DNA of 64,000 nucleotides from Corynebacterium freiburgense (GTDB lineage Bacteria; Actinomycetota; Actinomycetes; Mycobacteriales; Mycobacteriaceae): NCBI RefSeq assembly GCF_030408815.1, contig NZ_CP047355.1, positions 744,001-808,000 of the forward strand. Reading direction: 5' to 3'. The translations under genes and the position numbers were made by a program. The notes beneath the pieces were generated by a model, which ran no database searches, had not been told where the DNA came from, and worked only from the letters and a program-made list of their open reading frames with translations. Of the stretch, positions 1 through 64,000 are shown in pieces. How positions within the stretch are numbered: the stretch's first letter is position 1; each line of letters begins with the position of its first letter.

Positions 1-666
1 ACCGATTGCCCAGAACGCCAGGAGTGAAATAATTAGAGAACCGCCAACCAATAGAACGGCTTTGATCATTTGTACGTAGGTGGTGCCTTTCATACCACCG
101 ATAAGGACGTAGGCGATCATAAGAATACCTACGACTGCTACAACTGCAGATTGCGCGCCTTTACCGGAAATGCCTAGGAGCAGTGCCACGAGACCACCTG
201 CACCAGCCATTTGTGCGATTAGATAGAAAAGAGAAATTGTAAGTGTGGAAATAGCGGCTGCAGTGCGTACTGGACGTTGCTTAAGGCGGAATGAAAGTAC
301 GTCCGCCATAGTGAATTTACCGGTATTTCGCAGTGGCTCTGCTACCAGCACGAGTGCGACCAAAAGAGCGATAAGGAAGCCCACTGAATAGAGGAATCCA
401 TCATAGCCGTAGAGGGCGATGGCGCCAGTGACTCCTAGGAATGCCGCTGCAGACAAGTAATCGCCGGAGATGGCTAGACCATTTTGCCAACCATTAAAGG
501 ATCCGCCACCGGTGTAGAAGTCTGAACCTTTTTGGGAGGTCTGCCGGGTAGCACGAATCACGATGGCCATAGTGGCCACAATAAAGAGAACGAAGATTGA
601 AATATTGAGAATCGGGTTGCCAGTTTCGACGGCCGCGCTGGCAAGTGTCTGGTTTGAGAGGTTCAT
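1..666 (-). CDS. Sodium:solute symporter, MctC/ActP-like (3' end outside window)
   Basis: N-terminal 222 codons of a sodium:solute symporter (SSS family), an inner-membrane importer of acetate or other monocarboxylates. Visible family features are SDFYTGGGSFNGWQNGLAISGDY near residues 35-57, the AEPLRNTGKFTMADVLSFRL stretch, and FYLIAQMAGAGGLV, with alternating hydrophobic helices. The first ATG at 666 overlaps the stop of the upstream DUF485 gene by 4 bases, which fixes the start. It closely resembles the complete symporter at 32564-34210 over the same region, so the window holds two paralogous DUF485-symporter operons. Family is secure; the substrate is inferred. Confidence 0.9.
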   Translation of the reverse strand, partial: MNLSNQTLASAAVETGNPILNISIFVLFIVATMAIVIRATRQTSQKGSDFYTGGGSFNGWQNGLAISGDYLSAAAFLGVTGAIALYGYDGFLYSVGFLIALLVALVLVAEPLRNTGKFTMADVLSFRLKQRPVRTAAAISTLTISLFYLIAQMAGAGGLVALLLGISGKGAQSAVVAVVGILMIAYVLIGGMKGTTYVQMIKAVLLVGGSLIISLLAFWAIG

Positions 667-1004
667 CGAGGGGACTCCATCTTGTCGCGGATTGCGGCGG
701 TGGCAGGATCAAGTTTGTTATCGGCGAATCGAACATAAGCCCAGGTAACAAGGCCAGCTGTTGCGAATTGGGCGAGGCCCATAACCATTCCTACGTTGAT
801 GGCACCCCAGACGGGTTGTTGCACAAAATCTACAGCGAACGTGGCTGTAACGATGTACCCGAGGTACCAGGCAAGGAACGCCACGCTCATCGGGAATGCG
901 AAGCGGCGGAAAGTGCCACGAAGTTCGGCGAATTCGTCGCTCTTTGAGACTTCGAGGAATTCCTCTGGGGTGGGAACGTGCTTGGCACGTGTGGGGTCAG
1001 TCAT
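663..1004 (-). CDS. DUF485 family membrane protein
   Basis: A 113-residue protein with two hydrophobic helices (around 38-60 and 67-92) and the usual DUF485 order: a charged N-terminus, FRRFAFPMSVAFLAWYLGYI, then GAINVGMVMGLAQFATAG. DUF485 proteins are almost always encoded directly upstream of acetate/monocarboxylate symporters and are presumed accessory subunits; no biochemical role is established that I know of. The stop overlaps the symporter ATG (ATGA), so the two are translationally coupled. About 49 of the first positions parallel the paralogue at 32216-32560. Upstream lie RamB-like and GlxR-like sites. Confidence 0.9.
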   Translation of the reverse strand: MTDPTRAKHVPTPEEFLEVSKSDEFAELRGTFRRFAFPMSVAFLAWYLGYIVTATFAVDFVQQPVWGAINVGMVMGLAQFATAGLVTWAYVRFADNKLDPATAAIRDKMESPR

Positions 1005-1088
1005 GTCTACCTCTCTCGGCAGGCTATTCGGGGAGCGTGCTGCAGAACGCTTTATTGATCTGAAAGCTGCATCACGCTTTGGTGACGT

Positions 1089-1104
1089 TGTGAGACATTA
1101 CACA
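1089..1104. promoter_or_regulatory. GlxR (CRP-like) binding site candidate
   Basis: TGTGAGACATTACACA matches 10 of the 12 fixed positions of the corynebacterial GlxR consensus TGTGANNTANNTCACA. It sits 85 bases upstream of the DUF485-symporter operon. GlxR is the cAMP-dependent global regulator of carbon genes in Corynebacterium. The call is by motif only. Confidence 0.5.
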
Positions 1105-1169
1105 TGATCTTCGCCAACTTGTCACACTTTTGAGATATCGGGCGAAAATCTCAGGCTTAGATCATTAAC

Positions 1170-1195
1170 AAGTTTGCAAATTTCTTTGCAAACTT
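1170..1195. promoter_or_regulatory. Palindromic RamB-like operator
   Basis: AAGTTTGCAAA and its exact reverse complement TTTGCAAACTT flank four bases, giving a perfect inverted repeat with 11-base arms. Each arm is one base from the core of the RamB box (AACTTTGCAAA) described in C. glutamicum, where RamB represses acetate and carboxylate genes. Position is 165 bases upstream of the DUF485-symporter start, so control of that operon is the natural inference. Confidence 0.5.
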
Positions 1196-1260
1196 CCAGT
1201 TTTGTAATGCGCTTTGAGTCGCTGAATGTGCTGCATGGGGGCAAAAGTACGAATGCAAAA

Positions 1261-1290
1261 ATGCCGCCTTCCCAAGAGGAAAAGCGGCAT
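1261..1290 (-). terminator. rpf terminator
   Basis: ATGCCGCC and its near complement AGCGGCAT pair around a 13-base loop; read on the minus strand the stem is followed by TTTTGC. It lies 49 bases beyond the rpf stop codon. Confidence 0.7.
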
Positions 1291-1338
1291 TATAAGAAGT
1301 TTGGATATCGTACCCCTGAAAAGGGGGTGGCCTAGGAG

Positions 1339-2040
<702 letters not shown>

Positions 2041-2441
2041 CAATGAAATTGTCGTGATACGTACAAGCACATAAAGCACAAAATGATTACGTTAGGTCCC
2101 CAGACAGGGTTTGGCGGGAGGGACCATATGCGTCTCATCTTGTTGTGCCTGACATAGACCGTAGCGGTTTATAACGAATGTGTCACGTAAAACGCGAAAA
2201 TAGGTCTGCTCTTTATCGTTTTAGTTTGCAAAACCCCAGTTCAAGCGTCGCCAAAAAGAATAGTGTGACATTGATTAATGTGTCTACAAAAGCTTTTCGA
2301 CGTCGCGGAAATTTTCGCTCTCCCCGCAGCGTTGTACTGGCGGGTATAGTTATCTGTCTGCCTTCCTTGTCGGTGGGAAGGCTTATTGCCTGGCGGTTTA
2401 TCCCGTCGTTCATTAGTTACTTGGGAAGCGGTGAATAGGAC

Positions 2442-2831
2442 ATGCCGATCGGAAAAGTGAAGTGGTATGACGCCGAACGGGGCTTTGGGTTTGTTACAAA
2501 TCCTGGCGAGGAGGATTGCTTTGTTAGTAAGCAGGTTCTCCCTGAGGGTGTGACGGAGCTTTATCCTGGCCAGCGAATCGAGTTTGATTTCGCAGCGGGC
2601 CGAAAAGGGCCTCAGGCACTTCGCGTGAAAATCCTGGAGCAACCCCGTGTTTCCCGCAAGCCACACCATAAGTACAAGCCTGAGCAGTTACACGGCATGA
2701 TTTTGGATATGGTGACTATTTTGGAGCAAAAGGTGCAGCCTGATTTGCGGGCCGGGAGGTTTCCGGACCGTAAGTCTGGTAAGCAGGTTGCGGAGATTTT
2801 GAGGGCTGTCGCCAAGGAGCTTGATGCCTAG
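2442..2831 (+). CDS. Cold-shock domain protein (CspB type, extended)
   Basis: A 129-residue single-strand RNA/DNA-binding protein. Residues 1-65 form a cold-shock domain (MPIGKVKWYDAERGFGFVTN is RNP1-like, DCFVSKQVL is the RNP2 equivalent). The C-terminal 60 residues form a helical extension typical of the larger actinobacterial CspB proteins. It has a 550-base upstream gap shared with the divergent rpf leader, so a long 5' UTR is possible, as is common for cold-shock genes. A perfect palindrome follows as terminator. Confidence 0.92.
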   Translation: MPIGKVKWYDAERGFGFVTNPGEEDCFVSKQVLPEGVTELYPGQRIEFDFAAGRKGPQALRVKILEQPRVSRKPHHKYKPEQLHGMILDMVTILEQKVQPDLRAGRFPDRKSGKQVAEILRAVAKELDA

Positions 2832-2854
2832 GCAATCAGCGCTCGTATAGCGGT

Positions 2855-2886
2855 AAAGGGGCTACCGAGTACTCGGTAGCCCCTTT
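2855..2886. terminator. Bidirectional terminator between csp and the DUF2771 gene
   Basis: A perfect palindrome with 16-base arms (AAAGGGGCTACCGAGT and its complement) lies between two convergent genes, 24 bases after the csp stop. It has A-rich and T-rich ends on both strands. Confidence 0.85.
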
Positions 2887-2889
2887 GGG

Positions 2890-3390
2890 TTACTCCTGGT
2901 TGAGTTTGATGGACCAGACAACCGCGTAGGGGGATTCTTCCCCATTGGGGTTGGTGCCAATAAGAGCGGTGGATACTTCTACGACGGTAAGTTTTGCGCC
3001 GGCGTCGGTGGTTGCTGCGATGTCGACTTCGGTTTTTTCGTGTCCGGTGTAGAACTCTTCATGGTTTGCTTCGGGATCGTCATAGATTTTTAGTAGTCGC
3101 CAATCGTGATCATAAATCTCTTTTGGCAATGTGATATGGAGGGAGTCTTGGAGTTTTAGCTCGGGGACTTCTTCACCTTCACAAGTGGTGCCGATTTCAC
3201 AAACGCTAAAGGGTGGGACGGTGATTTCTTGACCGCCACTGGTTGCTTTCAGCGTGACATCGTGAGGCTGGGTACCAGGACGGTTATTCCACCATGTTTG
3301 GAATCCGATGGAAGCCGCTACAACTAGCACTACTGCGATAATGAGGATAATAAATTGCTGAAGGTTTGCGCGGTTCCGTTTCGTAGCCAT
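2890..3390 (-). CDS. DUF2771 family membrane-anchored protein
   Basis: A 166-residue protein with a positively charged N-terminus, one transmembrane segment (residues 12-30, IILIIAVVLVVAASIGF) and an extracytoplasmic domain with two cysteines (SVCEIGTTCEG), as in the actinobacterial DUF2771 family of unknown function. The ATG at 3390 is chosen over upstream options because TAAACT lies 8 bases before it, a good -10 for a leaderless message, and because the hydrophobic anchor then begins at a normal position. The gene is just downstream of the cyclotransferase gene on the same strand with a 10-base gap. Confidence 0.8.
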   Translation of the reverse strand: MATKRNRANLQQFIILIIAVVLVVAASIGFQTWWNNRPGTQPHDVTLKATSGGQEITVPPFSVCEIGTTCEGEEVPELKLQDSLHITLPKEIYDHDWRLLKIYDDPEANHEEFYTGHEKTEVDIAATTDAGAKLTVVEVSTALIGTNPNGEESPYAVVWSIKLNQE

Positions 3391-3400
3391 GTTTGAGAGT

Positions 3401-4177
3401 TTATCGTGCTGGTTGGAAACGCACTTCGAAGAGTTTTGGCCAACGCTTTCCGGTGATATAGAAGCGATCGGTTCCGGGGATATGCGCAATGCCATTAAGA
3501 ACATTGTTCCGGTCGGGTGCGGCGCCGCTGTCGATGCCGGAGGCGTCTATGGTGCCGGTAACGGTGCCGGTGGTGGCGTCGATACGCACGATTTCATTGG
3601 TGAGGAAGCGGTTTGCATAGATGGAATCGTCTACGCATTCGAGTTCGTTTAGGGCGTCAATAGGTTCGCCATTATGTGTGACTTGGACGCGGTGGAGTTC
3701 CACAAAAGTTTCCGGGTCGAGTTCGCGCAATTGGGAAGTGCCATCGGACATAATGAGGCGATCTGGAAACGAGCATAAACCCCAACCTTCGCCGGAGTAG
3801 GTTGCGCGTCCAGTTTCCTCGAGCGTATCGACGTCGCGCTTTATGGCCGTTCCATGTCGCCATGTGAGTTGCCACACGGCGTTTTCGGTGCGAGTAACTC
3901 CCTCACCAAAATATTCTGGGTCCAAGTCTTTACTCTGCGATTCGGTGCCATGGAGTGTGCGGTACAGAATCCGGCTTTCCCCCTCCAGACCGGTACCAAT
4001 CAAAAGCTGATCGCCAACCATTTCGAGGCCTTGCGTAAAGTACCGATCATCAAATGGGTGTGTGGCCACAATTTCAAGGTTGAGTTGTTCGGACGGTGGG
4101 GAGGCTTCGGTGGTGCAGGCGCTCAGCGCGCCGAGAGCATAGACAGTGGAACAAAGAAACCTAAAACGGAGGGCCAT
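3401..4177 (-). CDS. Glutaminyl-peptide cyclotransferase-like lipoprotein
   Basis: A 258-residue exported protein of the plant/bacterial-type glutamine cyclotransferase family, a five-bladed beta-propeller that converts N-terminal Gln to pyroglutamate. The signal peptide ends in a lipobox (ALGALSAC, Cys 21), so the protein is probably lipid-anchored. Family signatures are PFDDRYFTQGLEM, YFGEGVTRTENAVWQLTW, GEGWGLCSFPDRLIMSDGTS, ELECVDDSIYANRF and LNGIAHIPGTDRFYITGKRW. The ATG at 4177 gives a normal signal peptide; a longer form from 4189 is possible. The target substrates are unknown. Confidence 0.88.
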   Translation of the reverse strand: MALRFRFLCSTVYALGALSACTTEASPPSEQLNLEIVATHPFDDRYFTQGLEMVGDQLLIGTGLEGESRILYRTLHGTESQSKDLDPEYFGEGVTRTENAVWQLTWRHGTAIKRDVDTLEETGRATYSGEGWGLCSFPDRLIMSDGTSQLRELDPETFVELHRVQVTHNGEPIDALNELECVDDSIYANRFLTNEIVRIDATTGTVTGTIDASGIDSGAAPDRNNVLNGIAHIPGTDRFYITGKRWPKLFEVRFQPAR

Positions 4178-4206
4178 GAACACTATCATGCCGTATATGG
4201 GTGATA

Positions 4207-4926
4207 ATGAACGACGTGCCATCTCGTAGTCGACGCAACTTCCTTTTAGATTCCAAAGCAATTGCAGTAGCCCGCACTGCTTTAGAAGATTTTGGCGAAG
4301 GGGAAATTGGCGAACATCTTCGCGCTATTAGTAGTGGAAAACATCTTGTAACCCATCATTTTGCAACGAAGATGCAAGGGTATCGGGGATGGGAATGGCA
4401 AGTCGTTTTGGCCTGCGCGCCAGGAACACGGCGTATTACCGTAAATGAGTTGGCCTTATTGCCGGGTGAGGGTGCGCTCCGGGCACCGGAATGGGTTCCG
4501 TATATTGATCGCGTTCAGCCAGGGGATTTGGGCCCAAATGATGATTTACCACCGCGAAGTAACGATCCTCGATTAGCGGATATTGAAGGCCCCCACACTG
4601 TAAAAGTGCCCGGCAGTTGTTCGGCGAAGCAATTGACCCGGCAAGGATTGGATGATGCCCGGAGCCGCTGGCAGCAAGGAAAATTTGGGCCATCGAGTGA
4701 GTTCGCAACTAGGTCCAAATTGCAGTGCGCCGATTGTGCATTCTATTTGCCGGTGGGTGAGCCGGTAGGGCCCCGCTTTGGGGTGTGCGTGAATGAGTAT
4801 TCGGCAGATGGAAGAATCGTTCACTCGGGATATGGGTGTGGGGCACATACCGACACTCCACCAGCGGATATTCTTGGTCAGCCAATAGCAATTGCGTTCG
4901 ACGACGAGAAAACTATCGAGGTGTAG
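4207..4926 (+). CDS. DUF3027 family protein
   Basis: A 239-residue cytoplasmic protein of the actinobacterial DUF3027 family, function unknown. It contains the conserved GYRGWEWQVVLACAPG and APEWVPYIDRVQPGDLG stretches in the first half, and a cysteine-rich C-terminal part (LQCADCAFYLPV, FGVCVNEYS, GYGCGAHT) that looks like a metal-binding knuckle. TATATG at 4194 is placed as a -10 for a leaderless transcript beginning near the ATG at 4207; a GTG at 4201 is in frame. The gene diverges from the cyclotransferase gene across about 30 bases. Confidence 0.8.
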   Translation: MNDVPSRSRRNFLLDSKAIAVARTALEDFGEGEIGEHLRAISSGKHLVTHHFATKMQGYRGWEWQVVLACAPGTRRITVNELALLPGEGALRAPEWVPYIDRVQPGDLGPNDDLPPRSNDPRLADIEGPHTVKVPGSCSAKQLTRQGLDDARSRWQQGKFGPSSEFATRSKLQCADCAFYLPVGEPVGPRFGVCVNEYSADGRIVHSGYGCGAHTDTPPADILGQPIAIAFDDEKTIEV

Positions 4927-4937
4927 GGGAACTACAC
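4921..4937. terminator. Small hairpin between convergent genes
   Basis: GTGTAG and CTACAC pair around a 5-base loop, followed by TTCTTCT on the plus strand. It overlaps the DUF3027 stop codon and abuts the pabC stop, so it may end both transcripts. Confidence 0.4.
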
Positions 4938-5603
4938 TTCTTCTGCTTGCTCCCATAACCACGTATTCGCTTCAGCAATATCTGGCGCAAAACCAGTGTG
5001 TGCTGGTTCGAGTGCGCCGTATTCCATCCATGCGGAAACGCATCGAATGCCGGAAAACGCATTTGCTAACCAAAGTTCGCCGTCACGGAGTTGGTGCATG
5101 GCATAGCCATTTACAGGTTTTAATTGGTAACCATGTGCTTGCAGAAGGGGAAGAATTTGAGCTGCGGTCGTTGATGGGAGGGCACGTGCGTGGACACTCC
5201 ATAAGACCGTGTTGTTGTGGAATACGATAATGGCGGAATGAATCGCTTCAATAAGTTTGCAGTTATGGGCGAGTAAACCTTCATCGCAGCCGCGGCGTCG
5301 AGAAATATCCATGCGGGTGGCCAACCAGCCTAAGTCTGGGCCTTTGACGGTGGGGATAAGGCGCTGGTCCTGGTGAGGGTGGGCATCAAGGACGATTTGG
5401 GGTTTTATGGGTCGATCGGGCCGGATATCAACCTCCACAGAGGAACCAGTGGCTCGAATAATCGGGTTATAAGTGCCAGGACCGGCATTGCGAAGTGTTG
5501 TGCGGACTTTTGCGAGTTGCTTTTCGTCGAGTCGTAAACGTTGAAGGTGGCCGGTGAGGTTGCGGACGCGGCCGTCGACAAGCCGAAAGCTCGTGGCTCT
5601 CAT
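4932..5603 (-). CDS. pabC: Aminodeoxychorismate lyase-like class IV aminotransferase
   Basis: A 223-residue PLP fold-type IV protein. The enzyme class releases pyruvate from 4-amino-4-deoxychorismate to give p-aminobenzoate. The TVKGPDLGW stretch probably carries the PLP lysine, and the C-terminal SGIRCVSAW region matches the family ending. Similarity to textbook PabC is partial (no clear EGTTSN motif; the equivalent region reads LIEAIHSA), so the activity rests mainly on context: the start overlaps the pabAB stop by 4 bases, so both folate-branch enzymes are coupled. It could be another class IV aminotransferase. Confidence 0.8.
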   Translation of the reverse strand: MRATSFRLVDGRVRNLTGHLQRLRLDEKQLAKVRTTLRNAGPGTYNPIIRATGSSVEVDIRPDRPIKPQIVLDAHPHQDQRLIPTVKGPDLGWLATRMDISRRRGCDEGLLAHNCKLIEAIHSAIIVFHNNTVLWSVHARALPSTTAAQILPLLQAHGYQLKPVNGYAMHQLRDGELWLANAFSGIRCVSAWMEYGALEPAHTGFAPDIAEANTWLWEQAEEV

Positions 5604-7420
5604 GATTCCTCTCCGAGCAACAACCGAAATGGCAGCATCTTCACTACCACCTCGTTGTACTCTTCTTCGGGGTCGCTGAGCAGGGTAACTGCCCCACCAG
5701 CACCATAGGACAAAACGCCGTCTTTGTGTACCGCCGTGCGAATTAAAATACTAAAATCACAATCCCCGTTTGCGGACACATAACCGAGACACCCCGAGTA
5801 GTAACCGCGCGGGCGCCCTTCAATATCCGCCAAGATATCCATCGAACGTTGTTTTGGAGCGCCCGTCATCGAGCCGCCGGGGAACGCCGACAACGCGGCC
5901 CGAAAACCTGGTGTCCCATACGGCAGCCGACCCGTAATCGTGGAAACCAATTGATGCACGCGCGCAAAGGTATGCACAACACATAACTCTGGGACCTCAA
6001 TCGTTCCAGGAATGCATGTTCGTGAAAGGTCATTTCGCAGCAGGTCCGCAATCATAATGTTTTCCGCGCGGTCTTTTTCGCTGGCAGCGAGTTCTTCCAC
6101 GAGCTGTAGATCCTCTGTGTCATTACGACCTCGAGGGCGAGTCCCCTTGATTGGTGAGGCGGTGACAACCCCGCCGCGCACCGACAAAAACCGCTCTGGC
6201 GAGGCAGAAAGCACTGCAACATCAGGGTGCTGGAGATAGCCCGCCATCGGCGCTGGGGCGAGATTTCGCAGCCTCAGGTAGAGATCAATCGGTCGCATAT
6301 CTGTGCGTGTCGACGCCGCGGTGGTCAGGCATAGTTCGTAGCTTTCGCCGCGTCGGATAAAGTCCTGACAAGCGGCCACCTTTGCGTGATACTCCTCGGG
6401 GGTATCGAACATTTGAATGGGGGAGTGTGGGGGTGGTTGGGGGACTTCTATCGCCGGTGGTAGATCTGGGAGTTGCGCATCACTGCCATCTTTGGTGAGC
6501 AAGTACGTCCCTTGGTGATCGCGTTGCACCACAATCTCGGGAACGATAAAACGTTCGTGGTCCGCAATTTGATTCGAAGTCGCGCCATCCCATCCTCCGG
6601 ATGCCTCATACGTCAAGGCGCCAAGTGCGCCGGGGATAAAATCCACGCCAGCCGAACAGCTATCCGCCCGCAAGCGGCCCTGCGGAATTTGGGATGGATG
6701 AACGGTTGTTCTGCCCACGGCAAGCAGGCTGACCTCGCTATCGAGCCAAACCAGGTGCGGATATTGGGTGGACCAATACCGTGCTAACGCAGGAAAATCG
6801 ACGGGATCGATGGCGTGGCGCACCCATGTTGTGGTGTCCTTCAAACATCCGGTTGCCTCGATCAAATTTTGCATCAGTCGAACACCGTGCGTAGTGCCGA
6901 TTGATTCCGGATGGAATTGCACGCCCCATTGCGGCGCATCCAGCCGTCGCAGCGCCATGATGGTGCCGTCTTCGGCATATGCCAATACTTCGAGTCGGTG
7001 CGTTGGCGAAGAGACATCTAATGAGTGATAACGCACAACATTCATTGGGGAAGGTATACCCGCAAACACACCTTTTTCATTGTGTAAAACCTTGCTATGG
7101 AGGCCGTGCATTGGCATTTGTGCGCGATCCACCACAGCGCCTGCTGCCAATGCAATTGCTTGATGTCCAAGACAAACGCCAATGACTGGAGTTTCTGTTT
7201 GCGCGATCGCGAGTGCGGAGCCGCCGATGTCTTCCGGATTGCCAGGATGACCAGGGCCAGGAGAGACAACAATAAGATCCGCCTCGGCGATTGTAGAGGT
7301 ATCAAGTTCGGGAGAATTATTTGGCACAATTTTTGGCCGAATTCCGACGGCGCGCCATACTAAATCCCCAAGTAAATGGGTAAAAGAATCGTGGTTATCA
7401 ATTAAAAGGATGCGAGTCAT
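5600..7420 (-). CDS. pabAB: Aminodeoxychorismate synthase, fused PabA-PabB
   Basis: A 606-residue fusion. Residues 1-195 are a class I glutamine amidotransferase (nucleophile Cys 83 in GVCLGHQ, His-Glu pair in VQFHPES). The remainder is a chorismate-binding domain with SYELCLTTA, ASPERFLS, PIKGTRPRGR, DRAENIMIADLLRNDLSR and GAPKQRSMDIL. The lysine in PIKGT is the PabB-type catalytic residue, whereas anthranilate synthases have alanine there, which argues for the folate branch. The enzyme makes 4-amino-4-deoxychorismate from chorismate and glutamine. The ATG at 7420 starts the amidotransferase domain directly; TATAGC just upstream could be its -10. Confidence 0.93.
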   Translation of the reverse strand: MTRILLIDNHDSFTHLLGDLVWRAVGIRPKIVPNNSPELDTSTIAEADLIVVSPGPGHPGNPEDIGGSALAIAQTETPVIGVCLGHQAIALAAGAVVDRAQMPMHGLHSKVLHNEKGVFAGIPSPMNVVRYHSLDVSSPTHRLEVLAYAEDGTIMALRRLDAPQWGVQFHPESIGTTHGVRLMQNLIEATGCLKDTTTWVRHAIDPVDFPALARYWSTQYPHLVWLDSEVSLLAVGRTTVHPSQIPQGRLRADSCSAGVDFIPGALGALTYEASGGWDGATSNQIADHERFIVPEIVVQRDHQGTYLLTKDGSDAQLPDLPPAIEVPQPPPHSPIQMFDTPEEYHAKVAACQDFIRRGESYELCLTTAASTRTDMRPIDLYLRLRNLAPAPMAGYLQHPDVAVLSASPERFLSVRGGVVTASPIKGTRPRGRNDTEDLQLVEELAASEKDRAENIMIADLLRNDLSRTCIPGTIEVPELCVVHTFARVHQLVSTITGRLPYGTPGFRAALSAFPGGSMTGAPKQRSMDILADIEGRPRGYYSGCLGYVSANGDCDFSILIRTAVHKDGVLSYGAGGAVTLLSDPEEEYNEVVVKMLPFRLLLGEES

Positions 7421-7447
7421 GGAAGCTATACATGTGGGAGGTAATTC

Positions 7448-7466
7448 GGTTCCATTTGCCGGAACC
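7448..7466. promoter_or_regulatory. Small inverted repeat before the purine permease gene
   Basis: GGTTCC, seven bases, GGAACC lies in the 110-base divergent region between pabAB and the permease gene. It could be an operator; there is no recognised regulator for it. Confidence 0.2.
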
Positions 7467-7530
7467 CTACTTGCAATGACATTGTAACCGTGGCCCCTCA
7501 TTCTTTATTGAGCCTACGGAGAACAGAGCT

Positions 7531-8994
7531 ATGACTGCGAGCAATCGCGTAGCAAAACCATCGGGATCACTCGATCGTTTCTTCCATATCTCAGAACGCG
7601 GATCCACCGTTGGAACTGAGATTCGAGCAGGTGTGGTGACCTTTTTCGCCATGGCCTACATCATTATCCTCAACCCGCTGATCATTGGCACCGTCGAAGA
7701 CATGAACGGTAACGCGCTGGGAGTGCCCCAAGTTGCGGCAGTGACTGCCCTGGCTGCCGGTGTGATGACCATCGCTTTCGGGCTTCTTGCCCGCTATCCA
7801 TTCGGTATTGCCACTGGCCTGGGCATTAACACCCTGGTGGCAGTGACGTTCGTGCGTGCGGAAGGCTTGACATGGCCAGAAGCAATGGGACTTGTTGTCC
7901 TCGACGGCCTGGTGATTGTCGCCCTCGCTATTTCTGGCTTCCGCGTTGCGGTATTTAACGCCATCCCAAGCGAACTGAAAGCCGCGATGGGCGTGGGTAT
8001 TGGGTTGTTTATTTCGTTGATTGGCCTGGTGGACGCTGGTTTTGTGCGTCGCATCCCAGACTCGGCGGGAACAACAGTTCCAGTAGGGCTAGGCATTAAT
8101 GGATCCATTAGTTCCTGGCCCACATTCGTATTTGTGATCGGTTTGATCATTTGTGGCGTGCTGGTTGCGCGTAACGTTCGCGGCGGCCTATTTATCGGCA
8201 TCGTAGTGACCACGATTATCGCCATGATCGTTGAGGCGTTGACTGGCGCTGGACCTTCATTCGTGGACGGCAAGCCGGTTCCGGTTGGCTGGTCGCTTGC
8301 GGTTCCTGAGTTGCCGAACTCTATCGGTGGTTTGCCCGATCTTTCGCTCGTAGGTGCGGTGGATCTTTTTGGTGCATTCGGCCGGATTGGCGCCCTTGCT
8401 GCCGCGTTGTTGCTCTTCACCCTGGTGTTAGCTAACTTCTTCGACGCTATGGGCACGATGACCGCCCTTGGTAAGCAGGCTGGTCTCGTGGATGAAGAGG
8501 GCAATCTTCCAAATATGAAGAGCGCACTGGTCGTCGAAGGCGCTGGTGCAATCGTCGGTGGCGCGGTGTCTGCATCATCGAACACCGTGTATATTGACTC
8601 CGCCGCTGGCATTGCCGACGGCGCGCGCACTGGCTTGGCTAACGTGATTACAGGTTTGCTATTTATCGCCGCTATGTTCCTCACACCACTGTATGCAGTG
8701 GTTCCGATTGAAGCGGCCGCTCCTGTCCTCGTAGTTGTTGGCGCACTCATGATGGGCCAGATTAAAGACATCGACTTCACCAAGTTCCACATCGCGCTGC
8801 CCGCGTTCCTGATGATCGTTATCATGCCGTTCACCTATTCGATTGCCAACGGCATCGGCGTCGGTTTCGTGGCCTATGTGCTTATGCAAACCGCCGCGGG
8901 TAGGGCGAAGCAAGTCCACTGGTTGCTGTGGCTCATTTCAGTACTGTTCATGATTTACTTTGCTGTCGACCCATTGCTTACCGTGCTGAACTAA
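7531..8994 (+). CDS. NCS2-family purine permease, AzgA/GhxP-like
   Basis: A 487-residue polytopic membrane protein of the AzgA-type nucleobase permeases (proton-coupled uptake of adenine, guanine or hypoxanthine). Family marks are RFFHISERGSTVGTEIRAG and the FFAMAYIIILNP motif at the N-terminus, MGVGIGLFISLIG, FFDAMGTMTALGKQAGL and ASSNTVYIDSAAGIADGARTG. Ten or more hydrophobic helices are visible. The ATG follows GGAGAA at normal spacing. It is monocistronic, with a strong terminator 16 bases after the stop. The exact base transported cannot be read from sequence. Confidence 0.92.
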   Translation: MTASNRVAKPSGSLDRFFHISERGSTVGTEIRAGVVTFFAMAYIIILNPLIIGTVEDMNGNALGVPQVAAVTALAAGVMTIAFGLLARYPFGIATGLGINTLVAVTFVRAEGLTWPEAMGLVVLDGLVIVALAISGFRVAVFNAIPSELKAAMGVGIGLFISLIGLVDAGFVRRIPDSAGTTVPVGLGINGSISSWPTFVFVIGLIICGVLVARNVRGGLFIGIVVTTIIAMIVEALTGAGPSFVDGKPVPVGWSLAVPELPNSIGGLPDLSLVGAVDLFGAFGRIGALAAALLLFTLVLANFFDAMGTMTALGKQAGLVDEEGNLPNMKSALVVEGAGAIVGGAVSASSNTVYIDSAAGIADGARTGLANVITGLLFIAAMFLTPLYAVVPIEAAAPVLVVVGALMMGQIKDIDFTKFHIALPAFLMIVIMPFTYSIANGIGVGFVAYVLMQTAAGRAKQVHWLLWLISVLFMIYFAVDPLLTVLN

Positions 8995-9009
8995 ACACAT
9001 TGCGTAACT

Positions 9010-9043
9010 AGCCCCTCAATCCTTCGGCTTCGGTTGAGGGGCT
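9010..9043 (+). terminator. Purine permease terminator
   Basis: AGCCCCTCAA and TTGAGGGGCT form a perfect 10-base stem with a 14-base loop just after the permease stop codon. Confidence 0.8.
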
Positions 9044-9335
9044 TTGAATTGCGTACAATTAGTTACCTGGGTTTTGTCACCGAAAACACCATCTTGTGCG
9101 CGATTGGTGTAAAAAGCGACACCGGACCCATTCTGGAGCCAAAATTTTGTCGCCAAAAACACCAATTGGGCACAACATGGTGTAAAAAGCGACATTGGTT
9201 ATATGATCATCAAGTTCTGGCGCTCGCGACTCTAGCTTTTCGACGCCGCGCCCACCTCTGCCTGTGCTTTTTGGGTTGCTGACGTGCGCGCCGTCGAGAA
9301 GTATTGAATTGTGTGCAATTGGTTAGTGGGGGCGC
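9044..9335 (+). repeat. Family-1 intergenic repeat: two 47-nt hairpins and a GCTTTTCGACGCC block
   Basis: Holds, in order, AATTGCGTACAATT with GTTACCTGGG, hairpin 9075-9121, a 26-base spacer and hairpin 9148-9194. Each hairpin reads TGTCRC-N5-ACACCA-loop-TGGTGT-AAAAA-GCGACA. A block from 9235 begins GCTTTTCGACGCC and ends GAGAAGTATTGAATT with another near-palindrome AATTGTGTGCAATT. The same modules recur at 14899-15316. No open frame is conserved. This accounts for most of the 430-base gap before the methyltransferase gene. Confidence 0.85.
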
Positions 9336-9423
9336 AAAAGCGATATAAGGTACGGAAGTGTTAGAATCTACGACCGGCGTTTCGGCGTCGTCATAGGGGG
9401 AGATTGTATTAAGCTTCAGCTCT

Positions 9424-10251
9424 GTGGAATCAATCTTTCTATCTGACCCTACAGACCCGCGGCTCGACGATATTCGGAACTTGAATCACTCGAACTTACG
9501 GTCTGATCTGCCTGGTGGCAAGGGCTTGGTCATAGGGGAGGGGCCACTTGTAATCTCGCGGCTCCTCGAATCGCGTTTTCCTGTTCGAATGATCGTAGGT
9601 TTTGGCGCAAAGCTCGAGAGCTTCCTCGAAACCTACGGTGATCCTGGGGTTCCGGTGTATGAGGTAACTCGGGAAACATTAGCCAAGGTCGCTGGGTTTG
9701 ATATGCACCGAGGGCTGGTAGCAGCGGCGGACCGCGCGCCGTCGTTAAGTGTCGAAGAAGTAATTGAACGTGCGAACACTGTTGTGATCCTCGAAGGGGT
9801 CGGAAATCATGAGAACGTTGGTGCGTTGTTTCGCAATGCCGCCGGCCTGGGTGTTGACGCAATTTTGTTCGGTGCTGGGTGTGCGGATCCGTTGTATCGC
9901 CGAGTGGTTAGAGTTTCCATGGGGCATGTTCTTCGCTTACCATTCGCACACCTGGGCGGCACAACAACGACCTGGCAGCGTAGTCTTGAACTGCTGAAAG
10001 GACGCGGATTCCACTTGGTCTCGCTTACCCCGAACACCAAAACAACGCTGTCCGAAGCGCTGACTCCTGTATCGAACAAACCGGTGGGGTTGCTTGTAGG
10101 TGCCGAGGGCCCGGGGTTAACTGAGCACGCGATGCGAGCCACAGATATTCGAGCATGTATTCCCATGAGTGAGGGGACTGATTCGCTGAATCTTGCCACT
10201 GCCGCCGCAATTGCGTTCTATGAGCGGATGAAGTCCATGGCGCCGGAATGA
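9424..10251 (+). CDS. SPOUT (TrmH/SpoU-type) RNA 2'-O-methyltransferase
   Basis: A 275-residue S-adenosylmethionine-dependent methyltransferase of tRNA or rRNA ribose. The N-terminal substrate-binding domain (1-115) is followed by a trefoil-knot SPOUT domain with the three family motifs: GVGNHENVGALFRNAAGLGVDA, LLVGAEGPGLT, and IPMSEGTDSLNLATAAAIAFYE. A GTG start is used; no ATG fits the N-terminus. The target nucleotide is not predictable from this sequence. Confidence 0.9.
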   Translation: MESIFLSDPTDPRLDDIRNLNHSNLRSDLPGGKGLVIGEGPLVISRLLESRFPVRMIVGFGAKLESFLETYGDPGVPVYEVTRETLAKVAGFDMHRGLVAAADRAPSLSVEEVIERANTVVILEGVGNHENVGALFRNAAGLGVDAILFGAGCADPLYRRVVRVSMGHVLRLPFAHLGGTTTTWQRSLELLKGRGFHLVSLTPNTKTTLSEALTPVSNKPVGLLVGAEGPGLTEHAMRATDIRACIPMSEGTDSLNLATAAAIAFYERMKSMAPE

Positions 10252-10262
10252 CGCTGAGTTCC

Positions 10263-10922
10263 TCACGCGCCGTGTCCAGGTCCGCCATTTAAATAACCGA
10301 ATGATTTTGCGAGTTTCAAGGCGAGGACGGTGCGGTCGGCGGCATCGAGTTTTCGTAATAGATGAGACACATGATTCTTCACCGTTCCCTCGGCGAGGAA
10401 GAGTTGCGCCGCGATCTGCTTGTTGTTCGCCCCCTGCGCGACCAGCTCGGCTACAGCGCGTTCTGCCCGGGTGAGCGTCATAATGCCACGTACTTTTGAA
10501 GTGCCAGAATTGCGTCTATGTACGATTCGCGCGATGCGGGGATCGAGGACAATTCCGCCTTCAGCGGCCGCTTGAATTGCCTCGAATAAGTGTTCTGCGG
10601 AGACGTCTTTGAGTAAATAGCCAGCGGCCCCGGCGTCGATAAGCGAGCGCACCAGGGAAGCATCGTCGAAGGTGGTGAGTACGAGCACCGGCACCTCTGG
10701 GTGGAGGCGTGCGCATTCGGTGACCACGGCGAGACCGTCAAAGCCAGGCATGACCGCGTCTGTTACCACTACATCGGGCTGGTGTTCGTTTATTAGCTTG
10801 GATACTTCCCGGCCATCGGTGGTTGTGGCAACCACATCGCATCCGTCGATGGTTTCGAAGATAAGCGAAAGTCCGCGGAGCATTAAAGCATGGTCATCTA
10901 CCAGGATGATTCGTTTGGTCAT
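10263..10922 (-). CDS. Two-component response regulator, NarL/LuxR family
   Basis: A 219-residue regulator. The receiver domain (1-120) has the acidic pair Asp 9/Asp 10, phospho-acceptor Asp 55 (VVTDAVMPG) and the conserved Lys in GYLLKD. The C-terminal LuxR-type helix-turn-helix (about 150-212) contains LTRAERAVAELVAQGANNKQIA and GTVKNHVSHLLRKL. Its start overlaps the sensor kinase stop (ATGA), so the two are one operon and a cognate pair. The 13-base word GCTTATCGACGCC lies inside it (10632-10644), encoding SLIDAG. The signal sensed is unknown. Confidence 0.94.
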   Translation of the reverse strand: MTKRIILVDDHALMLRGLSLIFETIDGCDVVATTTDGREVSKLINEHQPDVVVTDAVMPGFDGLAVVTECARLHPEVPVLVLTTFDDASLVRSLIDAGAAGYLLKDVSAEHLFEAIQAAAEGGIVLDPRIARIVHRRNSGTSKVRGIMTLTRAERAVAELVAQGANNKQIAAQLFLAEGTVKNHVSHLLRKLDAADRTVLALKLAKSFGYLNGGPGHGA

Positions 10923-12127
10923 GCAACACCTACCGGTACCGAAATTTTCAACAAAAAGCCATTCTCAATGCCGCCGTGATCTACCACTTCAACATGTCCG
11001 CCGAGTTCGGCTACGCGTTCGTGCAAGGAGCGCAGTCCGAAACCAAGGGATGGGGCAGTATTGCCAGTACCGTTGTCAGCGAACGACAGGGTGCCATCCT
11101 CGGTGAACTCTATGACCACGCGGTCTGCCCCGGAGTGCCGGACTGTATTAGTCAGCGCTTCTTGGGTAGCGGCGAGTAATACGCGTTCGACTTCATGGTC
11201 GAGTTGTAATTCCGAGGGGGCATGCACCTGTACATCAAGGCCCGTCGAGGCGAAAGAATCACCGATTTTGCGCAAGGTGTCTACAAAACCACCAGATTCA
11301 AGTTGCACGGGATGGATGGCGCGAACGACGGTGCGCATTTCGTCGAGGGCGTCGATAACGCTTTCCTTTGCGTGCACAACTTCTTCCTTCGCTCGCTCGG
11401 GTGTGCTATCCCAGGAACGTTCCGCAAATTCTAGTGACATGCTCACGGATGTAAGCCTGTGTCCGAGCGCGTCATGGAGAGCTGCGGCGATTCGGCTTCG
11501 TTCCTGAGCAAGTGTCAGATCGCGTAGTTGTTCGTTTGCGAGCTTCAGCTGGTGCAGCGTACGTTGTTTTTCTGCGGATTCTCGAGCGTACCGTTGTAAA
11601 AACACGGCCAGCGCTATGCTGACCGCGCCGGCGGATAATGCGAATAATGTTTCTATGAAGATGGCGCGTGCTGGTGCGCCGGAGGAAATATGGACAACGC
11701 CGATGAATAAAGCGAAAACTGCGCACACCATCAAACTTGCGGTGCGTGATACGCACATGTAGAGCACAGTTGCGGCCACCCAGATAAAGAAAATGCCCAC
11801 GGAATTACTGCTTAAAATAGAGCCCGCCATCAGCGCGGTAGCTAGCAACCAGGAGGGTAATCGCAATGGTCGCTGATTATCGACGGCGCGAACCCACAAC
11901 GTCCATGCGCTCAGTAGCAGGGGGAAACAGGCGATCTGAGCTGCGGCAAACCAAGGAACGGGCCAAGCGATCGTTAGTGCGGAAAGAAGCAGCCCTGCAA
12001 AGATAAAGAACCGCAAAAATGGGCGAGCTTCACGGGCTAACGCGTGTGGCGATTCAAGGCCACCTGGCTCGCTGTTTCGTGCGATGCAATGACGGGTCAC
12101 AATTCCAGAGTAGTGCTGGTGACCCAT
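10919..12127 (-). CDS. Sensor histidine kinase, HisKA_3 (NarX/DesK-like)
   Basis: About 400 residues: five or six transmembrane helices in the first 180, a short linker, then the dimerisation box ERSRIAAALHDALGHRLTSVSMSLE with the phosphorylated His, and a HATPase domain (ATQEALTNTVRHSGA as N box, FADNGTGN, GFGLRSLHERVAELGG). There is no extracellular sensor domain, so it probably senses through the membrane. The start is uncertain: ATG at 12139 or 12127 lies on an inverted repeat that looks like an operator, and GTG at 12100 would move it out. It is coupled to the response regulator and divergent from a CPBP protease. Confidence 0.9.
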   Translation of the reverse strand: MGHQHYSGIVTRHCIARNSEPGGLESPHALAREARPFLRFFIFAGLLLSALTIAWPVPWFAAAQIACFPLLLSAWTLWVRAVDNQRPLRLPSWLLATALMAGSILSSNSVGIFFIWVAATVLYMCVSRTASLMVCAVFALFIGVVHISSGAPARAIFIETLFALSAGAVSIALAVFLQRYARESAEKQRTLHQLKLANEQLRDLTLAQERSRIAAALHDALGHRLTSVSMSLEFAERSWDSTPERAKEEVVHAKESVIDALDEMRTVVRAIHPVQLESGGFVDTLRKIGDSFASTGLDVQVHAPSELQLDHEVERVLLAATQEALTNTVRHSGADRVVIEFTEDGTLSFADNGTGNTAPSLGFGLRSLHERVAELGGHVEVVDHGGIENGFLLKISVPVGVA

Positions 12128-12140
12128 GACCGGGGTCATG
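12089..12140. promoter_or_regulatory. Cluster of TGACC/GGTCA half-sites in a divergent promoter
   Basis: Four half-sites occur in 52 bases: GGGTCA (12094), GTGACC (12119), and the palindrome CATGACC-GG-GGTCATG at 12125-12140. They sit between the two-component operon and the CPBP gene at 12210 and are a plausible binding array for the response regulator (autoregulation plus control of the protease). Inference only. Confidence 0.4.
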
Positions 12141-12209
12141 ATTTTTTGTCTCGAAAAATGTGCCTTGAGACACTATCGCGCGTGCTTCACGCAGAAATAT
12201 TCTCGCGAT

Positions 12210-13058
12210 ATGACTACATCGTTGATTTCTTCGAATACTCACCAACCACGCATTACCCTTCGCTGGTGGGGATTGTTATTACGTGCGGTGGTGGCCCTGT
12301 TGATATTGCTCGTTGGCAATTTCCTTCGTGTTCCGCTTATGGCGTTGCCAGTGATGCGAAGTGAAAGCACACTCGGGTTGGTGGGGAACATACTGGCGCC
12401 GGTGATTACGCTTGCTGTGTGTTGGATCTTGGTGTTGCTCTGGATGAAGCACGTTGAGCGAAAACCATTTGCTAGCACAGGCTTTAGCAATTTCCGGCAG
12501 ATGCTCCCTGGTTTGCTTGGTGGCACCGCCATTGTCGCGGTTCCTACCGTTATCAGCGCGTTGATACTGTCAGCTCTCGCCGAAAACGGCACCAGCGTGC
12601 AGGAAATTAGTGGGATGAGCAGGTCCATGATTGTGTTGAGCGTCGTGTTCATCATCAGTATGTCGTTTATCCTGCAAGGCATTCCAGAGGAGCTGATCTA
12701 CCGAGGCTGGTTATTTTCCCTCACCAAAGCCCGGCCCTGGTTTACCGTCGCATGGACGACTGCTGCGTTCACCATCATTCACCTGCTTTCTCAAGGCGGA
12801 CAGCAGAACATGTGGCAGCGTGTCGAATATTTGGTCTTACCTCTAAGCATGGGACTGCTAGCTGGTGCGGTCGTTCTTCTCACCGATAATCCCTGGTATG
12901 CAGCGGGAACACACGGCGGAATGCACCTGTGCAATGGTCTACTGCCGTTGGTGTTTGCCTATAACCAACAGGGGCCGCAGGCCTGGTACATCGGTGCGTT
13001 GTGCCAGGGCGTGGTGGCGGCCGCATTGCTGGTGCTGTGGCGGCGTCGACAAGCATGA
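12210..13058 (+). CDS. CPBP family intramembrane metalloprotease
   Basis: A 282-residue membrane protein with about eight helices. The Abi/CPBP motifs are present: PEELIYRGWLFSL (motif 1, the Glu-Glu pair and Arg), FTIIHLL (motif 2 His) and GTHGGMHLCNG (later His/Asn motif). Such proteases cleave substrates in the membrane (type II CAAX prenyl endopeptidase-like), but bacterial substrates are mostly unknown. The ATG at 12210 starts ahead of a short cytoplasmic tail. It faces the two-component operon across a putative operator and converges on a second CPBP gene with only 2 bases between stops. Confidence 0.87.
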   Translation: MTTSLISSNTHQPRITLRWWGLLLRAVVALLILLVGNFLRVPLMALPVMRSESTLGLVGNILAPVITLAVCWILVLLWMKHVERKPFASTGFSNFRQMLPGLLGGTAIVAVPTVISALILSALAENGTSVQEISGMSRSMIVLSVVFIISMSFILQGIPEELIYRGWLFSLTKARPWFTVAWTTAAFTIIHLLSQGGQQNMWQRVEYLVLPLSMGLLAGAVVLLTDNPWYAAGTHGGMHLCNGLLPLVFAYNQQGPQAWYIGALCQGVVAAALLVLWRRRQA

Positions 13059-13060
13059 AG

Positions 13061-13756
13061 TTAGTGGACCAACGTGAGTACCACCAGGATTCCGCGCATC
13101 AGTTCGGGGTCGCCGAGGACGTGCACGAGTGAATGCGCCACGAGCGGCGGCAGCAGACTGCGATTGCCAGCAATATAAAGAATTGAAAGCACACTGAACA
13201 CAATTGCCGAAAATATGAATGCTTCCGGAAAGAAAGTCCAGGCAATGAAACTGTGATAGGTGGCCATGGTTAGACCGGTGAACAGCACTTGGATCCACTT
13301 GGAAACATTGGCGCGGTGTAGGCGGTTGAGAATAAAACCACGGAACGTAATTTCTTCGCCGAACGCTAACACTGGGCCAAGCAACATCATGATCGGGCGT
13401 TGCCAAGTCCATTCGAAAGGATCGGCGCCGCGAAGGTATGTCATCGAAGCCCACAACAAACCGAAAATAATTGCGATTATCCAAACTTTTGTTCCTGCTT
13501 TTGTGCGGAGCCCTAGCGCTGTAAAATCTTCACCTTCGCGGCGTCGTAAAGCAAATACAATCCCAATGAGAATTACCGCACCAACACAAAACAAAAGCCC
13601 CAGTATAAAAGCGCCCTGGACACTATCTCCCCATTGCCGAAAAACCCAAGCTGTGCCGACATTAAAACAGCCCACACCCAACACAATCCATGCAACAAAT
13701 GTCATTCCGAGGGCTTGGGACCAGGCAGTTTTTGGTGATAATCTCGTGGCGTCCAT
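13061..13756 (-). CDS. CPBP family intramembrane metalloprotease (second copy)
   Basis: A 231-residue membrane protein with about seven helices and CPBP motifs GEEITFRGFILNRLH, ATYHSF and PPLVAHSLVH. It is not a close duplicate of the preceding protease: it shares only motifs. The ATG at 13756 is preferred; an in-frame TTG lies at 13765. The two protease genes are convergent and nearly touching. Substrate unknown. Confidence 0.85.
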   Translation of the reverse strand: MDATRLSPKTAWSQALGMTFVAWIVLGVGCFNVGTAWVFRQWGDSVQGAFILGLLFCVGAVILIGIVFALRRREGEDFTALGLRTKAGTKVWIIAIIFGLLWASMTYLRGADPFEWTWQRPIMMLLGPVLAFGEEITFRGFILNRLHRANVSKWIQVLFTGLTMATYHSFIAWTFFPEAFIFSAIVFSVLSILYIAGNRSLLPPLVAHSLVHVLGDPELMRGILVVLTLVH

Positions 13757-13896
13757 ATAGTCCAATATAGCGCCGATGTTAAGAAGTTTTGTTTAAACAT
13801 TGATCGACACATCACTGTACGCTTTGGGAAATTTGAGCAATATAATAACTGCAGTAAATGTAGTCTGGCCAGCGAAGATGTGTTAGACTAGCGGAT

Positions 13897-14811
13897 ATGA
13901 AGCGGGGGAATAGCCTGACTGGTAAAACATTGGTACGCGCATCTGCAAATGTGAAATCTAGGGCGAGACAACTACAACGTAGTGCGCGGGACGACGTCCA
14001 TCAGCGACTCGCGCCTGGCACGTATGTTGACGCTGAGTACTTCGCAGGGTTGCCTCCATGGTCGCAACACGAATTGAAAGCACTTGCTGTTGGAGGAAAG
14101 GGTGTTCGAATTATTGGTGGGCATTCTGCGGCCGTACTTTGGAGGATGTGGAATATGGTGTTTACGCCGCGGCCTGTCGAATACTACCTCGTGCGTAGCC
14201 GCAAAGACGCTCCGCATTTTGGGCGACGGTTGCGCGCCCGCTTGCAGCGCGCTGAGATCGAAAACATTGGCGAAGTTTGGCTGACGTCACGGGCGCGAAC
14301 TGCGCTTGATTTGGTTCGCTTTCATACGTTCGAAGAATGCTTCATCGCGGTCTGTGGGTTGCTGGCAAATGGGGAGGTAACGCGCGAAGAACTTCGGCTA
14401 GCCGCGCAGGGTGATAAAACATTCTTGCGTATTATCGACGCTGCTGATGAAAGGGTTGAATCCCCAGCCGAGGCGTATTTCTTGGCGCAGGTTCGAAAAG
14501 AAAATTTGTTCAGTGTGTTGCCGCAGGTGTCTGTGAAGGATGCTCGCGGGGTGTTGCGCAGGCCGGATTTCGAAATTGAAAACACCAAAATTCTGATCGA
14601 AGTCTCTGGCGCTGGAAAGTATGGCGCAACTGTGGACGAACAAGAGTTCAATCTAAAGAAGGCTACGGAGCGGCTTGACGCGCTAGTCACCGCTGGCTAC
14701 ACAGTCTGGTCCTACTCTGCCAAACAGGTGTTCGCCGGGATCGCATACAGTGACGTGGTGCGGCGCCTCAATCGTTACGGGCACAACTACGCCGAGTGGC
14801 GCTCGACCTAG
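13897..14811 (+). CDS. AbiEi-like / DUF559-like solitary protein
   Basis: A 304-residue protein. The N-terminal half resembles type IV antitoxin AbiEi-like proteins of actinobacteria (RLAPGTYVDAEYFAGLP, RIIGGHSAAVLWRMW, EVWLTSRARTALDLVRFHTFEECFIAV). The C-terminal quarter looks like a DUF559/very-short-patch-repair nuclease fold (ESPAEAYFLAQVRKENL, RRPDFEIENTKILIEVSGAGKYG with Asp and Glu candidates, then Lys). No AbiEii nucleotidyltransferase is adjacent, so a toxin-antitoxin role is not supported. TAGACT at 13884 fits a -10 for a leaderless message. Family-1 repeats lie directly downstream. Confidence 0.65.
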   Translation: MKRGNSLTGKTLVRASANVKSRARQLQRSARDDVHQRLAPGTYVDAEYFAGLPPWSQHELKALAVGGKGVRIIGGHSAAVLWRMWNMVFTPRPVEYYLVRSRKDAPHFGRRLRARLQRAEIENIGEVWLTSRARTALDLVRFHTFEECFIAVCGLLANGEVTREELRLAAQGDKTFLRIIDAADERVESPAEAYFLAQVRKENLFSVLPQVSVKDARGVLRRPDFEIENTKILIEVSGAGKYGATVDEQEFNLKKATERLDALVTAGYTVWSYSAKQVFAGIAYSDVVRRLNRYGHNYAEWRST

Positions 14812-14879
14812 CGCAACCCCACCGTTGTGTATGGTGGCTGGCGGGGGCTAGGCGACATTATTTATAAGTTCGTCATCGT

Positions 14880-15045
14880 CCCCCGCCCCTTGATGTTTGC
14901 TTTTCGACGCCGCGCCCGCTGCTGCCTGCAGTTTTGGAGTTACTGACGCGCGCGCAGTCTCGCAGCTTTGAATTGTATACAATTGGTTACCTGGGTTTTG
15001 TCGCCAAAAACACCATGTTGTGGACAATTGGTGTAAAAAGCGACA
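14880..15045 (+). repeat. Family-1 intergenic repeat, single-hairpin copy
   Basis: Begins with GCTTTTCGACGCCGCGCCC at 14899, continues to the perfect palindrome AATTGTATACAATT and GGTTACCTGGG, and ends with one 47-nt hairpin at 14999-15045 (TGTCGC...ACACCA / TGGTGT...GCGACA). It is the first of two tandem copies in the 670-base gap after the AbiEi-like gene. Confidence 0.85.
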
Positions 15046-15085
15046 TCATTTATGGATCTATCACGACCCAGCGCTCATGACCCTA

Positions 15086-15316
15086 GCTTTTCGACGCCAC
15101 GCCTGCAACTGCCTGCACTTTCGGGGTTGCTGACGTGCACGCCGTCGAGAAGTATTGAATTGCGTACAATTGGTTACCTGGGTATTGTCGCCAAAAACAC
15201 CATCTTGTGGACAATTGGTGTAAAAAGCGACACCGAACCCCTTCTGAGGCCAAAATTTTGTCGCCAAATACACCAATTGGGCACAAATTGGGCACAACAT
15301 GGTGTAAAAAGCGACA
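15086..15316 (+). repeat. Family-1 intergenic repeat, two-hairpin copy with expanded loop
   Basis: The same module order as the preceding copy: GCTTTTCGACGCC at 15086, CCGTCGAGAAGTATTGAATT, AATTGCGTACAATT, hairpin 15186-15232 (47 nt), a 26-base spacer and hairpin 15259-15316 (58 nt). The last hairpin is longer because the 11-base loop segment ATTGGGCACAA is duplicated. From 15317 to 15484 I see nothing recognisable. Confidence 0.85.
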
Positions 15317-15484
15317 TTAATTATTGATCGAGCACTATTTTCAATCGATCCCCAAGCTGTGTGCACGCCAAAGGCAACGGTAACTGGACCCCAGAAGTCC
15401 CTGGCATAACAACAGCACCATTTGGCGCAATAGCCACAGGGTCCACGCAGCCACCACCGCCCAAACATCAACGCCCCAGCGGCC

Positions 15485-16342
15485 CTACTTCGGCCGGTCG
15501 ATGTGGCGGATACGCCAGCGGAGGTCTTCGGCTTTGGCTTTGAGGGTTTTGCGGAGTTCTCGGGTTTTGCGCGTTCTGAACTCACTTGCGATTGCGAGCC
15601 ATCGGCTGAGCTCGTTGGGTGGGGTGTTTTCGGGGAGCTCGTAGTCGTCGTAATCGGGGTCTGTGGATGAGAACCCCAGTTTGGTGCTGGACTGCGTCAC
15701 TAACGTTTCCAGGTCCATGGCCTGGGGTTTTACCGGAGGAATCATGCGCGGTTCGGGTCGCCCATCGATAGCGTATGCAACCACGTTGATGTCCGGGCCG
15801 TCGTCAGTAATGCCAAGCCAGCCCTGCTGCGCCGCCTTCACCAAATCGTGCGGGTGGAATGGCAGTTCGATTCCGTGCCCCTCGCCGCCCCACAGCGGTT
15901 CTTCGAACGGTTCAGGAACCCCGAAGTCTTCGTAGACGCGAGTGCGGCGTGCGCAGAGGGCGCGTTTGAGTTGTCCGGCGCGCCAGTGGGCAATGCCGCC
16001 GAGGCCAGTGTGTTCATTTACGGCGAAGACGTAGATGTCGGTGGCGGGGAGAGACTTTAATAGTCTCGGACTGAGGTTCGAAAGTTCGTGAGCTTGATCG
16101 AGGATTGTTTGTACCACGGTGACACCTGGGTAACCGCCGATATAGTACTCACCGCGGGAGGTTTTGGCGGATCGGTTCAAGGGGAACTGTCCGAAAATCG
16201 TGATCGGCCACCGCGGGTTCAGTTGTGCAAGATATTTCCGACCGAAGCCCCGGTCGGCTTTTGGTTCGGCGGCGAGTACGCGCGCGGGGTTGGCGGCGGT
16301 AACGAACCAGATGGTCACTACTGCCTGGTGGGGTGCGGGCAT
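15485..16342 (-). CDS. DUF6928-like protein
   Basis: A 285-residue protein I place tentatively in the actinobacterial DUF6928 group: a beta-rich N-terminus (TIWFVTAANPARVLAAEPKAD) with a GGYPGVTVVQTI motif near residue 70, where the family has GxFPGVSV. The C-terminal 60 residues are strongly charged and probably helical. There is no signal peptide. It follows sepH with 3 bases between stop and start, so the two are co-transcribed; a link to division is conceivable but only by context. Function unknown. Confidence 0.65.
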   Translation of the reverse strand: MPAPHQAVVTIWFVTAANPARVLAAEPKADRGFGRKYLAQLNPRWPITIFGQFPLNRSAKTSRGEYYIGGYPGVTVVQTILDQAHELSNLSPRLLKSLPATDIYVFAVNEHTGLGGIAHWRAGQLKRALCARRTRVYEDFGVPEPFEEPLWGGEGHGIELPFHPHDLVKAAQQGWLGITDDGPDINVVAYAIDGRPEPRMIPPVKPQAMDLETLVTQSSTKLGFSSTDPDYDDYELPENTPPNELSRWLAIASEFRTRKTRELRKTLKAKAEDLRWRIRHIDRPK

Positions 16343-16345
16343 GCG

Positions 16346-17272
16346 TCAGCTCCTGGGGCGCTTGGTGTTGGTGCGCACCCCGAGGAGCACGTCTTCCCAA
16401 TGTGGTGTTACTGCTTTTCGACGTCGCTTAGGCTCCGGCGTTTTCGCTGGTTGCGGCCGTATTTTCTCGTCGCTTTCGAGGATTCCATCGCCGTGCTGTT
16501 GGGGTTCCTCATTCACGATTGGGATCGGAGCGGTCTGCTCGTTGGTGGTGGGTACGTCAAAATGTGGGAGGCTGCGGACTGGTCGTGAGAACTGAGGATC
16601 GATAAGGTCTGCTGCACTAGCGTTTCGGGCGACAACGGTGGGGGAGGCTGCGGTGCCTTTGGGGTGATACGACCATTCGGCAGTGTTTTCGGATATGCCG
16701 GATTGCCAACTCACGCGAACGACCCATTGCCCGGAGGCATCTCGGTAGGAATCCCACTTGGAAGTAGTCAGGTCTATTTCGCGCGCAGCAAATGCGGTCG
16801 CCAAGATTTCCCATAGTGTGAGCGAGGCTGGACCATCATCACGCACGGGGAGGGCGCGTTTTGCCAGTTCGGCCATGCGTGATCGCTCTAAAAGAATGGG
16901 GTGGGCAAAAGGCTCGATTCGGGATTCGCGCACGCCGATGGCTTCTGCTATTTCGCTTATCGACGCCCCGCCGCGGATACGCTCTTGGATCTCGCGGGGT
17001 CGCATTGTAAGTGGGCCCGAGCGGTGTTGTTCTGGGTCCTGTTGTGGAACGGGGATTTGTTCGATTGGCGGTTCGGGAGGTGGGCTGTCGTCTGGCTCTT
17101 CGACTGGTTCTGGTGTAGCTTCCTGTGGTTCAAATGTTTGTGGGGTTGGGGCGGTAAGGATTTCTAATAGCGAATCGTCTACGGCAAGGAAGAATTGCTC
17201 GCCGGAATCCTCAGCACACAACACCAGAGATGTGGCGTTTGACTCGTGTGCGACAAGGTGCAGCTCGCGCAT
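16346..17272 (-). CDS. sepH: Septation protein SepH
   Basis: A 308-residue protein of the DUF3071/SepH family. SepH binds FtsZ and promotes its assembly at division sites in Streptomyces and mycobacteria. The N-terminal DUF3071 domain starts MRELHLVAHE, has an acidic Pro-Glu-rich insertion (about 50-90), then a helix-turn-helix-like segment (MRPREIQERIRGGASISEIAEAIGV). The disordered C-terminus ends in the conserved basic KRRRKAVTPHWEDVLLGVR motif. The ATG at 17272 matches the family start. GCTTATCGACGCC lies on the antisense strand at 16955. Confidence 0.93.
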   Translation of the reverse strand: MRELHLVAHESNATSLVLCAEDSGEQFFLAVDDSLLEILTAPTPQTFEPQEATPEPVEEPDDSPPPEPPIEQIPVPQQDPEQHRSGPLTMRPREIQERIRGGASISEIAEAIGVRESRIEPFAHPILLERSRMAELAKRALPVRDDGPASLTLWEILATAFAAREIDLTTSKWDSYRDASGQWVVRVSWQSGISENTAEWSYHPKGTAASPTVVARNASAADLIDPQFSRPVRSLPHFDVPTTNEQTAPIPIVNEEPQQHGDGILESDEKIRPQPAKTPEPKRRRKAVTPHWEDVLLGVRTNTKRPRS

Positions 17273-17482
17273 GATTCTCCTCAAAGGCTCGTAATAGCAA
17301 CGTTGTGATACACCCACTTGGGGTAGATGTATCCACAATAACGCGAATTTCTTGCTACCTGTGGGCTAAATCGCCGTCAAACCCGTAATCGATTTTGCAA
17401 GTCAGGAAATTCAATAAACTTGCCACCATGTCAGTGTTATAGATTTTGGCATGGTCGTATCAGCAAAATATTAGGAGAAACA

Positions 17483-18919
17483 ATGGCATTCCACTTTTAT
17501 AACGAAGCAGTGTTTGATTACCCATTGAGTGATGTGCATAACTATTACGAATCTCCAGGTACCGTAGTGCGCTTAACGCCTGATTGGGCGGCCACTGTGG
17601 TGAAAGAGCCCACAGCCGGGTTTTCACCTGGTTCACAGACGGAATTTGTAATGGGACCACCGTGGGCACAGGCGCTATCGCATAAAAATCTAGGTGCACG
17701 GTGGGTGGCAGAGCACACGGTTCTTCAACCTCATGAACGATTTGTTGATGAGATGCGATCTGGACCAATGCGCTCATGGATTCACGAACATGAATTTGAA
17801 AACACTAAGGAAAATAAAACTATTGTTCGCGATAAAGTGAGCTATGAAATGCCACTGGAATTTATCGTTCGTGCGCTTCCGGAACGTTTGCAAGCGCTTA
17901 CTGAACAGGGTGTGAATGCTCAACTTCGACGGATGTTTGCGTATCGCACGGAACAAACCGAAGCGGATCTAGAGTTCCAAGATTTTATGCGGGAATATGT
18001 CTCGGAAAGGGATCAGAAAACCTTTGCAATTTCTGGCGTGACCGGATTGGTGGGGACGGAGCTTTCCGCACTATTACGTTCAATGGGCCATAAGGTTCGG
18101 CGGCTAGTTCGGAAATCTAGCGGTGCGCAGGAGGAAATTGTTTGGGATCCAGCAAATGGGTTTCTTGATGCAAATGAACTCATAGGAGTGGATATTGTTA
18201 TTCATCTTGCGGGCGCCCCAATCGCTGGCAGGTTTACTGAGGAGCATAAAGATCGGGTCTACCATTCGCGTATCGACTCGACGCGCACTTTAGTAGAGGC
18301 GATGCGTACCGTTATTGATCAAGGTGGTCCTCGAACCCTGGTATCGGCTTCGGCGACGGGGTGGTATGGGCGCGACGTCGAAAATGTTTCGGAAGACGCT
18401 GAGCCTGGGGATGATTTTCTTGCCCATGTATGTAAAGACTGGGAACGTGAAGCAAGCGAAGCTGAAAAGTTTGGGGTGCGGGTTGTTCGGGTGAGAACCG
18501 GACTGGTGCTTTCGGCGCGGGGCGGCATTTTGGGTGCACAATTGCCGTTGTATTTTGCCGGTTTGGGTGGGCCATTGGCGGGCGGTGACATGTGGCTGCC
18601 CTGGATAGGCATTGAGGATCTTATTCGAACCTATTGCTTCGTTTCGCTTAATAGTGCGATTTCTGGACCGGTGAATGCAGTATCCCCAAATCCGGTGCAG
18701 CAAAAGACTTTTGCGCGAACACTTGGCAGTATTACACGCCGTCCAAGTATTGCCCCAACCCCAAAATTTGCGCCGAAACTATTGCTAGGTGAGCAGGGTG
18801 CACAGGAACTTGCACTAAGTTCCTGCAAAGCGATTCCAAAGGTATTGGAAAAGGCGAAGTACCCATTCCGGCATCCAATGCTAGAACAGGCACTTTCGCA
18901 CACATTAGGGAGGTATTAG
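17483..18919 (+). CDS. TIGR01777-type NAD-dependent epimerase with N-terminal SRPBCC domain
   Basis: A 478-residue two-domain protein. Residues 1-155 form a START/SRPBCC ligand-binding fold (FHFYNEAVFDYPLSDVHNYYES). Residues 175-478 are an extended short-chain dehydrogenase of the TIGR01777 family: AISGVTGLVGTELSALLRSMGHKV is the NAD-binding Gly motif, followed by IVIHLAGAPI, SASATGWYG and LPWIGIEDLIR. The fusion is normal for actinobacteria. The ATG at 17483 follows AGGAGA. Substrate unknown. The stop overlaps the convergent serC stop by 4 bases. Confidence 0.88.
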   Translation: MAFHFYNEAVFDYPLSDVHNYYESPGTVVRLTPDWAATVVKEPTAGFSPGSQTEFVMGPPWAQALSHKNLGARWVAEHTVLQPHERFVDEMRSGPMRSWIHEHEFENTKENKTIVRDKVSYEMPLEFIVRALPERLQALTEQGVNAQLRRMFAYRTEQTEADLEFQDFMREYVSERDQKTFAISGVTGLVGTELSALLRSMGHKVRRLVRKSSGAQEEIVWDPANGFLDANELIGVDIVIHLAGAPIAGRFTEEHKDRVYHSRIDSTRTLVEAMRTVIDQGGPRTLVSASATGWYGRDVENVSEDAEPGDDFLAHVCKDWEREASEAEKFGVRVVRVRTGLVLSARGGILGAQLPLYFAGLGGPLAGGDMWLPWIGIEDLIRTYCFVSLNSAISGPVNAVSPNPVQQKTFARTLGSITRRPSIAPTPKFAPKLLLGEQGAQELALSSCKAIPKVLEKAKYPFRHPMLEQALSHTLGRY

Positions 18920-20043
18920 TCGGCTGCGGCGATGCCGGAATCGAGAATATAATCGATTGCTTTGGTGAGCGTGACGATGTCGGCGGAGTCGATGGCAGGG
19001 AACATACCAATGCGCAGTTGGTTGCGGCCAAGCTTGCGGTAAGGCTCCACATCGACGATGCCGTTAGCACGCAGGGTCTTGGCGATTTTCGCGGCGTCGA
19101 TAGTGTCTGCGAAATCGATGGTGCCTACCACGAGGGAACGTTTTGCGGGGTCGGTGACATAGCAGGAAGCTTCAGGACGGGCATCGGCCCAGGTATACAA
19201 GCTTTTCGACGACGCGGTGGTGCGCTCCACCATGCCGGCTAGGCCACCATTGGCGTTCATCCACTGGACTTGATTATCCATAAGCAGAAGGGTGCTTACA
19301 GCTGGAGTGTTATAGGTCTGATTCTTGCGGGAATTATCCACGGCTGTTTGCAAGCTTAAAAACGCTGGGATAAAACGATCAGATGCATGAATCTTGGCGA
19401 TGCGATCAATCGCAGCTGGGCTCATAGCGGCAAACCATAAACCACCATCTGAAGCAAAACATTTCTGCGGAGAGAAGTAGTACACATCGGTTTGGGAAAT
19501 ATCTACCGGCAGACCACCTGCACCTGATGTAGCGTCGATAGCCACCAGGGCGTCGCCATCCGGGCGAATTACTTCAGCCATAGCGCCGGTGGAAGTTTCA
19601 TTATGAGCCCAGCCAAGGAGATCACAGCCCTCCATCGCCTGTGGTGCGGGGGCGTCGCCTGGTTCTGCGGAAACGATTGTGGGTTCGGCGAGCCATGGTG
19701 CTTTTTTCGCCGCCGAAGCGAATTTGCCTGAAAATTCACCAAATGAAAGATGCCCGGACTTATTTTCGATTAACCCGAAGGTTGCAGAATCCCAGAACGC
19801 GGTGGCGCCACCCAATGACAAAATAATCTCATAACCATCAGGAAGTTGGAATAGATTGCTGAGACCTTCACGGATCGATCCAACAACATTCTTTACCGCA
19901 GGTTGACGGTGAGATGTGCCCATAATTGTGGACTGTCCATCAACGATGGCTTGCACCTGTGCGGCGCGAACTTTGGACGGGCCACAGCCGAAGCGGCCAT
20001 CGACGGGAAGAAGTTCTTGTGGGAGAGAGGGGAACTCGGACAT
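18916..20043 (-). CDS. serC: Phosphoserine aminotransferase
   Basis: A 375-residue PLP enzyme that converts 3-phosphohydroxypyruvate and glutamate to O-phosphoserine (serine and, secondarily, pyridoxal synthesis). The mycobacterial-type sequence starts PQELLPVDGRFGCGPSKVR; other marks are MGTSHRQPAVKNVVGSIREGL, the ISQTDVYYFSPQKCFASDGGLWFA segment with the Schiff-base Lys, and the C-terminal ELRIGMFP-like NQLRIGMFPAIDS. The ATG at 20043 gives the family N-terminus. It diverges from the epimerase gene at 20130. Confidence 0.96.
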   Translation of the reverse strand: MSEFPSLPQELLPVDGRFGCGPSKVRAAQVQAIVDGQSTIMGTSHRQPAVKNVVGSIREGLSNLFQLPDGYEIILSLGGATAFWDSATFGLIENKSGHLSFGEFSGKFASAAKKAPWLAEPTIVSAEPGDAPAPQAMEGCDLLGWAHNETSTGAMAEVIRPDGDALVAIDATSGAGGLPVDISQTDVYYFSPQKCFASDGGLWFAAMSPAAIDRIAKIHASDRFIPAFLSLQTAVDNSRKNQTYNTPAVSTLLLMDNQVQWMNANGGLAGMVERTTASSKSLYTWADARPEASCYVTDPAKRSLVVGTIDFADTIDAAKIAKTLRANGIVDVEPYRKLGRNQLRIGMFPAIDSADIVTLTKAIDYILDSGIAAAD

Positions 20044-20129
20044 GTCGAAGCGAAGACACTTTCTGTGAGCGTACAAAGGGTGCCCACTACTTTAGTCCCC
20101 TACGCATCGATTCGGCGTACCCTGGGAAT

Positions 20130-21032
20130 ATGACTGCTGACATTGCCCTCAAAAGTGGGAGATATCATGCCTGGATCACAAGCCTTGGTGGTGGCATACG
20201 TGGTCTTACATTAGGTGGGAAAAACCTGACTGATACATATGCGGCAGGAACCCCCGCGCCACTCGCCTGCGGAGTAATGCTCGGACCGTGGCCCAACCGA
20301 ACCGCAGACGGAATCTTCTCCCACCGTGGACACATCTACCGGTTACCAATCAATGAACCTGAACGAAATAACGCGATTCACGGATTTATTGGAAATGCAG
20401 AATGGGAGGTAAAAGCTGCTACACCAGATTCGGCTCACCTGGAATATATGTTAGAGCCTCAATCTGGGTGGCCCTGGCGAATGAAGTTTGAAAACCATTA
20501 TCAACTCAGTGACGACGGCCTTGCCTGTACAACCCGGGTAACTAATATGTCCCGCCACCATATTCCTTTTGGAATTGGTGTGCACACATACATTAACGCC
20601 CAAGATGCGCCGCTTAATGACTGTACCCTCCATGTACCAGCCAGCGAACGGCTTCCGTTAGACCCTGATCGAAACCTACCGTGTGGTCCACTGGCTTCTG
20701 TGGCAGGAACCCAATTTGACTTACAGAATCGGCCGTTGGCTGGGACGTGGCTTGATGATGCATTTACTGTAGCCAAAGCCGCAAAGATCGAGTGTTCTGT
20801 AATGAACTCTCGTAATACTGGTTCGAAACTTTGGTTTGACGGATCGTTTGGTTGGGTCCAGGTGTATACGGCACCTGATTTCCCAGGGCGCGGCAGGGCA
20901 GTAGCTATTGAGCCAATGACATGCCCACCAAATGCGTTACGTACCGGTGTTGGGTTGATATACCTCCAACCCGGAGAGCATTGGGAAGCATCTTGGGGTG
21001 TAGCGGGGGTAGGTGGTGAGGGTAAAAAGTAA
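20130..21032 (+). CDS. Aldose 1-epimerase family protein
   Basis: A 300-residue galactose mutarotase-like protein. Visible are PLACGVMLGPWPNRTADG (substrate-binding Asn-Arg), NAIHGFIGNAEW (catalytic His), PFGIGVHTYI (second His) and AIEPMTCPPNAL (catalytic Glu). Known members interconvert alpha and beta hexoses; this subgroup is often annotated only as aldose-1-epimerase family. The ATG at 20130, 11 bases after TACCCT, suggests a leaderless start. A strong terminator follows immediately. Confidence 0.88.
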   Translation: MTADIALKSGRYHAWITSLGGGIRGLTLGGKNLTDTYAAGTPAPLACGVMLGPWPNRTADGIFSHRGHIYRLPINEPERNNAIHGFIGNAEWEVKAATPDSAHLEYMLEPQSGWPWRMKFENHYQLSDDGLACTTRVTNMSRHHIPFGIGVHTYINAQDAPLNDCTLHVPASERLPLDPDRNLPCGPLASVAGTQFDLQNRPLAGTWLDDAFTVAKAAKIECSVMNSRNTGSKLWFDGSFGWVQVYTAPDFPGRGRAVAIEPMTCPPNALRTGVGLIYLQPGEHWEASWGVAGVGGEGKK

Positions 21033-21055
21033 ATCTTGCAAAGATTTACTTTTTT
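21027..21055 (+). terminator. Terminator of the aldose epimerase gene
   Basis: AAGTAAATCTT, three bases, AAGATTTACTT forms a perfect 11-base stem followed by TTTT. It overlaps the last codons and stop of the epimerase gene. Confidence 0.85.
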
Positions 21056-21111
21056 GAACTTCTTTTATTTGCAGTAGTGGCACCACAGGTGATGAAGGTG
21101 CTTTGTATTCT

Positions 21112-21142
21112 GTGTCACAGAGTTTGGAAAATTCTGTGACAC
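21112..21142. other. Inverted repeat upstream of gltA
   Basis: GTGTCACAGA and TCTGTGACAC, perfect 10-base arms with an 11-base loop, followed by TCTCTTTTTTC. It could be a second terminator after the epimerase gene or an operator for gltA. The remaining 340 bases up to gltA are A/T-rich promoter-like DNA in which I see no further clear site. Confidence 0.55.
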
Positions 21143-21485
21143 TCTCTTTTTTCTAGGGCTATGAACTGGGTTATCGTGCAAAAACGGTACCGCAAAGTGG
21201 TTTTTTACTTCATTTTTTGTCAAATATATGAGGCGCATTATTGGAAGGGTGTTCATTTTGTGAGTCTTTCTTTTATGGCTCCAGCGCGCTGTAAAGGTTC
21301 GCTAATTCAAGCACAACCGTGTGGCTAAAACAGCAATACCGGTATAGGTTGTAGGCATGCCCGCCAGGTGTGAAATGCGTGTGTCTTTATCTGAACCATA
21401 CGGGGATCTCGCCCAGAGGTAATGGATCGGCGGTTGGCGCAAACGCTGGGTAAGGGCCTTGAAACCTACGTTCGAAAGGTAAATA

Positions 21486-22781
21486 GTGGCTACTGATAAC
21501 AAGGATAAGGCGATACTTCACTACCCCGGTGGTGAGTTCGAAATGGACATCCTCAAAGCTGCCGAAGGTAATGATGGTATTGCCCTGGGTAAATTGTTGA
21601 GCGAAACCGGCCTTGTCACCTATGACCCCGGCTATGTGAGCACCGGTTCCACCGAGTCCAAGATCACCTATATTGATGGTGATAAAGGCATCCTCCGCTA
21701 CCGTGGTTACGCCATTGAAGATCTTGCCGAGCACGCCACCTTTAACGAGGTTTCTTACCTCCTTATCAAAGGTGAGCTTCCAACCCAGGAACAGCTTCTG
21801 AAGTTCAATGACGACGTTCGCCACCACACCCTCCTGGATGAGGATTTCAAGGCGCAATTTAGCGTGTTCCCACGTAATGCACACCCAATGGCTGTGCTCG
21901 CTTCATCCCTGAATATTCTTTCAACCTACTACCAGGATTCCTTGAATCCGCTGAATCCAGAGCACCTGGAAAAGGCCACCGTCCGACTTATGGCCAAGGT
22001 CCCAATGCTGGCGGCATATGCTCACCGTGCACGCAATGGTGAGCCATATATGTACCCAGATAACTCGCTCAATGCTCGGGAGAACTTCCTCCGCATGATG
22101 TTCGGCTTCCCAACCGAGCCATACGAGGTTGATCCGCTACTAGTCAAAGCCCTTGATCAGTTGCTTATCCTGCACGCCGATCACGAGCAAAACTGTTCTA
22201 CTTCCACCGTTCGCATGGTTGCTTCCTCGCAAGCAAATATGTTTGTGGCAGTGGCTGCTGGTATCAATGCGCTTTCCGGCCCGCTACATGGTGGCGCAAA
22301 CCAAGCTGTTTTGGAAATGCTTGATGAAATCAAGGCTAATGGTGGTGACGCCACTGACTTTATGAACCGCGTGAAGAACAAGGAACCTGGCGTTCGCCTA
22401 ATGGGCTTTGGTCACCGCGTATACAAGAACTACGATCCTCGCGCAGCCATTATTAAGAAGACTGCACATGAGGTCATTGAAAAGCTCGGCGGAGATGACA
22501 CCCTCGAACTCGCCATGAACCTTGAGGAAATTGCGCTGGCTGACGATTACTTTATTAGCCGTCGCCTGTATCCAAACGTTGACTTCTATACTGGCCTTAT
22601 CTACCGCGCAATGGGATTCCCAACGGACTTCTTTACCGTCCTCTTCGCTATGGGCCGTCTACCAGGCTGGATTGCTCAGTACCGTGAGCTCATTGAAGAT
22701 CCAACTTCAAAGATCTACCGTCCACGCCAGCTTTACACTGGTGAAACCCTGCGTCCATTTGTGCCTCGCGACCAGCGCTAA
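21486..22781 (+). CDS. gltA: Citrate synthase
   Basis: A 431-residue type II (hexameric) citrate synthase, condensing acetyl-CoA with oxaloacetate at the entry of the TCA cycle. Catalytic regions are HADHEQNCSTSTVRMV, SGPLHGGANQAVLEML (His), GFGHRVYKNYDPRA (His) and FYTGLIYRAMGFPTDFFTVLFA (Asp). The GTG start at 21486 lies a few bases after AAGGTAAATA, a usable ribosome-binding site, and the N-terminus (KDKAILHYPGGEFEMDILKA) matches corynebacterial GltA. Confidence 0.98.
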   Translation: MATDNKDKAILHYPGGEFEMDILKAAEGNDGIALGKLLSETGLVTYDPGYVSTGSTESKITYIDGDKGILRYRGYAIEDLAEHATFNEVSYLLIKGELPTQEQLLKFNDDVRHHTLLDEDFKAQFSVFPRNAHPMAVLASSLNILSTYYQDSLNPLNPEHLEKATVRLMAKVPMLAAYAHRARNGEPYMYPDNSLNARENFLRMMFGFPTEPYEVDPLLVKALDQLLILHADHEQNCSTSTVRMVASSQANMFVAVAAGINALSGPLHGGANQAVLEMLDEIKANGGDATDFMNRVKNKEPGVRLMGFGHRVYKNYDPRAAIIKKTAHEVIEKLGGDDTLELAMNLEEIALADDYFISRRLYPNVDFYTGLIYRAMGFPTDFFTVLFAMGRLPGWIAQYRELIEDPTSKIYRPRQLYTGETLRPFVPRDQR

Positions 22782-22827
22782 GCAACGGTAGCGAGTTTTC
22801 TAAGGCTGGAACTGATCGCAATCCGCG

Positions 22828-22833
22828 TATAAT
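22828..22833 (+). promoter_or_regulatory. -10 element of the FKBP gene
   Basis: TATAAT, a perfect -10 hexamer, stands 82 bases before the FKBP start codon, giving a leader of about 75 bases. The -35 region is not recognisable. Confidence 0.5.
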
Positions 22834-22914
22834 TAGCGGATATGTGTGATCAATTCCAGCTTTTTATTGGTTTTGGTTATTCGCTTTGCACGTACAACTA
22901 AGGAGTATTCCCTC

Positions 22915-23274
22915 ATGGAAAAACCCCAGATTGAGGTCCAACCGGGCCCTGCACCAGAAGATGTTGTCATTGTAGACATTGTTGAAGGTGACGGACCCGA
23001 AGCTCAGCCGGGTGGCATGGTGGAGGTCCACTACGTTGGCGTGGATTTTGAAACTGGTGAAGAGTTCGATTCCTCCTGGGATCGTGGTCAATCCATCGAA
23101 TTCCCGCTGCACGGACTAATTGCAGGTTGGCAGGAAGGTATTCCTGGCATGAAGGTTGGTGGTCGCAGGCAGCTAACAATTCCACCAGAGGCGGCATATG
23201 GTCCTGCTGGTGGTGGACATCCTCTATCTGGTCGGACCCTGGTCTTTGTGATTGACCTTCTGAATGTCGGTTAG
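22915..23274 (+). CDS. FKBP-type peptidyl-prolyl cis-trans isomerase
   Basis: A 119-residue single-domain FKBP with no signal peptide: VEVHYVGVDFETGEEFDSSWDRGQ, FPLHGLIAGWQEGIPGMKVGGRRQLTIPPEAAYG and LVFVIDLL are the family core, with the aromatic and Asp binding-pocket residues present. It catalyses proline isomerisation in the cytoplasm. The ATG follows AAGGAG at good spacing, which rules out the longer in-frame start at 22846. Confidence 0.93.
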   Translation: MEKPQIEVQPGPAPEDVVIVDIVEGDGPEAQPGGMVEVHYVGVDFETGEEFDSSWDRGQSIEFPLHGLIAGWQEGIPGMKVGGRRQLTIPPEAAYGPAGGGHPLSGRTLVFVIDLLNVG

Positions 23275-23311
23275 TGCTTTTTAAAGCAAAAGCCGCTTTT
23301 GGCATTGAAAG

Positions 23312-23366
23312 TACTGCACCTTGAGTTGTTGTGGCGATGTAGCTTGCCCAAAATCAAGGTGCAGTA
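23312..23366. repeat. Inverted repeat TACTGCACCTTGA
   Basis: TACTGCACCTTGA and its perfect complement TCAAGGTGCAGTA (13-base arms) flank a 29-base loop, 37 bases after the FKBP stop. There is no T-tract, so it is not a typical terminator. It lies directly before a family-2 repeat. Confidence 0.6.
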
Positions 23367-23399
23367 TTTGCACCTAGTGGAGCTTGCTGGTGGTTTGGT

Positions 23400-23830
23400 T
23401 GGGGGGGGCTGCTTGGACGCTGGTTGGTCTTTTCGGGCTGCTGGCCGGACTTTTTTGGGTGCTGGTTGGGCGTGTTGTCACAGATTCCATTTTTTCGGCG
23501 GATTTTCGGGCGATTTTATGGAATCTGCGACACGATAGGTAGGGAACCTGTCACAGATTCCATTTTTTTCGCTGTTTTAATGGAATCTGCGACACACCCC
23601 AGGTCAACGATTGTGCGCAATGTTGGTTGCTGTCACAAATTCCATTTTTTCAGCGGATTTTATGGAATCTGCGACAGTAGGGATGAAAACATCACTAGTT
23701 CAATAGGGTGAGCCTATTAAACCGCAGGAAAAGCGGCTCAAAGGCTTGGGAAAGCCCAGCCCACACCCTGAAAAGCAGAGACGGCCAGATCAACACCAGT
23801 CCACACCCTGGAGCACCAGCCCACACCCTG
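23400..23830 (+). repeat. Family-2 composite repeat, copy A
   Basis: A non-coding element with three hairpins in fixed order: 23476-23532 (57 nt, loop expanded by 11), 23549-23594 (46 nt) and 23631-23676 (46 nt). Each begins TGTCACA and ends ATGGAATCTGCGACA with arms ATTCCAT/ATGGAAT. They are preceded by GGTGCTGGTTGGGCGTGT and followed by GAAAACATCACTAGTTCAAT, a small IR at AATAGGGTGAGCCTATT and CCGC...GCGG. It shares this order with copies at 27428 and 57640. The gap up to the next gene (to 24033) is Pro/Ser-coding-like but holds no gene I can support. Confidence 0.88.
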
Positions 23831-24033
23831 AAAAAGCGGTCTGCACCCTCAGAAAAACCACCCCATCCCGAAGTGGCAAACGCGCTTTCAAAGGAAAACT
23901 CACCAGCTGGCTCTCAGGCGCACATGCTATCTATTGCGCCAGATTGGGTGCATGCAACTGACCAGCGCCAACTGTCCATCAATACTAATTCCAATATGGC
24001 GAAGTTCGGCGGTGCGATTGGTGCGAGTGTAGA

Positions 24034-24537
24034 TCACTTCAATACCGTGTGTGTGTATTGAAATTTCGCTTCAATATGATGCTCGCCAGTAAAATCTTCA
24101 CTGGTAATAAAATAGTGTGGCCGATCACGAATATAGCTTTGGTCTCGAATTTCTTGAGATCCCATGGTCAGCCCGATTGCTTGCGGGTGGGTAGCTTCAA
24201 GACCAAATAAACTTGCAATATCAAAGCTCCGCAGACCTACCTTTTTATCGAGTTCTGCAAGCTCGGCTTGGTGTTCGCTATGTGGAAATAGCGGATCTTT
24301 ACTATAGTCCGTGGAACTCAACCACATGATCGGCGATCCATCGATTGTGAAGTACAAGGTGCTGTGGCTGGGGGTATGTTGTGGTTGTTGGGTAAGCACA
24401 ACGCCCGGTGCGAATTCGTGTATTTGTTCAGCTGTTTCCGGAGCGTAATTCCATTCCCAGCCTTCATACTCCCACCATTGCCGATGTTCAGCGAGTTCGG
24501 TGAGTATTTTGGGGGAGTGAAATGATCCAAGCACCAT
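24034..24537 (-). CDS. Conserved hypothetical protein
   Basis: A 167-residue soluble protein I do not recognise. It is rich in aromatic residues and histidine (HRQWWEYEGWEWNYAPE near the N-terminus, RDRPHYFITSEDF near the C-terminus), with no signal peptide or membrane helix. The start follows AAAGGAG, and the gene comes 15 bases after the malic enzyme stop on the same strand, so it is the third gene of the accDA-malic enzyme operon. Confidence 0.65.
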   Translation of the reverse strand: MVLGSFHSPKILTELAEHRQWWEYEGWEWNYAPETAEQIHEFAPGVVLTQQPQHTPSHSTLYFTIDGSPIMWLSSTDYSKDPLFPHSEHQAELAELDKKVGLRSFDIASLFGLEATHPQAIGLTMGSQEIRDQSYIRDRPHYFITSEDFTGEHHIEAKFQYTHTVLK

Positions 24538-24552
24538 TGCTTATGCTCCTTT

Positions 24553-25716
24553 CTATCGTATTTTCGCAGCTGCTTGTACGGCTTCACTAACTGCATGCGC
24601 CACGTGAGGATTTAATGGGGAAGGGACTACGTGTTCGGCATCAAGGTTTACTGCGGCGATCTCTGCAATGGCACGGGATGCCGCGAGTTTCATTTGTGTA
24701 GTAATCGAGGTTGCGCCAGCAGCCATTGCTCCATGGAAAATACCTGGAAATGCGAGGACATTATTAATTTGGTTTGGTAGGTCGCTGCGGCCAGTGGCAA
24801 CGACGGCGCCGTATTTTGCGGCGAGAGCTGGTTCGATTTCGGGATCTGGGTTTGCTAGCGAAAATAGAATCGGTTTAGGGGCCATATGTTGGAGTTCTTT
24901 TTCACGAATATGGCCACGGGAAAGACCGATAAACGTATCGGCACCTTCAAGGGCTTCGGTAACGCCGCCCACGATTCCGCGCGGGTTTGTAAGCTCCGCA
25001 AGTTCTTGTTTAATAGCGTTTAGTGGGGTGCGTCCCTTATGAATTATGCCACGGGAATCAAGCACAGTGATATCCCGAACACCTGCACCAATGAGAATTT
25101 TTGTGCAGGCCACACCGGCGGCGCCAGCGCCGGAAATGACGACCCGTAAATCCCCGAGTTCGCGGCCAAGTAGCGAACACGCATTTTGTAGTGCTGCCAG
25201 AATAACAATGGCGGTGCCGTGCTGGTCATCGTGCATAACCGGAATATCAAGCGCATCGTTAAGGCGCCGTTCGATTTCAAAACACCGGGGCGCAGAAATA
25301 TCCTCAAGATTAATGCCACCAAAGCTTGGTGCCATAGCGGTAATCGTCTCTACAATCGTATCGACGTCCGTGGTGTTCAGAACGATCGGAACCGCGTTAA
25401 GGTTTGCGAACCTTCCGAATAATTGGGCTTTGCCTTCCATAACGGGAAGAGCGGCCTTGGCACCAATATTGCCGAGTCCAAGTACGGCTGTGCCATCAGA
25501 AACAATGGCGACGGTTTTGCCGACCCAGGTGTAATCCCGAATTAAGGATGCATCATCGGCAATCGCTTCGCATACGCGGGCGACACCTGGGGTATAGGCG
25601 AGGGATAGGTCGCGGACGGTTTCCAAGGGTCGGCGTGAAGTGGTGCTAAGTTTGCCGCCGATATGGGCGTCGAAAATCTCGGAATCCGTTAAAGCGCCGT
25701 AGTCATGGTCGTTCAT
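24553..25716 (-). CDS. malE: NAD(P)-dependent malic enzyme
   Basis: A 387-residue short-form malic enzyme that decarboxylates malate to pyruvate with reduction of NAD(P). It contains LSLAYTPGVARVCEAI, VAIVSDGTAVLGLGNIG, GGINLEDISAPRCFEIE (metal-binding Glu/Asp), MHDDQHGTAIV and the cofactor Rossmann motif VISGAGAAGVACTKIL. It lacks the phosphotransacetylase-like C-terminal domain of long MaeB enzymes. It lies 11 bases downstream of accDA, a pairing that could supply reductant and carbon for fatty-acid synthesis (inference). Confidence 0.93.
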   Translation of the reverse strand: MNDHDYGALTDSEIFDAHIGGKLSTTSRRPLETVRDLSLAYTPGVARVCEAIADDASLIRDYTWVGKTVAIVSDGTAVLGLGNIGAKAALPVMEGKAQLFGRFANLNAVPIVLNTTDVDTIVETITAMAPSFGGINLEDISAPRCFEIERRLNDALDIPVMHDDQHGTAIVILAALQNACSLLGRELGDLRVVISGAGAAGVACTKILIGAGVRDITVLDSRGIIHKGRTPLNAIKQELAELTNPRGIVGGVTEALEGADTFIGLSRGHIREKELQHMAPKPILFSLANPDPEIEPALAAKYGAVVATGRSDLPNQINNVLAFPGIFHGAMAAGATSITTQMKLAASRAIAEIAAVNLDAEHVVPSPLNPHVAHAVSEAVQAAAKIR

Positions 25717-25727
25717 GACTCATAACA

Positions 25728-27230
25728 CTAGATCAGACGTGCGGGAAGTGCCTCATAGTGCCGGAAACGTTGCTCGCGTCCCACGCGTTGTGGGTTGTTT
25801 TCCAATTGCCAGAGCGTGTGATTTATATGGGCGATAACATTTTCAATAAATTCCGTTGGGTGCTCGGCTGCATCGCCATGCTCGGAAATAAGACCGTCAA
25901 CAATGCCAGCATCGAGTAGTGCGGGTGCGCCGACTCCTTGTTCTTCCATCATTTGGGCGGCGTGATTGGTATCGCGATAGATAATGGCCGAAGCCCCTTC
26001 TGGGGGTAATGGTGATAGCCAAGCATTTTCTGCCGCCAGGACGCGATCTGATGGCAACATGGCTAAAGCAGCGCCACCACAGCCTTGGCCGAGGATAACG
26101 GATATGGTGGGGACGTCGACGTCGACAAGCTCCCCAAGCGTACGTGCAATGGAACCAGCCATCCCGTTTTCTTCGGCGGCTTGGGAAAGCTCGGCGCCGG
26201 GTGTGTCAATAATGCTGATAAGCGGTAGCTGCAACTCATGTGCGAGTTGAATTCCACGTCGGGCAAAGCGGAGAGCTGCAGGCCCAAGCTCGGTTTTTGC
26301 GTGCGGTGGCTGATTGTGGCGGTCCTGGCCAATAAGAACTACTGGTCGATTTCCTAGGCGAGTTAATGCGACGGTAACGGCTGGGGAGCGGCGGCCCTCA
26401 CCGGTGCCGGAAAGTTCGATCCAATGTTTGGCAAGTGCGGCTTTCAGTTCTCGCACTCCTGGTCGATCTATACGGCGGGTGCACTCAATGGCATTCCATG
26501 GCCCCTTAATGGATGTAGGGTCCGGAACGGAAGGGGCGCTTGGTTCGGTATATTGCTGGCTTGGGCGAAGGACGTCGATAATTTTTCGTACAGCTTCCCG
26601 TAGCTGGGTTGGTGAAATAACGCCGTCTATAACCCCATGTTGAGCTAGGTTTTCACCGGTTTGGACACCATCGGGCATTGGAATGCCGGTGGTGAGTTCG
26701 ACGACGCGGGGCCCCAGGAACCCAAGGAGTGCGTCGGGTTCTGCAAAAGTAAAATGTCCCGCAGACCCCCAGGAGGCAAGTACCCCACCGGTTGTTGGGT
26801 TCCGGAGATAAACCAAGAACGGTAAGTGCGCATCTTTGTGTCGATACACTGCCGTTGTGATTGAGACCATAAGTGCGAAAGCGGGGGTACCTTCTTGCAT
26901 TCGCGTGCCCCCAGAGGACGGGGAGATAAGCAGAGGGAGTCCTTGGTCGGTGGCGCGGTGGATTCCGGCAATAATGCGTCGTGCTGTAGCTGCGCCAATC
27001 GATCCGCCGAGGAACGCAAATTCACTTAATACAAATGCCACTCGGGTGCCACCGACAGTGCCTTCACCAGTGATTACAGCTTCATCGACTCCGCTTTTTT
27101 CGCGTGCTTTTTTCAATGCTTGCTGGTATTGCTCGGAGATGTCTCCGTATTCGGGTGGAGTATCCCAACTTACAAAAGAATCGTGGTCGAGAACTTGGCG
27201 GATAAGGTCGTGGGCACCGGTACGAGTCAT
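25728..27230 (-). CDS. accDA: Acyl-CoA carboxylase carboxyltransferase, fused AccD-AccA type
   Basis: A 500-residue carboxyltransferase that combines an AccD-like N-terminal half (VAFVLSEFAFLGGSIG, LLISPSSGGTRMQEG, TTGGVLASWGSAGHFTFAEPDALLGFLGPRVVE) with an AccA-like C-terminal half (LPLISIIDTPGAELSQAAEENGMAGSIA, GQGCGGAALAML). The zinc-ribbon found at the N-terminus of bacterial AccD is absent. It transfers the carboxyl group from biotin to acetyl- or propionyl-CoA together with a biotin-carrying alpha subunit encoded elsewhere. First gene of a three-gene operon with the malic enzyme. Confidence 0.88.
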   Translation of the reverse strand: MTRTGAHDLIRQVLDHDSFVSWDTPPEYGDISEQYQQALKKAREKSGVDEAVITGEGTVGGTRVAFVLSEFAFLGGSIGAATARRIIAGIHRATDQGLPLLISPSSGGTRMQEGTPAFALMVSITTAVYRHKDAHLPFLVYLRNPTTGGVLASWGSAGHFTFAEPDALLGFLGPRVVELTTGIPMPDGVQTGENLAQHGVIDGVISPTQLREAVRKIIDVLRPSQQYTEPSAPSVPDPTSIKGPWNAIECTRRIDRPGVRELKAALAKHWIELSGTGEGRRSPAVTVALTRLGNRPVVLIGQDRHNQPPHAKTELGPAALRFARRGIQLAHELQLPLISIIDTPGAELSQAAEENGMAGSIARTLGELVDVDVPTISVILGQGCGGAALAMLPSDRVLAAENAWLSPLPPEGASAIIYRDTNHAAQMMEEQGVGAPALLDAGIVDGLISEHGDAAEHPTEFIENVIAHINHTLWQLENNPQRVGREQRFRHYEALPARLI

Positions 27231-27427
27231 ACACAGAATCTAACGTGTTGCGGAATATGAAACTGGGGTTTCCAACACAATGGGGGTGATGCGTGAACTT
27301 TCCTGGGGTGCGTTTGATGAAAAGGCACTTTTATCTTGTCTCCAGTGGGACTGGCCCTATGGCCTGGGGAAATGTGGTGGTGGGTTGTGGGTGATGTGAA
27401 ATCTGCCTGATTTCGGGGTGTCGGGTG

Positions 27428-27835
27428 TCAGATCTGCCTGATATTTTGGGGCGGGTCGGCTGGTTTTTCAGGGCTTTCCGGGGGTTTGAGCTGGTTTCCT
27501 GGGGTGTGGGCTGGCTTTCCGAGCCTTCGAGCCGCATTCCCTGCGGTTTGATAGGCGCACCCTATTGAACTAGATATGTTTTCATCCCTACTGTCGCAGA
27601 TTCCATAAAATCGCCTGAAAAAATGGAATTTGCGACAGCAAGCAACATTGCACACAATCGTTGACCTGGGGTTTGTCGCAGATTCCATAAAAACAGCGAA
27701 AAAAATGGAATCTGTGACAGGTTCCCTACCTATCGTGTCGCAGATTCCATAAAAACAGCCGAAAAAATGGAATCTGTGACAACACGCCCAACCAGCGCCC
27801 AACCAGACCCCCAGGAAGGACCAACCAGACCCAAA
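27428..27835 (-). repeat. Family-2 composite repeat, copy B (inverted)
   Basis: Same element as copies A and C on the opposite strand, with all three hairpins at the basic length: 27736-27781, 27674-27719 and 27592-27637 (46 nt each). Downstream landmarks (CTAGTTCAATAGGGTG, CCGCAGGGAATGCGG, ATCAGGCAGATCTGA) are also shared with copy C, which sets the element at about 400 bases. The rest of the 770-base gap before the aldo/keto reductase (27231-27427 and 27836-28001) holds no gene I can support. Confidence 0.88.
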
Positions 27836-28001
27836 AAGACCGACCTGCGCCCGAAAAGACTGAGCACCTCCCACCCAACCCCTACCAAATCCCAGGCCGC
27901 CGGACGCACACAACAAAACCACAAAACCAGGCCAAACCACAAACCCCAGCACAATCCAGTCCAACAAACGGAGAGCAGTTCATCCGTGTTTAATGGGGGA
28001 C

Positions 28002-28829
28002 ATGAATATTCCTTCAATCACACTCAATGATGGCACCCCAATGCCGCAACTTGGGTTTGGGACCTGGCAGCTCGTTGATGAGCAGTGTTATCCGGCTGTT
28101 CGTAAAGCCATTGAGCTTGGCTATCGTCATATTGATACTGCCGCGATTTATGGCAATGAAGAAGAAGTCGGGCGAGCAGTCAGGGATGCTATCGCTGCTG
28201 GGGACGCTACCCGCGACGAACTGTTTATTGTGACGAAATTGTGGAACAACCAACACCATGAACCGGAAGTTGCGTTCCAACAATCACTGGCCCGTTTAGG
28301 GTTAGATTATATTGATCTTTATTTATTGCATTGGCCATGTCCAAAGCAGCAGCAATATATTTCGGCATTTGAGGGAATGGCACATATTCAGGGATTGGGG
28401 ACTGTGCAGTCTATTGGGGTGTGTAATTTTTACCCAGCGGCCCTTATTGAACTCATTGAAAAAACGGGTGTGGTTCCTGCTGTGAACCAGATCGAATTGC
28501 ATCCCGGGTTCCCACAATTTGAATTGCAGAAACTCGATAAGGAATTGGGAATTATTACAGAATCTTGGTCTCCATTAGGGCAGGGAAAGATCCTTGCGGA
28601 GCCAACCACGGTGCGTATTGCACAAGTACATGGGAAGACCCCGGCACAGGTGATCCTTCGGTGGCACATTCAACAAGGTTTAGTGCCATTGCCAAAGTCT
28701 GCACATAATGATCGCATTGCGGAAAATCTGAATATTTTTGATTTCCAACTTACGGAAGCCGAAATAGCGGAGTTAAGCGCCCTGGATTCCGGACGAATTG
28801 GCCCCGATCCAATGGAGTTTCCCGAATGA
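28002..28829 (+). CDS. Aldo/keto reductase (AKR5-like)
   Basis: A 275-residue NADPH-dependent oxidoreductase of the 2,5-diketo-gluconate reductase-like AKR group. The catalytic tetrad is visible (Asp in GYRHIDTAAIYGNE with the Tyr, Lys in FIVTKLWN, His in LYLLHWPCP), as are SIGVCNFYPAALIELI and the C-terminal cofactor motif LVPLPKSAHNDRIAENLNIFDF. Broad substrates are typical. The ATG at 28002 follows GGGGGA. The stop overlaps the next gene (ATGA). Confidence 0.93.
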   Translation: MNIPSITLNDGTPMPQLGFGTWQLVDEQCYPAVRKAIELGYRHIDTAAIYGNEEEVGRAVRDAIAAGDATRDELFIVTKLWNNQHHEPEVAFQQSLARLGLDYIDLYLLHWPCPKQQQYISAFEGMAHIQGLGTVQSIGVCNFYPAALIELIEKTGVVPAVNQIELHPGFPQFELQKLDKELGIITESWSPLGQGKILAEPTTVRIAQVHGKTPAQVILRWHIQQGLVPLPKSAHNDRIAENLNIFDFQLTEAEIAELSALDSGRIGPDPMEFPE

Positions 28830-29557
28830 TTATTCAACAACGAGACGGGCATTTGCTAACTATTGTGTTGGACCGTGACCCACACCGAAATTCACTAACT
28901 ACAAAGGTGTGCTCGGAAGTGGCGGATGCAATTGATGCAGTGGAGTCACCCGATATACGTGCGGTGCTTATTCGTGGAAGGGGATCCGCATTTTGTGCCG
29001 GCGCTGATCTTAAGGGCGGAGTGTATGGGGATGACTTCCATGGTGCACTTCACCGGATGTTGCGCAGTATTTTGGAGTGCCCAGTGCCTGTGATTGCCGA
29101 CGTCCAGGGCCCCGCTGTTGGTGCTGGCACTCAGCTCGCATTGGCGTGTGACCTTCGTGTTGTTGGTGACGGTGGTTGGTTCCGGGTGCCACCTGCTGAA
29201 CTGGGTTTCGCTCTGGACAATTGGACTATACGGCGTGCAGTATCCATGCTCGGTGGTTCTGTTGCCCGATCCGTGTTATTGGCTGCAGAAAAAGTCGATG
29301 CTGATACCGCAGCCGCTGTAGGGTTTGCGAATTTACGTGGAGACGCAGATGACGCATGGGCATATGCACAACGAATTGCAGGCTATGCACCATTGGCATT
29401 GCGGCAATTAAAAGGTGTGCTTAATGATGAGGGATTTGGCTTTACATTGCGCCCAAATCAGCAGCAGCTTTATGACCTTTGCTGGTCTAGTGATGACGCC
29501 GCAGAAGCCCGCTCGGCTCGTGCAGAAAAACGCTCTCCAGTATTTAAAGGGCAATAA
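28826..29557 (+). CDS. Enoyl-CoA hydratase/isomerase family protein
   Basis: A 243-residue crotonase-fold protein: DPHRNSLTTKV, GRGSAFCAGADLKGG (oxyanion hole), VIADVQGPAVGAGTQLALACDLRVV (second oxyanion-hole region and active-site area) and PAELGFALD. One catalytic Glu of hydratases would sit where QGPAVGAGTQ is found, so hydration itself is uncertain. Translationally coupled to the aldo/keto reductase. Substrate unknown. Confidence 0.88.
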   Translation: MIIQQRDGHLLTIVLDRDPHRNSLTTKVCSEVADAIDAVESPDIRAVLIRGRGSAFCAGADLKGGVYGDDFHGALHRMLRSILECPVPVIADVQGPAVGAGTQLALACDLRVVGDGGWFRVPPAELGFALDNWTIRRAVSMLGGSVARSVLLAAEKVDADTAAAVGFANLRGDADDAWAYAQRIAGYAPLALRQLKGVLNDEGFGFTLRPNQQQLYDLCWSSDDAAEARSARAEKRSPVFKGQ

Positions 29558-29597
29558 CAATAACCGGTGAGGTCATTCGTCGCTATTATCTTCTGGT

Positions 29598-31877
29598 ATG
29601 ACGTATACCTCACCTTTTGGCCTGACTGCTCAAGAAGTTGCTGATCGGGTACAGGCGGGGTTAGTGAATCGCCAGCCACGTCGCACCGGACGTAGCGTGG
29701 GCACCATTATTCGCACGAACGTTTTTACACGGATTAATGCGATTTTGGGGGTGCTGCTGTTTATTGTGCTTTCGCTCGGATCGTGGATTAATAGTGCGTT
29801 CGGTACATTAATTATTGCCAATTCCGCTATTGGCATTATTCAAGAACTGCGGGCAAAGCGAACACTGGATAAACTTACGATCCTCGGGGAATCATTACCC
29901 ACAGTGATTCGAGATGGCCAGGCCCAGGAAATCCTGCGTGATGCATTGGTATTAGATGACCTTATTGAACTTGGTTCGGGAGATCAGCTGGTTGTTGATG
30001 GGGAAGTCCGATCGGCTGATGGGCTTATGGTGGATGAATCCATGCTAACGGGGGAGTCCGAACCGATCCTCAAAAACATTGGCGATCAAGTATGGTCTGG
30101 ATCTTATGTTGTAGCAGGCGCCGGCACGTATCAGGCAACCGCGATTAGTGAAGATGCTTATGCTGCGAAACTCGTGGCAGAGGCTGGGAAATTCCAATTA
30201 ACCGATTCGCACTTGCAGGCGGGGATTGACCAGATTCTTCGAACTATTACTTGGCTATTAATTCCTACCGGTTTACTTACCGTGTGGACGCAATTATCGC
30301 GGACTGGAGAACCACTACGAGAATCAATTTTGGCAATGGTTGCCGCGCTGGTTCCTATGCTTCCAGAGGGTCTGGTGCTTATGACCTCCATTGCCTTTGG
30401 TGTGGGCGTTGTACGGTTGGGGCGTCGAAAAGCACTGGTTAATGAATTGCCGGCGATTGAAGGTCTAGCTCGTGTCGATGTGGTGTGCGTGGATAAAACG
30501 GGCACATTAACTGAAAACCGCATGGAGCTAGCAGAAATAAAGGAGCTTATCGACGCCCCAATTGCGCGGATTTTAGCCTCCTTTGTGGCTGTAGAAAACC
30601 GCCCAAACGATACATTGCAAGCGGTTGCAACAGTGGATGCTGAGCCTTTTGAAGTAATTAGTTTTGATGCCTTTGATTCCGCAAAGAAATTTGCATCTGT
30701 GAACTTAGAGTCGCACGGGCGTTGGTATTTGGGTGCCCCGGATGTTTTGGTAAGCCGCAGTGATGCCGAAGCGGCCGAAGCTCTGGCAGCCCAAGGTTTG
30801 CGCGTGCTTATGCTTTGCGATGAAAATCGAACACCTGCAGCACTTGTTGTATTGCGTCAGAAAATCCGTGATGATGCGCTAGATACTCTTGATTTCTTCC
30901 GGCAGGAAGACGTTGATGTAAAGGTTATCTCCGGCGATAATGCGGCGTCGGTAGGCGCGGTGGCTCGTGAACTTGGTCTTTGTGGTTCGGTGGTTGATGC
31001 ACGGCAACTTCCTGAAGATCCTGAAGCATTTCGGCAGGCCATTGAACAGCACACTGTATTTGGGCGAGTGACTCCCGAACAAAAACGAGAAATGGTTCGG
31101 GCTTTGCAAGAAAACGGGCATACAGTAGCCATGACTGGTGATGGTGTGAACGATGTGCTTGCCTTAAAAGACGCCAATATTGGTGTTTCCATGGGATCTG
31201 GATCCCCGGCCACACGTTCTGTTGCCCAGGTGGTCATTTTGGATAATCGATTTGCATCTTTACCCCATGTGGTAGCGGAAGGACGACGCGTTATTGGCAA
31301 TATTGAGCGGGTAGCAAATCTCTTTCTTACAAAAACCGTCTATTCCGTATTAATGGCGCTAATTTTTGCGATAGTTGGGATTAAATTCCCATTCCAAGCA
31401 ATCCATGTGACGGTAACCGCATGGTTTACCATTGGCATTCCAGCTTTTATCCTTTCACTTGCCCCAAACTACGAACGGGCACGACCTAATTTTGTTCCTA
31501 GAGTGCTGCGTTTTGCGGTGCCCTCTGGAATTACTATTGGGACTTTTACTGCGGGCATGTGGCTTTGGTTATATCCAGGTGCAGCTGCTCCTGAAGAGCT
31601 CAAAATGCAGGTTGGTACGGCAGCGCTTGCCGCATTGTTGGTAATGGCTTTATGGGTATTGGGGATTGTGGCGCGACCATATACCTGGTGGAAAGCTCTT
31701 TTGCTGCTAACGTCTGTGAGTTTTTATATTGTGCTGTTTTCAACACCATGGCTAGCGAACTTTTTCTTGCTGCACCCAGAAGACCATGGGTTATTGTTGC
31801 GAGGTCTTGTTGTAGGGGCATGTGGCGCCGCAATCATTGAAGGTTTTTGGCAATTGCGTCGGTTGAATCAACGCTAA
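29598..31877 (+). CDS. Cation-transporting P-type ATPase, CtpE-like
   Basis: A 759-residue P-type ATPase close in layout to mycobacterial CtpE, a calcium importer. Motifs: MLTGESEPI (actuator), [15 protein letters not shown] (phosphorylated Asp), [15 protein letters not shown], and [25 protein letters not shown] (hinge). The membrane segment PMLPEGLVL carries the ion-binding Pro-Glu. No N-terminal heavy-metal domain is present. TATTAT at 29584 lies eight bases before the ATG, suggesting a leaderless message. Two GCTTNTCGACGCC words occur in the gene (30421, antisense; 30545, sense). Ion specificity is inferred from CtpE. Confidence 0.9.
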
Positions 31878-31955
31878 CTGAAAAGGCATTGTGCACTCCC
31901 TATATTATTGAGCACTCCTAATAAGAGGGTGAACTGTGCCACAAACAAAATTTGC

Positions 31956-31967
31956 AAACTTTGCAGA
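31956..31967. promoter_or_regulatory. RamB-like site upstream of DUF485-mctC
   Basis: AAACTTTGCAGA matches the RamB motif AAACTTTGCAAA with one mismatch and lies within TTTGCAAACTTTGCA. In C. glutamicum the mctC operon is known to respond to RamA and RamB, which agrees with this placement. Confidence 0.5.
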
Positions 31968-31968
31968 T

Positions 31969-32038
31969 GTAAAGATTGTGTGGTTTCGGGGGTGAATGAG
32001 TGAAATCTTTACATGCTGGTTACGGGGATTTCGGGGGT
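31969..32038. promoter_or_regulatory. Inverted repeat and paired RamA-like G-tracts before DUF485-mctC
   Basis: GTAAAGATT (31969) and AATCTTTAC (32004) form a 9-base inverted repeat. TTTCGGGGGT occurs twice, at 31984 and 32029, exactly 45 bases apart; CGGGGGT fits the RamA half-site pattern (one base, four to six G, then T or C). This fills the 338-base gap with likely activator sites. Confidence 0.45.
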
Positions 32039-32215
32039 AAAAGCTTAGCGAGAATTGATCAGACGTCTCTATTCCACTTCCAAATTGCAATGTGAGCTGG
32101 GTAACTTGGCTTCAGCAACGAATGTAGTGACGATTGCAGGAAACTTGAAAATAGTTTTCTGTACGCCACTACTTCATCCATTTGACGACAATGCAGAAAG
32201 CGAGGCGATCATCCA

Positions 32216-32560
32216 GTGAGCGCCAACCCTCAGGCACACTCGGGACGTCGTGAACCTACGGCGGCAGAATTCCGTGCCATGCAGGAGGCCCCTCAATTTA
32301 TTGAGCTGAAAAAGACATTCCGGTCTTTTACCTTCCCAATGAGCGCGGCCTTCTTTGTTTGGTACATCGCATACGTGTTGATGGCAACCTACATGGGCGA
32401 CACAATGGGCAAGGTGGTCTTTGGTTCCATTAACGTTGGAATCCTGCTTGGACTTGCCCAGTTTGTCACCACGTTCATTATTACCTGGTGGTATATCAAA
32501 TTTGCCAATAAGCAGATTGAGCCTCGCGCCGCTGCAATCCGGCAAGAAATGGAAGGTTAA
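32216..32560 (+). CDS. DUF485 family membrane protein (mctC operon)
   Basis: A 114-residue small membrane protein with two helices (about 40-62 and 69-94): FRSFTFPMSAAFFVWYIAYV and GSINVGILLGLAQFVTTF. It parallels the DUF485 protein at 663-1004. A GTG start at 32216 precedes SANPQAHSGRRE. Three bases separate it from the mctC ATG. Presumed accessory to the symporter; mechanism unknown. Confidence 0.9.
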   Translation: MSANPQAHSGRREPTAAEFRAMQEAPQFIELKKTFRSFTFPMSAAFFVWYIAYVLMATYMGDTMGKVVFGSINVGILLGLAQFVTTFIITWWYIKFANKQIEPRAAAIRQEMEG

Positions 32561-32563
32561 TCC

Positions 32564-34210
32564 ATGCAAAACGCACTTGTCGTAGCGCAAGAATCCTCTG
32601 CGGGAAACCCAATCCTGAATATTGCGGTATTCGTTGCTTTTATCGTGGTAACGATGGCGATTGTAATGAGGGTAGGTAAATCCACCTCGGAAGCTTCAGA
32701 TTTCTATACCGGTGGCGCATCCTTCTCCGGTACGCAAAATGGTTTGGCCATCGCGGGTGACTACCTTTCCGCAGCATCCTTCCTGGGTATTGTGGGCGCC
32801 GTAGCACTCTCCGGTTATGACGGCTTCCTGTACTCCATCGGTTTCTTCGTGGCTTGGTTGGTGGCTCTTCTTTTGGTTGCGGAGCCGCTGCGAAACACCG
32901 GTCGTTTCACTATGGCGGACGTATTGTCTTTCCGACTTCGGCAGAAGCCTGTGCGACTTGCAGCGGCCTTTGGTACCCTCGCTGTCTCCCTTTTCTACCT
33001 AATCGCACAAATGGCCGGAGCGGGCTCTTTGGTTTCGGTACTTTTGGATATCCACGACAAGAGCTCTCAGGCTATTGTTGTGGCGGTTGTGGGCGTCATT
33101 ATGATCTTGTATGTTCTGCTTGGTGGCATGAAAGGCACCACATATGTGCAAATGATCAAGGCTGTTCTTTTGGTCGGTGGCGTGGGTGTTATGACGCTAA
33201 TGATCCTATGGTTCGTAAAAGGTAGCTTCTCCGAACTATTGGAGCAGGCCGTAAATATGCATGCCAGCTCGGAAACCCTCCAAAAGGCTGGATATGATGC
33301 ACGCGAAATCTTGGAGCCAGGCCTGAAATATGGCAAAAACGACCTTACAAAGCTGGACTTTGTTTCCCTTGGCCTCGCCCTAGTATTGGGTACCGCAGGT
33401 CTGCCACACGTGCTTATGCGCTTCTATACGGTTCCTACCGCTAAGGAAGCTCGTAAGTCTGTGACCTGGGCGATTATCCTTATTGGTGCGTTCTACCTTA
33501 TGACCCTTGTCCTCGGTTACGCGGCTGCCGCTTTTGTTGGTCCAGACCGTATTCTCGCAGCACCAGGTGGCGCGAATGCCGCTGCACCGCTGCTTGCTCT
33601 TGAACTCGGTGGATCCATCTTTATGGCTATTATTTCCGCAGTGGCGTTTGCTACCGTGTTGGCTGTGGTCGCAGGTCTGGCCATTACCGCTTCCGCTTCT
33701 GTGGCTCATGATATCTACCACTCGATTATTCGTAGCGGTAAATCTACAGAAGAAGAGCAGGTTCGGGTTTCTCGGATCACCGTAGTGGTTATCGGTATTT
33801 TGGCCATTATCCTGGGTATTCTTGCGATGGGGCAAAATGTTGCGTTCCTGGTGGCACTGGCGTTTGCTATCGCCGCTTCCGCTAACCTGCCAACGATTTT
33901 GTTCTCCCTCTACTGGAAGAAATTCAATACCGCTGGTGCGGTTTCTGCGATGTACACCGGCTTAATTATGGCTTTGGGTCTGATTATTTTCTCCCCAGCG
34001 GTTTCCGGTGCTCCAAATGCAATGTTCCCGAATGTTGACTTCGCACTCTTCCCGCTCGCAAATCCGGGTATTGTCTCGATCCCAGCAGCCTTTATTGCGG
34101 GCATTATTGGAACCTTCTTAGGATCCCCAGACAATTTGGATGACCTCCAGGCCGAGATGGAAGTTCGTTCGCTTACCGGCGTCGGCGTCGAAGCCCCAGT
34201 CGATCACTAG
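32564..34210 (+). CDS. mctC: Monocarboxylate/cation symporter MctC
   Basis: A 548-residue sodium:solute symporter with about 13 helices. Marks: SDFYTGGASFSGTQNGLAIAGDYLSAASFLG, AEPLRNTGRFTMADVLSFRLRQ, FYLIAQMAGAGSLV, GGMKGTTYVQMIKAVLL and GTAGLPHVLMRFYTVPTAKEARKS. C. glutamicum MctC imports acetate, propionate and pyruvate. Gene order (gltA upstream, DUF485 partner, secreted protein and thyA-folA downstream) supports orthology better than for the paralogue at 1-666. A hairpin with TATTATTTT follows. Confidence 0.92.
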   Translation: MQNALVVAQESSAGNPILNIAVFVAFIVVTMAIVMRVGKSTSEASDFYTGGASFSGTQNGLAIAGDYLSAASFLGIVGAVALSGYDGFLYSIGFFVAWLVALLLVAEPLRNTGRFTMADVLSFRLRQKPVRLAAAFGTLAVSLFYLIAQMAGAGSLVSVLLDIHDKSSQAIVVAVVGVIMILYVLLGGMKGTTYVQMIKAVLLVGGVGVMTLMILWFVKGSFSELLEQAVNMHASSETLQKAGYDAREILEPGLKYGKNDLTKLDFVSLGLALVLGTAGLPHVLMRFYTVPTAKEARKSVTWAIILIGAFYLMTLVLGYAAAAFVGPDRILAAPGGANAAAPLLALELGGSIFMAIISAVAFATVLAVVAGLAITASASVAHDIYHSIIRSGKSTEEEQVRVSRITVVVIGILAIILGILAMGQNVAFLVALAFAIAASANLPTILFSLYWKKFNTAGAVSAMYTGLIMALGLIIFSPAVSGAPNAMFPNVDFALFPLANPGIVSIPAAFIAGIIGTFLGSPDNLDDLQAEMEVRSLTGVGVEAPVDH

Positions 34211-34239
34211 AACGAAAAATTCTATCCCCCTTTTTCGGT

Positions 34240-34285
34240 AGCTCCACCCCTTCGCCGCACGTACGGCCGGGGTCGGGGCTATTAT
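34240..34285 (+). terminator. mctC terminator overlapping the next promoter
   Basis: AGCTCCACCCC ... GGGGTCGGGGCT forms an imperfect stem with an inner GCCG/CGGC helix, followed by ATTATTTT. The same TATTAT (34280-34285) is placed as a -10 for a leaderless message of the gene at 34293. Confidence 0.6.
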
Positions 34286-34292
34286 TTTCTTC

Positions 34293-35072
34293 ATGAATTC
34301 TCGAGCTGTGACGGCGGCCCCAGTGGTTGTCGCTTTGGTAGCATTCGTTGCCATGCCGTTTGCTGCCGTCTATGGAGGGGCACAGCCAGCGCTTGGGCAA
34401 GCGGAGCTGAGCAGTGCTGGTATTTACCAGGATGGGACACAACCTTTGCAACAGGGTGAGGTTGACACTTTTGTAGAAAATACAACAGGCTCCCAGGTAA
34501 CGGTTTTCCGTATGCATGACGGTTTTCACACGGGCAGTGCGACGGAACGCTTTGCACGTCCTGCATTGAGCCTTATTAAATTGTATATCGCCGAATATGT
34601 GTTAGAACACGGGGAATTAAAGGATCGTGCTGATGCGTTGGAAATGATCCGCAGCTCCGACGATAAAATTGCCGAAAAGCTTTTTGAAAAATATCCTGAG
34701 TCTATAGATACTACTGCAAAAGAATATGGGTTAATTTCCACAAAATCACGTGATACCTGGGGGTATAGTGTCACGTCTACATATGATGTGGTTTCGTTTG
34801 TATCTCAGAAACTCCGCAGAAATCGCAATGACCCAATCTTACGGGCCATGAAAGAATCCGATGCGGTAGCCGCAGATGGTTATAAGCAGAATTTTGGCAC
34901 CGCGATTTTGCCGGGTGTTATCGGCACAAAGTGGGGTTGGTCAAATGACCTAACATTGCATTCATCCGTTTCCTACGGCGATGATTTCGTGGTTGCCGTG
35001 GCTATTTCTGGTACCGCCGAAGACCTGACAGACTTAGTGGAACTACAAGTCGCCGGTCTTATGGAGGAATAA
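34293..35072 (+). CDS. Secreted beta-lactamase/penicillin-binding-like serine hydrolase
   Basis: A 259-residue exported protein with an N-terminal hydrophobic signal (1-35). It carries a possible serine-hydrolase triad of motifs: SLIK (SxxK) in ARPALSLIKLYIAEYVL, SSDD in the SxN position (MIRSSDDKIAEKL), and TKWGWS in place of KTG. It looks like a class A beta-lactamase-like fold of the beta-lactamase2 type, of unknown activity. The gene overlaps the next start (TAATG). The ATG follows TATTAT by eight bases, so it is probably leaderless. Confidence 0.75.
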   Translation: MNSRAVTAAPVVVALVAFVAMPFAAVYGGAQPALGQAELSSAGIYQDGTQPLQQGEVDTFVENTTGSQVTVFRMHDGFHTGSATERFARPALSLIKLYIAEYVLEHGELKDRADALEMIRSSDDKIAEKLFEKYPESIDTTAKEYGLISTKSRDTWGYSVTSTYDVVSFVSQKLRRNRNDPILRAMKESDAVAADGYKQNFGTAILPGVIGTKWGWSNDLTLHSSVSYGDDFVVAVAISGTAEDLTDLVELQVAGLMEE

Positions 35073-36433
35073 TGCCCGAACCTTTGGTTCTCGCTGCCGG
35101 AGCCTCGGTTCCGCCGGAAGCCATTATCTCAATGATGTGGATTTCCATAGCAGCGCTAACCTCACCACTGCTGAGTTATCTTGTGCGTAAGAAAATCCCA
35201 GCGGTGGTGTTTTTGCTCATGCTTGGTGTGCTTATTGGGCCTCAGGTTTTAGGTCTTGCGCATGCTGATGAAAGTAATGCCATGTTGCGGGAGCTTGGCT
35301 TGGGCATGTTGTTTTTACTCGCGGGCTGGGAAATTAATCCGGATTCTATGCGTGGACGCCAAGGCAAGTTTGCTGCTGGAACGTGGGTATTCAGTGCGAT
35401 TTTTGCGTTTTGTGCGGCGCTGGTGCTGTTTTGGGGCGATAGCCTCGCGGCCGTCGTTATTGCGGTTGCAGTGACATCAACTGCAATGGGTACATTATTG
35501 CCGGTTATAAAAACGGCGGGCGTATCTGAACCAGTAAGCAGGGGAGTCCTTGTGCATGGGGCGGTTGGTGAGCTGGGGCCGATTTTTACAATGGCGTTAC
35601 TGCTTTCCACCCGCAGTACATGGCTGACCCTTATCGTGTTATTGGTGTTTATGGGTGGCGCATTGATTATTGCGTTTGTGCCTCGTACTGTTGCGATTAT
35701 TGCACCGTGGATTGGTCCTGCGGTTCGTGACGGTGCCAGCCATACCGCACAAACCGTTATGCGTGCGGTGATTGCGCTTCTTACGGTGCTTATGGCGCTT
35801 GCTGCTGTATTTGAATTAGATGTTGTTTTAGGCGCGTTTGCTGCGGGTTTAATTTTGCGTGCATTAGTGCCGGTACGGTCACGGAAAACCGTTGAGGCCC
35901 GCCTTGATGTCATGGGTTATGGCCTACTAATTCCCGTCTTTTTTATTACCTCTGGAATGGCCATCGAGGTTACCGAAGTTATTCGCGCACCAATGATTGT
36001 GCTATTTTGTGTCGTTGTTATTTTAATTGCTCGTGGCCTGCCTATTTTTCTTGCCGAACGTTTCCTTAATACCGGCTCAGGTTTGCGCACTGTGGGGGAG
36101 CAATTACAGCTGGGTTTATATTCCGCGACCGGCCTTCCAATTATTGTTGCGGTTACTGAAATTGCGCTCTCCCGCGAGCTTATCGACGCCGCGCTCGGCT
36201 CCATACTAGTTGCGTCCGGCGCTATTACAGTCTTGCTTTTCCCAATCCTTGCTGGTGCTATTCCCAAACAGCCCAAAGTTGAAAACCCAGATGATAAAGC
36301 CAAGCAAGAAGCTGCCGCCCGTGCTGAGGATAAAGAATTCCGGCGTGCCAAAGCGTTGAAAGAGCGCAAAACCCCCAAGCCTCAACGACCCCAAAGCAGT
36401 ACCCTTGAGGCCGGAGACATCACCCTAGATTAG
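35072..36433 (+). CDS. Cation:proton antiporter, CPA2 (KefB/NhaS-like)
   Basis: A 453-residue membrane protein with about twelve helices. GVLIGPQVLGL, LLFLLAGWEINPD (family motif near residue 85) and LGAFAAGLILRAL are Na+/H+ exchanger marks. The C-terminal 50 residues are charged (KQEAAARAEDKEFRRAKALKERK) and there is no TrkA-N domain. It exchanges sodium or potassium for protons. Translationally coupled to the upstream secreted protein. The word GCTTATCGACGCC (36178) encodes ELIDAA. Confidence 0.88.
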   Translation: MPEPLVLAAGASVPPEAIISMMWISIAALTSPLLSYLVRKKIPAVVFLLMLGVLIGPQVLGLAHADESNAMLRELGLGMLFLLAGWEINPDSMRGRQGKFAAGTWVFSAIFAFCAALVLFWGDSLAAVVIAVAVTSTAMGTLLPVIKTAGVSEPVSRGVLVHGAVGELGPIFTMALLLSTRSTWLTLIVLLVFMGGALIIAFVPRTVAIIAPWIGPAVRDGASHTAQTVMRAVIALLTVLMALAAVFELDVVLGAFAAGLILRALVPVRSRKTVEARLDVMGYGLLIPVFFITSGMAIEVTEVIRAPMIVLFCVVVILIARGLPIFLAERFLNTGSGLRTVGEQLQLGLYSATGLPIIVAVTEIALSRELIDAALGSILVASGAITVLLFPILAGAIPKQPKVENPDDKAKQEAAARAEDKEFRRAKALKERKTPKPQRPQSSTLEAGDITLD

Positions 36434-36437
36434 TAGG

Positions 36438-37271
36438 CTACGAAGACGATGTTCCAAGTGCCCTAATAAGTGTGGATATTGAGTCTGTACTCGCATTATT
36501 ATTTGCATTTGGCGCATCGTCGGTATTTGGGGGGACCACGATATTCCCCGGTAGCCACTGGCCCCAATCGGCGGCATATACATTATTAATATCCACTTCG
36601 ACACCATCGATATGTGCCCGATAACCGGCCTTTTGGTGAACATGTGCCCGCGGGTGCAATTTGCCTTGCGAACCCCAATCGTGCTGCCAATAAAATTCTC
36701 CGAGTCCATCATTAATGGCCCATTCAATTGTGCTGTAATTGCCATACACACCCATTTGCAAACTCGCCGCAGCTAGAGCGTTTTTAAAACTCTCAAGATA
36801 GGGGCGGATTTGGTTAACATACTGGTCCCGGGTGGGGTTATCGTCAATTGCCACATAAATCGGCCGCTGAGTTGGTCCTCCGGCCGCGAAATGCAAAGCG
36901 ATTGCTTGCGGCGCATGGGTGAGCGCACCTGCCGCCCCTGCTTTCCAATCCGCCGTTTCTGCTTTGCCGAATTGATAGACACTGGCCGTATGTAGATGCT
37001 CTGTGGCCATTGCCCTTGTCTCATTAAGAGTGACTGGTTTGCCGAGCATCCACTCCGCGCCTGGGCGGCGCTCCGAAACATACCGAATGGCCCCCATATG
37101 TCCAGCTTCGCGAATGGCGCTTGCGTTAGGAACATGAGCGGAAAAATCGATCACCGTGCCGAGAATAGGGGCGGCGTTTGCGGTTGCCGATTGCTGCACA
37201 GCGGCGGCTCCAATTGTGCCTGCGGCAAGGGTATAGGCCGTTGATTTTAAGAAATTCCGGCGGGAAATCAT
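36438..37271 (-). CDS. DUF1906 glycoside hydrolase-like protein, Tat-exported
   Basis: A 277-residue protein with a twin-arginine signal (SRRNFLKSTAYTLAAGTIGAA, residues 3-23) and a DUF1906 domain (Rv2525c-like, TIM-barrel related to GH25): GTVIDFSAHVPNASAIREAGHMGAIRYVS, ALHFAAGGPTQRPIYVAIDDNP, MGVYGNYSTIEWAI and FYWQHDWGSQGKLHPRAHVHQK. DUF1906 proteins act at the cell envelope, with enzyme activity unproven. The ATG at 37271 places the twin arginine at residues 4-5. The start lies in a 172-base gap before the tRNA. Confidence 0.87.
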   Translation of the reverse strand: MISRRNFLKSTAYTLAAGTIGAAAVQQSATANAAPILGTVIDFSAHVPNASAIREAGHMGAIRYVSERRPGAEWMLGKPVTLNETRAMATEHLHTASVYQFGKAETADWKAGAAGALTHAPQAIALHFAAGGPTQRPIYVAIDDNPTRDQYVNQIRPYLESFKNALAAASLQMGVYGNYSTIEWAINDGLGEFYWQHDWGSQGKLHPRAHVHQKAGYRAHIDGVEVDINNVYAADWGQWLPGNIVVPPNTDDAPNANNNASTDSISTLIRALGTSSS

Positions 37272-37443
37272 AGTGCTCCTCAAAGGTTTGTTGCCTTGGC
37301 TATCTTGCAAAACAGCACAAAATAACCACAAGGACAACATAGATTGACAATTTTCACATTAGCAACAGTGGACGGTTTGGGGTAGCCCATGCCTTGAGCT
37401 ACTATTTCTATCGGCGGCTCGCTTCGTATATGAACAAGCCCAA

Positions 37444-37516
37444 GCCCTAGTAGCTCAGTGGATAGAGCACGGCTCTCCTAAAGCCGGTGTCGGAGGTTCG
37501 ATTCCTCTCTGGGGCG
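37444..37516 (+). tRNA. tRNA-Arg (anticodon CCU)
   Basis: A 73-base cloverleaf without encoded CCA: acceptor GCCCTAG pairs with CTGGGGC, D-arm TAGCTCAGTGGATAGAGCA, anticodon stem GGCTC with loop CTCCTAA (anticodon CCT), T-arm GGAGGTTCGATTCCTCT. It reads AGG. Confidence 0.96.
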
Positions 37517-37651
37517 CTTTATTTTGCGTCGAATTATCCATGTGATGTTGCCTGTACAGCGTGTTTACCCCAATATAGGGATTTTGGCCCGCTGCCTATG
37601 GGCGAGCGCATACACTTGGGGGACATTGTTTTTCCATTTTGGAGGTATCAC

Positions 37652-37930
37652 ATGGCGGAATTAAAGCCTACGTTTACTGATGTTGACGCTCGTAAGATCA
37701 TCACTAAGTTAGTTGACTCGAATGGTTTTGAGTATCTTTCCGTCGAGGAGATTTCTGAAGATGGTCAGTCCACCACTCAGTTGCTGCGTTTGAATATGTA
37801 TGACGCAAAGCGGTTGTCTCAGGCTTGCGATCTTTTTATGCAGCGTAGTGTGGCGCGTAACTTTGCTGATCTTTCGGGGCACCTTACACCTACTGACCGC
37901 GTGGATATTTTTGGCGAAGATGACGATTAA
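37652..37930 (+). CDS. Small conserved hypothetical protein
   Basis: A 92-residue acidic soluble protein I do not recognise, sequence starting AELKPTFTDVDARKIITKL and ending RVDIFGEDDD. A strong GGAGGT 5 bases before the ATG and a perfect terminator after it indicate a real, separately expressed gene. No domain or partner is evident. Confidence 0.75.
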   Translation: MAELKPTFTDVDARKIITKLVDSNGFEYLSVEEISEDGQSTTQLLRLNMYDAKRLSQACDLFMQRSVARNFADLSGHLTPTDRVDIFGEDDD

Positions 37931-37950
37931 TTTCGCGCGTTAGAATAAAG

Positions 37951-37978
37951 GCCTGCCTGCATTGCGGCAGGCTTTTTT
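37951..37978 (+). terminator. Terminator of the small hypothetical gene
   Basis: GCCTGCC, eight bases, GGCAGGC, then TTTTTT: a textbook rho-independent terminator 20 bases after the stop. Confidence 0.93.
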
Positions 37979-38001
37979 CGTGGAAGGTCCAGGTTTGTAA
38001 T

Positions 38002-38739
38002 ATGCGCAGGTTGTTTGTGATTGGCATCGGGGCGGGGAGTCCGCAACATGTAACGCTGGAGGCGGTCGATGCGCTTCGGGATGTTGGGGTTGTATTGGCG
38101 TTTGATAAGGGGGAGTCGAAGGATGCGTTATTGGCGTTACGGCGCGAGATTTTGGCTAACCATGCTCCTGATATACCGCTGGTGCTTATGCCGGATCCCC
38201 CGCGTGATCGAAACCCTGAACAATATATTGGGGAGGTTCGCCGATGGCTCGATGAGCGCGCTGCATTGCTTGAACATGCGCTTATTGAACATACTGAGGA
38301 GGGTGAAGCTGCAGCGATTTTGGTGTGGGGTGATCCTTCCCTTTATGATTCCACGCTTCGAATTATTGGCCAGCTTGGTATTGAGGTAGAAACTCGTGTT
38401 ATTCCGGGGATTACTGCGATTCAGGCATTAACGGCGGCGCACGGAATTACTCTTAATACTATTGGTGGGGAAATTATTATTACCACTGCCCGTCGGTTTA
38501 GCATTCGGGAAGACCAGAACAATTGTGTGGTGATGTTGGATGGAGGTGCTGGTTGGCTAGCGAGTAAGGACCCCGATGCGGAGTTATGGTGGGGGGCTTA
38601 TTTAGGGATGGAGCACCAGGTAATTCGTCATGGACGCATTGCGGAGATCGGCCATGAGCTTGCAGAGCTTAAGGAGGAGCTACGCAAGCAATATGGCTGG
38701 ATTATGGATATCTACCTGGTGCGGAGTAGCGCAGCTTAG
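38002..38739 (+). CDS. cobF: Precorrin-6A synthase (deacetylating)
   Basis: A 245-residue SAM-dependent tetrapyrrole methylase: FVIGIGAGSPQHVTLEAVDAL at the N-terminus, LVWGDPSLYDSTLRII and VIPGITAIQALTAAHGI. CobF methylates C-1 and removes the acetyl group in aerobic corrinoid synthesis. No other cob gene is nearby, and in corynebacteria this gene occurs in this position as an orphan, so its present role is uncertain. The end overlaps the convergent mycoredoxin stop by 4 bases. Confidence 0.88.
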   Translation: MRRLFVIGIGAGSPQHVTLEAVDALRDVGVVLAFDKGESKDALLALRREILANHAPDIPLVLMPDPPRDRNPEQYIGEVRRWLDERAALLEHALIEHTEEGEAAAILVWGDPSLYDSTLRIIGQLGIEVETRVIPGITAIQALTAAHGITLNTIGGEIIITTARRFSIREDQNNCVVMLDGGAGWLASKDPDAELWWGAYLGMEHQVIRHGRIAEIGHELAELKEELRKQYGWIMDIYLVRSSAA

Positions 38740-38990
38740 CCGCTAAGTTCGGCGAGTTTTTGGCGAACGTCTGCGGCTGGTGGGTTGGTGGCGTGGGTGC
38801 CATCAGAGTATTCGACGGTGGGCACGACACGATTGCCGTTATTTACGGATTTCACCCATTCGGCCGCGGCTTCGTCTTGTTCGACGTCGATATTGGTATA
38901 GGGAGTGCCGCTTCGATCAAGGGAGTTCTTTAGACGAACGCAGTGCGGGCACCAGGAGGTGGTGTAGAGGGTGATGTGATCTTTGCTCAT
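38736..38990 (-). CDS. Mycoredoxin / glutaredoxin-like protein
   Basis: An 84-residue thioredoxin-fold protein with CPHC at residues 14-17 and the cis-Pro motif NRVVPTVEY, then HATNPPAADVRQKL. Mycoredoxins reduce mycothiol mixed disulphides; the usual active site is CxxC as here, with the middle residues PH. It could also be a NrdH-like redoxin. Cytoplasmic, single gene. Confidence 0.85.
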   Translation of the reverse strand: MSKDHITLYTTSWCPHCVRLKNSLDRSGTPYTNIDVEQDEAAAEWVKSVNNGNRVVPTVEYSDGTHATNPPAADVRQKLAELSG

Positions 38991-39018
38991 GATAGTTGTA
39001 ACGTGCGTCGCCTAAGAA

Positions 39019-39486
39019 TCATTCCGCGCGCTGCCAGGTCTGAAATTTGTACCGTACCCCCGTCTTGGATTCCCGCCATTCGCTTTCGGATATGCATTTG
39101 AATTCGGCGGGGATTTTGGGGGCGTAAACGGTATGTTTATCGGCGGCGACGGGGGCGTCGATAAGCGTGCGCTCAATTGTTTGAACGATGTCGAGGGTGT
39201 TGGCGTATACCCTGCCTCCGCCAATAATCCATCCATGTTTGGGCAGTTGCTTTACGACGGTCGCGCCCGTAGACCAGGTGCCTTCGCTGCGGGTACTTAG
39301 TACGTAATTTCGGCGACCGGGGAGTGGTTTAAAAGGGAGGGATTCCCAGGTGTTTCGGCCCATAATTATTGGTTCGCCAAGGGTTGTTTGTTTGAAGTGC
39401 GCAAGGTCTTCGGGAACATCCCAGGGGATGGTATTTGCATGGCCAATAATGCCGTCGAGGTTTTCTGCCCAAATTGCTTTTAGCAT
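39019..39486 (-). CDS. folA: Dihydrofolate reductase
   Basis: A 155-residue DHFR: IWAENLDGIIGHANTIPWDVPEDLAHFKQTT (with the catalytic Asp in PWDVPEDLAHFK), IIMGRNTWESLP, and IIGGGRVYANTL. It regenerates tetrahydrofolate after thymidylate synthesis. The ATG directly abuts the thyA stop with no bases between, so the two are one operon. The 13-base word GCTTATCGACGCC (39154) encodes LIDAP. Confidence 0.97.
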   Translation of the reverse strand: MLKAIWAENLDGIIGHANTIPWDVPEDLAHFKQTTLGEPIIMGRNTWESLPFKPLPGRRNYVLSTRSEGTWSTGATVVKQLPKHGWIIGGGRVYANTLDIVQTIERTLIDAPVAADKHTVYAPKIPAEFKCISESEWRESKTGVRYKFQTWQRAE

Positions 39487-40287
39487 TTAAACAGCTACCT
39501 CGCCACGAATGGCCGGGTGTGGGTCGTATCCAATGAGTTCAATATCGCTAAGCTGATAATCAAACATTGATTCAGCCTTATTAAGCTTGAGTTGTGGATA
39601 TGGCCGAGCCATACGAGAAAGCTGTAATGCTACCTGTTCGCGGTGGTTGTCATAAATATGGCAATCGCCACCAGTCCAAATAAATTCTCCCACTTCCAGC
39701 CCGGCTTGCTGTGCAAACATATGCGTTAACAACGAATAGGAAGCGATATTAAACGGCACACCTAAAAACATATCGGCGCTCCGTTGATACAACTGACACG
39801 ACAATTTACCTTGGCCAACATACAGCTGGAATAGCAAATGACATGGCGGCAGCGCCATATTATGTAATTCCGATACATTCCATGCAGAGACTATATTTCG
39901 CCGGGAATCTGGATCCTTCTGGAGGAGTCGCAAAGAATTGCTAATTTGGTCGATGTGCTGCCCATCTGGTGTTGGCCAACTGCGCCACTGGACACCATAA
40001 ACTGGCCCCAATTCCCCCTCTGGGGAAGCCCACTCATCCCAAATGCTAATGCCATTATCGTGTAGGTATTGGATATTGGAATCCCCACGAAGGAACCACA
40101 ATAACTCCCCAACAACCGACTTAAAATGCACTTTCTTTGTGGTAATCAGCGGAAAAAATTCCTGCAGATCAAAGCGCATTTGTTGGGCGAACAAGCTTGT
40201 TGTTCCGGTGCCGGTGCGGTCGTCTTTCCGGCAGCCTTCCGCCAAGATCTTATGGAGCAAATCCTCGTACGGGGTAGGGGCGTTCAT
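39487..40287 (-). CDS. thyA: Thymidylate synthase
   Basis: A 266-residue Thy[52 protein letters not shown] with the nucleophilic Cys, [18 protein letters not shown] and GDCHIYDNH. It methylates dUMP with methylenetetrahydrofolate. The ATG at 40287 lies just after TAGACT on the minus strand, suggesting a leaderless or very short leader. A decayed copy of its 5' third lies 260 bases upstream. Confidence 0.97.
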
Positions 40288-40547
40288 GTCACATAGTCTA
40301 ACCATTGCGGCAAATCGCCGGTTGACCAAATGGTTGTGCGACTTGGAGCTTGGGGTTATGTGCAAGTATTCTAGTGTGAGGTTACGGATAAGGAATCACT
40401 TCTAAACCACAGAGTGTTAGGGCTTTTTGAGCAATGTGTTCGTGAATTTGTAAGGACGTAATTGTTACAAATAGGATTTTATTGTGCTTCAAAGAGCTTC
40501 ATTCGTAGCAAATAGTGCTACCGTGAATGTGTGGGTGTTTATTTTTT

Positions 40548-40756
40548 AAATTACCCTACAAAAATCTTAACAACTCGCCCAAAAGTGTCTTAAAGGGAGT
40601 TTTCTTTGTGATGGTTTTGGGAAATAAATCTGGCAGGTGAACACGTGTTTCAGAAGCAGCACCCTGAAAACGGACTGCCTGGGAATGGGCACCCATAAGG
40701 ATGCTATCCCGTAGAATTTTGCGCAAGAGATCTTCACATGAAGTGGAAACGGTAAT
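40548..40756 (-). pseudogene. thyA 5' remnant
   Basis: Read on the minus strand, the segment encodes CEDLLRKILRDS, then VRFQ, then DLFPKTITKKTPFKTLLGELLRFL, which aligns with intact ThyA residues 7 to about 66 ([40 protein letters not shown]) after loss of the [14 protein letters not shown] segment. It stops where ThyA reads LRGDS, because CGT has become a TAG-containing context. It is truncated, has no catalytic Cys and overlaps the first codons of the next gene on the other strand. Confidence 0.9.
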
Positions 40757-41084
40757 GGAAAATAGTTTACGCACTGTATTTTTTGTTCACAGGGATGAGG
40801 GCGCAGACGAACGCCAGAGTGATGGAGTTCATCTTTGTGTGATCCCTTCCCGTGAAGACGGCAAAATTTACTTCTACTGCAATGAGTACATGTTGATTTG
40901 GGACTCATTGGAAGATGTGGGGGAATTGGAAGACGCCATTCCAATTGATGGTGAAACAAAGATTCGACCCGCCACATTGGTTGAAGTGTGTGACGCTGGC
41001 TTAGCTGAGCTTGTTGATCTTGTAGTGCAACATGAACGCGGTGACGACGGGCATATCCACGCCACGTTTATGCAGCTTCCGTAA
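40755..41084 (+). CDS. Small hypothetical protein
   Basis: A 109-residue soluble acidic protein, starting MENSLRTVFFVHRDEG, with HLCVIPSREDGKIYFYCNEYMLIWDS in the centre. I do not recognise it. The ATG at 40755 gives the best start; upstream sequence is the antisense of the thyA remnant. No clear ribosome-binding site is seen. A hairpin follows 80 bases downstream. Confidence 0.6.
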   Translation: MENSLRTVFFVHRDEGADERQSDGVHLCVIPSREDGKIYFYCNEYMLIWDSLEDVGELEDAIPIDGETKIRPATLVEVCDAGLAELVDLVVQHERGDDGHIHATFMQLP

Positions 41085-41164
41085 GGCCCATCGGGCAATC
41101 CTAAGAAAAGCGTAAGCGTGATGCCCGTTTCTTCTCCCTATATGGAATTAAAGCCCATATAACA

Positions 41165-41200
41165 CCCCCGAATGTAGCTATAACATTTCGGGGGACTTTC
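41165..41200 (+). terminator. Terminator after the small hypothetical gene
   Basis: CCCCCGAATG and CATTTCGGGGG pair with one bulged base, followed by ACTTTCTGTTT. Confidence 0.65.
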
Positions 41201-41308
41201 TGTTTGCCCTGCTCAAACCGGCTGCACATTTTGGAATCAATGTGTTCTGATACACATTCTTTGCTCTGCGTGATTCAAATTATAAACTCAGGTTTGTATT
41301 ACCACAGT

Positions 41309-41337
41309 GGGTGTTACTGACACGATCAGGCATTACC
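41309..41337 (+). promoter_or_regulatory. RAT (ribonucleic antiterminator) site of the PTS operon
   Basis: A 29-base element with GTGTTACTGA and CAGGCATTACC, matching the BglG/LicT/SacT family RAT consensus (GGNTTGTTACTG...CAGGCAAAACC) with few changes. A small stem AAGCC/GGCTT (41341/41354) follows and could be the competing terminator. It lies 70 bases before the antiterminator gene, so that protein probably controls its own operon. Confidence 0.88.
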
Positions 41338-41407
41338 GCCAAGCCAAAACGCAGGCTTATTCTCGCAATAGGGCTGTGTTTCCATCTCCCCAAGGAGTGT
41401 TGTAGCT

Positions 41408-42232
41408 ATGGTTGCGCCTGATCTTCGCATTGTGCGTGTGCTCAGCAACAATGCTGTGCTTGCTCGCGATCATGTTGATGAGCGCGTCATGGTGGGGAAG
41501 GGTATTGGTTTTGGGCGGAAACCTGGAGACATTGTTACCGTAGATCCCACTCACAGGCAGTACATCGAACTCAGCTCGGATAAAGCACAATATTTAGAGC
41601 TCTTGGGTGTTATTGATCCCCGAATTTTAGAAACCATTTCTGCAGCTATTGATTTTGCAGTAGAGCTTTTAGGAGAACTACATCCATCGGTATATGTGGT
41701 TCTTGCAGAGCATCTTTCATTTGCTGTAGAGCGTGTGGGGCGTGGGGAAACCATTGAGTCCTCATTATTAAACGAAGTCCGAGCGGTATTTCCCGCAGAG
41801 TTCAATGCGGCAGAACTCATCGTGAGCTACATTAATGCGAATCTTGATGATGTTAGTCTGCCGGTCGACGAAGCCGTCTATATTGCCCTTCACTTAAAAG
41901 CAGCCCGTTCCGGGGTGACTGTAAAACAGCCACTAGCAACAGCAAATGCCGTGGCTGATTTGGTTTCCCTGGTGCGAAAACGCCTGGGGCTAGAGCCTAC
42001 AGATGGCCTTGTTCTTGAACTCACTCGTTTGAATAAGCGCATTCGATCCGGCCGTTTTCGCACGAATGCTGCTGGCCGCGCTATTCGCCGAGAAATGTTT
42101 GCTGATTATGTTCTTAGTGAAGAAATAATCCGGCACATTTTGGGAGCTTCAACATTATCGCGTGCCACTGAAGGTGAAGTGGCGTTTCTTGCTGTTTTCC
42201 TTCATGGATGGCGGCAAGAGCAAGCATTATGA
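41408..42232 (+). CDS. BglG/LicT-family transcriptional antiterminator
   Basis: A 274-residue regulator. CAT RNA-binding domain at residues 1-60 (RIVRVLSNNAVLARD, GKGIGFGRKPGD), then two PTS-regulation domains with phosphorylatable His residues (LAEHLSFAVERV in PRD1, YIALHLKAARSG near PRD1 end, VAFLAVFLHGWRQ in PRD2). Phosphorylation by HPr and EII controls binding to the RAT site seen upstream. It is followed after 13 bases by the EIICB gene. Confidence 0.95.
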   Translation: MVAPDLRIVRVLSNNAVLARDHVDERVMVGKGIGFGRKPGDIVTVDPTHRQYIELSSDKAQYLELLGVIDPRILETISAAIDFAVELLGELHPSVYVVLAEHLSFAVERVGRGETIESSLLNEVRAVFPAEFNAAELIVSYINANLDDVSLPVDEAVYIALHLKAARSGVTVKQPLATANAVADLVSLVRKRLGLEPTDGLVLELTRLNKRIRSGRFRTNAAGRAIRREMFADYVLSEEIIRHILGASTLSRATEGEVAFLAVFLHGWRQEQAL

Positions 42233-42245
42233 AAGGAACATTGTC

Positions 42246-43826
42246 GTGAAATCCGCAGTAATGACGAGCCTGCAGCGGCTAGGTAAAGCGCTGATGGGCG
42301 TTGTTGCGGTACTGCCTGTTGCAGCACTTTTAATGGGTATTGGTTATCAGCTTGATCCTGAAGGCTGGGGTAGTGGCAATCTTTTTGCTTCGATATTGAT
42401 TAGTTCTGGTGCGGCAGTACTTGACCATCTTGGTGTTATTTTTGCTATTGCAATCGCATTCGGGTTAGCAAAAGATTCCAATGGTGCCGCTGCGCTTTCG
42501 GGATTTATCGGGTTTAGCACAGTAACCGCATTGATTGGCCCAAAGGCAGTGGCAGGTTATCAGGGGGTGGATTATGAAAACCTTGAAGGTGATGCGGCGA
42601 TTGAGTGGGCGTCGCAAGGTTGGGCCGCTGTCGGCGATAAAAACGTGCTTATTGGTATTGCTACCGGTTTATTAGCAGCTTGGGCATATAACAAGTTCCA
42701 TACAACGCGCCTGCCGGATGCCTTGGCATTTTTCTCTGGGCGTCGGTTGGTACCAATTATGACGGCATTATTGTCCATTGTTCTTGCTGGTGTGCTGTAT
42801 TTTGTGTGGCCATTCCTCTATTACTATCTTTTCACCTTCGGCCAATGGATTCAGGGTATGGGTGCGCTTGGCGCAGGTATTTATGGTGTGGCTAACCGGT
42901 TATTAATTCCTACTGGTTTACACCACGCATTGAATTCAATTTTCTGGTTTGATGTTTTGGGCATTAATGATATTGGCAAATTCTTAGAGGGTGGCAAGAC
43001 TATTTCCGCTGCTGCCGCTGCTACAAGTGCTGCTGATTGTCCTGGCATTTGGGCTGATGGAAAGTGCACGGTGGAAGGTGTTGTTGGGCGCTACCAAGGT
43101 GGCTTCTTCCCTGTGATGATGTTTGGTCTTCCAGGCGCTGCCTTGGCAATGTATCTTCGCGCGAAGCCTTCTCGCAGGAAAGTTGTCGGTTCGCTTATGT
43201 TGGCAGGCGCGCTATCTTCATTCCTGACGGGTGTTACTGAGCCTTTGGAATTCTCGTTTATGTTTGTTGCCCCATTGTTGTATGTGGTGCATGCATTGCT
43301 CACTGGTATTTCACTGTTTATTGCGGCATCAATGGAATGGACCGCGGGCTTTGGGTTCTCCGCTGGTGTTATTGATATGGTCCTTTCTTCGCAAAACCCA
43401 TTGGCACAGCAATGGTGGATGCTATTGGTACTTGGCGTTGTGTACTTTGGCGTGTACTTCGGAATCTTCTATTTCCTTATTGACAAACTCAACCTTAAAA
43501 CCCTTGGTCGAGAGGATGAAGATGAGACAGATGCGGGCGCCGAATTATCCGGAGACGCGGATATGGCCGAGGTGGCACGCACGATTATTGAAGGCCTAGG
43601 TGGTAAAGATAATGTTGATACGCTGGACTACTGTGCAACTCGTTTACGCGTGACCATCCATGATTATGTAAAAGTCAGCGAATCGAAAATCAAAAAAGCT
43701 GGTGTTGCTGGAGTGATCCGTCCTTCTCAAAAGAGCGTGCAGGTAGTCATTGGCCCAAGTGTTCAATTTGTGTTTGATGAAGCAGCCCGCCAGCTCGGTA
43801 AATCAGACATTGAGCAAACAATTTAA
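42246..43826 (+). CDS. PTS EIICB, N-acetylglucosamine/glucose family (NagE-like)
   Basis: A 526-residue membrane permease. The EIIC part (1-425) strongly resembles NagE: SLQRLGKALMGVVAVLPVAALL, AFGLAKDSNGAAALSG, NRLLIPTGLHHALNSIFWF, GFFPVMMFGLPGAALAMYLRA and SFLTGVTEPLEFSFMFVAP. The EIIB domain (about 440-520) has the phosphorylated Cys in LDYCATRLRVTI. It imports and phosphorylates a sugar; GlcNAc is the best guess from EIIC similarity, but no nag catabolic gene is adjacent. The GTG at 42246 follows AAAGGA; an ATG lies at 42261. Confidence 0.93.
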   Translation: MKSAVMTSLQRLGKALMGVVAVLPVAALLMGIGYQLDPEGWGSGNLFASILISSGAAVLDHLGVIFAIAIAFGLAKDSNGAAALSGFIGFSTVTALIGPKAVAGYQGVDYENLEGDAAIEWASQGWAAVGDKNVLIGIATGLLAAWAYNKFHTTRLPDALAFFSGRRLVPIMTALLSIVLAGVLYFVWPFLYYYLFTFGQWIQGMGALGAGIYGVANRLLIPTGLHHALNSIFWFDVLGINDIGKFLEGGKTISAAAAATSAADCPGIWADGKCTVEGVVGRYQGGFFPVMMFGLPGAALAMYLRAKPSRRKVVGSLMLAGALSSFLTGVTEPLEFSFMFVAPLLYVVHALLTGISLFIAASMEWTAGFGFSAGVIDMVLSSQNPLAQQWWMLLVLGVVYFGVYFGIFYFLIDKLNLKTLGREDEDETDAGAELSGDADMAEVARTIIEGLGGKDNVDTLDYCATRLRVTIHDYVKVSESKIKKAGVAGVIRPSQKSVQVVIGPSVQFVFDEAARQLGKSDIEQTI

Positions 43827-43841
43827 AAGGAAGTTTGTCTC

Positions 43842-44315
43842 ATGTTTGGTTTTGGAAAGAAGAAAGTACATTTGCAACGCCCTTGCGCAGGCCAGGTCGT
43901 TCCGATTACGGATGTTCCTGACCCGGTATTTTCCCAAGGTATTGTGGGTGAGGGTTTTGCAGTGGTGCCGGAAACCACGACGGGTATTTTCCAGGTGTGT
44001 GCTCCTGCGAATGGCACAATTGTATCGATCTTTCCCACCTTGCATGCCTTTGCAATGAAAACCGAACAAGGGTTGGAACTGCTTGTGCATGTTGGATTGG
44101 ATACCGTATCCCTTCAAGGTCAAGGTTTTACCAGCATGGTAGCCCGCGGTGATACGGTCTCTGCAGGTGATGTGATACTGCGTGTCGACGCCACCGTGCT
44201 TACAGACCACGGATGTAGTTTGATCACCCCAGTGGTTGCTACCAATAAAAAGCAGGTTTCTTCATTAGCGCTTCAACCTACCAATGACATTGTCTGTACA
44301 GTGACCCTTGCCTAA
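43842..44315 (+). CDS. PTS EIIA, glucose family (Crr type)
   Basis: A 157-residue EIIA(Glc)-like protein: RPCAGQVVPITDVPDPVFSQGIVGEG, then NGTIVSIFPTLHAFAMKTEQGLELLVHVGLDTV, which carries both active-site histidines. It passes phosphate from HPr to EIIB. As a separate small gene 15 bases after EIICB it completes a three-gene operon, whereas many corynebacterial PTS permeases carry fused EIIA. Confidence 0.95.
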   Translation: MFGFGKKKVHLQRPCAGQVVPITDVPDPVFSQGIVGEGFAVVPETTTGIFQVCAPANGTIVSIFPTLHAFAMKTEQGLELLVHVGLDTVSLQGQGFTSMVARGDTVSAGDVILRVDATVLTDHGCSLITPVVATNKKQVSSLALQPTNDIVCTVTLA

Positions 44316-44324
44316 TTCATAACG

Positions 44325-45029
44325 CTACTCTTCCGTCGTTGCATTGAGATGTTTCGTTGCTTCCCGGCGGGAGAGTGGTTGGATTTCGGGATGTTGAGCA
44401 AGGAATGCCCGCACCCACTGAGGATTTGTGCGGGCATAGTCACGCAAGGCCCAGCCTATTGCTTTCGCAATAAAAAATTCGGTTTCCTGCAGGTTGGGGA
44501 CGATCACTCCGCTTAATAGGTCAGTGTCGGTGTTTTCTTTTGCCTGAAGCTGGCAGAGTATGGCGTAGCGACGAATCCAAATATCCGGATCTTGAGCCCA
44601 CTGAATCATTCGCTCGAATTCTTTATGAGAGTTTTGTCGAATGTAGTTATGGGTGTGGACGCATTCATCAACAAGGTCCCACCAGGCTGCAGTGCGAATA
44701 AAGTGCTCGATTGTTGGCATAGCGGTGGCGTCGAGAAGCTTGGCATGTTTAGGAAGGAGCAAAAGCATTAAGGCACTGCGACGATATTCGCGGTGTGTGG
44801 CGCCATCCCAAAGTTTACGGGCGGTTGCGAGAAGTTCAGCAAGGGACAGTCCGGCGGGAGCGTGTGTCTGTACTATGCGGCGAATAAGGTTTCGTTGTTC
44901 GGGTACTCGAAGCCCCAGCAGTGGTTCAGAACATTTAAGATATTTTTGTTGGCTTTGGGCGAAATCGGCATTCCCGTATTGCGGTAGTTGTGTATAGATT
45001 TCGGAAATTATCGTGGTGTTTGCTTGCAT
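44325..45029 (-). CDS. DNA alkylation repair protein, AlkD-like
   Basis: A 234-residue all-helical HEAT-like protein of the AlkC/AlkD DNA glycosylase group: YGNADFAQSQQKYLKCSEPLLGLRVPEQRNLIR, WDLVDECVH, DPDIWIRRYAILCQL and EFFIAKAIGWALRDYARTNPQWVRAFL with the conserved Trp, Asp and Arg. Such enzymes remove 3- and 7-alkylpurines. The ATG at 45029 overlaps the upstream DprA-like gene by 22 bases, so they are co-translated. GGCGTCGAGAAGC lies at 44727, encoding KLLDA on the sense strand. Confidence 0.9.
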   Translation of the reverse strand: MQANTTIISEIYTQLPQYGNADFAQSQQKYLKCSEPLLGLRVPEQRNLIRRIVQTHAPAGLSLAELLATARKLWDGATHREYRRSALMLLLLPKHAKLLDATAMPTIEHFIRTAAWWDLVDECVHTHNYIRQNSHKEFERMIQWAQDPDIWIRRYAILCQLQAKENTDTDLLSGVIVPNLQETEFFIAKAIGWALRDYARTNPQWVRAFLAQHPEIQPLSRREATKHLNATTEE

Positions 45030-45856
45030 AATGTTTGTGCGAGTTCTGCTGCATGTCGAGGATTTTCGGCTATAGATACTAGATTGTGTTGGGCTAGCAA
45101 CCGTCCCCATGTGGTGTTGCGGGCTACTCCAGGTGTAAGGATGAGTCCGCGGGAATGTTCTCGGGCGGCGCGGGCTTGAACACGAACACTGGAATATTCA
45201 TCGCAATTAATAATAATGGTGGTACTACTTATACCGGCTGCGACAATTTCAGGCATTCCATAGGTGTGTTCGGTTTTTTCTTGGTCTGGATAAAAGCGTG
45301 AGCAGATGGTCCCATTGCGTTGGATACGGCGCCGCAATCCGGCGTTTTTCTTTGGTGACCAGTCATCGAGACCAGATGGCATAATGGCGATTGGGTGGCC
45401 CTTGGCGTCAAGCGTAGCTCGGTGGACTGCCAGATCAGTGTCTGTGGTGAATCCAGAAACAATGGGGATGCCATCTTGAGCTAGGAGTTTTGTAATGTCT
45501 TTTGCGGCTTGAATGTCCAGCGGCGAAGGGTTTTTCGCTCCCACAATGCTTACAATCGGCCCGTAGGGAAATGCTTTGCCTTCAATAAATAACAGTGGGG
45601 GTGGCTTTAATAAATCCAAAAGCAGTTTCGGATACTCGGCTGCAACAATTGGAACTATCGAATACCCATTTGCCTGCCATTGGAGTAGATTACGTTGTGC
45701 TTCCTTCCGGGCGGCGGCGAGGTCGGCGTCGTTAAGCGCGGAACATAAGGCGGCAATGCCATCGGTTTGTAGAATGCGTTCGCGCTGTGGTGCCCGCATC
45801 TCGGCAGGAACGCGGAGACATGCAAGAATCTCAATGATTTGCTGTTCCGCGTTCAT
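45008..45856 (-). CDS. DprA-like (Smf) DNA-processing protein
   Basis: A 282-residue Rossmann-fold protein like DprA/Smf: VSIVGAKNPSPLDIQAAKDITKLLAQDGIPIVSGFTTDTDLAVHRATLDAKGHPIAIMPSGLD corresponds to the DprA core, but GLAxGID has become GFTTDTD, and the C-terminal winged helix is absent. DprA loads RecA on incoming single-stranded DNA in transformation. The divergence of the core and the tight overlap with AlkD suggest a specialised paralogue rather than the housekeeping DprA. Function uncertain. Confidence 0.8.
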   Translation of the reverse strand: MNAEQQIIEILACLRVPAEMRAPQRERILQTDGIAALCSALNDADLAAARKEAQRNLLQWQANGYSIVPIVAAEYPKLLLDLLKPPPLLFIEGKAFPYGPIVSIVGAKNPSPLDIQAAKDITKLLAQDGIPIVSGFTTDTDLAVHRATLDAKGHPIAIMPSGLDDWSPKKNAGLRRRIQRNGTICSRFYPDQEKTEHTYGMPEIVAAGISSTTIIINCDEYSSVRVQARAAREHSRGLILTPGVARNTTWGRLLAQHNLVSIAENPRHAAELAQTLCKQTPR

Positions 45857-45864
45857 GGTGTGTT

Positions 45865-46623
45865 CTAGTAGCTGCCGTTGGCTGCATGGAAATCGGCGGC
45901 AATGCTAAGGATTTCCTCGGCGAGTTCCGGACGGCAAATCAGCACGTCGGGCAGGTAGGTGTCTTTATTATTATAGGTGATTTCGCTGCCGTCGAGACGC
46001 GAACAGTGCAATCCAGCGGCCCGGCACACCCCAACGGGAGCTGCAGAATCCCATTCATATTGGCCACCGGCGTGCACATAAGCGTCGGCATCACCAAGCA
46101 GAACATGCATTGCTTTAGCGCCCGCTGAACCCATGGACACAGTTTCAAATCCAAGCTTTTCTGCAATGTGGTTTGCAACCTTTGGTGGGCGGTTATGGGA
46201 AATCATGATTTTCCGCGCTAGTGGTCCCATCACAGCCTTCGCGTCGGAAGAATGGAACACAACACCAAGGTCAGGGAGCCCAACAGCGGCATGGATTGGG
46301 GTGCCGTGTTCAATAAGCGCAATGTGTACGGCCCAGTCTTGGCGGCCAGTGGCAAATTCTTTGGTGCCGTCCAGGGGATCGATAATCCATACGCGATCTT
46401 TTTCAAGACGGGCTGGGTTATCAGCTGCTTCTTCGGAGAGGAAACCATCGTCCGGACGGTGTTGGGCCAATACTCGAGCAATCCAGTTCTGTGCGAGTTC
46501 ATCACCAGCATCACCGAGGTGTGTGCTGCGAAGTAGACCGACATTGCGCACGCCCTTAAGGATTTCACCAGTACCTTGTGCGAGTCGTCGGGTCAGGTTC
46601 GCGTCTTCAAAGTGTGCAGTCAT
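45865..46623 (-). CDS. cysQ: 3'(2'),5'-bisphosphate nucleotidase, CysQ-like
   Basis: A 252-residue Mg-dependent phosphatase of the inositol monophosphatase superfamily. GFLSEEAADN, WIIDPLDGTKEFATGRQDWAVHIAL (metal-binding Asp pair) and YVHAGGQYEWDSAAPVGVCRAAG are the family motifs. CysQ hydrolyses PAP in sulphate assimilation; other IMPases are possible. It is eight bases upstream of dprA on the same strand, so probably one unit with dprA and alkD. The ATG lies 8 bases after TAGACT on the minus strand (leaderless). Confidence 0.9.
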   Translation of the reverse strand: MTAHFEDANLTRRLAQGTGEILKGVRNVGLLRSTHLGDAGDELAQNWIARVLAQHRPDDGFLSEEAADNPARLEKDRVWIIDPLDGTKEFATGRQDWAVHIALIEHGTPIHAAVGLPDLGVVFHSSDAKAVMGPLARKIMISHNRPPKVANHIAEKLGFETVSMGSAGAKAMHVLLGDADAYVHAGGQYEWDSAAPVGVCRAAGLHCSRLDGSEITYNNKDTYLPDVLICRPELAEEILSIAADFHAANGSY

Positions 46624-46629
46624 GTGTTT

Positions 46630-46636
46630 TAGTCTA
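46630..46636. promoter_or_regulatory. Overlapping divergent -10 elements (cysQ and lhr)
   Basis: TAGTCTA reads as TAGTCT on the plus strand (towards lhr) and TAGACT on the minus strand (towards cysQ) within 26 bases that separate the two start codons. Both starts sit about one -10-to-start distance away, suggesting leaderless divergent transcription. Confidence 0.5.
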
Positions 46637-46649
46637 GCCTTCTGGTTGG

Positions 46650-49600
46650 ATGGTAGGCATGCCAGAGGTTATTTTGGAGCGTTTTTGTCCGCAGGTGGCC
46701 GAATGGTTCCGCAATGTGTTCGCACAACCCACCCGTGTGCAGGCCGAAGCATGGGAACACATTAGCCAAGGCCGCAATGCGTTAGTGGTTGCACCCACCG
46801 GCTCTGGTAAAACTCTTGCGGCGTTTTTATGGTCCCTTAATTCGCTTGTCGACGCCCCGCGCTCCAAGGTAAAAGTCCTCTATATCTCCCCGCTTAAAGC
46901 CCTTGGTGTGGATGTGGAAACCAATCTTCGGGCACCACTACACGGTATCGCCATGACCGCGGAACGCCTAGGCTTACCCGTACCCGATATTACGGTGGGT
47001 GTGCGATCAGGAGATACCACTTCAGCGGAACGAAGTCGCCTTGTACGCAACCCCCCAGACATCCTTATTACTACCCCGGAATCGCTCTATCTCATGCTCA
47101 CTTCAAAAGCTGCCGCGATTCTAAGTGAAGTGGAAACCGTAATTATCGACGAAATACACGCACTTGCCGGGACGAAACGCGGTACGCATCTTGCATTAAG
47201 CCTGGAACGACTAGCCACAATGACCACATTTCAACGCATTGGGCTTTCTGCCACAGTTCGACCACTTGAACGCGTTGCGGATTTCCTAGGTCCGAACACA
47301 TCCATTATTGCGCCGCCGGCTGAAAAACTCTGGAACCTGCATGTGCACTATGGGGAACAATTCGAAGAAGATATCTATGCCCAAGTTATGTCGGCACGAT
47401 CGACATTATTATTTGTAAATTCCCGAAGGGCCGCAGAACGCTTGACCGCGCGTTTAAATGAAATCGATGAATCCGAAATTGCGCGGGCTCACCATGGTTC
47501 CGTAAGTAAAGACGAACGAGCCCTTACTGAGCAGCTCCTAAAAGCCGGCGAAATCCGGTGTGTAGTAGCCACATCTTCCCTGGAATTAGGTATTGATATG
47601 GGTGCTGTGGATCTGGTTATTCAAGTGGAATCCCCACCGAGTGTAGCCGCAGGTTTGCAGCGCGTTGGGCGTGCCGGACACGCTGTGGGTGCGACGTCGA
47701 TAGGCAGAATCTATCCAACGCACAATGCGGACCTTGTACAAAGTGCAGTAGTAGTGCAGCAGATGCGTAATGGGAGTATTGAAGAACTTTCCATACCTAG
47801 CAACCCCTTGGATGTATTGGCTCAGCAAACTGTAGCGGCTGCCGCAATGACCGAACTCAATGTCGATGATTGGTTCGCTACGGTGCGAAAATCTTACCCA
47901 TACCGCGAATTACCCCGTGAAGCATTCGATACTGTAATCGACTTGGTAAGTGGTTCGTACCCAAGCACTGAATTTGCTGAACTTCGTCCCCGTGTGGATT
48001 TTGACCGCATTAGTGGAACCTTACGAGCACGCCCAGGTGCGCAACGTGTAGCAGTGACCAATGGTGGAACCATCCCAGATCGCGGACTATTTGGTGTGTT
48101 TCTCCTTGGCGGTGATGAGGGAGCCCGGAGAGTAGGCGAACTCGACGAAGAAATGGTTTATGAAACCCGCGTTGGAGATATTTTTACCCTTGGAGCTTCC
48201 AGCTGGCAGGTCGCGGAAATCACCCGTGATCAGGTCCTTGTTACTCCTGCGCCGGGCCATACTGGGCGGTTACCATTCTGGCTTGGAGATCAGCAGGGTC
48301 GGCCCGCCGAACTTGGTAAAGCTATTGGGGCTTTTCGGCGTAATCCAAAGTACAGCGCTGACCTCGGGGAATTCGCACAAGCAAGTATTAAACAGTACCT
48401 AGATGAGCAGCGTGAATCTACCGGCATTATTCCTGATGAACGAACCCTCTTGGTTGAGCGTTTCCGCGATGAGCTTGGCGATTGGCGGGTGATCCTGCAT
48501 TCCCCATATGGCCGACCAGTTAATGCTGCTTGGGCATTAGTCATTGGCACTAAATTTGATTTCGACGCCCAGATAGTCGCGGGCGATGATGGAATCATTC
48601 TGCGCGTCCCAGACTCCGATATTGATCCAGGTGCGGGGATATTCCAAATTGATCCTCATGAAGCGGAAGACATTGTGCCCCGGGAAGTGAGCAATTCTGC
48701 CCTTTTTGCTTCACGGTTCCGCGAATGTGCCGCACGTGCATTATTAATGCCCAGGAAAAAGCCTGGCCAGCGCTCTCCGCTTTGGCAGCAGCGACAGCGG
48801 GCGTCGCAATTATTGGAGGTGGCGCGGAAATACCCAAACTTTCCGATTATTTTAGAAACTATTCGCGAGTGCTTGCAGGATGTGTATGACCTGCCTGCTT
48901 TCCTATCACTTTTGCATGATATTGCGGCGCGCCGGGTTCGAATCGTTGAAGTTACGGTGGATCAACCAAGCCCATTTGCGTCTTCGTTATTGTTCCATTA
49001 CACGGGCGCTTTTATGTATGAAGGCGACACTCCACTTGCAGAAAAACGTGCGGCGGCGTTGGCACTTGATCCGTCTTTAATGGCGAAATTATTGGGCAAT
49101 ATTGAGCTTAGGGATTTACTAGACCTTGATGCAATTGCGGCAGTGGAAGCGGAACTTCGCAGGCATCATTATGCCCGCACGCCCGCTGAACTTGAGGATA
49201 CGCTCCGAATCCTGGGCCCACTTCCGGTTTCTGAACTGGATCTATACACCTCATATCCAGATGCCGTACGATCACTAACCCATCAGATAATGCGGGTGCG
49301 CATAGCCGGTATTGAACATATTGCATTGGTTCACGACGCCGCGCTCCTCCGGGATGGTTTGGGGATTCCGGTGCCAGCTGGGGTGGCGGCTTCAAACACC
49401 ATAATCACCGATGCTTTAGAACAATTGCTCGGTCGATGGATTCGCACGAATTTGCCTTTTACTTTGGAGGCGTTGGCTGGAGCGTTTGGCATTCCGATTG
49501 CGATGGCACACAGTGTGTTGCAAACCTTGGATGTATTACCTGGCCACTACACATCGTCAGACGAACAATTTTGCGATCCCAAGGTGCTGCGGCGGCTACG

Positions 49601-50822
49601 ATTGCGGAGTTTGAATGCAGCTCGTGCGGCAGTGTCTCCGGTGTCTCATGAGGCGTTTGCTCGTTTCCTCCTGGATTGGCAGCAGGTTGCACCATTGGGG
49701 GATACCCCCACATTGTCTGGCATTGATGGTGTCTATTCTGCAATCGAACAATTAGCCGGTATAAGGCTTCCAGCTAGCGCGTGGGAATCGCTGGTACTTC
49801 CGTCTCGGGTGGCAAACTACAATCCCGCGTGGCTTGACGAACTAACGATCAATGGCGAAGTTTTTGTGGTTGGTGCTGGCAAGGCTGGTACTCGAGACCC
49901 TTGGATTATGCTCCTACCTGCGGACGACGCCGCACCATTCCTCGAACCTCTCGATGATTTACCTGAGCTTGGTCCATTGGAACAAAAAATAGTGGATTTC
50001 CTTTCGAATGGTGGCGCTTACCTCTATCCCGAAATTCGATCCTATGTTCAGGCTTCTCCGGGGGATCTTCAAACCGCCATGTTTTCCTTGTTCGAGGCGG
50101 GCTTAATCGCTCCTGATGGGTTCCAGGCGGTACGCGCCTACCTTGGTTCTGGTGGCCGTGTTGCTCATCGTGCTTCTCGACGACCCTCTCGCACGCGTGT
50201 ACAGGTTCCGCCTGCATTGGTCGGGCGATGGTCTTCGGTATCTCGATCCTCAATGGAACCGACTGCTCGTGGTAAAGCATTGGCTGATATTTGGTTGGGG
50301 CGCTATGGGGTAGTTACCCGTGGGAGCGTCGTTAATGAAAACTTGGTCGGTGGTTTCGCGCTGGCGTATCGCGTATTAAGTACATTCGAGGAGCGTGGCC
50401 GGGCGATTCGTGGATATCTTGTGGATGGTCTTGGGGCTTCTCAGTTTTCTACTTCTGCGGTGGTTGACCGCTTGCGTGGCTGGGAGGACCGCGTTAGTGC
50501 TGAGCCGAAAGTACACGTGATTGCTGCTGCTGATCCTGCGAATCCGTATGGCGCTGCGTTGCCGTGGCCGGTGTCGAATTTGAGTCGTGCTGCGGGTGCG
50601 CGTGTTATTTTGGCTGATGGTCGTTTGGTGGGTTTCCTTACTCGGGGTGGTAAGAACTTGACGATTATTTCCGAGGATGACCTTGGACATATTGCTGCTG
50701 CGTTGGCTGTTTCTGGGGATGTTATTGCAAAAGTGAATGGTGAGGGGGTGTTGGTTTCGCCGTATCTTTTGCAGTTTCGGGAGTTGGGTGCGCGAATCAG
50801 CCCGCAGGGCGTTCGTTTTTAG
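46650..50822 (+). CDS. lhr: Lhr family ATP-dependent helicase
   Basis: A 1390-residue superfamily 2 helicase. N-terminal DEAD-type core: VVAPTGSGKTLAAFLWSLN (Walker A), YISPLKAL, ITTPESLYLML, VIIDEIHAL (Walker B DEIH), SATVRPL, TLLFVNSRRAAERL, VVATSSLELGIDMG and QRVGRAGH; then a winged helix and the large Lhr C-terminal region (900 to 1390). Lhr unwinds RNA-DNA hybrids and is linked to DNA repair. The word GCTTGTCGACGCC occurs at 46844 (NSLVDAP). The stop overlaps the HNH gene stop by 4 bases. Confidence 0.95.
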   Translation: MVGMPEVILERFCPQVAEWFRNVFAQPTRVQAEAWEHISQGRNALVVAPTGSGKTLAAFLWSLNSLVDAPRSKVKVLYISPLKALGVDVETNLRAPLHGIAMTAERLGLPVPDITVGVRSGDTTSAERSRLVRNPPDILITTPESLYLMLTSKAAAILSEVETVIIDEIHALAGTKRGTHLALSLERLATMTTFQRIGLSATVRPLERVADFLGPNTSIIAPPAEKLWNLHVHYGEQFEEDIYAQVMSARSTLLFVNSRRAAERLTARLNEIDESEIARAHHGSVSKDERALTEQLLKAGEIRCVVATSSLELGIDMGAVDLVIQVESPPSVAAGLQRVGRAGHAVGATSIGRIYPTHNADLVQSAVVVQQMRNGSIEELSIPSNPLDVLAQQTVAAAAMTELNVDDWFATVRKSYPYRELPREAFDTVIDLVSGSYPSTEFAELRPRVDFDRISGTLRARPGAQRVAVTNGGTIPDRGLFGVFLLGGDEGARRVGELDEEMVYETRVGDIFTLGASSWQVAEITRDQVLVTPAPGHTGRLPFWLGDQQGRPAELGKAIGAFRRNPKYSADLGEFAQASIKQYLDEQRESTGIIPDERTLLVERFRDELGDWRVILHSPYGRPVNAAWALVIGTKFDFDAQIVAGDDGIILRVPDSDIDPGAGIFQIDPHEAEDIVPREVSNSALFASRFRECAARALLMPRKKPGQRSPLWQQRQRASQLLEVARKYPNFPIILETIRECLQDVYDLPAFLSLLHDIAARRVRIVEVTVDQPSPFASSLLFHYTGAFMYEGDTPLAEKRAAALALDPSLMAKLLGNIELRDLLDLDAIAAVEAELRRHHYARTPAELEDTLRILGPLPVSELDLYTSYPDAVRSLTHQIMRVRIAGIEHIALVHDAALLRDGLGIPVPAGVAASNTIITDALEQLLGRWIRTNLPFTLEALAGAFGIPIAMAHSVLQTLDVLPGHYTSSDEQFCDPKVLRRLRLRSLNAARAAVSPVSHEAFARFLLDWQQVAPLGDTPTLSGIDGVYSAIEQLAGIRLPASAWESLVLPSRVANYNPAWLDELTINGEVFVVGAGKAGTRDPWIMLLPADDAAPFLEPLDDLPELGPLEQKIVDFLSNGGAYLYPEIRSYVQASPGDLQTAMFSLFEAGLIAPDGFQAVRAYLGSGGRVAHRASRRPSRTRVQVPPALVGRWSSVSRSSMEPTARGKALADIWLGRYGVVTRGSVVNENLVGGFALAYRVLSTFEERGRAIRGYLVDGLGASQFSTSAVVDRLRGWEDRVSAEPKVHVIAAADPANPYGAALPWPVSNLSRAAGARVILADGRLVGFLTRGGKNLTIISEDDLGHIAAALAVSGDVIAKVNGEGVLVSPYLLQFRELGARISPQGVRF

Positions 50823-52168
50823 AACGGCGGGTTGAGTTCGTGTTCTGTGGATGGTTGTAGGGTTATTGGGTTTTTTGGTTTGGGTCTTCGGGCTCGATGT
50901 TTTCGGGCTCGTTGGATTTGCTGACGCAGGGTTGATCCCCATCTGCCCAGGCCGTTTCGTATTGGTTGGTTTGTGTTGTCATGTGCCGGTGATTTTTTGG
51001 AATGTCTTGTGTCTATTCCTTGTTGGGTGCCGGTGATATTTGGTAGGAGTCCTTGGGGTGTTGTAGTTGCGATGAGCGTGCCATCTGCGTGATACCAGGT
51101 GACGTGTCCTTGAGTGTTCATTGTTGCCTGGATACGTCGGTCAGTTTTGGCATTGTGATGGTGGCGGCATAGGCATTGGAGGTTGGAGAGTGTGGTCCAT
51201 CCGCCCGCTTCGAAGTTGATTACGTGGTCGATGTCACAGGTTGCGGCGTCAGTATTGCAGCCGGGGAAGCGGCACGTGCCGTCGCGGAGTATGACCAGGA
51301 GGCGTAAATCTAGGGTTGGGTCGTGGTGTGCTTGGCGTAGTGTTGCGATGTTTGTGGCGTCTTTGTATTCGGTGGGTTGTTTAGCCAGGATGGCTTGTTG
51401 GGTTGGTGTAAGGTCTTCGGCGCCGTGGAGGTGTTCGGTGATGAGTTGTTGGTGTGGCTGGAATTTGCCAATGCCAAAAGTGATATGACGTCGGCTGCAT
51501 TGATGTTGTTCGCCATTTATGATGCGGACAAGTGCATCTGCTTCGCTGCAGTGATGTTTACGGGCGAAAGTATGAATGTGGTCGGCGATTGTGAGGGCGT
51601 CGATACTGTCGAGTTCGGCGGTAAGCAGTGTGGTGCCAGCGGTGGAGTGTGGTGCAAATATAAGCCAGTGTTGTGGTTCTTTGTGGGCGTCGTGGACCGT
51701 TACCTGGTGGGTGCGTAAAAAGCGCTTGACCCGACGACGAATAAACCCAATGGTGGGCAGGGCTTCATGCGTGGTGGTTGGGGTGAAAAGCTTAACCAGA
51801 TGGGTGTCTAGGGCCGCGAGGAATTCTGGTTCTGGATTGTCCGGGATCTCCACTAAAATATGGTCGATTGCGGTCAACATGGCATAGTCAATATGACCGA
51901 ATTTCAAGGCGTGGTCCCGAAATTGGGGGAGTTGTGTGTGGAGACGGTGGCAGGCGGCAAGGATATTCTTTACTTTTCCTTCGCGCCATGTTCCTAGGCG
52001 GGCGGAAAGTTTTGTGGCCAGGGAGTTGAATTCATCGGCGGCAATATCAATATCTTTGGCTAGGCGAAGAAACCGCCGCAGCATAAATTTATTTTCTTCA
52101 ACTGAATCTAAGCCAAGCGGATTATCGCTGGCGTGAATTTCATAGAAGGGTGCTATTTGCGCCGTCAT
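50819..52168 (-). CDS. HNH endonuclease with DUF222 domain
   Basis: A 449-residue protein. The DUF222 region (about 30-290) is followed by an HNH nuclease module near 340-385: TCRFPGCNTDAATCDIDHVINFEAGGWT and NLQCLCRHHHNAKTDRRI, with both Cys pairs and the HNH His residues. This family is multi-copy in actinobacteria, sometimes inside mobile elements; no ends or insertion repeats are visible here. The ATG at 52168 follows GGGAGGTG. The low-complexity C-terminus (RARKHRARRPKPKNP) is basic. Confidence 0.92.
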   Translation of the reverse strand: MTAQIAPFYEIHASDNPLGLDSVEENKFMLRRFLRLAKDIDIAADEFNSLATKLSARLGTWREGKVKNILAACHRLHTQLPQFRDHALKFGHIDYAMLTAIDHILVEIPDNPEPEFLAALDTHLVKLFTPTTTHEALPTIGFIRRRVKRFLRTHQVTVHDAHKEPQHWLIFAPHSTAGTTLLTAELDSIDALTIADHIHTFARKHHCSEADALVRIINGEQHQCSRRHITFGIGKFQPHQQLITEHLHGAEDLTPTQQAILAKQPTEYKDATNIATLRQAHHDPTLDLRLLVILRDGTCRFPGCNTDAATCDIDHVINFEAGGWTTLSNLQCLCRHHHNAKTDRRIQATMNTQGHVTWYHADGTLIATTTPQGLLPNITGTQQGIDTRHSKKSPAHDNTNQPIRNGLGRWGSTLRQQIQRARKHRARRPKPKNPITLQPSTEHELNPPF

Positions 52169-52222
52169 TGTGTTCACCTCCCGCCCGAACTTGTTGATGT
52201 AACTCCCAGTATATGGGGGAAC

Positions 52223-52250
52223 ACCTGCTAAAACAAGGGTTATCGCAGGT
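52223..52250. repeat. Inverted repeat ACCTGC...GCAGGT
   Basis: Six-base arms around a 16-base spacer, upstream of the HNH gene. ACCTGCTATAAAA (52401) echoes the left arm. The 408-base gap 52169-52576 is A/T-rich; nothing else is recognised. Confidence 0.35.
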
Positions 52251-52576
52251 CAAGACATATTTTGCACTATAGAGACGCTACCCCCGTTGCGATGTTTTGA
52301 CCTGGGGAAACAACATTTTTCTATGGTGGGCTAATATATTGTTCGCCTTGAATTCAAAGCGCTACAGTGCCTAATAGTATAGGTGCTATATGTGCTGAAA
52401 ACCTGCTATAAAATGAGTTTTTCTTAGTTTGAATGAAAAAGTAACCCTTGAGCTCTGAACGCCGCTAAAAATAAAAATAGTGATACTAGGCACAGATAAA
52501 AGTACACTGACGGGGGTGGGTTCGGCTATTTAGTTACCCCCACTGGTGTTAAGTTGTGCGGCCTAAGATGGGCTGT

Positions 52577-53389
52577 ATGCCTGAAGGTGATTCCGTATTG
52601 CAGCTTTCCGAGCGCTTGCAGCCACTTGTCAATAAAACGGTTGAGCGAACCCAGTTCAGGGTGCCGCAGTATGCAAACGTATCTTTTAATGGCTTGCAAT
52701 TGGAAAGGGTTTGGCCGTATGGCAAGCATTTGTTTATGCGATTCGATCAAACTGTTTTGCACACGCATTTGAAAATGGAGGGGTCGTGGTCGGTGCATCG
52801 GATTGGGGAGCGCTGGCGTAAGCCTGGATTTAAGGCGCGAGTGGTATTGCAATTCGATCACGGCATCGAACTCGTGGGGTTCGAGCTTGGGTTTGTACGT
52901 GTGTTTGATTTTTCGCAGTACCACGACCGTATTGCGCACCTTGGTCCGGATGTGCTTGCAGAGCATTGGGACGCTGTGGAAGCGCGGCGTCGTATAGCGG
53001 AAAAGCCTATGCGGCCGATCGGTACAGCACTGCTGGATCAGCGGAATCTTGCTGGTGTGGGGAATGAATATCGAATGGAAATTTGTTTTTTGTGTGGGGT
53101 GCATCCGGCGACTCCGGTATCGCAGGTGGATTTAGACCATGTGCTTGAGGTGACACGAAAGTTAATGTGGGCAAACCGAAAATCGCCAATACGTACGAGC
53201 ACCGGCATACGTAAACACGGTTCGAACGCATATGTGTTTAGAAGGTTTCGACGCCCATGTCGCCGGTGTGGGGCCCTTATTGCTCAAGGTTCGTTGGGCG
53301 GGCCCGATTTGGGTGGCGAGATCGATGAATTGGAGCGAATTATCTGGTGGTGTCCGAATTGCCAGCCAAAACCGATGTTCGCTCAGTAG
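52577..53389 (+). CDS. Endonuclease VIII-like DNA glycosylase (Nei2 type)
   Basis: A 270-residue Fpg/Nei-family bifunctional DNA glycosylase-lyase. Start MPEGDS gives the catalytic N-terminal Pro (after Met removal) and Glu 3; LLDQRNLAGVGNEYRMEICFLCGVHP is the H2TH region. The C-terminal zinc finger has Cys pairs in CRRCG and CPNC, but the second pair lies unusually far off because GALIAQGSLGGPDLGGEIDEL is inserted. It excises oxidised bases. The end overlaps the MFS gene by 50 bases on the other strand. Confidence 0.92.
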   Translation: MPEGDSVLQLSERLQPLVNKTVERTQFRVPQYANVSFNGLQLERVWPYGKHLFMRFDQTVLHTHLKMEGSWSVHRIGERWRKPGFKARVVLQFDHGIELVGFELGFVRVFDFSQYHDRIAHLGPDVLAEHWDAVEARRRIAEKPMRPIGTALLDQRNLAGVGNEYRMEICFLCGVHPATPVSQVDLDHVLEVTRKLMWANRKSPIRTSTGIRKHGSNAYVFRRFRRPCRRCGALIAQGSLGGPDLGGEIDELERIIWWCPNCQPKPMFAQ

Positions 53390-54599
53390 CTTTCGAAATA
53401 ACATGCGGTAGTTGATCTTCTACATGGATGTTTCGAGTGGCAAACCAGCTACCTAGTGCGACAAAAAGCAAGCTGGTAGAGGTAAATATTGTGGGTCCGA
53501 ACCAGTCGCCGGTGTAGTCGTATAAAAGACCGAATCCTAGAGGGCCGATACAGGCCGTGGTGTAGCCAGCGCCTTGCCCAAATGCAGACAGTGCGGTCGC
53601 GCCGTCGATAGTTTTGGCGCGGAGATTAATAAGGGTAAGGGCAATGGGGAAGCTGCAAGGGCCTAGTGCGGAAAGGGTGATCCAAAGCCAGGGTGCGGAC
53701 ATAGCATCCCAGGCCATGCCAGCATTGCCAATAAGGAACAGCGCGATAAATACCAGGACAATTGGGAAGGGATCGTTAAAACGTGCGACGACCCAAGGTC
53801 CCACAAATGCCAGGAGTAATCCTAGGGCGGACCACCAAGCGAGCATTGTGGCGCCGAATTGCAGGTCTGCGCCGGCATCGACGTAGATGCGGGGGATAAA
53901 CATCATTAATGAATATGTGACCAGGCTGGTGCAGCCGAACATGATGGCCATTCCAAGCCCGACTGGAGTCCGCCATACGGCGAGTTTTTGGCGCTTGGTG
54001 TTGGGAGTAGGTGAGGTGCGAGAGCTGGCGTGGAATAGTGGTAACCATGCCAGGGCGCCGAGGATGGCGAGGAATGCCCAGGAAGCCAAGGAGAACTGCC
54101 AACTAGTGGCGGCGGCGATAGGTTCGGCAAACAGTGGTGCGGTAGACATTCCAACCTGCATTGCGAACATATATGTGGTGGAAAGCCCGGAAATACGTAA
54201 TGGAAAATGTACTCGAATGGCTATAGGGATTAGGGCGTTCGTCGCACCAATGGCGAACAATGTGATAATACTGCCAGTAATAAGCATGGGGAATGAGGGC
54301 CCCAGGACACGTAAGATTTGGCCGCTTGCAGTAAGGACCATGGCCGATATAAGCACGGCATGGAGTGAGTGCTTGCGGAGGAGCCAGGGCGTCGTAAATG
54401 CACTCATGGCGAACATTGCAGTGGGGATCATACCGAGGATGCCAATAGACGTGGCAGAAATACCTAGCGCTTCTTGGATGCGGGGAATAAGTGGTGGAAG
54501 CGCAGTTACAGCAGCTCTTAAATTAAGCGCCGTCAAAATAATTGCAAGGAGCGCAATAAATTTAGGGTTATTTAAACCTGAAGTTCGCCGTTGAAGCAC
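53340..54599 (-). CDS. MFS transporter, CynX/NimT family
   Basis: A 419-residue permease with 12 helices; LTALNLRAAVTALPPLIPRIQEALGIS and FALGIGATNALIPIAIRVHFP resemble CynX (cyanate transporter)/NimT exporters. The substrate is unknown. TATAAA ends at 54609, so a message starting about seven bases on would put the leaderless GTG at 54599 as start; GTG at 54608 is directly next to the -10 and less likely. It overlaps the glycosylase gene by 50 bases at the 3' ends. Confidence 0.87.
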   Translation of the reverse strand: MLQRRTSGLNNPKFIALLAIILTALNLRAAVTALPPLIPRIQEALGISATSIGILGMIPTAMFAMSAFTTPWLLRKHSLHAVLISAMVLTASGQILRVLGPSFPMLITGSIITLFAIGATNALIPIAIRVHFPLRISGLSTTYMFAMQVGMSTAPLFAEPIAAATSWQFSLASWAFLAILGALAWLPLFHASSRTSPTPNTKRQKLAVWRTPVGLGMAIMFGCTSLVTYSLMMFIPRIYVDAGADLQFGATMLAWWSALGLLLAFVGPWVVARFNDPFPIVLVFIALFLIGNAGMAWDAMSAPWLWITLSALGPCSFPIALTLINLRAKTIDGATALSAFGQGAGYTTACIGPLGFGLLYDYTGDWFGPTIFTSTSLLFVALGSWFATRNIHVEDQLPHVISKATERTSVLAGNSDTTR

Positions 54600-54693
54600 T
54601 CGTAACACTTTATACTATTCAGTTTTGCTATAGCTGGGGTCGCCCAAGGTGAGTACTCTGGGGCTCGAGAGTTACTAAGCAGGAGGTAGAAGT

Positions 54694-55248
54694 ATGAAGA
54701 AAATCGCGATTTTTTCAATGGTGCCAGTGGTGGTGTGTGGTTTAGTGGCCTGTGATAACGGTGAGCCTGAATTTGGTCAAGCACAGTCTGGTGTTGAATC
54801 TGCGTCTGCAATTTCTACAAGCTCAACATCTTCAACACCAGCGGTGGATAAAGGCTCGGAAACTTCACCAACTTCAGTAATGAATGAAACTGCCCCTGGA
54901 GAGGTGAAAGTTGAAGTTGATGGCAAAGTAATTGAGGAACAATTTACGCCGGTGGTATGTATCAGTGACTATGTTGATCCGCCACAAGGTCTCAAGATTG
55001 AGGGCGGCATTGAAAATCACGCGGAAATCGATGCGCATATCAGCGATCCTGATGGGATGCCTTCTCTAACAAATTTAGAAATTAAGACAACTACGCTTGA
55101 CGTTAAGATCGATGAGCGTTTCCAGGCGCAGGCAATGGTTATTCGTGAAGGTGAAACGTGGAATATCGAGGGCGAAGGTGTGCACAAAGGTGATAATGAC
55201 ACCGAATTGCCAGCCAAAGTAAAAGTTCGTGTTGTTTGCCCGGCGTAA
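54694..55248 (+). CDS. LpqH-like lipoprotein
   Basis: A 184-residue lipoprotein: signal peptide 1-19 with the lipobox GLVAC (Cys 20), a Ser/Thr-rich linker (30-60), then a beta-rich domain with two cysteines (TPVVCISDYVD and VRVVCPA). The DGK...VVC opening and GEGVHKG... arrangement resemble the mycobacterial 19-kDa antigen LpqH. Function unknown. The ATG follows AGGAGG. The yccF gene starts 39 bases later. Confidence 0.78.
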   Translation: MKKIAIFSMVPVVVCGLVACDNGEPEFGQAQSGVESASAISTSSTSSTPAVDKGSETSPTSVMNETAPGEVKVEVDGKVIEEQFTPVVCISDYVDPPQGLKIEGGIENHAEIDAHISDPDGMPSLTNLEIKTTTLDVKIDERFQAQAMVIREGETWNIEGEGVHKGDNDTELPAKVKVRVVCPA

Positions 55249-55287
55249 TGTAAAGGTGAAAACCTAACCAGAAAGGCAAGAGGGAAT

Positions 55288-55674
55288 ATGCGACTTATTT
55301 TAAATATCCTTTGGTTAATTACCGGAGGAATTTGGCTTGCCGCAGGCTACATTATATTCGGTCTGTTTTCCTGTATTTTTATTGTAACTATTCCTGCTGG
55401 AGTTGCATCATTTCGGATGGCAAATTATGCACTGTGGCCATTCGGTAGGGAAGTAGTATCGACGCCCGGTACCAAACCGCTTGCAGGCATCTCCAATGTT
55501 ATTTGGTTCGTAGTGGCGGGAATTTGGTTAGCTATGGGGCACATTGCCACCGCTTTTGCTCAAGCATTAACAATTATTGGTATTCCCTTGGCTATAGCCA
55601 ATATTAAAATGATTCCAGTAACGTGCTTCCCCTTTGGGAAAGCGATTGTTTCTTCTCAAGGCGGTATTCTATAG
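55288..55674 (+). CDS. YccF family membrane protein
   Basis: A 128-residue protein with two repeats of the YccF domain: ILWLITGGIWLAAGYIIFGLF / NVIWFVVAGIWLAMGHIATAF and IPAGVASFRMANYALWPFGREVV / IPLAIANIKMIPVTCFPFGKAIV. Four helices in total. Role unknown. It appears to share a transcript with the lipoprotein upstream. Confidence 0.9.
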   Translation: MRLILNILWLITGGIWLAAGYIIFGLFSCIFIVTIPAGVASFRMANYALWPFGREVVSTPGTKPLAGISNVIWFVVAGIWLAMGHIATAFAQALTIIGIPLAIANIKMIPVTCFPFGKAIVSSQGGIL

Positions 55675-55706
55675 GCCCAAGGAGGAATAACAGTCGGGTA
55701 GAACAA

Positions 55707-55734
55707 CTGGGGTTGGAAGAAATTCCAACCCCAG
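55707..55734. terminator. Bidirectional terminator
   Basis: CTGGGGTTGGAA, GAAA, TTCCAACCCCAG: perfect 12-base stem with a tetraloop between the convergent yccF and membrane-protein genes. Confidence 0.88.
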
Positions 55735-55749
55735 TGCTCGTATCTACCG

Positions 55750-57258
55750 CTAGGTAATCAGTGGGCGCATTGTCGCTTCTTTATCCACGATATGCGCGCT
55801 GAGCTGCTTTTTAATATCCAGAATATCTTGAGCAAAGCCTCGAGGAATGGTACTTAGCCGGATTGGGCGGTCGGCTCGCCATGGCAAAGTCACTAGCGAT
55901 GTATACGGTGTAAGAGTTCCGCGGAGGATTTTATTTGCTGCATGGGCAAACCGTGTGCTTTCCAAAACAGCAAGGCAAAATGGAATGATTGCAGTGATCC
56001 CAACCTGTGCAAGCATGAGCCCAATAGGTGGTTCTACACCGTACTGATTGGCAAGAACCTCAGACATTGCAAATACCGGAGAAGCAAACACCATAAATGC
56101 GCCAACGAGAACGATAATAAGCAGTAGGCGTTGGTGTAGTAGATAACGTTTCCGTAATTCAAGGGGGAAGCGAAGCCGTTTATAGCTGGACACAATGATC
56201 GGCAGCGAAAGAACAGAAGTAATCACTGTCAATGTAAAGACATCCGAAATTGGTTTGCTCAAGAATCGTTCTGCAAACACCATATTAAGCAGGCCGGTAA
56301 AAAACGCTGCAAGGCCATACATAAGGATGAGGCGCAAAAGATTCAATGAAATAGCGGGTGGAAGTTCTTCAAATTCCGCATGGGAAATTTGCACTACTTT
56401 GCGTTGTTCTTGGTCTTCGGCAGGGATACGCGCCCAGTGAAGCACCGCAGAGTATTTTGAATCATTTTCAATAGTGCGAAGAAGCTTCTTTACGTCCTCG
56501 TCATAGCCGAAGAAGTCCATCCGCAAAATAATTTGAATAATGCCGGCAACAAGTAAACATGTAATTGCAAAGGCAATAGACTCAAAGCGACTTACTGAAA
56601 TATGAATAGCAAAAACTGTCCAGATTGCGGCAAGTACAGTTAATACATAGATTAAGCTGTGCTGCAATAATTTCAATGTGGAGTCAATTTTGCTAAATGT
56701 CACAATATACTGCGCCGCATTCTTCACATAGTGTTCTGGATGCTCGGGGCGCGCTGTATATTGATTATTTGGGCGCAGTTTACCCAGTGTAGTTTTTATT
56801 TTCGACTCCGCGCGCGTAGCCGTTGATTTTAGGTATGCGGATATGGCAATAAACAAGGCTAAAATAGTGATTGTTATTGCAAACGGAGGATTTGGCTCGG
56901 CTCCTCCAAAAAACATTCCAAGGGTTTGGAAATTTGCCGAGAATATGAAAAAAGTTGCGCAGAATAAAAGAGCTTGGAGTAATGTAGTTCCGCGCTGCTT
57001 GCCTTTTTCATTGCGGTAAAACGATGACATTGTTTGGAATGCGGCCATCGAACCAATGGCTGGCTCGCGCGATGCCCCGGTAATATGGTGCGTGCTCTGA
57101 TTGGGTTCACAATCTTGGCCATATTCGCTGCTAGAAGAGGAAACTTCGACAGTTGAGGAGTATGTGGCAAGGGCACCATTTTCCGGAAGGTCAATAACAG
57201 TTTCCCGGGCAGGTTTACTTGTTAATTTCTCTACAGTTCGAAATTTTGATTCAGACAT
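55750..57258 (-). CDS. Multi-spanning membrane protein of unknown function
   Basis: A 502-residue protein I do not recognise. The N-terminal 85 residues are hydrophilic and Ser/Thr/Glu-rich (a disordered cytoplasmic tail). Paired hydrophobic helices follow at about 90-150, 200-250, 310-360, 370-415 and 420-440, with conserved-looking loops (GYDEDVKKLLRTIENDSKYSAVLHWARIPAEDQEQ between pairs). No transporter or enzyme motif is visible. It is a single gene in a 2-kb neighbourhood without partners. Confidence 0.75.
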   Translation of the reverse strand: MSESKFRTVEKLTSKPARETVIDLPENGALATYSSTVEVSSSSSEYGQDCEPNQSTHHITGASREPAIGSMAAFQTMSSFYRNEKGKQRGTTLLQALLFCATFFIFSANFQTLGMFFGGAEPNPPFAITITILALFIAISAYLKSTATRAESKIKTTLGKLRPNNQYTARPEHPEHYVKNAAQYIVTFSKIDSTLKLLQHSLIYVLTVLAAIWTVFAIHISVSRFESIAFAITCLLVAGIIQIILRMDFFGYDEDVKKLLRTIENDSKYSAVLHWARIPAEDQEQRKVVQISHAEFEELPPAISLNLLRLILMYGLAAFFTGLLNMVFAERFLSKPISDVFTLTVITSVLSLPIIVSSYKRLRFPLELRKRYLLHQRLLLIIVLVGAFMVFASPVFAMSEVLANQYGVEPPIGLMLAQVGITAIIPFCLAVLESTRFAHAANKILRGTLTPYTSLVTLPWRADRPIRLSTIPRGFAQDILDIKKQLSAHIVDKEATMRPLIT

Positions 57259-57639
57259 TGCAGACTTGCCTTAACTGGTTTTCGTGGCTTTATTTGGGTT
57301 TCCTTAGTCTAGCATGTGTGTTTTAATGGCCGGAATTATCACATATGCGAATTATCGTCATTGAACAAACTTGTTGGAGTTTCAACGATTATATATCAAG
57401 AGTGTAATCCAAATGCGCACAATTGGATTGCGGGTAACTAAATTGCGTAATTATATATTGGGGAATGGAACAAATGGTCGAGACAAAAATGCTCTCCTAA
57501 TATGAAGTGCGCTATTAATTTGTGGCGTAGTTAAATATTTGTGCTTCTGTGATTGTGGGGGCGGAAAACAAATAGATACTTGGATGCGTCAAAGATTGCT
57601 TCGCGCCCTAAATTACCCCCAATGGCAGGGTGGGCGCTG

Positions 57640-58055
57640 AACGGCCTTTTTGGGTGCTGGTTGGGCGTGTTGTCACAGATTCCATTTTTTCGGCTGTTTT
57701 TATGGAATCTGCGACACGATAGGTAGGGAACCTGTCACGAATTCCATTTTTTTCGCTGTTTTAATGGAATCTGCGACAAACCCCAGGTCAACGCTTGTGT
57801 GCAATGTTGGTTGCTGTCACGAATTCCATTTTTTCAGGCGATTTTATGGAATCTGCGACACTCAGTATGAAAACATCACTAGTTCAATAGGGCTAGCCTA
57901 TCAAACCGCAGGGAAAGCGGCTGGAACAGCTCAAACTGCAGGGAAAGCGGCTCAAAAAGCTCGGGAAGCCGGCTCAAACACCCCAGGAAACCAACGTAAC
58001 CCCCCGGGAAGCCCTGAAAACCAGCCCACCAGCCCAGAGCATCAGGCAGATCTAA
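57640..58055 (+). repeat. Family-2 composite repeat, copy C
   Basis: Same orientation as copy A. All hairpins have the basic length: 57671-57716, 57733-57778 and 57815-57860 (46 nt). Downstream it keeps CATCACTAGTTCAATAGGG, then CCGCAGGGAAAGCGG occurs twice, then ATCAGGCAGATCT as in copy B. The upstream part of this 890-base gap (57259-57639) holds no gene I can support; GCACAATTGGATTGCGGGTAAC near 57417 may be a worn family-1 fragment. Confidence 0.88.
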
Positions 58056-58150
58056 CGCACTCCAACGCACCACCTCAATATGTCAAAACCCCCACCGCAA
58101 GCATTTTGCAATGTTGTGCGGTAGGGGCGTCGAAACGCGATGTGGGGGTG

Positions 58151-59791
58151 TTATTTCTTATCGCGGTACCAGGTGATTAGGTTGTCGGTGGAGGAATCAC
58201 CGGAATCGGGGGCTTCAGCGCCAGTCACTGCAGGCAGCAAATCGCCGGCTTGTTTTTTGCCTAATTCCACACCCCATTGGTCGAAGGAATTGATGTCCCA
58301 AATTACGCCTTGGACAAAGGTGATGTGCTCATATAACGCGATTAGTGCGCCGAGGATCGCGGGGGTGAGTTCCTCTGCAAGAATCGTCGTGGTTGGGCGG
58401 TTGCCGGGCATAACCTTATGGGTTACTAGTTCGACTGGAACGCCCTCAGCGGAAATTTCGGCGGCGTTTTTACCAAAAGCGAGGACCTTGGTCTGGGCAA
58501 AGAAATTACTCATTAGTAGGTCATGCATACTGCCGGTGCCATCGGCAGTTGGCAAATCTGTTTTCGGGCGGGCAAAGCCAATAAAATCGGCGGGCACGAT
58601 CCGGGTGCCCTGATGCATTAACTGGTAGAACGCGTGTTGGCCATTGGTGCCTGGTTCGCCCCAATAGATTTCGCCGGTATCGCAATGTACTGAAGTGCCG
58701 TCATGGCGGACAGACTTGCCATTGGATTCCATAGTTAGTTGTTGCAGGTAGGCAGGGAAGCGCGCCAGGTCTTGGGAGTAGGGAAGCACTGCGTGGGTGG
58801 CGGCACCATAGAAATCTCCATACCAAACACCCAGCAAACCCATGAGTACTGGGATATTTTGTTCTAGTGGTGTGGTGCGGAAGTGCTCATCCATGGCATG
58901 GAATCCGGAGAGGAATCGCATAAAGTCCATGGGGCCAATCACAGACATTAGGGAAAGGCCAATAGCGGAATCGACGGAGTAACGGCCGCCAACCCAGTCC
59001 CAGAAACCGAACATATTATTGGTATCAATGCCGAATTCAGCCACTTTTTCAGCATTGGTTGAAACCGCCACAAAGTGCTTAGCAACGGCGCTTTCATCGC
59101 CATCGAAAGCCTCTAAAAGCCAGCGTTTTGCTGCATGTGCGTTCGCCAGCGTTTCCTGAGTGGTAAACGTCTTTGAAGCAACGATAAAGAGGGTGGAAGC
59201 TGGGTCTAGATCCTCAAGTTTGGCCACAATATCCGCAGGGTCCACATTGGACACAAACCGCGCGGAAATGCCCGCGGTGGCGTAGTGGCGTAATGCTAGA
59301 ACGGCCATGGCTGGGCCAAGATCGGAACCACCGATACCAATATTCACTACCGTTTTGATTGTGCGCCCGGTATGGCCTAACCAATCACCGGAGCGAAGAG
59401 CGTGAGCGAAATCACGCATGCGGCCAAGTACTTCATGTACATCAGCGGCAATATCTTGGCCATCAACCTGTAAATCACGCTCTACAGGTAACCGCAAGGC
59501 GGTGTGAAGAACGGCCCGATCCTCGGTGTTGTTAATATGCTCGCCATTGAACATGGATTCGGTGCGCTCTTGGAGTTTTGCGGCTTTGGCTAGATCAATA
59601 AGAAGTTCGACTGTCTTATCGTTGATCAGGTTCTTTGAAAGATCTACATGAAGCCCAGCGGCGTCGAAAGTAAGTTTGTTTGCGCGTTCGGCATCGGCGG
59701 CAAACATTGTGCGAAGTGTAGTTTCGCTGAGCTCGTTGTGATGCGCTTTAAGTGCCTTCCACTGTTCGGTGGCGGTGATATCAGCAGCCAT
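58151..59791 (-). CDS. pgi: Glucose-6-phosphate isomerase
   Basis: A 546-residue Pgi of glycolysis. Family signatures: [54 protein letters not shown] (catalytic Lys/Glu region), [59 protein letters not shown] and [15 protein letters not shown]. The ATG at 59791 follows AAGGAG and precedes the family N-terminus. It diverges from a dehydrogenase across 78 bases. Confidence 0.97.
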
Positions 59792-59869
59792 GCTGTCTCC
59801 TTGTGTATTTCTTGATATGAGCGTTACTTCCTTCCCCACACTAGTCCGAGAACACCTACTGTGGGTTGC

Positions 59870-61345
59870 ATGGCAGAGCAATCCCACATTCATGCACTTA
59901 TCGAGTCCGTGCCCAAAGATTTGTTCTTAGCGGGACGCTGGACTGCGGCTTCCGACGGCGGCACTTTAAGCGTCCACAATCCCGCAACTGGTTTCGAACT
60001 CACACAGGTTGCTTCGGCAACTACTGACGACGCCCAGTCCGCTTTACGCGCCGCGCTATCCGCGCAAAAGCAATGGGCGGACACGCCTCCTCGTACGCGT
60101 TCTGAAATCCTCTACCGGACCTTCGAATTAATTCACGAACACTCGGAAGAATTAGCGCTCCTGCAAACCCTAGAGCTTGGGCGCGCCCTGCCGGATTCTC
60201 GGGCGGAGGTGGCGTATGGTGCTGAATTTTTCCGCTGGTTCGCGGAAGAAGCTGTGCGTATTCGCGGTGATTACCGAACCAACCCCTCAGGAACTGGACG
60301 AATACTTGTTCGTCAAGAGCCGGTCGGTCCTGTCTTAGCCATCACCCCATGGAACTTCCCGCTGGCAATGGGCACCCGCAAAATTGGCCCGGCGCTTGCT
60401 GCAGGTTGCACTGTGATTGCAAAACCGGCCTCGAAAACCCCTCTGACCATGCTTTATTTGGCTAAACTTTTGCAGGAGGCGGGCCTGCCTGAAGGCGTAT
60501 TAAGTGTGCTTCCATCTGCTCATGCTTCCCGCATTTCATCGCTTCTCGACGCCCCAGGCCTACGCAAACTCACATTCACTGGGTCTACATTGGTTGGGCA
60601 AAAACTTGCGATGAAAGCAGCAAAACATTCAATCCGTACAAGCCTGGAAATGGGTGGGAATGCTCCATATATAGTTTTGGAAGGCGCGGACCTGGATCTT
60701 GCTGCCCGTGAAATTGCAGTGGCGAAAATGCGTGGTGCTGGCCAGGTGTGCATTGCTGCGAATAGATTCCTTGTTCATGAATCTATTGCAGAAGAATTTG
60801 CCGATAAAGTAGCCGAAGAAATGGCAAAGTTTACGCTTGGTCCGGGTTGGTATGAAGGCGTAACCTTTGGTCCGCTTTCTGGTGCGGACCAGGTAGAAAC
60901 CGTACGTACTTTGGTGGATGACGCGGTTGCTCGCGGAGGACGCTTGGTGTGGGCTGGCCCAATTCCAGACTTAGGAAATGAGTTTGATTCTGGATATTGG
61001 TATCCCGGTGCGGTACTTATGAGTGCGCCGGAATCATCTCTTATCCATAAGCAGGAAATCTTCGGTCCAGTAGTGAGTGTAACTAAGATTTCCAGCATTG
61101 ATGAAGCTATTTACCGCGCAAATGAAACCCCATTCGGTTTAGCTGCATATGTTTTTGGACCATTGCCTGACGCCCTCATGGTCGCCGAACAGATTGAAGC
61201 CGGTATGGTTGCGGTGAATCGTGGTGTGCTTTCTGATCCTGCCGCGCCTTTTGGTGGGGTGAAGGAATCCGGTGTGGGGCGTGAGGGTGGGTTTGAAGGT
61301 ATCCATGAGTATTTGGAACCTAAATTTATTGCTTTGCCGATGTAA
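59870..61345 (+). CDS. gabD: NAD(P)-dependent succinate-semialdehyde dehydrogenase
   Basis: A 491-residue aldehyde dehydrogenase. [36 protein letters not shown] (cofactor), [30 protein letters not shown] (catalytic Glu) and [14 protein letters not shown] with the nucleophilic Cys are clear; the IAANR after the Cys is typical of succinate-semialdehyde dehydrogenases. Substrate specificity is by similarity. TACTGT is a possible -10 for a leaderless ATG at 59870. GCTTCTCGACGCC at 60541 encodes SLLDAP. Confidence 0.88.
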
Positions 61346-61354
61346 TAGTTACAT

Positions 61355-61948
61355 CTAGTTGTCTGGGTTTTGGAATTGGAAGTAGAGAATATCGCTCCAT
61401 GAACCAAATCCCAGGGAGTAGAAGTATTCCTGTGCGGAATTGTAGGGTTCAAAATCACCGGATTCCCACATGTCTAGTACGTAGTTGATCTCGGATTCCG
61501 TTTGTGGGATTGCCGCTGCTAGGGACTCTAGTTCGTCAGGAATATTGTCGCCGAGTGCAAGGACTTCTAATGGTTCGAGCCAGAAATGTGTGCAGCCGAG
61601 TAGGCGTTCGTGGAAGAGTTCTTTACGGGTGCTGGCGAACTCTTCTGCCAGTGTGTCTTCTGGCAGGTGGAGGTTTTTGCTATTGGTGTCTGCAAGGCGC
61701 TCCATAAATTGCAGGAGTATTTCCCGGCCTTCTGGGAATGATCCGCGGAAAGCACCTGGGCCGATGATTTCGCCGGTTTCGTCATTTGGGTGATCATCAA
61801 AGATCTTTGATGGAACTCGCTCGGTATTCGCACTGCAAAGTAGCCGGTATGCGAGAGGGATTCCGGATGAAAATTCACCGATGGAGAAAATCCTAGAATT
61901 GCCGTCTTCGTGTGGGCGTTCGGCGTAAAGGTAAGTGCGGTTCGCCAT
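61355..61948 (-). CDS. Conserved hypothetical protein
   Basis: A 197-residue acidic soluble protein starting MANRTYLYAERPHEDGNSRIFSIGEF, a start I have seen in small families of unknown function. It is mostly helical in appearance and ends SWSDILYFQFQNPDN. No signal, metal or catalytic motif stands out. The stop lies 9 bases from the convergent gabD stop. Confidence 0.6.
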   Translation of the reverse strand: MANRTYLYAERPHEDGNSRIFSIGEFSSGIPLAYRLLCSANTERVPSKIFDDHPNDETGEIIGPGAFRGSFPEGREILLQFMERLADTNSKNLHLPEDTLAEEFASTRKELFHERLLGCTHFWLEPLEVLALGDNIPDELESLAAAIPQTESEINYVLDMWESGDFEPYNSAQEYFYSLGFGSWSDILYFQFQNPDN

Positions 61949-62091
61949 AATAGAAGCCTTCCAGAGCGTCTTTAGAACATATGGTAGCGAATAGTTAGCT
62001 TAAAAGTGCATGAGCCTTACGCATCTTAAGCGTAGCAATAATATGAATGTTGTGTTCGCTACTATGTCTGCTATGCCGGCGGTGGGAAACG

Positions 62092-62364
62092 TTAAAGCCT
62101 CCGCAGTTGATCGCGGAGGCGGGGTGCAGGAATGTAAATAGCTGATAGCGCAATCTGCCAGACAGACACAAACCCGAAAGCAGCCCGAACCGGTATAGCG
62201 AATACGTCATCACTGACCTCGGATTTCAAGACACAAGTTTCCCCATCCATACCGGAGGTTGTAATTCCAGAAATTTACTTTTCAGGAAAATTATTTGTGG
62301 CAACCAGAGTTAGATAAGCTGCATCTGCATCCGGATCGTATGTAAAGTGAAATTCGGATTTCAT
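62092..62364 (-). pseudogene. Possible DUF2283-like remnant with in-frame stop
   Basis: A minus-strand frame starting at the ATG at 62364 reads MKSEFHFTYDPDADAAYLTL, close to the DUF2283 opening (YDPEADALYIRL), then meets TAA after 29 codons (62275). The same frame stays open for about 60 more codons to 62092. It has no ribosome-binding site. It may be a decayed small gene or a chance match. The rest of the gap 61949-62568 contains only a hairpin (62097-62120, GCCTCCGC/GCGGAGGC) and possible gene scraps. Confidence 0.35.
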
Positions 62365-62568
62365 ATTTTAGTTACAGTGAGTATATTTCCGTTCTCTTAC
62401 TTATAAAGATTCGAATTCGATTGCAGAGACAATAAACATTACTTTGCTTCAGGAGGTAGCTGAACATCAATAATCAAGGCATGCGATTTGCCTAGGATAT
62501 ATAGTTTTCTAAATAAACTCCCCGTGATAGGGGGCTTGATAGCTGCTGTCTCGTGGGGTGGCGCAGGG

Positions 62569-62886
62569 CTAGCCGAGGCGGCCGCGTCCAAGTCGGAGGA
62601 GGGCATTAGCTAGGGCGGGGCCTTCGGGGCCGAGTTCTTCGCGGAATTGGTTGATAATCGCTACTTCTCGGGTGTGTACTAACCGGGTACCTCCAGATCC
62701 CATGCGGGTTTTGCCAATTGCTTTGGAAATTTTGGTGCGGCGTTTTACGGCATCGAGTATGAGTCGGTCGAGTCGGTTGATTTCTTCTCGGTATTGTTGG
62801 ATTTCAGCATCAGAAAGGGGATCGTCAGTGCCGGAAGGCATGCGGATTGCAAAGTCTTCCCCAGCGGTGGCTTGTGCTTCACTCAT
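62569..62886 (-). CDS. Chorismate mutase (monofunctional, AroQ type)
   Basis: A 105-residue helical AroQ-class mutase that converts chorismate to prephenate for phenylalanine and tyrosine. EEINRLDRLILDAVKRRTKISKAIGKTRM carries the active-site Arg/Lys pattern; TRLVHTREVAIINQFREELG is the second helix with Arg and Glu. In corynebacteria this protein associates with DAHP synthase for activity (family knowledge). The ATG at 62886 avoids the extra MFD of the longer frame. Divergent from pcrA. Confidence 0.92.
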   Translation of the reverse strand: MSEAQATAGEDFAIRMPSGTDDPLSDAEIQQYREEINRLDRLILDAVKRRTKISKAIGKTRMGSGGTRLVHTREVAIINQFREELGPEGPALANALLRLGRGRLG

Positions 62887-62930
62887 ATCGAACATTTTGC
62901 CATGTTGCGGTGGGGTAATTTGGAAGCACT

Positions 62931-64000
62931 ATGACGAATTTAGATTCTTCCCCGTTTCCTGCTCAAAAAGCCGAAGTCCCTAGCAATACAAGTACTTCTT
63001 CCATGCAGCCCGCCCAGGCGTTTATTGGGACTGGTCCGGATGTGTTGGCTGGTTTAAATCCGCAGCAACGTGCTGCGGTAGAGCATATTGGTAGCCCATT
63101 ATTGATTGTTGCGGGTGCCGGGTCGGGTAAGACAGCGGTACTTACTCGTCGCATTGCATTTTTACTTGGGCATCGTCGGGTGCAGCCGGGGCAGATTTTG
63201 GCCATTACTTTCACTAATAAGGCTGCTGCAGAAATGCGTGATCGGGTGGCTGATTTGGTGGGGCCGGTGGCGGAGCGGATGTGGGTGTCTACGTTTCACT
63301 CCACGTGTGTGCGGATTTTGCGTCAGCATGCAAAGTTGGTGGAGGGGCTCAATACTAATTTCACTATCTATGATTCGGATGATTCAAAGCGCCTGATCTC
63401 AATGATTATTAAAGATTTTGATTTGGACGCCAAGAAGTTTTCGGCTCGTGGTTTGGTATCGGCGATTTCTAATTTTAAAAATGAGTTATTGGGTCCGGAT
63501 GATGCGCAGCAGCAGGCAGATCAAACAAAACAACCGTGGGATCGGGTGGTTGCCCAGGTGTTTCGGGAGTATCAGCAGCGTTTGCGTAGGGCAAATGCGG
63601 TTGATTTTGATGATTTAATTGGGGAAGTTGTTGGTATTTTCCGGCGGCATCCTGAGGTGGTAAAGCATTATCGGCGGCGGTTCCGGCATGTGCTTGTAGA
63701 TGAATACCAAGACACCAACCATGCGCAATATGTATTGGTTTCTACCCTTGTAGGAAGCCCTGATTCCGAGGTGCCGCCAAGCGAATTGTGTGTTGTTGGT
63801 GATGCTGATCAGTCGATTTATGCATTTCGCGGTGCCACGATTCGTAATATTGAGGAATTTGAACGGGATTATCCCCAGGCACATACGATACTTTTGGAGC
63901 AGAATTATCGTTCCACGCAGACGATTCTTTCTGCTGCAAATGCAGTGATTGAAAAGAATCAAGGGCGGCGGAAAAAGAGTTTATGGACTGCCTTGGGGGA
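62931..64000 (+). CDS. pcrA: ATP-dependent DNA helicase PcrA/UvrD (5' part)
   Basis: The first 356 codons of a superfamily 1 helicase; the rest is beyond the window. [37 protein letters not shown] (Q motif and Walker A), [48 protein letters not shown] (Walker B DEYQD) and [19 protein letters not shown] are present. It unwinds DNA in repair and replication restart. Close to chorismate mutase and pgi as in other corynebacteria. Start ATG at 62931. Confidence 0.95.

Follow-up and report, generated by a model that had tools for sequence, protein, structure and literature searches.

The window, a stretch of 64,000 nucleotides of Corynebacterium DNA, carried 13 copies of the word GCTTNTCGACGCC, eight on the plus strand and five on the minus strand. 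Dinucleotide shuffles of the window gave an expectation of 0.03 copies, and none of the 100 shuffles reached 13. A looser pattern, with T or G at position 3 and position 12 left free, matched 25 sites compared with 0.06 expected. Word density in the window was higher than in the genome (13 copies, where the genome mean would give about 4.7). A sequence-only reading of this DNA had listed 12 copies, all of which were found where it had placed them; its total fell one short, as it had overlooked the minus-strand copy at 13042-13054.

Three copies had a common flank. The exact word (GCTTTTCGACGCC) at 9235-9247 (plus) lay outside the listed ORFs of at least 120 aa, in a repeat common to the copies at 14899 and 15086. 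The copy at 14899-14911 (plus), also outside these ORFs, began a 147-nt direct repeat, and the copy at 15086-15098 (plus) began the second repeat copy (86% identical), within the 3' end of a putative minus-strand ORF (15061-15585). Seven copies were read in the sense direction, at 10632-10644 (minus; LuxR-type response regulator gene, 10263-10922), 30545-30557 (plus; P-type ATPase gene, 29598-31877), 36178-36190 (plus; ORF 35072-36433, an antiporter according to the sequence-only reading), 39154-39166 (minus; dihydrofolate reductase gene, 39019-39486), 44727-44739 (minus; DNA alkylation repair enzyme gene, 44325-45110), 46844-46856 (plus; lhr-type helicase gene, 46650-50822), and 60541-60553 (plus; aldehyde dehydrogenase gene, 59861-61345). 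Coordinate arithmetic bore out the single codon phase claimed for them: all seven began on a third codon position and therefore encoded Leu-x-Asp-Ala (LxDA). Antisense copies were located at 16955-16967 (plus) in a DUF3071 gene (16346-17338), at 30421-30433 (minus) in the same P-type ATPase gene, and, for the overlooked copy, at the 3' end of an ORF for an Rce1-like protease (12126-13058).

Variants of the word on the plus strand were GCTTTTCGACGTC (2292-2304 and 16413-16425), GCGTATCGACGTC (3823-3835), GCGTGTCGACGCC (6305-6317 and 44180-44192), GCTTTTCGACGAC (19201-19213), and GCTTCTCGACGAC (50172-50184). Those on the minus strand were GCGTATCGACGCC (3575-3587), GCTTGTCGACGGC (5571-5583), GCTTGTCGACGTC (26118-26130), GCGTCTCGACGGC (45988-46000), and GCGTTTCGACGCC (58126-58138). 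The variants at 16413 and 19201 are the one-mismatch forms already noted near 16412 and 19200.

Abundance and strand distribution

The 2.96-Mb genome (G000) held 218 copies of the word, 122 forward and 96 reverse, whereas the backwards-read control pattern gave 3 copies (2 forward, 1 reverse). The Markov check proposed earlier was carried out on a 464-kb sample (20 pieces of 20 kb plus the window), where 43 copies were observed and 0.32 (order 5) or 1.00 (order 6) expected. With the window removed, 30 copies were found against 0.24 and 0.74, respectively. The core of the word was nearly intolerant of change, and positions to the right of the word were weaker (S, C, G). The excess is not due to one repeat family, because the flanks of the 43 sampled copies were unrelated; the view that the word belongs to a single such family was thus ruled out.

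Across the genus, 102 of 151 Corynebacterium genomes had at least 20 copies, with a maximum of 592. A broader pattern occurred at most 41 times in any of 199 genomes from other genera of the order, which is close to chance, and 271 times in G000. The strand split over the 151 genomes was 10,352 : 10,292 (p = 0.68). The GC skew of G000 changed sign near 1.41 Mb, and the sampled copies numbered +14/−11 on one side of this point and +11/−7 on the other. The earlier impression of no strong polarity therefore held, with near-even strands in the genus and no replichore reversal in the G000 sample. An over-represented, dispersed word of this kind, free of strand or replichore bias, is what is expected of an uptake sequence. 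A chromosome-orientation signal of the FtsK type, also suggested earlier, was not supported, as the word skew in the sample did not reverse where the GC skew does. KOPS, which orients FtsK, and Chi are likewise dispersed, asymmetric, and over-represented, but they are polarised with replication and the Corynebacterium word is not. HIP1 of cyanobacteria is also highly iterated within one lineage; it is palindromic, unlike the word described here.

Selection on the DNA and dialects of the word

In G000, 25 of 58 LxDA tetrapeptides were spelled as the word through the choice among synonymous codons, compared with 0.23 expected, an approximately 100-fold excess. In G006, 24 of 47 LxDA tetrapeptides used the GAT form and none of the 47 a GAC form, and GAC or GAT was chosen according to the dialect of the species. 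The 43 sampled G000 copies comprised 21 in the sense LxDA phase and 22 elsewhere, including 11 antisense and 10 intergenic copies. Three observations back the earlier proposal of selection at the DNA level: the codon test, the copies that are antisense or intergenic, and the switch of dialect at sites that species share. These results support the conclusion that DNA-level selection keeps the word within coding sequence, where one orientation and one frame are preferred. A one-orientation, in-frame bias has been reported for known uptake sequences (PMC2346458).

Twelve further Corynebacterium genomes carried related words instead, GCTTNYCGATGCC in ten and CGACGCCACCAG in two, giving three dialects with the common core CGAYGCC. 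The dialects were clustered on a TadA tree (one gene, 43 genomes, T-dialect genomes G097 and G108 left out), with 7 changes compared with 14.2 after shuffling. They thus keep a constant core and follow phylogeny, as is expected of uptake sequences.

The dialect base differed at most sites common to neighbouring species, and once the free N differed too. Between G006 and G004 it differed at all five shared sites; these were few because just 32 kb of samples could be aligned (11 pieces, not all proved orthologous). In the comEC region, a comparison of four records with six gave two shared sites with a dialect-base difference, except that L121 departed at one site and L119 was unaligned there. 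Words not common to near relatives made up one of six in G006 and two of eight in G004 (with one more in a gap), and several were seen in the comEC region.

Some genomes had mixed dialects, for example G098 with 116 main and 47 T words. G014 had no word, though its tree neighbours bear it. A search for a further dialect word gave none clear in the samples of G030 (140 kb) or G014 (100 kb), and a weak excess of CGACGCCACC in 120 kb of G172 (8 against 1.3). The pattern YCGACGCCACC, which bears on how far the third dialect may extend, exceeded its backwards control in many word-poor genomes, among them G159 (228/27), G172 (112/15), and G157 (107/11), and also in main-word genomes (G128, 209/18). 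It was not above the control in T-dialect genomes such as G006 (16/18) and G077 (15/33).

Uptake genes and the search for a receptor

G000 contained comEA, comEC, two dprA-family genes, and a tad-flp gene cluster, as judged by presence; its ComEC matched the Competence domain alone. ComEC was found in all 151 Corynebacterium genomes; 148 also had a T2SSE/TadA-type ATPase, with 145 above the cut-off. The machinery is therefore also present in word-less genomes. Micrococcus luteus, likewise an actinobacterium with comEA/comEC and tad-flp genes, undergoes Flp pilus-dependent transformation for which comEC and tad genes are required (PMC4322843); the term 'uptake sequence' is absent from the text of that paper. 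No report of competence in Corynebacterium was among the matches listed in our literature searches.

No clear receptor candidate emerged when the Tad and com genes of different dialects were compared, nor among the prepilin-like ORFs listed in 20 loci. The genes at the comEA and comEC positions and several Tad genes diverged more than many of their neighbours, as did some other genes. Genomes with at most 10 word copies made up 31 of the 42 with a long ComEC ORF and 12 of the 108 with a short one (Spearman −0.32; stop-to-stop lengths for 150 of the 151 genomes, G001 being omitted as it had no listed ORF). ComEC length as a marker of word-poor genomes was dropped after alignment of 12 sequences. 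Most of the extra length in L057 preceded the conserved start or fell within insertions, and GC-rich genomes inflate stop-to-stop ORFs. The TadA/T2SSE score tended to be lower in word-poor genomes. It was not taken as a cause of word poverty, since the trend may reflect phylogeny: a separate deep clade of the TadA tree held three of the five word-less rows together with both ACCAG rows.

A proposed DNA uptake sequence

We propose, with a probability of about three in four, that GCTTNTCGACGCC together with its weaker right-hand positions (S, C, G) serves this Corynebacterium as its DNA uptake sequence. Among the three readings offered earlier (uptake sequence, recombination hotspot, chromosome-orientation signal) it fits best. 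A surface receptor of the uptake machinery, probably ComEA or a component of the Flp/Tad pilus, with the Tad minor pilins as candidates, would bind the word on free double-stranded DNA. This binding would favour uptake of word-bearing DNA. One strand would be imported by ComEC and recombined by DprA/RecA. Words would then accumulate over the chromosome on both strands, where coding constraint permits, because word-bearing DNA would be imported and recombined more often. A shift in receptor specificity would be followed by the words and may so give rise to dialects.

A recombination or repair hotspot, where a recombinase or helicase-nuclease recognises the word in the cell and repair or gene conversion keeps it, is the best of the other explanations, though an unlikely one. 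A dispersed asymmetric word under DNA-level selection would suit it, and a changing enzyme could drive the dialects; however, the word has no strand bias relative to replication, and we would expect a dialect change between near relatives to be unusual for a core repair enzyme. Chi is strongly polarised, which the word is not, and 12 bases would be long for a Chi element. Less probable still is that the word is bound, at sites all over the chromosome, by a nucleoid, segregation, or condensation protein. Hundreds of dispersed sites restricted to one genus agree with this, but copies occurred on both the ori and ter sides as well as in the GC-skew transition zone. No exclusion zone of the kind expected for Noc or matS sites was seen, KOPS-type polarity was lacking, and the excess was missing in other genera of the order.

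We consider it very improbable that the word marks the cell's own DNA for a defence or modification system, being protected on the chromosome and lacking in phages. Word variants were absent from 101 kb of phage DNA, compared with about 22 at G000 density, which would suit this reading but also depletion of an uptake sequence from mobile DNA; the set comprised two Corynebacterium phages, whose hosts may or may not bear the word, and G000's own phage-like contig of only 14 kb. The targets of such systems, we infer, are usually avoided or neutral and not built up by synonymous codons. Selection acting on an LxDA motif in the protein or on a signal in the mRNA would suit the roughly half of the G000 copies in one sense phase, but as the sole cause it is refuted by the placement of the off-frame, antisense, and intergenic copies and by the codon test, in which codons were fixed far beyond usage and GAC and GAT switched by species.

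The uptake reading is best understood as convergence with the uptake sequences of Neisseriaceae and Pasteurellaceae. The Neisseriaceae DUS is bound by the receptor ComP, and its dialects follow phylogeny around a constant core (PMC3630211 and PMC12616744). Like the Corynebacterium word, the DUS is short and asymmetric, occurs in many copies on both strands in genes and spacers, and has dialects only a few bases apart; it differs in its unrelated sequence and in its Gram-negative hosts, compared with Actinomycetota here. Corynebacterium has Tad/Flp pilus genes where Neisseriaceae have type IVa, and its word copies are fewer; the uptake words of Neisseria and Haemophilus are denser. The Pasteurellaceae USS, as presented in PMC12616744, is over-represented and has two types with a common inner core and a predicted receptor, PpdA/ComN. 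In over-representation and in types sharing an inner core it resembles the Corynebacterium word, from which it differs by an unrelated sequence and another phylum.

It is rather likely, if somewhat less so than the uptake function itself, that Corynebacterium has a third, independently evolved system of self-specific DNA uptake. It would be the first outside Gram-negatives, would comprise at least three dialects, and would probably be read by a Flp/Tad component. Sister dialect switches, such as that between the C. tuberculostearicum group and its T-dialect relatives, would then divide the genus into populations, each taking up DNA of its own kind. To our knowledge, self-recognition tags for uptake have so far been reported in two Gram-negative families only. 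If true, this third case, in Gram-positive bacteria with mycolic acids, would mean that such self-recognition has arisen repeatedly and can be built on a different pilus. It would also imply that a genus important in medicine and industry is naturally competent.

Frequency, anatomy and arrangement of the word

The window contained 13 copies of the 13-base word GCTTNTCGACGCC (the main word, or C dialect), compared with 0.03 predicted by dinucleotide shuffles. The 12 copies listed in the sequence-only reading were all recovered, and one overlooked copy was added at 13042-13054. The relaxed word (T or G at position 3, any base at position 12) occurred 25 times vs. 0.06 expected. The whole C. freiburgense genome, G000 (2,962,293 bases in two contigs, window at C1:744001-808000), carried 122 forward and 96 reverse main words, and the same pattern read backwards gave 2 and 1, respectively. 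Twenty regularly spaced 20-kb pieces, taken together with the window (464 kb in all), held 43 main words, for which Markov models of order 5 and 6 expected 0.32 and 1.00, respectively. Without the window, 30 words were found for expectations of 0.24 and 0.74.

The word is not palindromic. Single substitutions within CGACG were nearly absent in the sample (0 or 1 each), and the partly tolerated changes were T3 to G (19), C12 to other bases (22) and T6 to other bases (11). To the right of the 13 bases, S, C, G were favoured more weakly. The same core was observed in G019, which with its 478 copies was the richest in the word among genomes sampled at large scale; 73 copies lay in the 400 kb sampled, and T6 to C changes were frequent (20 vs. 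73). The flanks of the 43 copies were unrelated, save three window copies, and one repeat family therefore does not account for the excess. Two 147-nt direct repeats (14899-15232; 187 apart, 86% identical) have the word at the start of each; roughly 40 bases at their beginning are similar to the copy at 9235.

An orientation signal was also weighed. The GC skew of G000 changes sign near 1.41 Mb, and the sampled words were distributed as +14/−11 before and +11/−7 after this point. The sequence-only reading had noted no strong strand polarity; the chromosome-orientation signal that it offered as one possibility is not supported, as the word did not reverse at the skew change. With no side-dependent skew in the sampled stretches, there is no orientation signal of KOPS or Chi type. 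Gaps between listed forward copies were random-like (CV 0.99), and a uniformity test of 99 positions, from the first 100 listed forward copies, gave p = 0.055.

Other elements were observed besides the word. A second, unrelated repeat, TGTCRCAGATTCCAT with its inverse (TGTCRCAGATTCCATAAAA / AAAAAATGGAATCTGYGACA), lies at 23476-23676, 27592-27781 and 57671-57860 of the window; its 15-mer has 47 copies in 464 kb of G000 in clusters of ~200-300 bases, and it has the appearance of a mobile or regulatory element rich in hairpins. A c-di-AMP (ydaO/yuaA) riboswitch occupies 1899-2064 (minus). The palindrome CGACGTCG was over-represented in the G000 sample (L009-L028 and the window; 66 vs. 26, both strands counted).

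Selection at the DNA level

Sense-phase copies of the word encode Leu-x-Asp-Ala (LxDA). With x = F, I, L, V, A, P, S or T and expectations from codon usage, exact CTT-NTC-GAC-GCC was used in 25 of 58 LxDA tetrapeptides of G000 (0.23 expected) and in 34 of 121 of G019 (1.6 expected). G006 showed GAT forms in 24 of 47 (0.67 expected) and no GAC forms; G004 showed GAC forms in 28 of 56 (0.76 expected) and two GAT forms. The word-poor G030 (0/21) and G172 (0/9) had no LxDA with any form, but as only 0.3 and 0.1 were expected, these are weak controls. By a simple ORF caller (82% of the sample coding), the 43 G000 words comprised 21 in the sense LxDA phase, 10 between genes and 12 in another frame of a gene, 11 of these antisense. 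Selection on protein only or mRNA only is thus ruled out by the synonymous codon excess together with the other-frame, antisense and intergenic copies.

Dialects and spread of the word

Among 151 Corynebacterium genomes drawn from a larger group, the main word reached at least 20 copies in 102, 11-19 in 6 and at most 10 in 43, with a maximum of 592; strand totals were 10,352 forward and 10,292 reverse. In 24 genomes from other families of the order, 0-13 main words were found, close to controls. The form GCTTNYCGAYGCC had 271 copies in G000 and 2-41 in 199 genomes of other genera (29 of the same family). Many of these did not exceed the backwards control and some did (G310, 41 vs. 9; G231, 26 vs. 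5), but none approached G000.

The T dialect has T for C at one base. Its forms GCTTNCCGATGCC and GCTTNTCGATGCC summed to at least 20 in 10 of those genomes among the 151 that had fewer than 20 main words. T-word counts were 407 in G006, 497 in G077, 98 in G097, 29 in G108, 195 in G118, 398 in G129, 283 in G135, 462 in G162, 372 in G167 and 308 in G168. The top over-represented 12-mer of G006 was GCTTGCCGATGC, with only 4 main words there, and G118 carried forms of GCTTNYCGATGCC. Mixed genomes also occurred, e.g., G098 (47 T, 116 main) and G036 (41 T, 183 main). The commonest form in the G004 sample was GCTTNCCGACGCC (37 of the 53 in that sample). CGACGCCACCAG, which keeps the core and has a right arm in place of the left one, showed 111 copies in G010 and 123 in G015 (the ACCAG rows) and 0-13 elsewhere. 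At least 20 copies of any one of these words were present in 114 of 151 genomes, and 37 fell below. In G015 (L218-L224, 140 kb), TTTCACGTGAAA (6, counting both strands of the palindrome) and AGTTATCCACAG (8 copies) were also over-represented; we take them to resemble parS and DnaA boxes.

On a TadA tree of the 43 genomes with available loci (G097 and G108 absent), the four classes required 7 changes, compared with a shuffled mean of 14.2 (0 of 200 shuffles as low); as TadA is one gene, the species tree may differ. All 8 T-dialect rows lay within one 16-row subclade, where close sisters had opposite dialects (G006/G129 vs. G098/G004 and others). A separate deep clade held the two ACCAG rows together with three of the five word-less ones.

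G006 and G004 were aligned over 32 kb (11 pieces, 82% identical, some perhaps repeats). Of six comparable G006 words, five coincided with a G004 word and one had none; of eight G004 words, five lay on a G006 word, two did not and one fell in a gap. At all five coinciding sites the dialect base was T in G006 and C in G004, and one site differed also at N. The comEC regions of T-dialect loci (L107, L109, L113, L116) and C-dialect loci (L111, L119-L121, L124, L125; C. kefirresidentii, C. tuberculostearicum and relatives), all from the best 80 ComEC places, had coinciding words at two places (L119 unaligned at one), with T in the T group and C in the C group except L121 at one. Other words (near 5900, 9752, 10406, 13712, 15395 and 16454) were not common to both groups. 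Word sites therefore both persist and turn over.

Putative uptake machinery and reading of the word

In G000, ComEC (Competence domain) and ComEA (SLBB + HhH) adjoin. Its tad-flp cluster encodes a CpaE homologue, TadA, two T2SSF proteins (TadB and TadC by order), two TadE-like proteins (one under its NCBIfam cut-off) and a 67-aa Flp-like protein (Pfam DUF4244), a putative Flp named from its prepilin-like sequence. There are two DprA-family genes; the second, at 45008-45856 (minus) of the window (PF02481, 115 bits; NCBIfam dprA below cut-off), directly adjoins the word-bearing DNA alkylation repair gene. According to PMC4322843, transformation of Micrococcus luteus requires comEC and tad genes. 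ComEC was found in 151 of 151 genomes and the T2SSE ATPase in 148, so the machinery alone is no predictor of the word. An alignment search of genome contigs with ComEC gave 425 encoding places, and the best 80 comprised 79 Corynebacterium records and 1 Amycolatopsis. The closest ComEC among the matches listed was 63% identical, in a MAG, and near-identical records may be absent.

Phage and phage-like DNA (101 kb: BFK20, phi673 and the second G000 contig of 14 kb) contained no main, T or loose words and no TCGACGCC. The loose word has 103 copies in 464 kb of G000; the recorded phage hosts are Brevibacterium flavum for BFK20 and C. glutamicum for phi673. The zero counts are compatible with depletion in mobile DNA, but may also reflect the different composition of the phages or the word status of their hosts. 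The terminase of the second contig, C2 (L060, 13,965 bases), shares 48% identity with its counterpart in Rhodococcus phage RRH1 (14,270 bases). Judged only by visual inspection, other ORFs resemble portal, capsid and tape-measure proteins, and C2 looks like a very small phage.

Our leading reading is that the word is probably a DNA uptake sequence. Among the matches listed in the open-licence literature, none described a word of this kind from Corynebacterium or Actinobacteria, and any novelty is relative to these matches. Like the Corynebacterium word, known uptake sequences have dialects that keep a constant core and follow the phylogeny (PMC12616744 and PMC3630211) and a favoured in-frame orientation (PMC2346458). 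Biased uptake with recombination would yield an asymmetric, strand-symmetric, dispersed and genus-bound word forced into coding sequence, and hundreds of dialect-differing sites between near relatives would likewise be expected from it.
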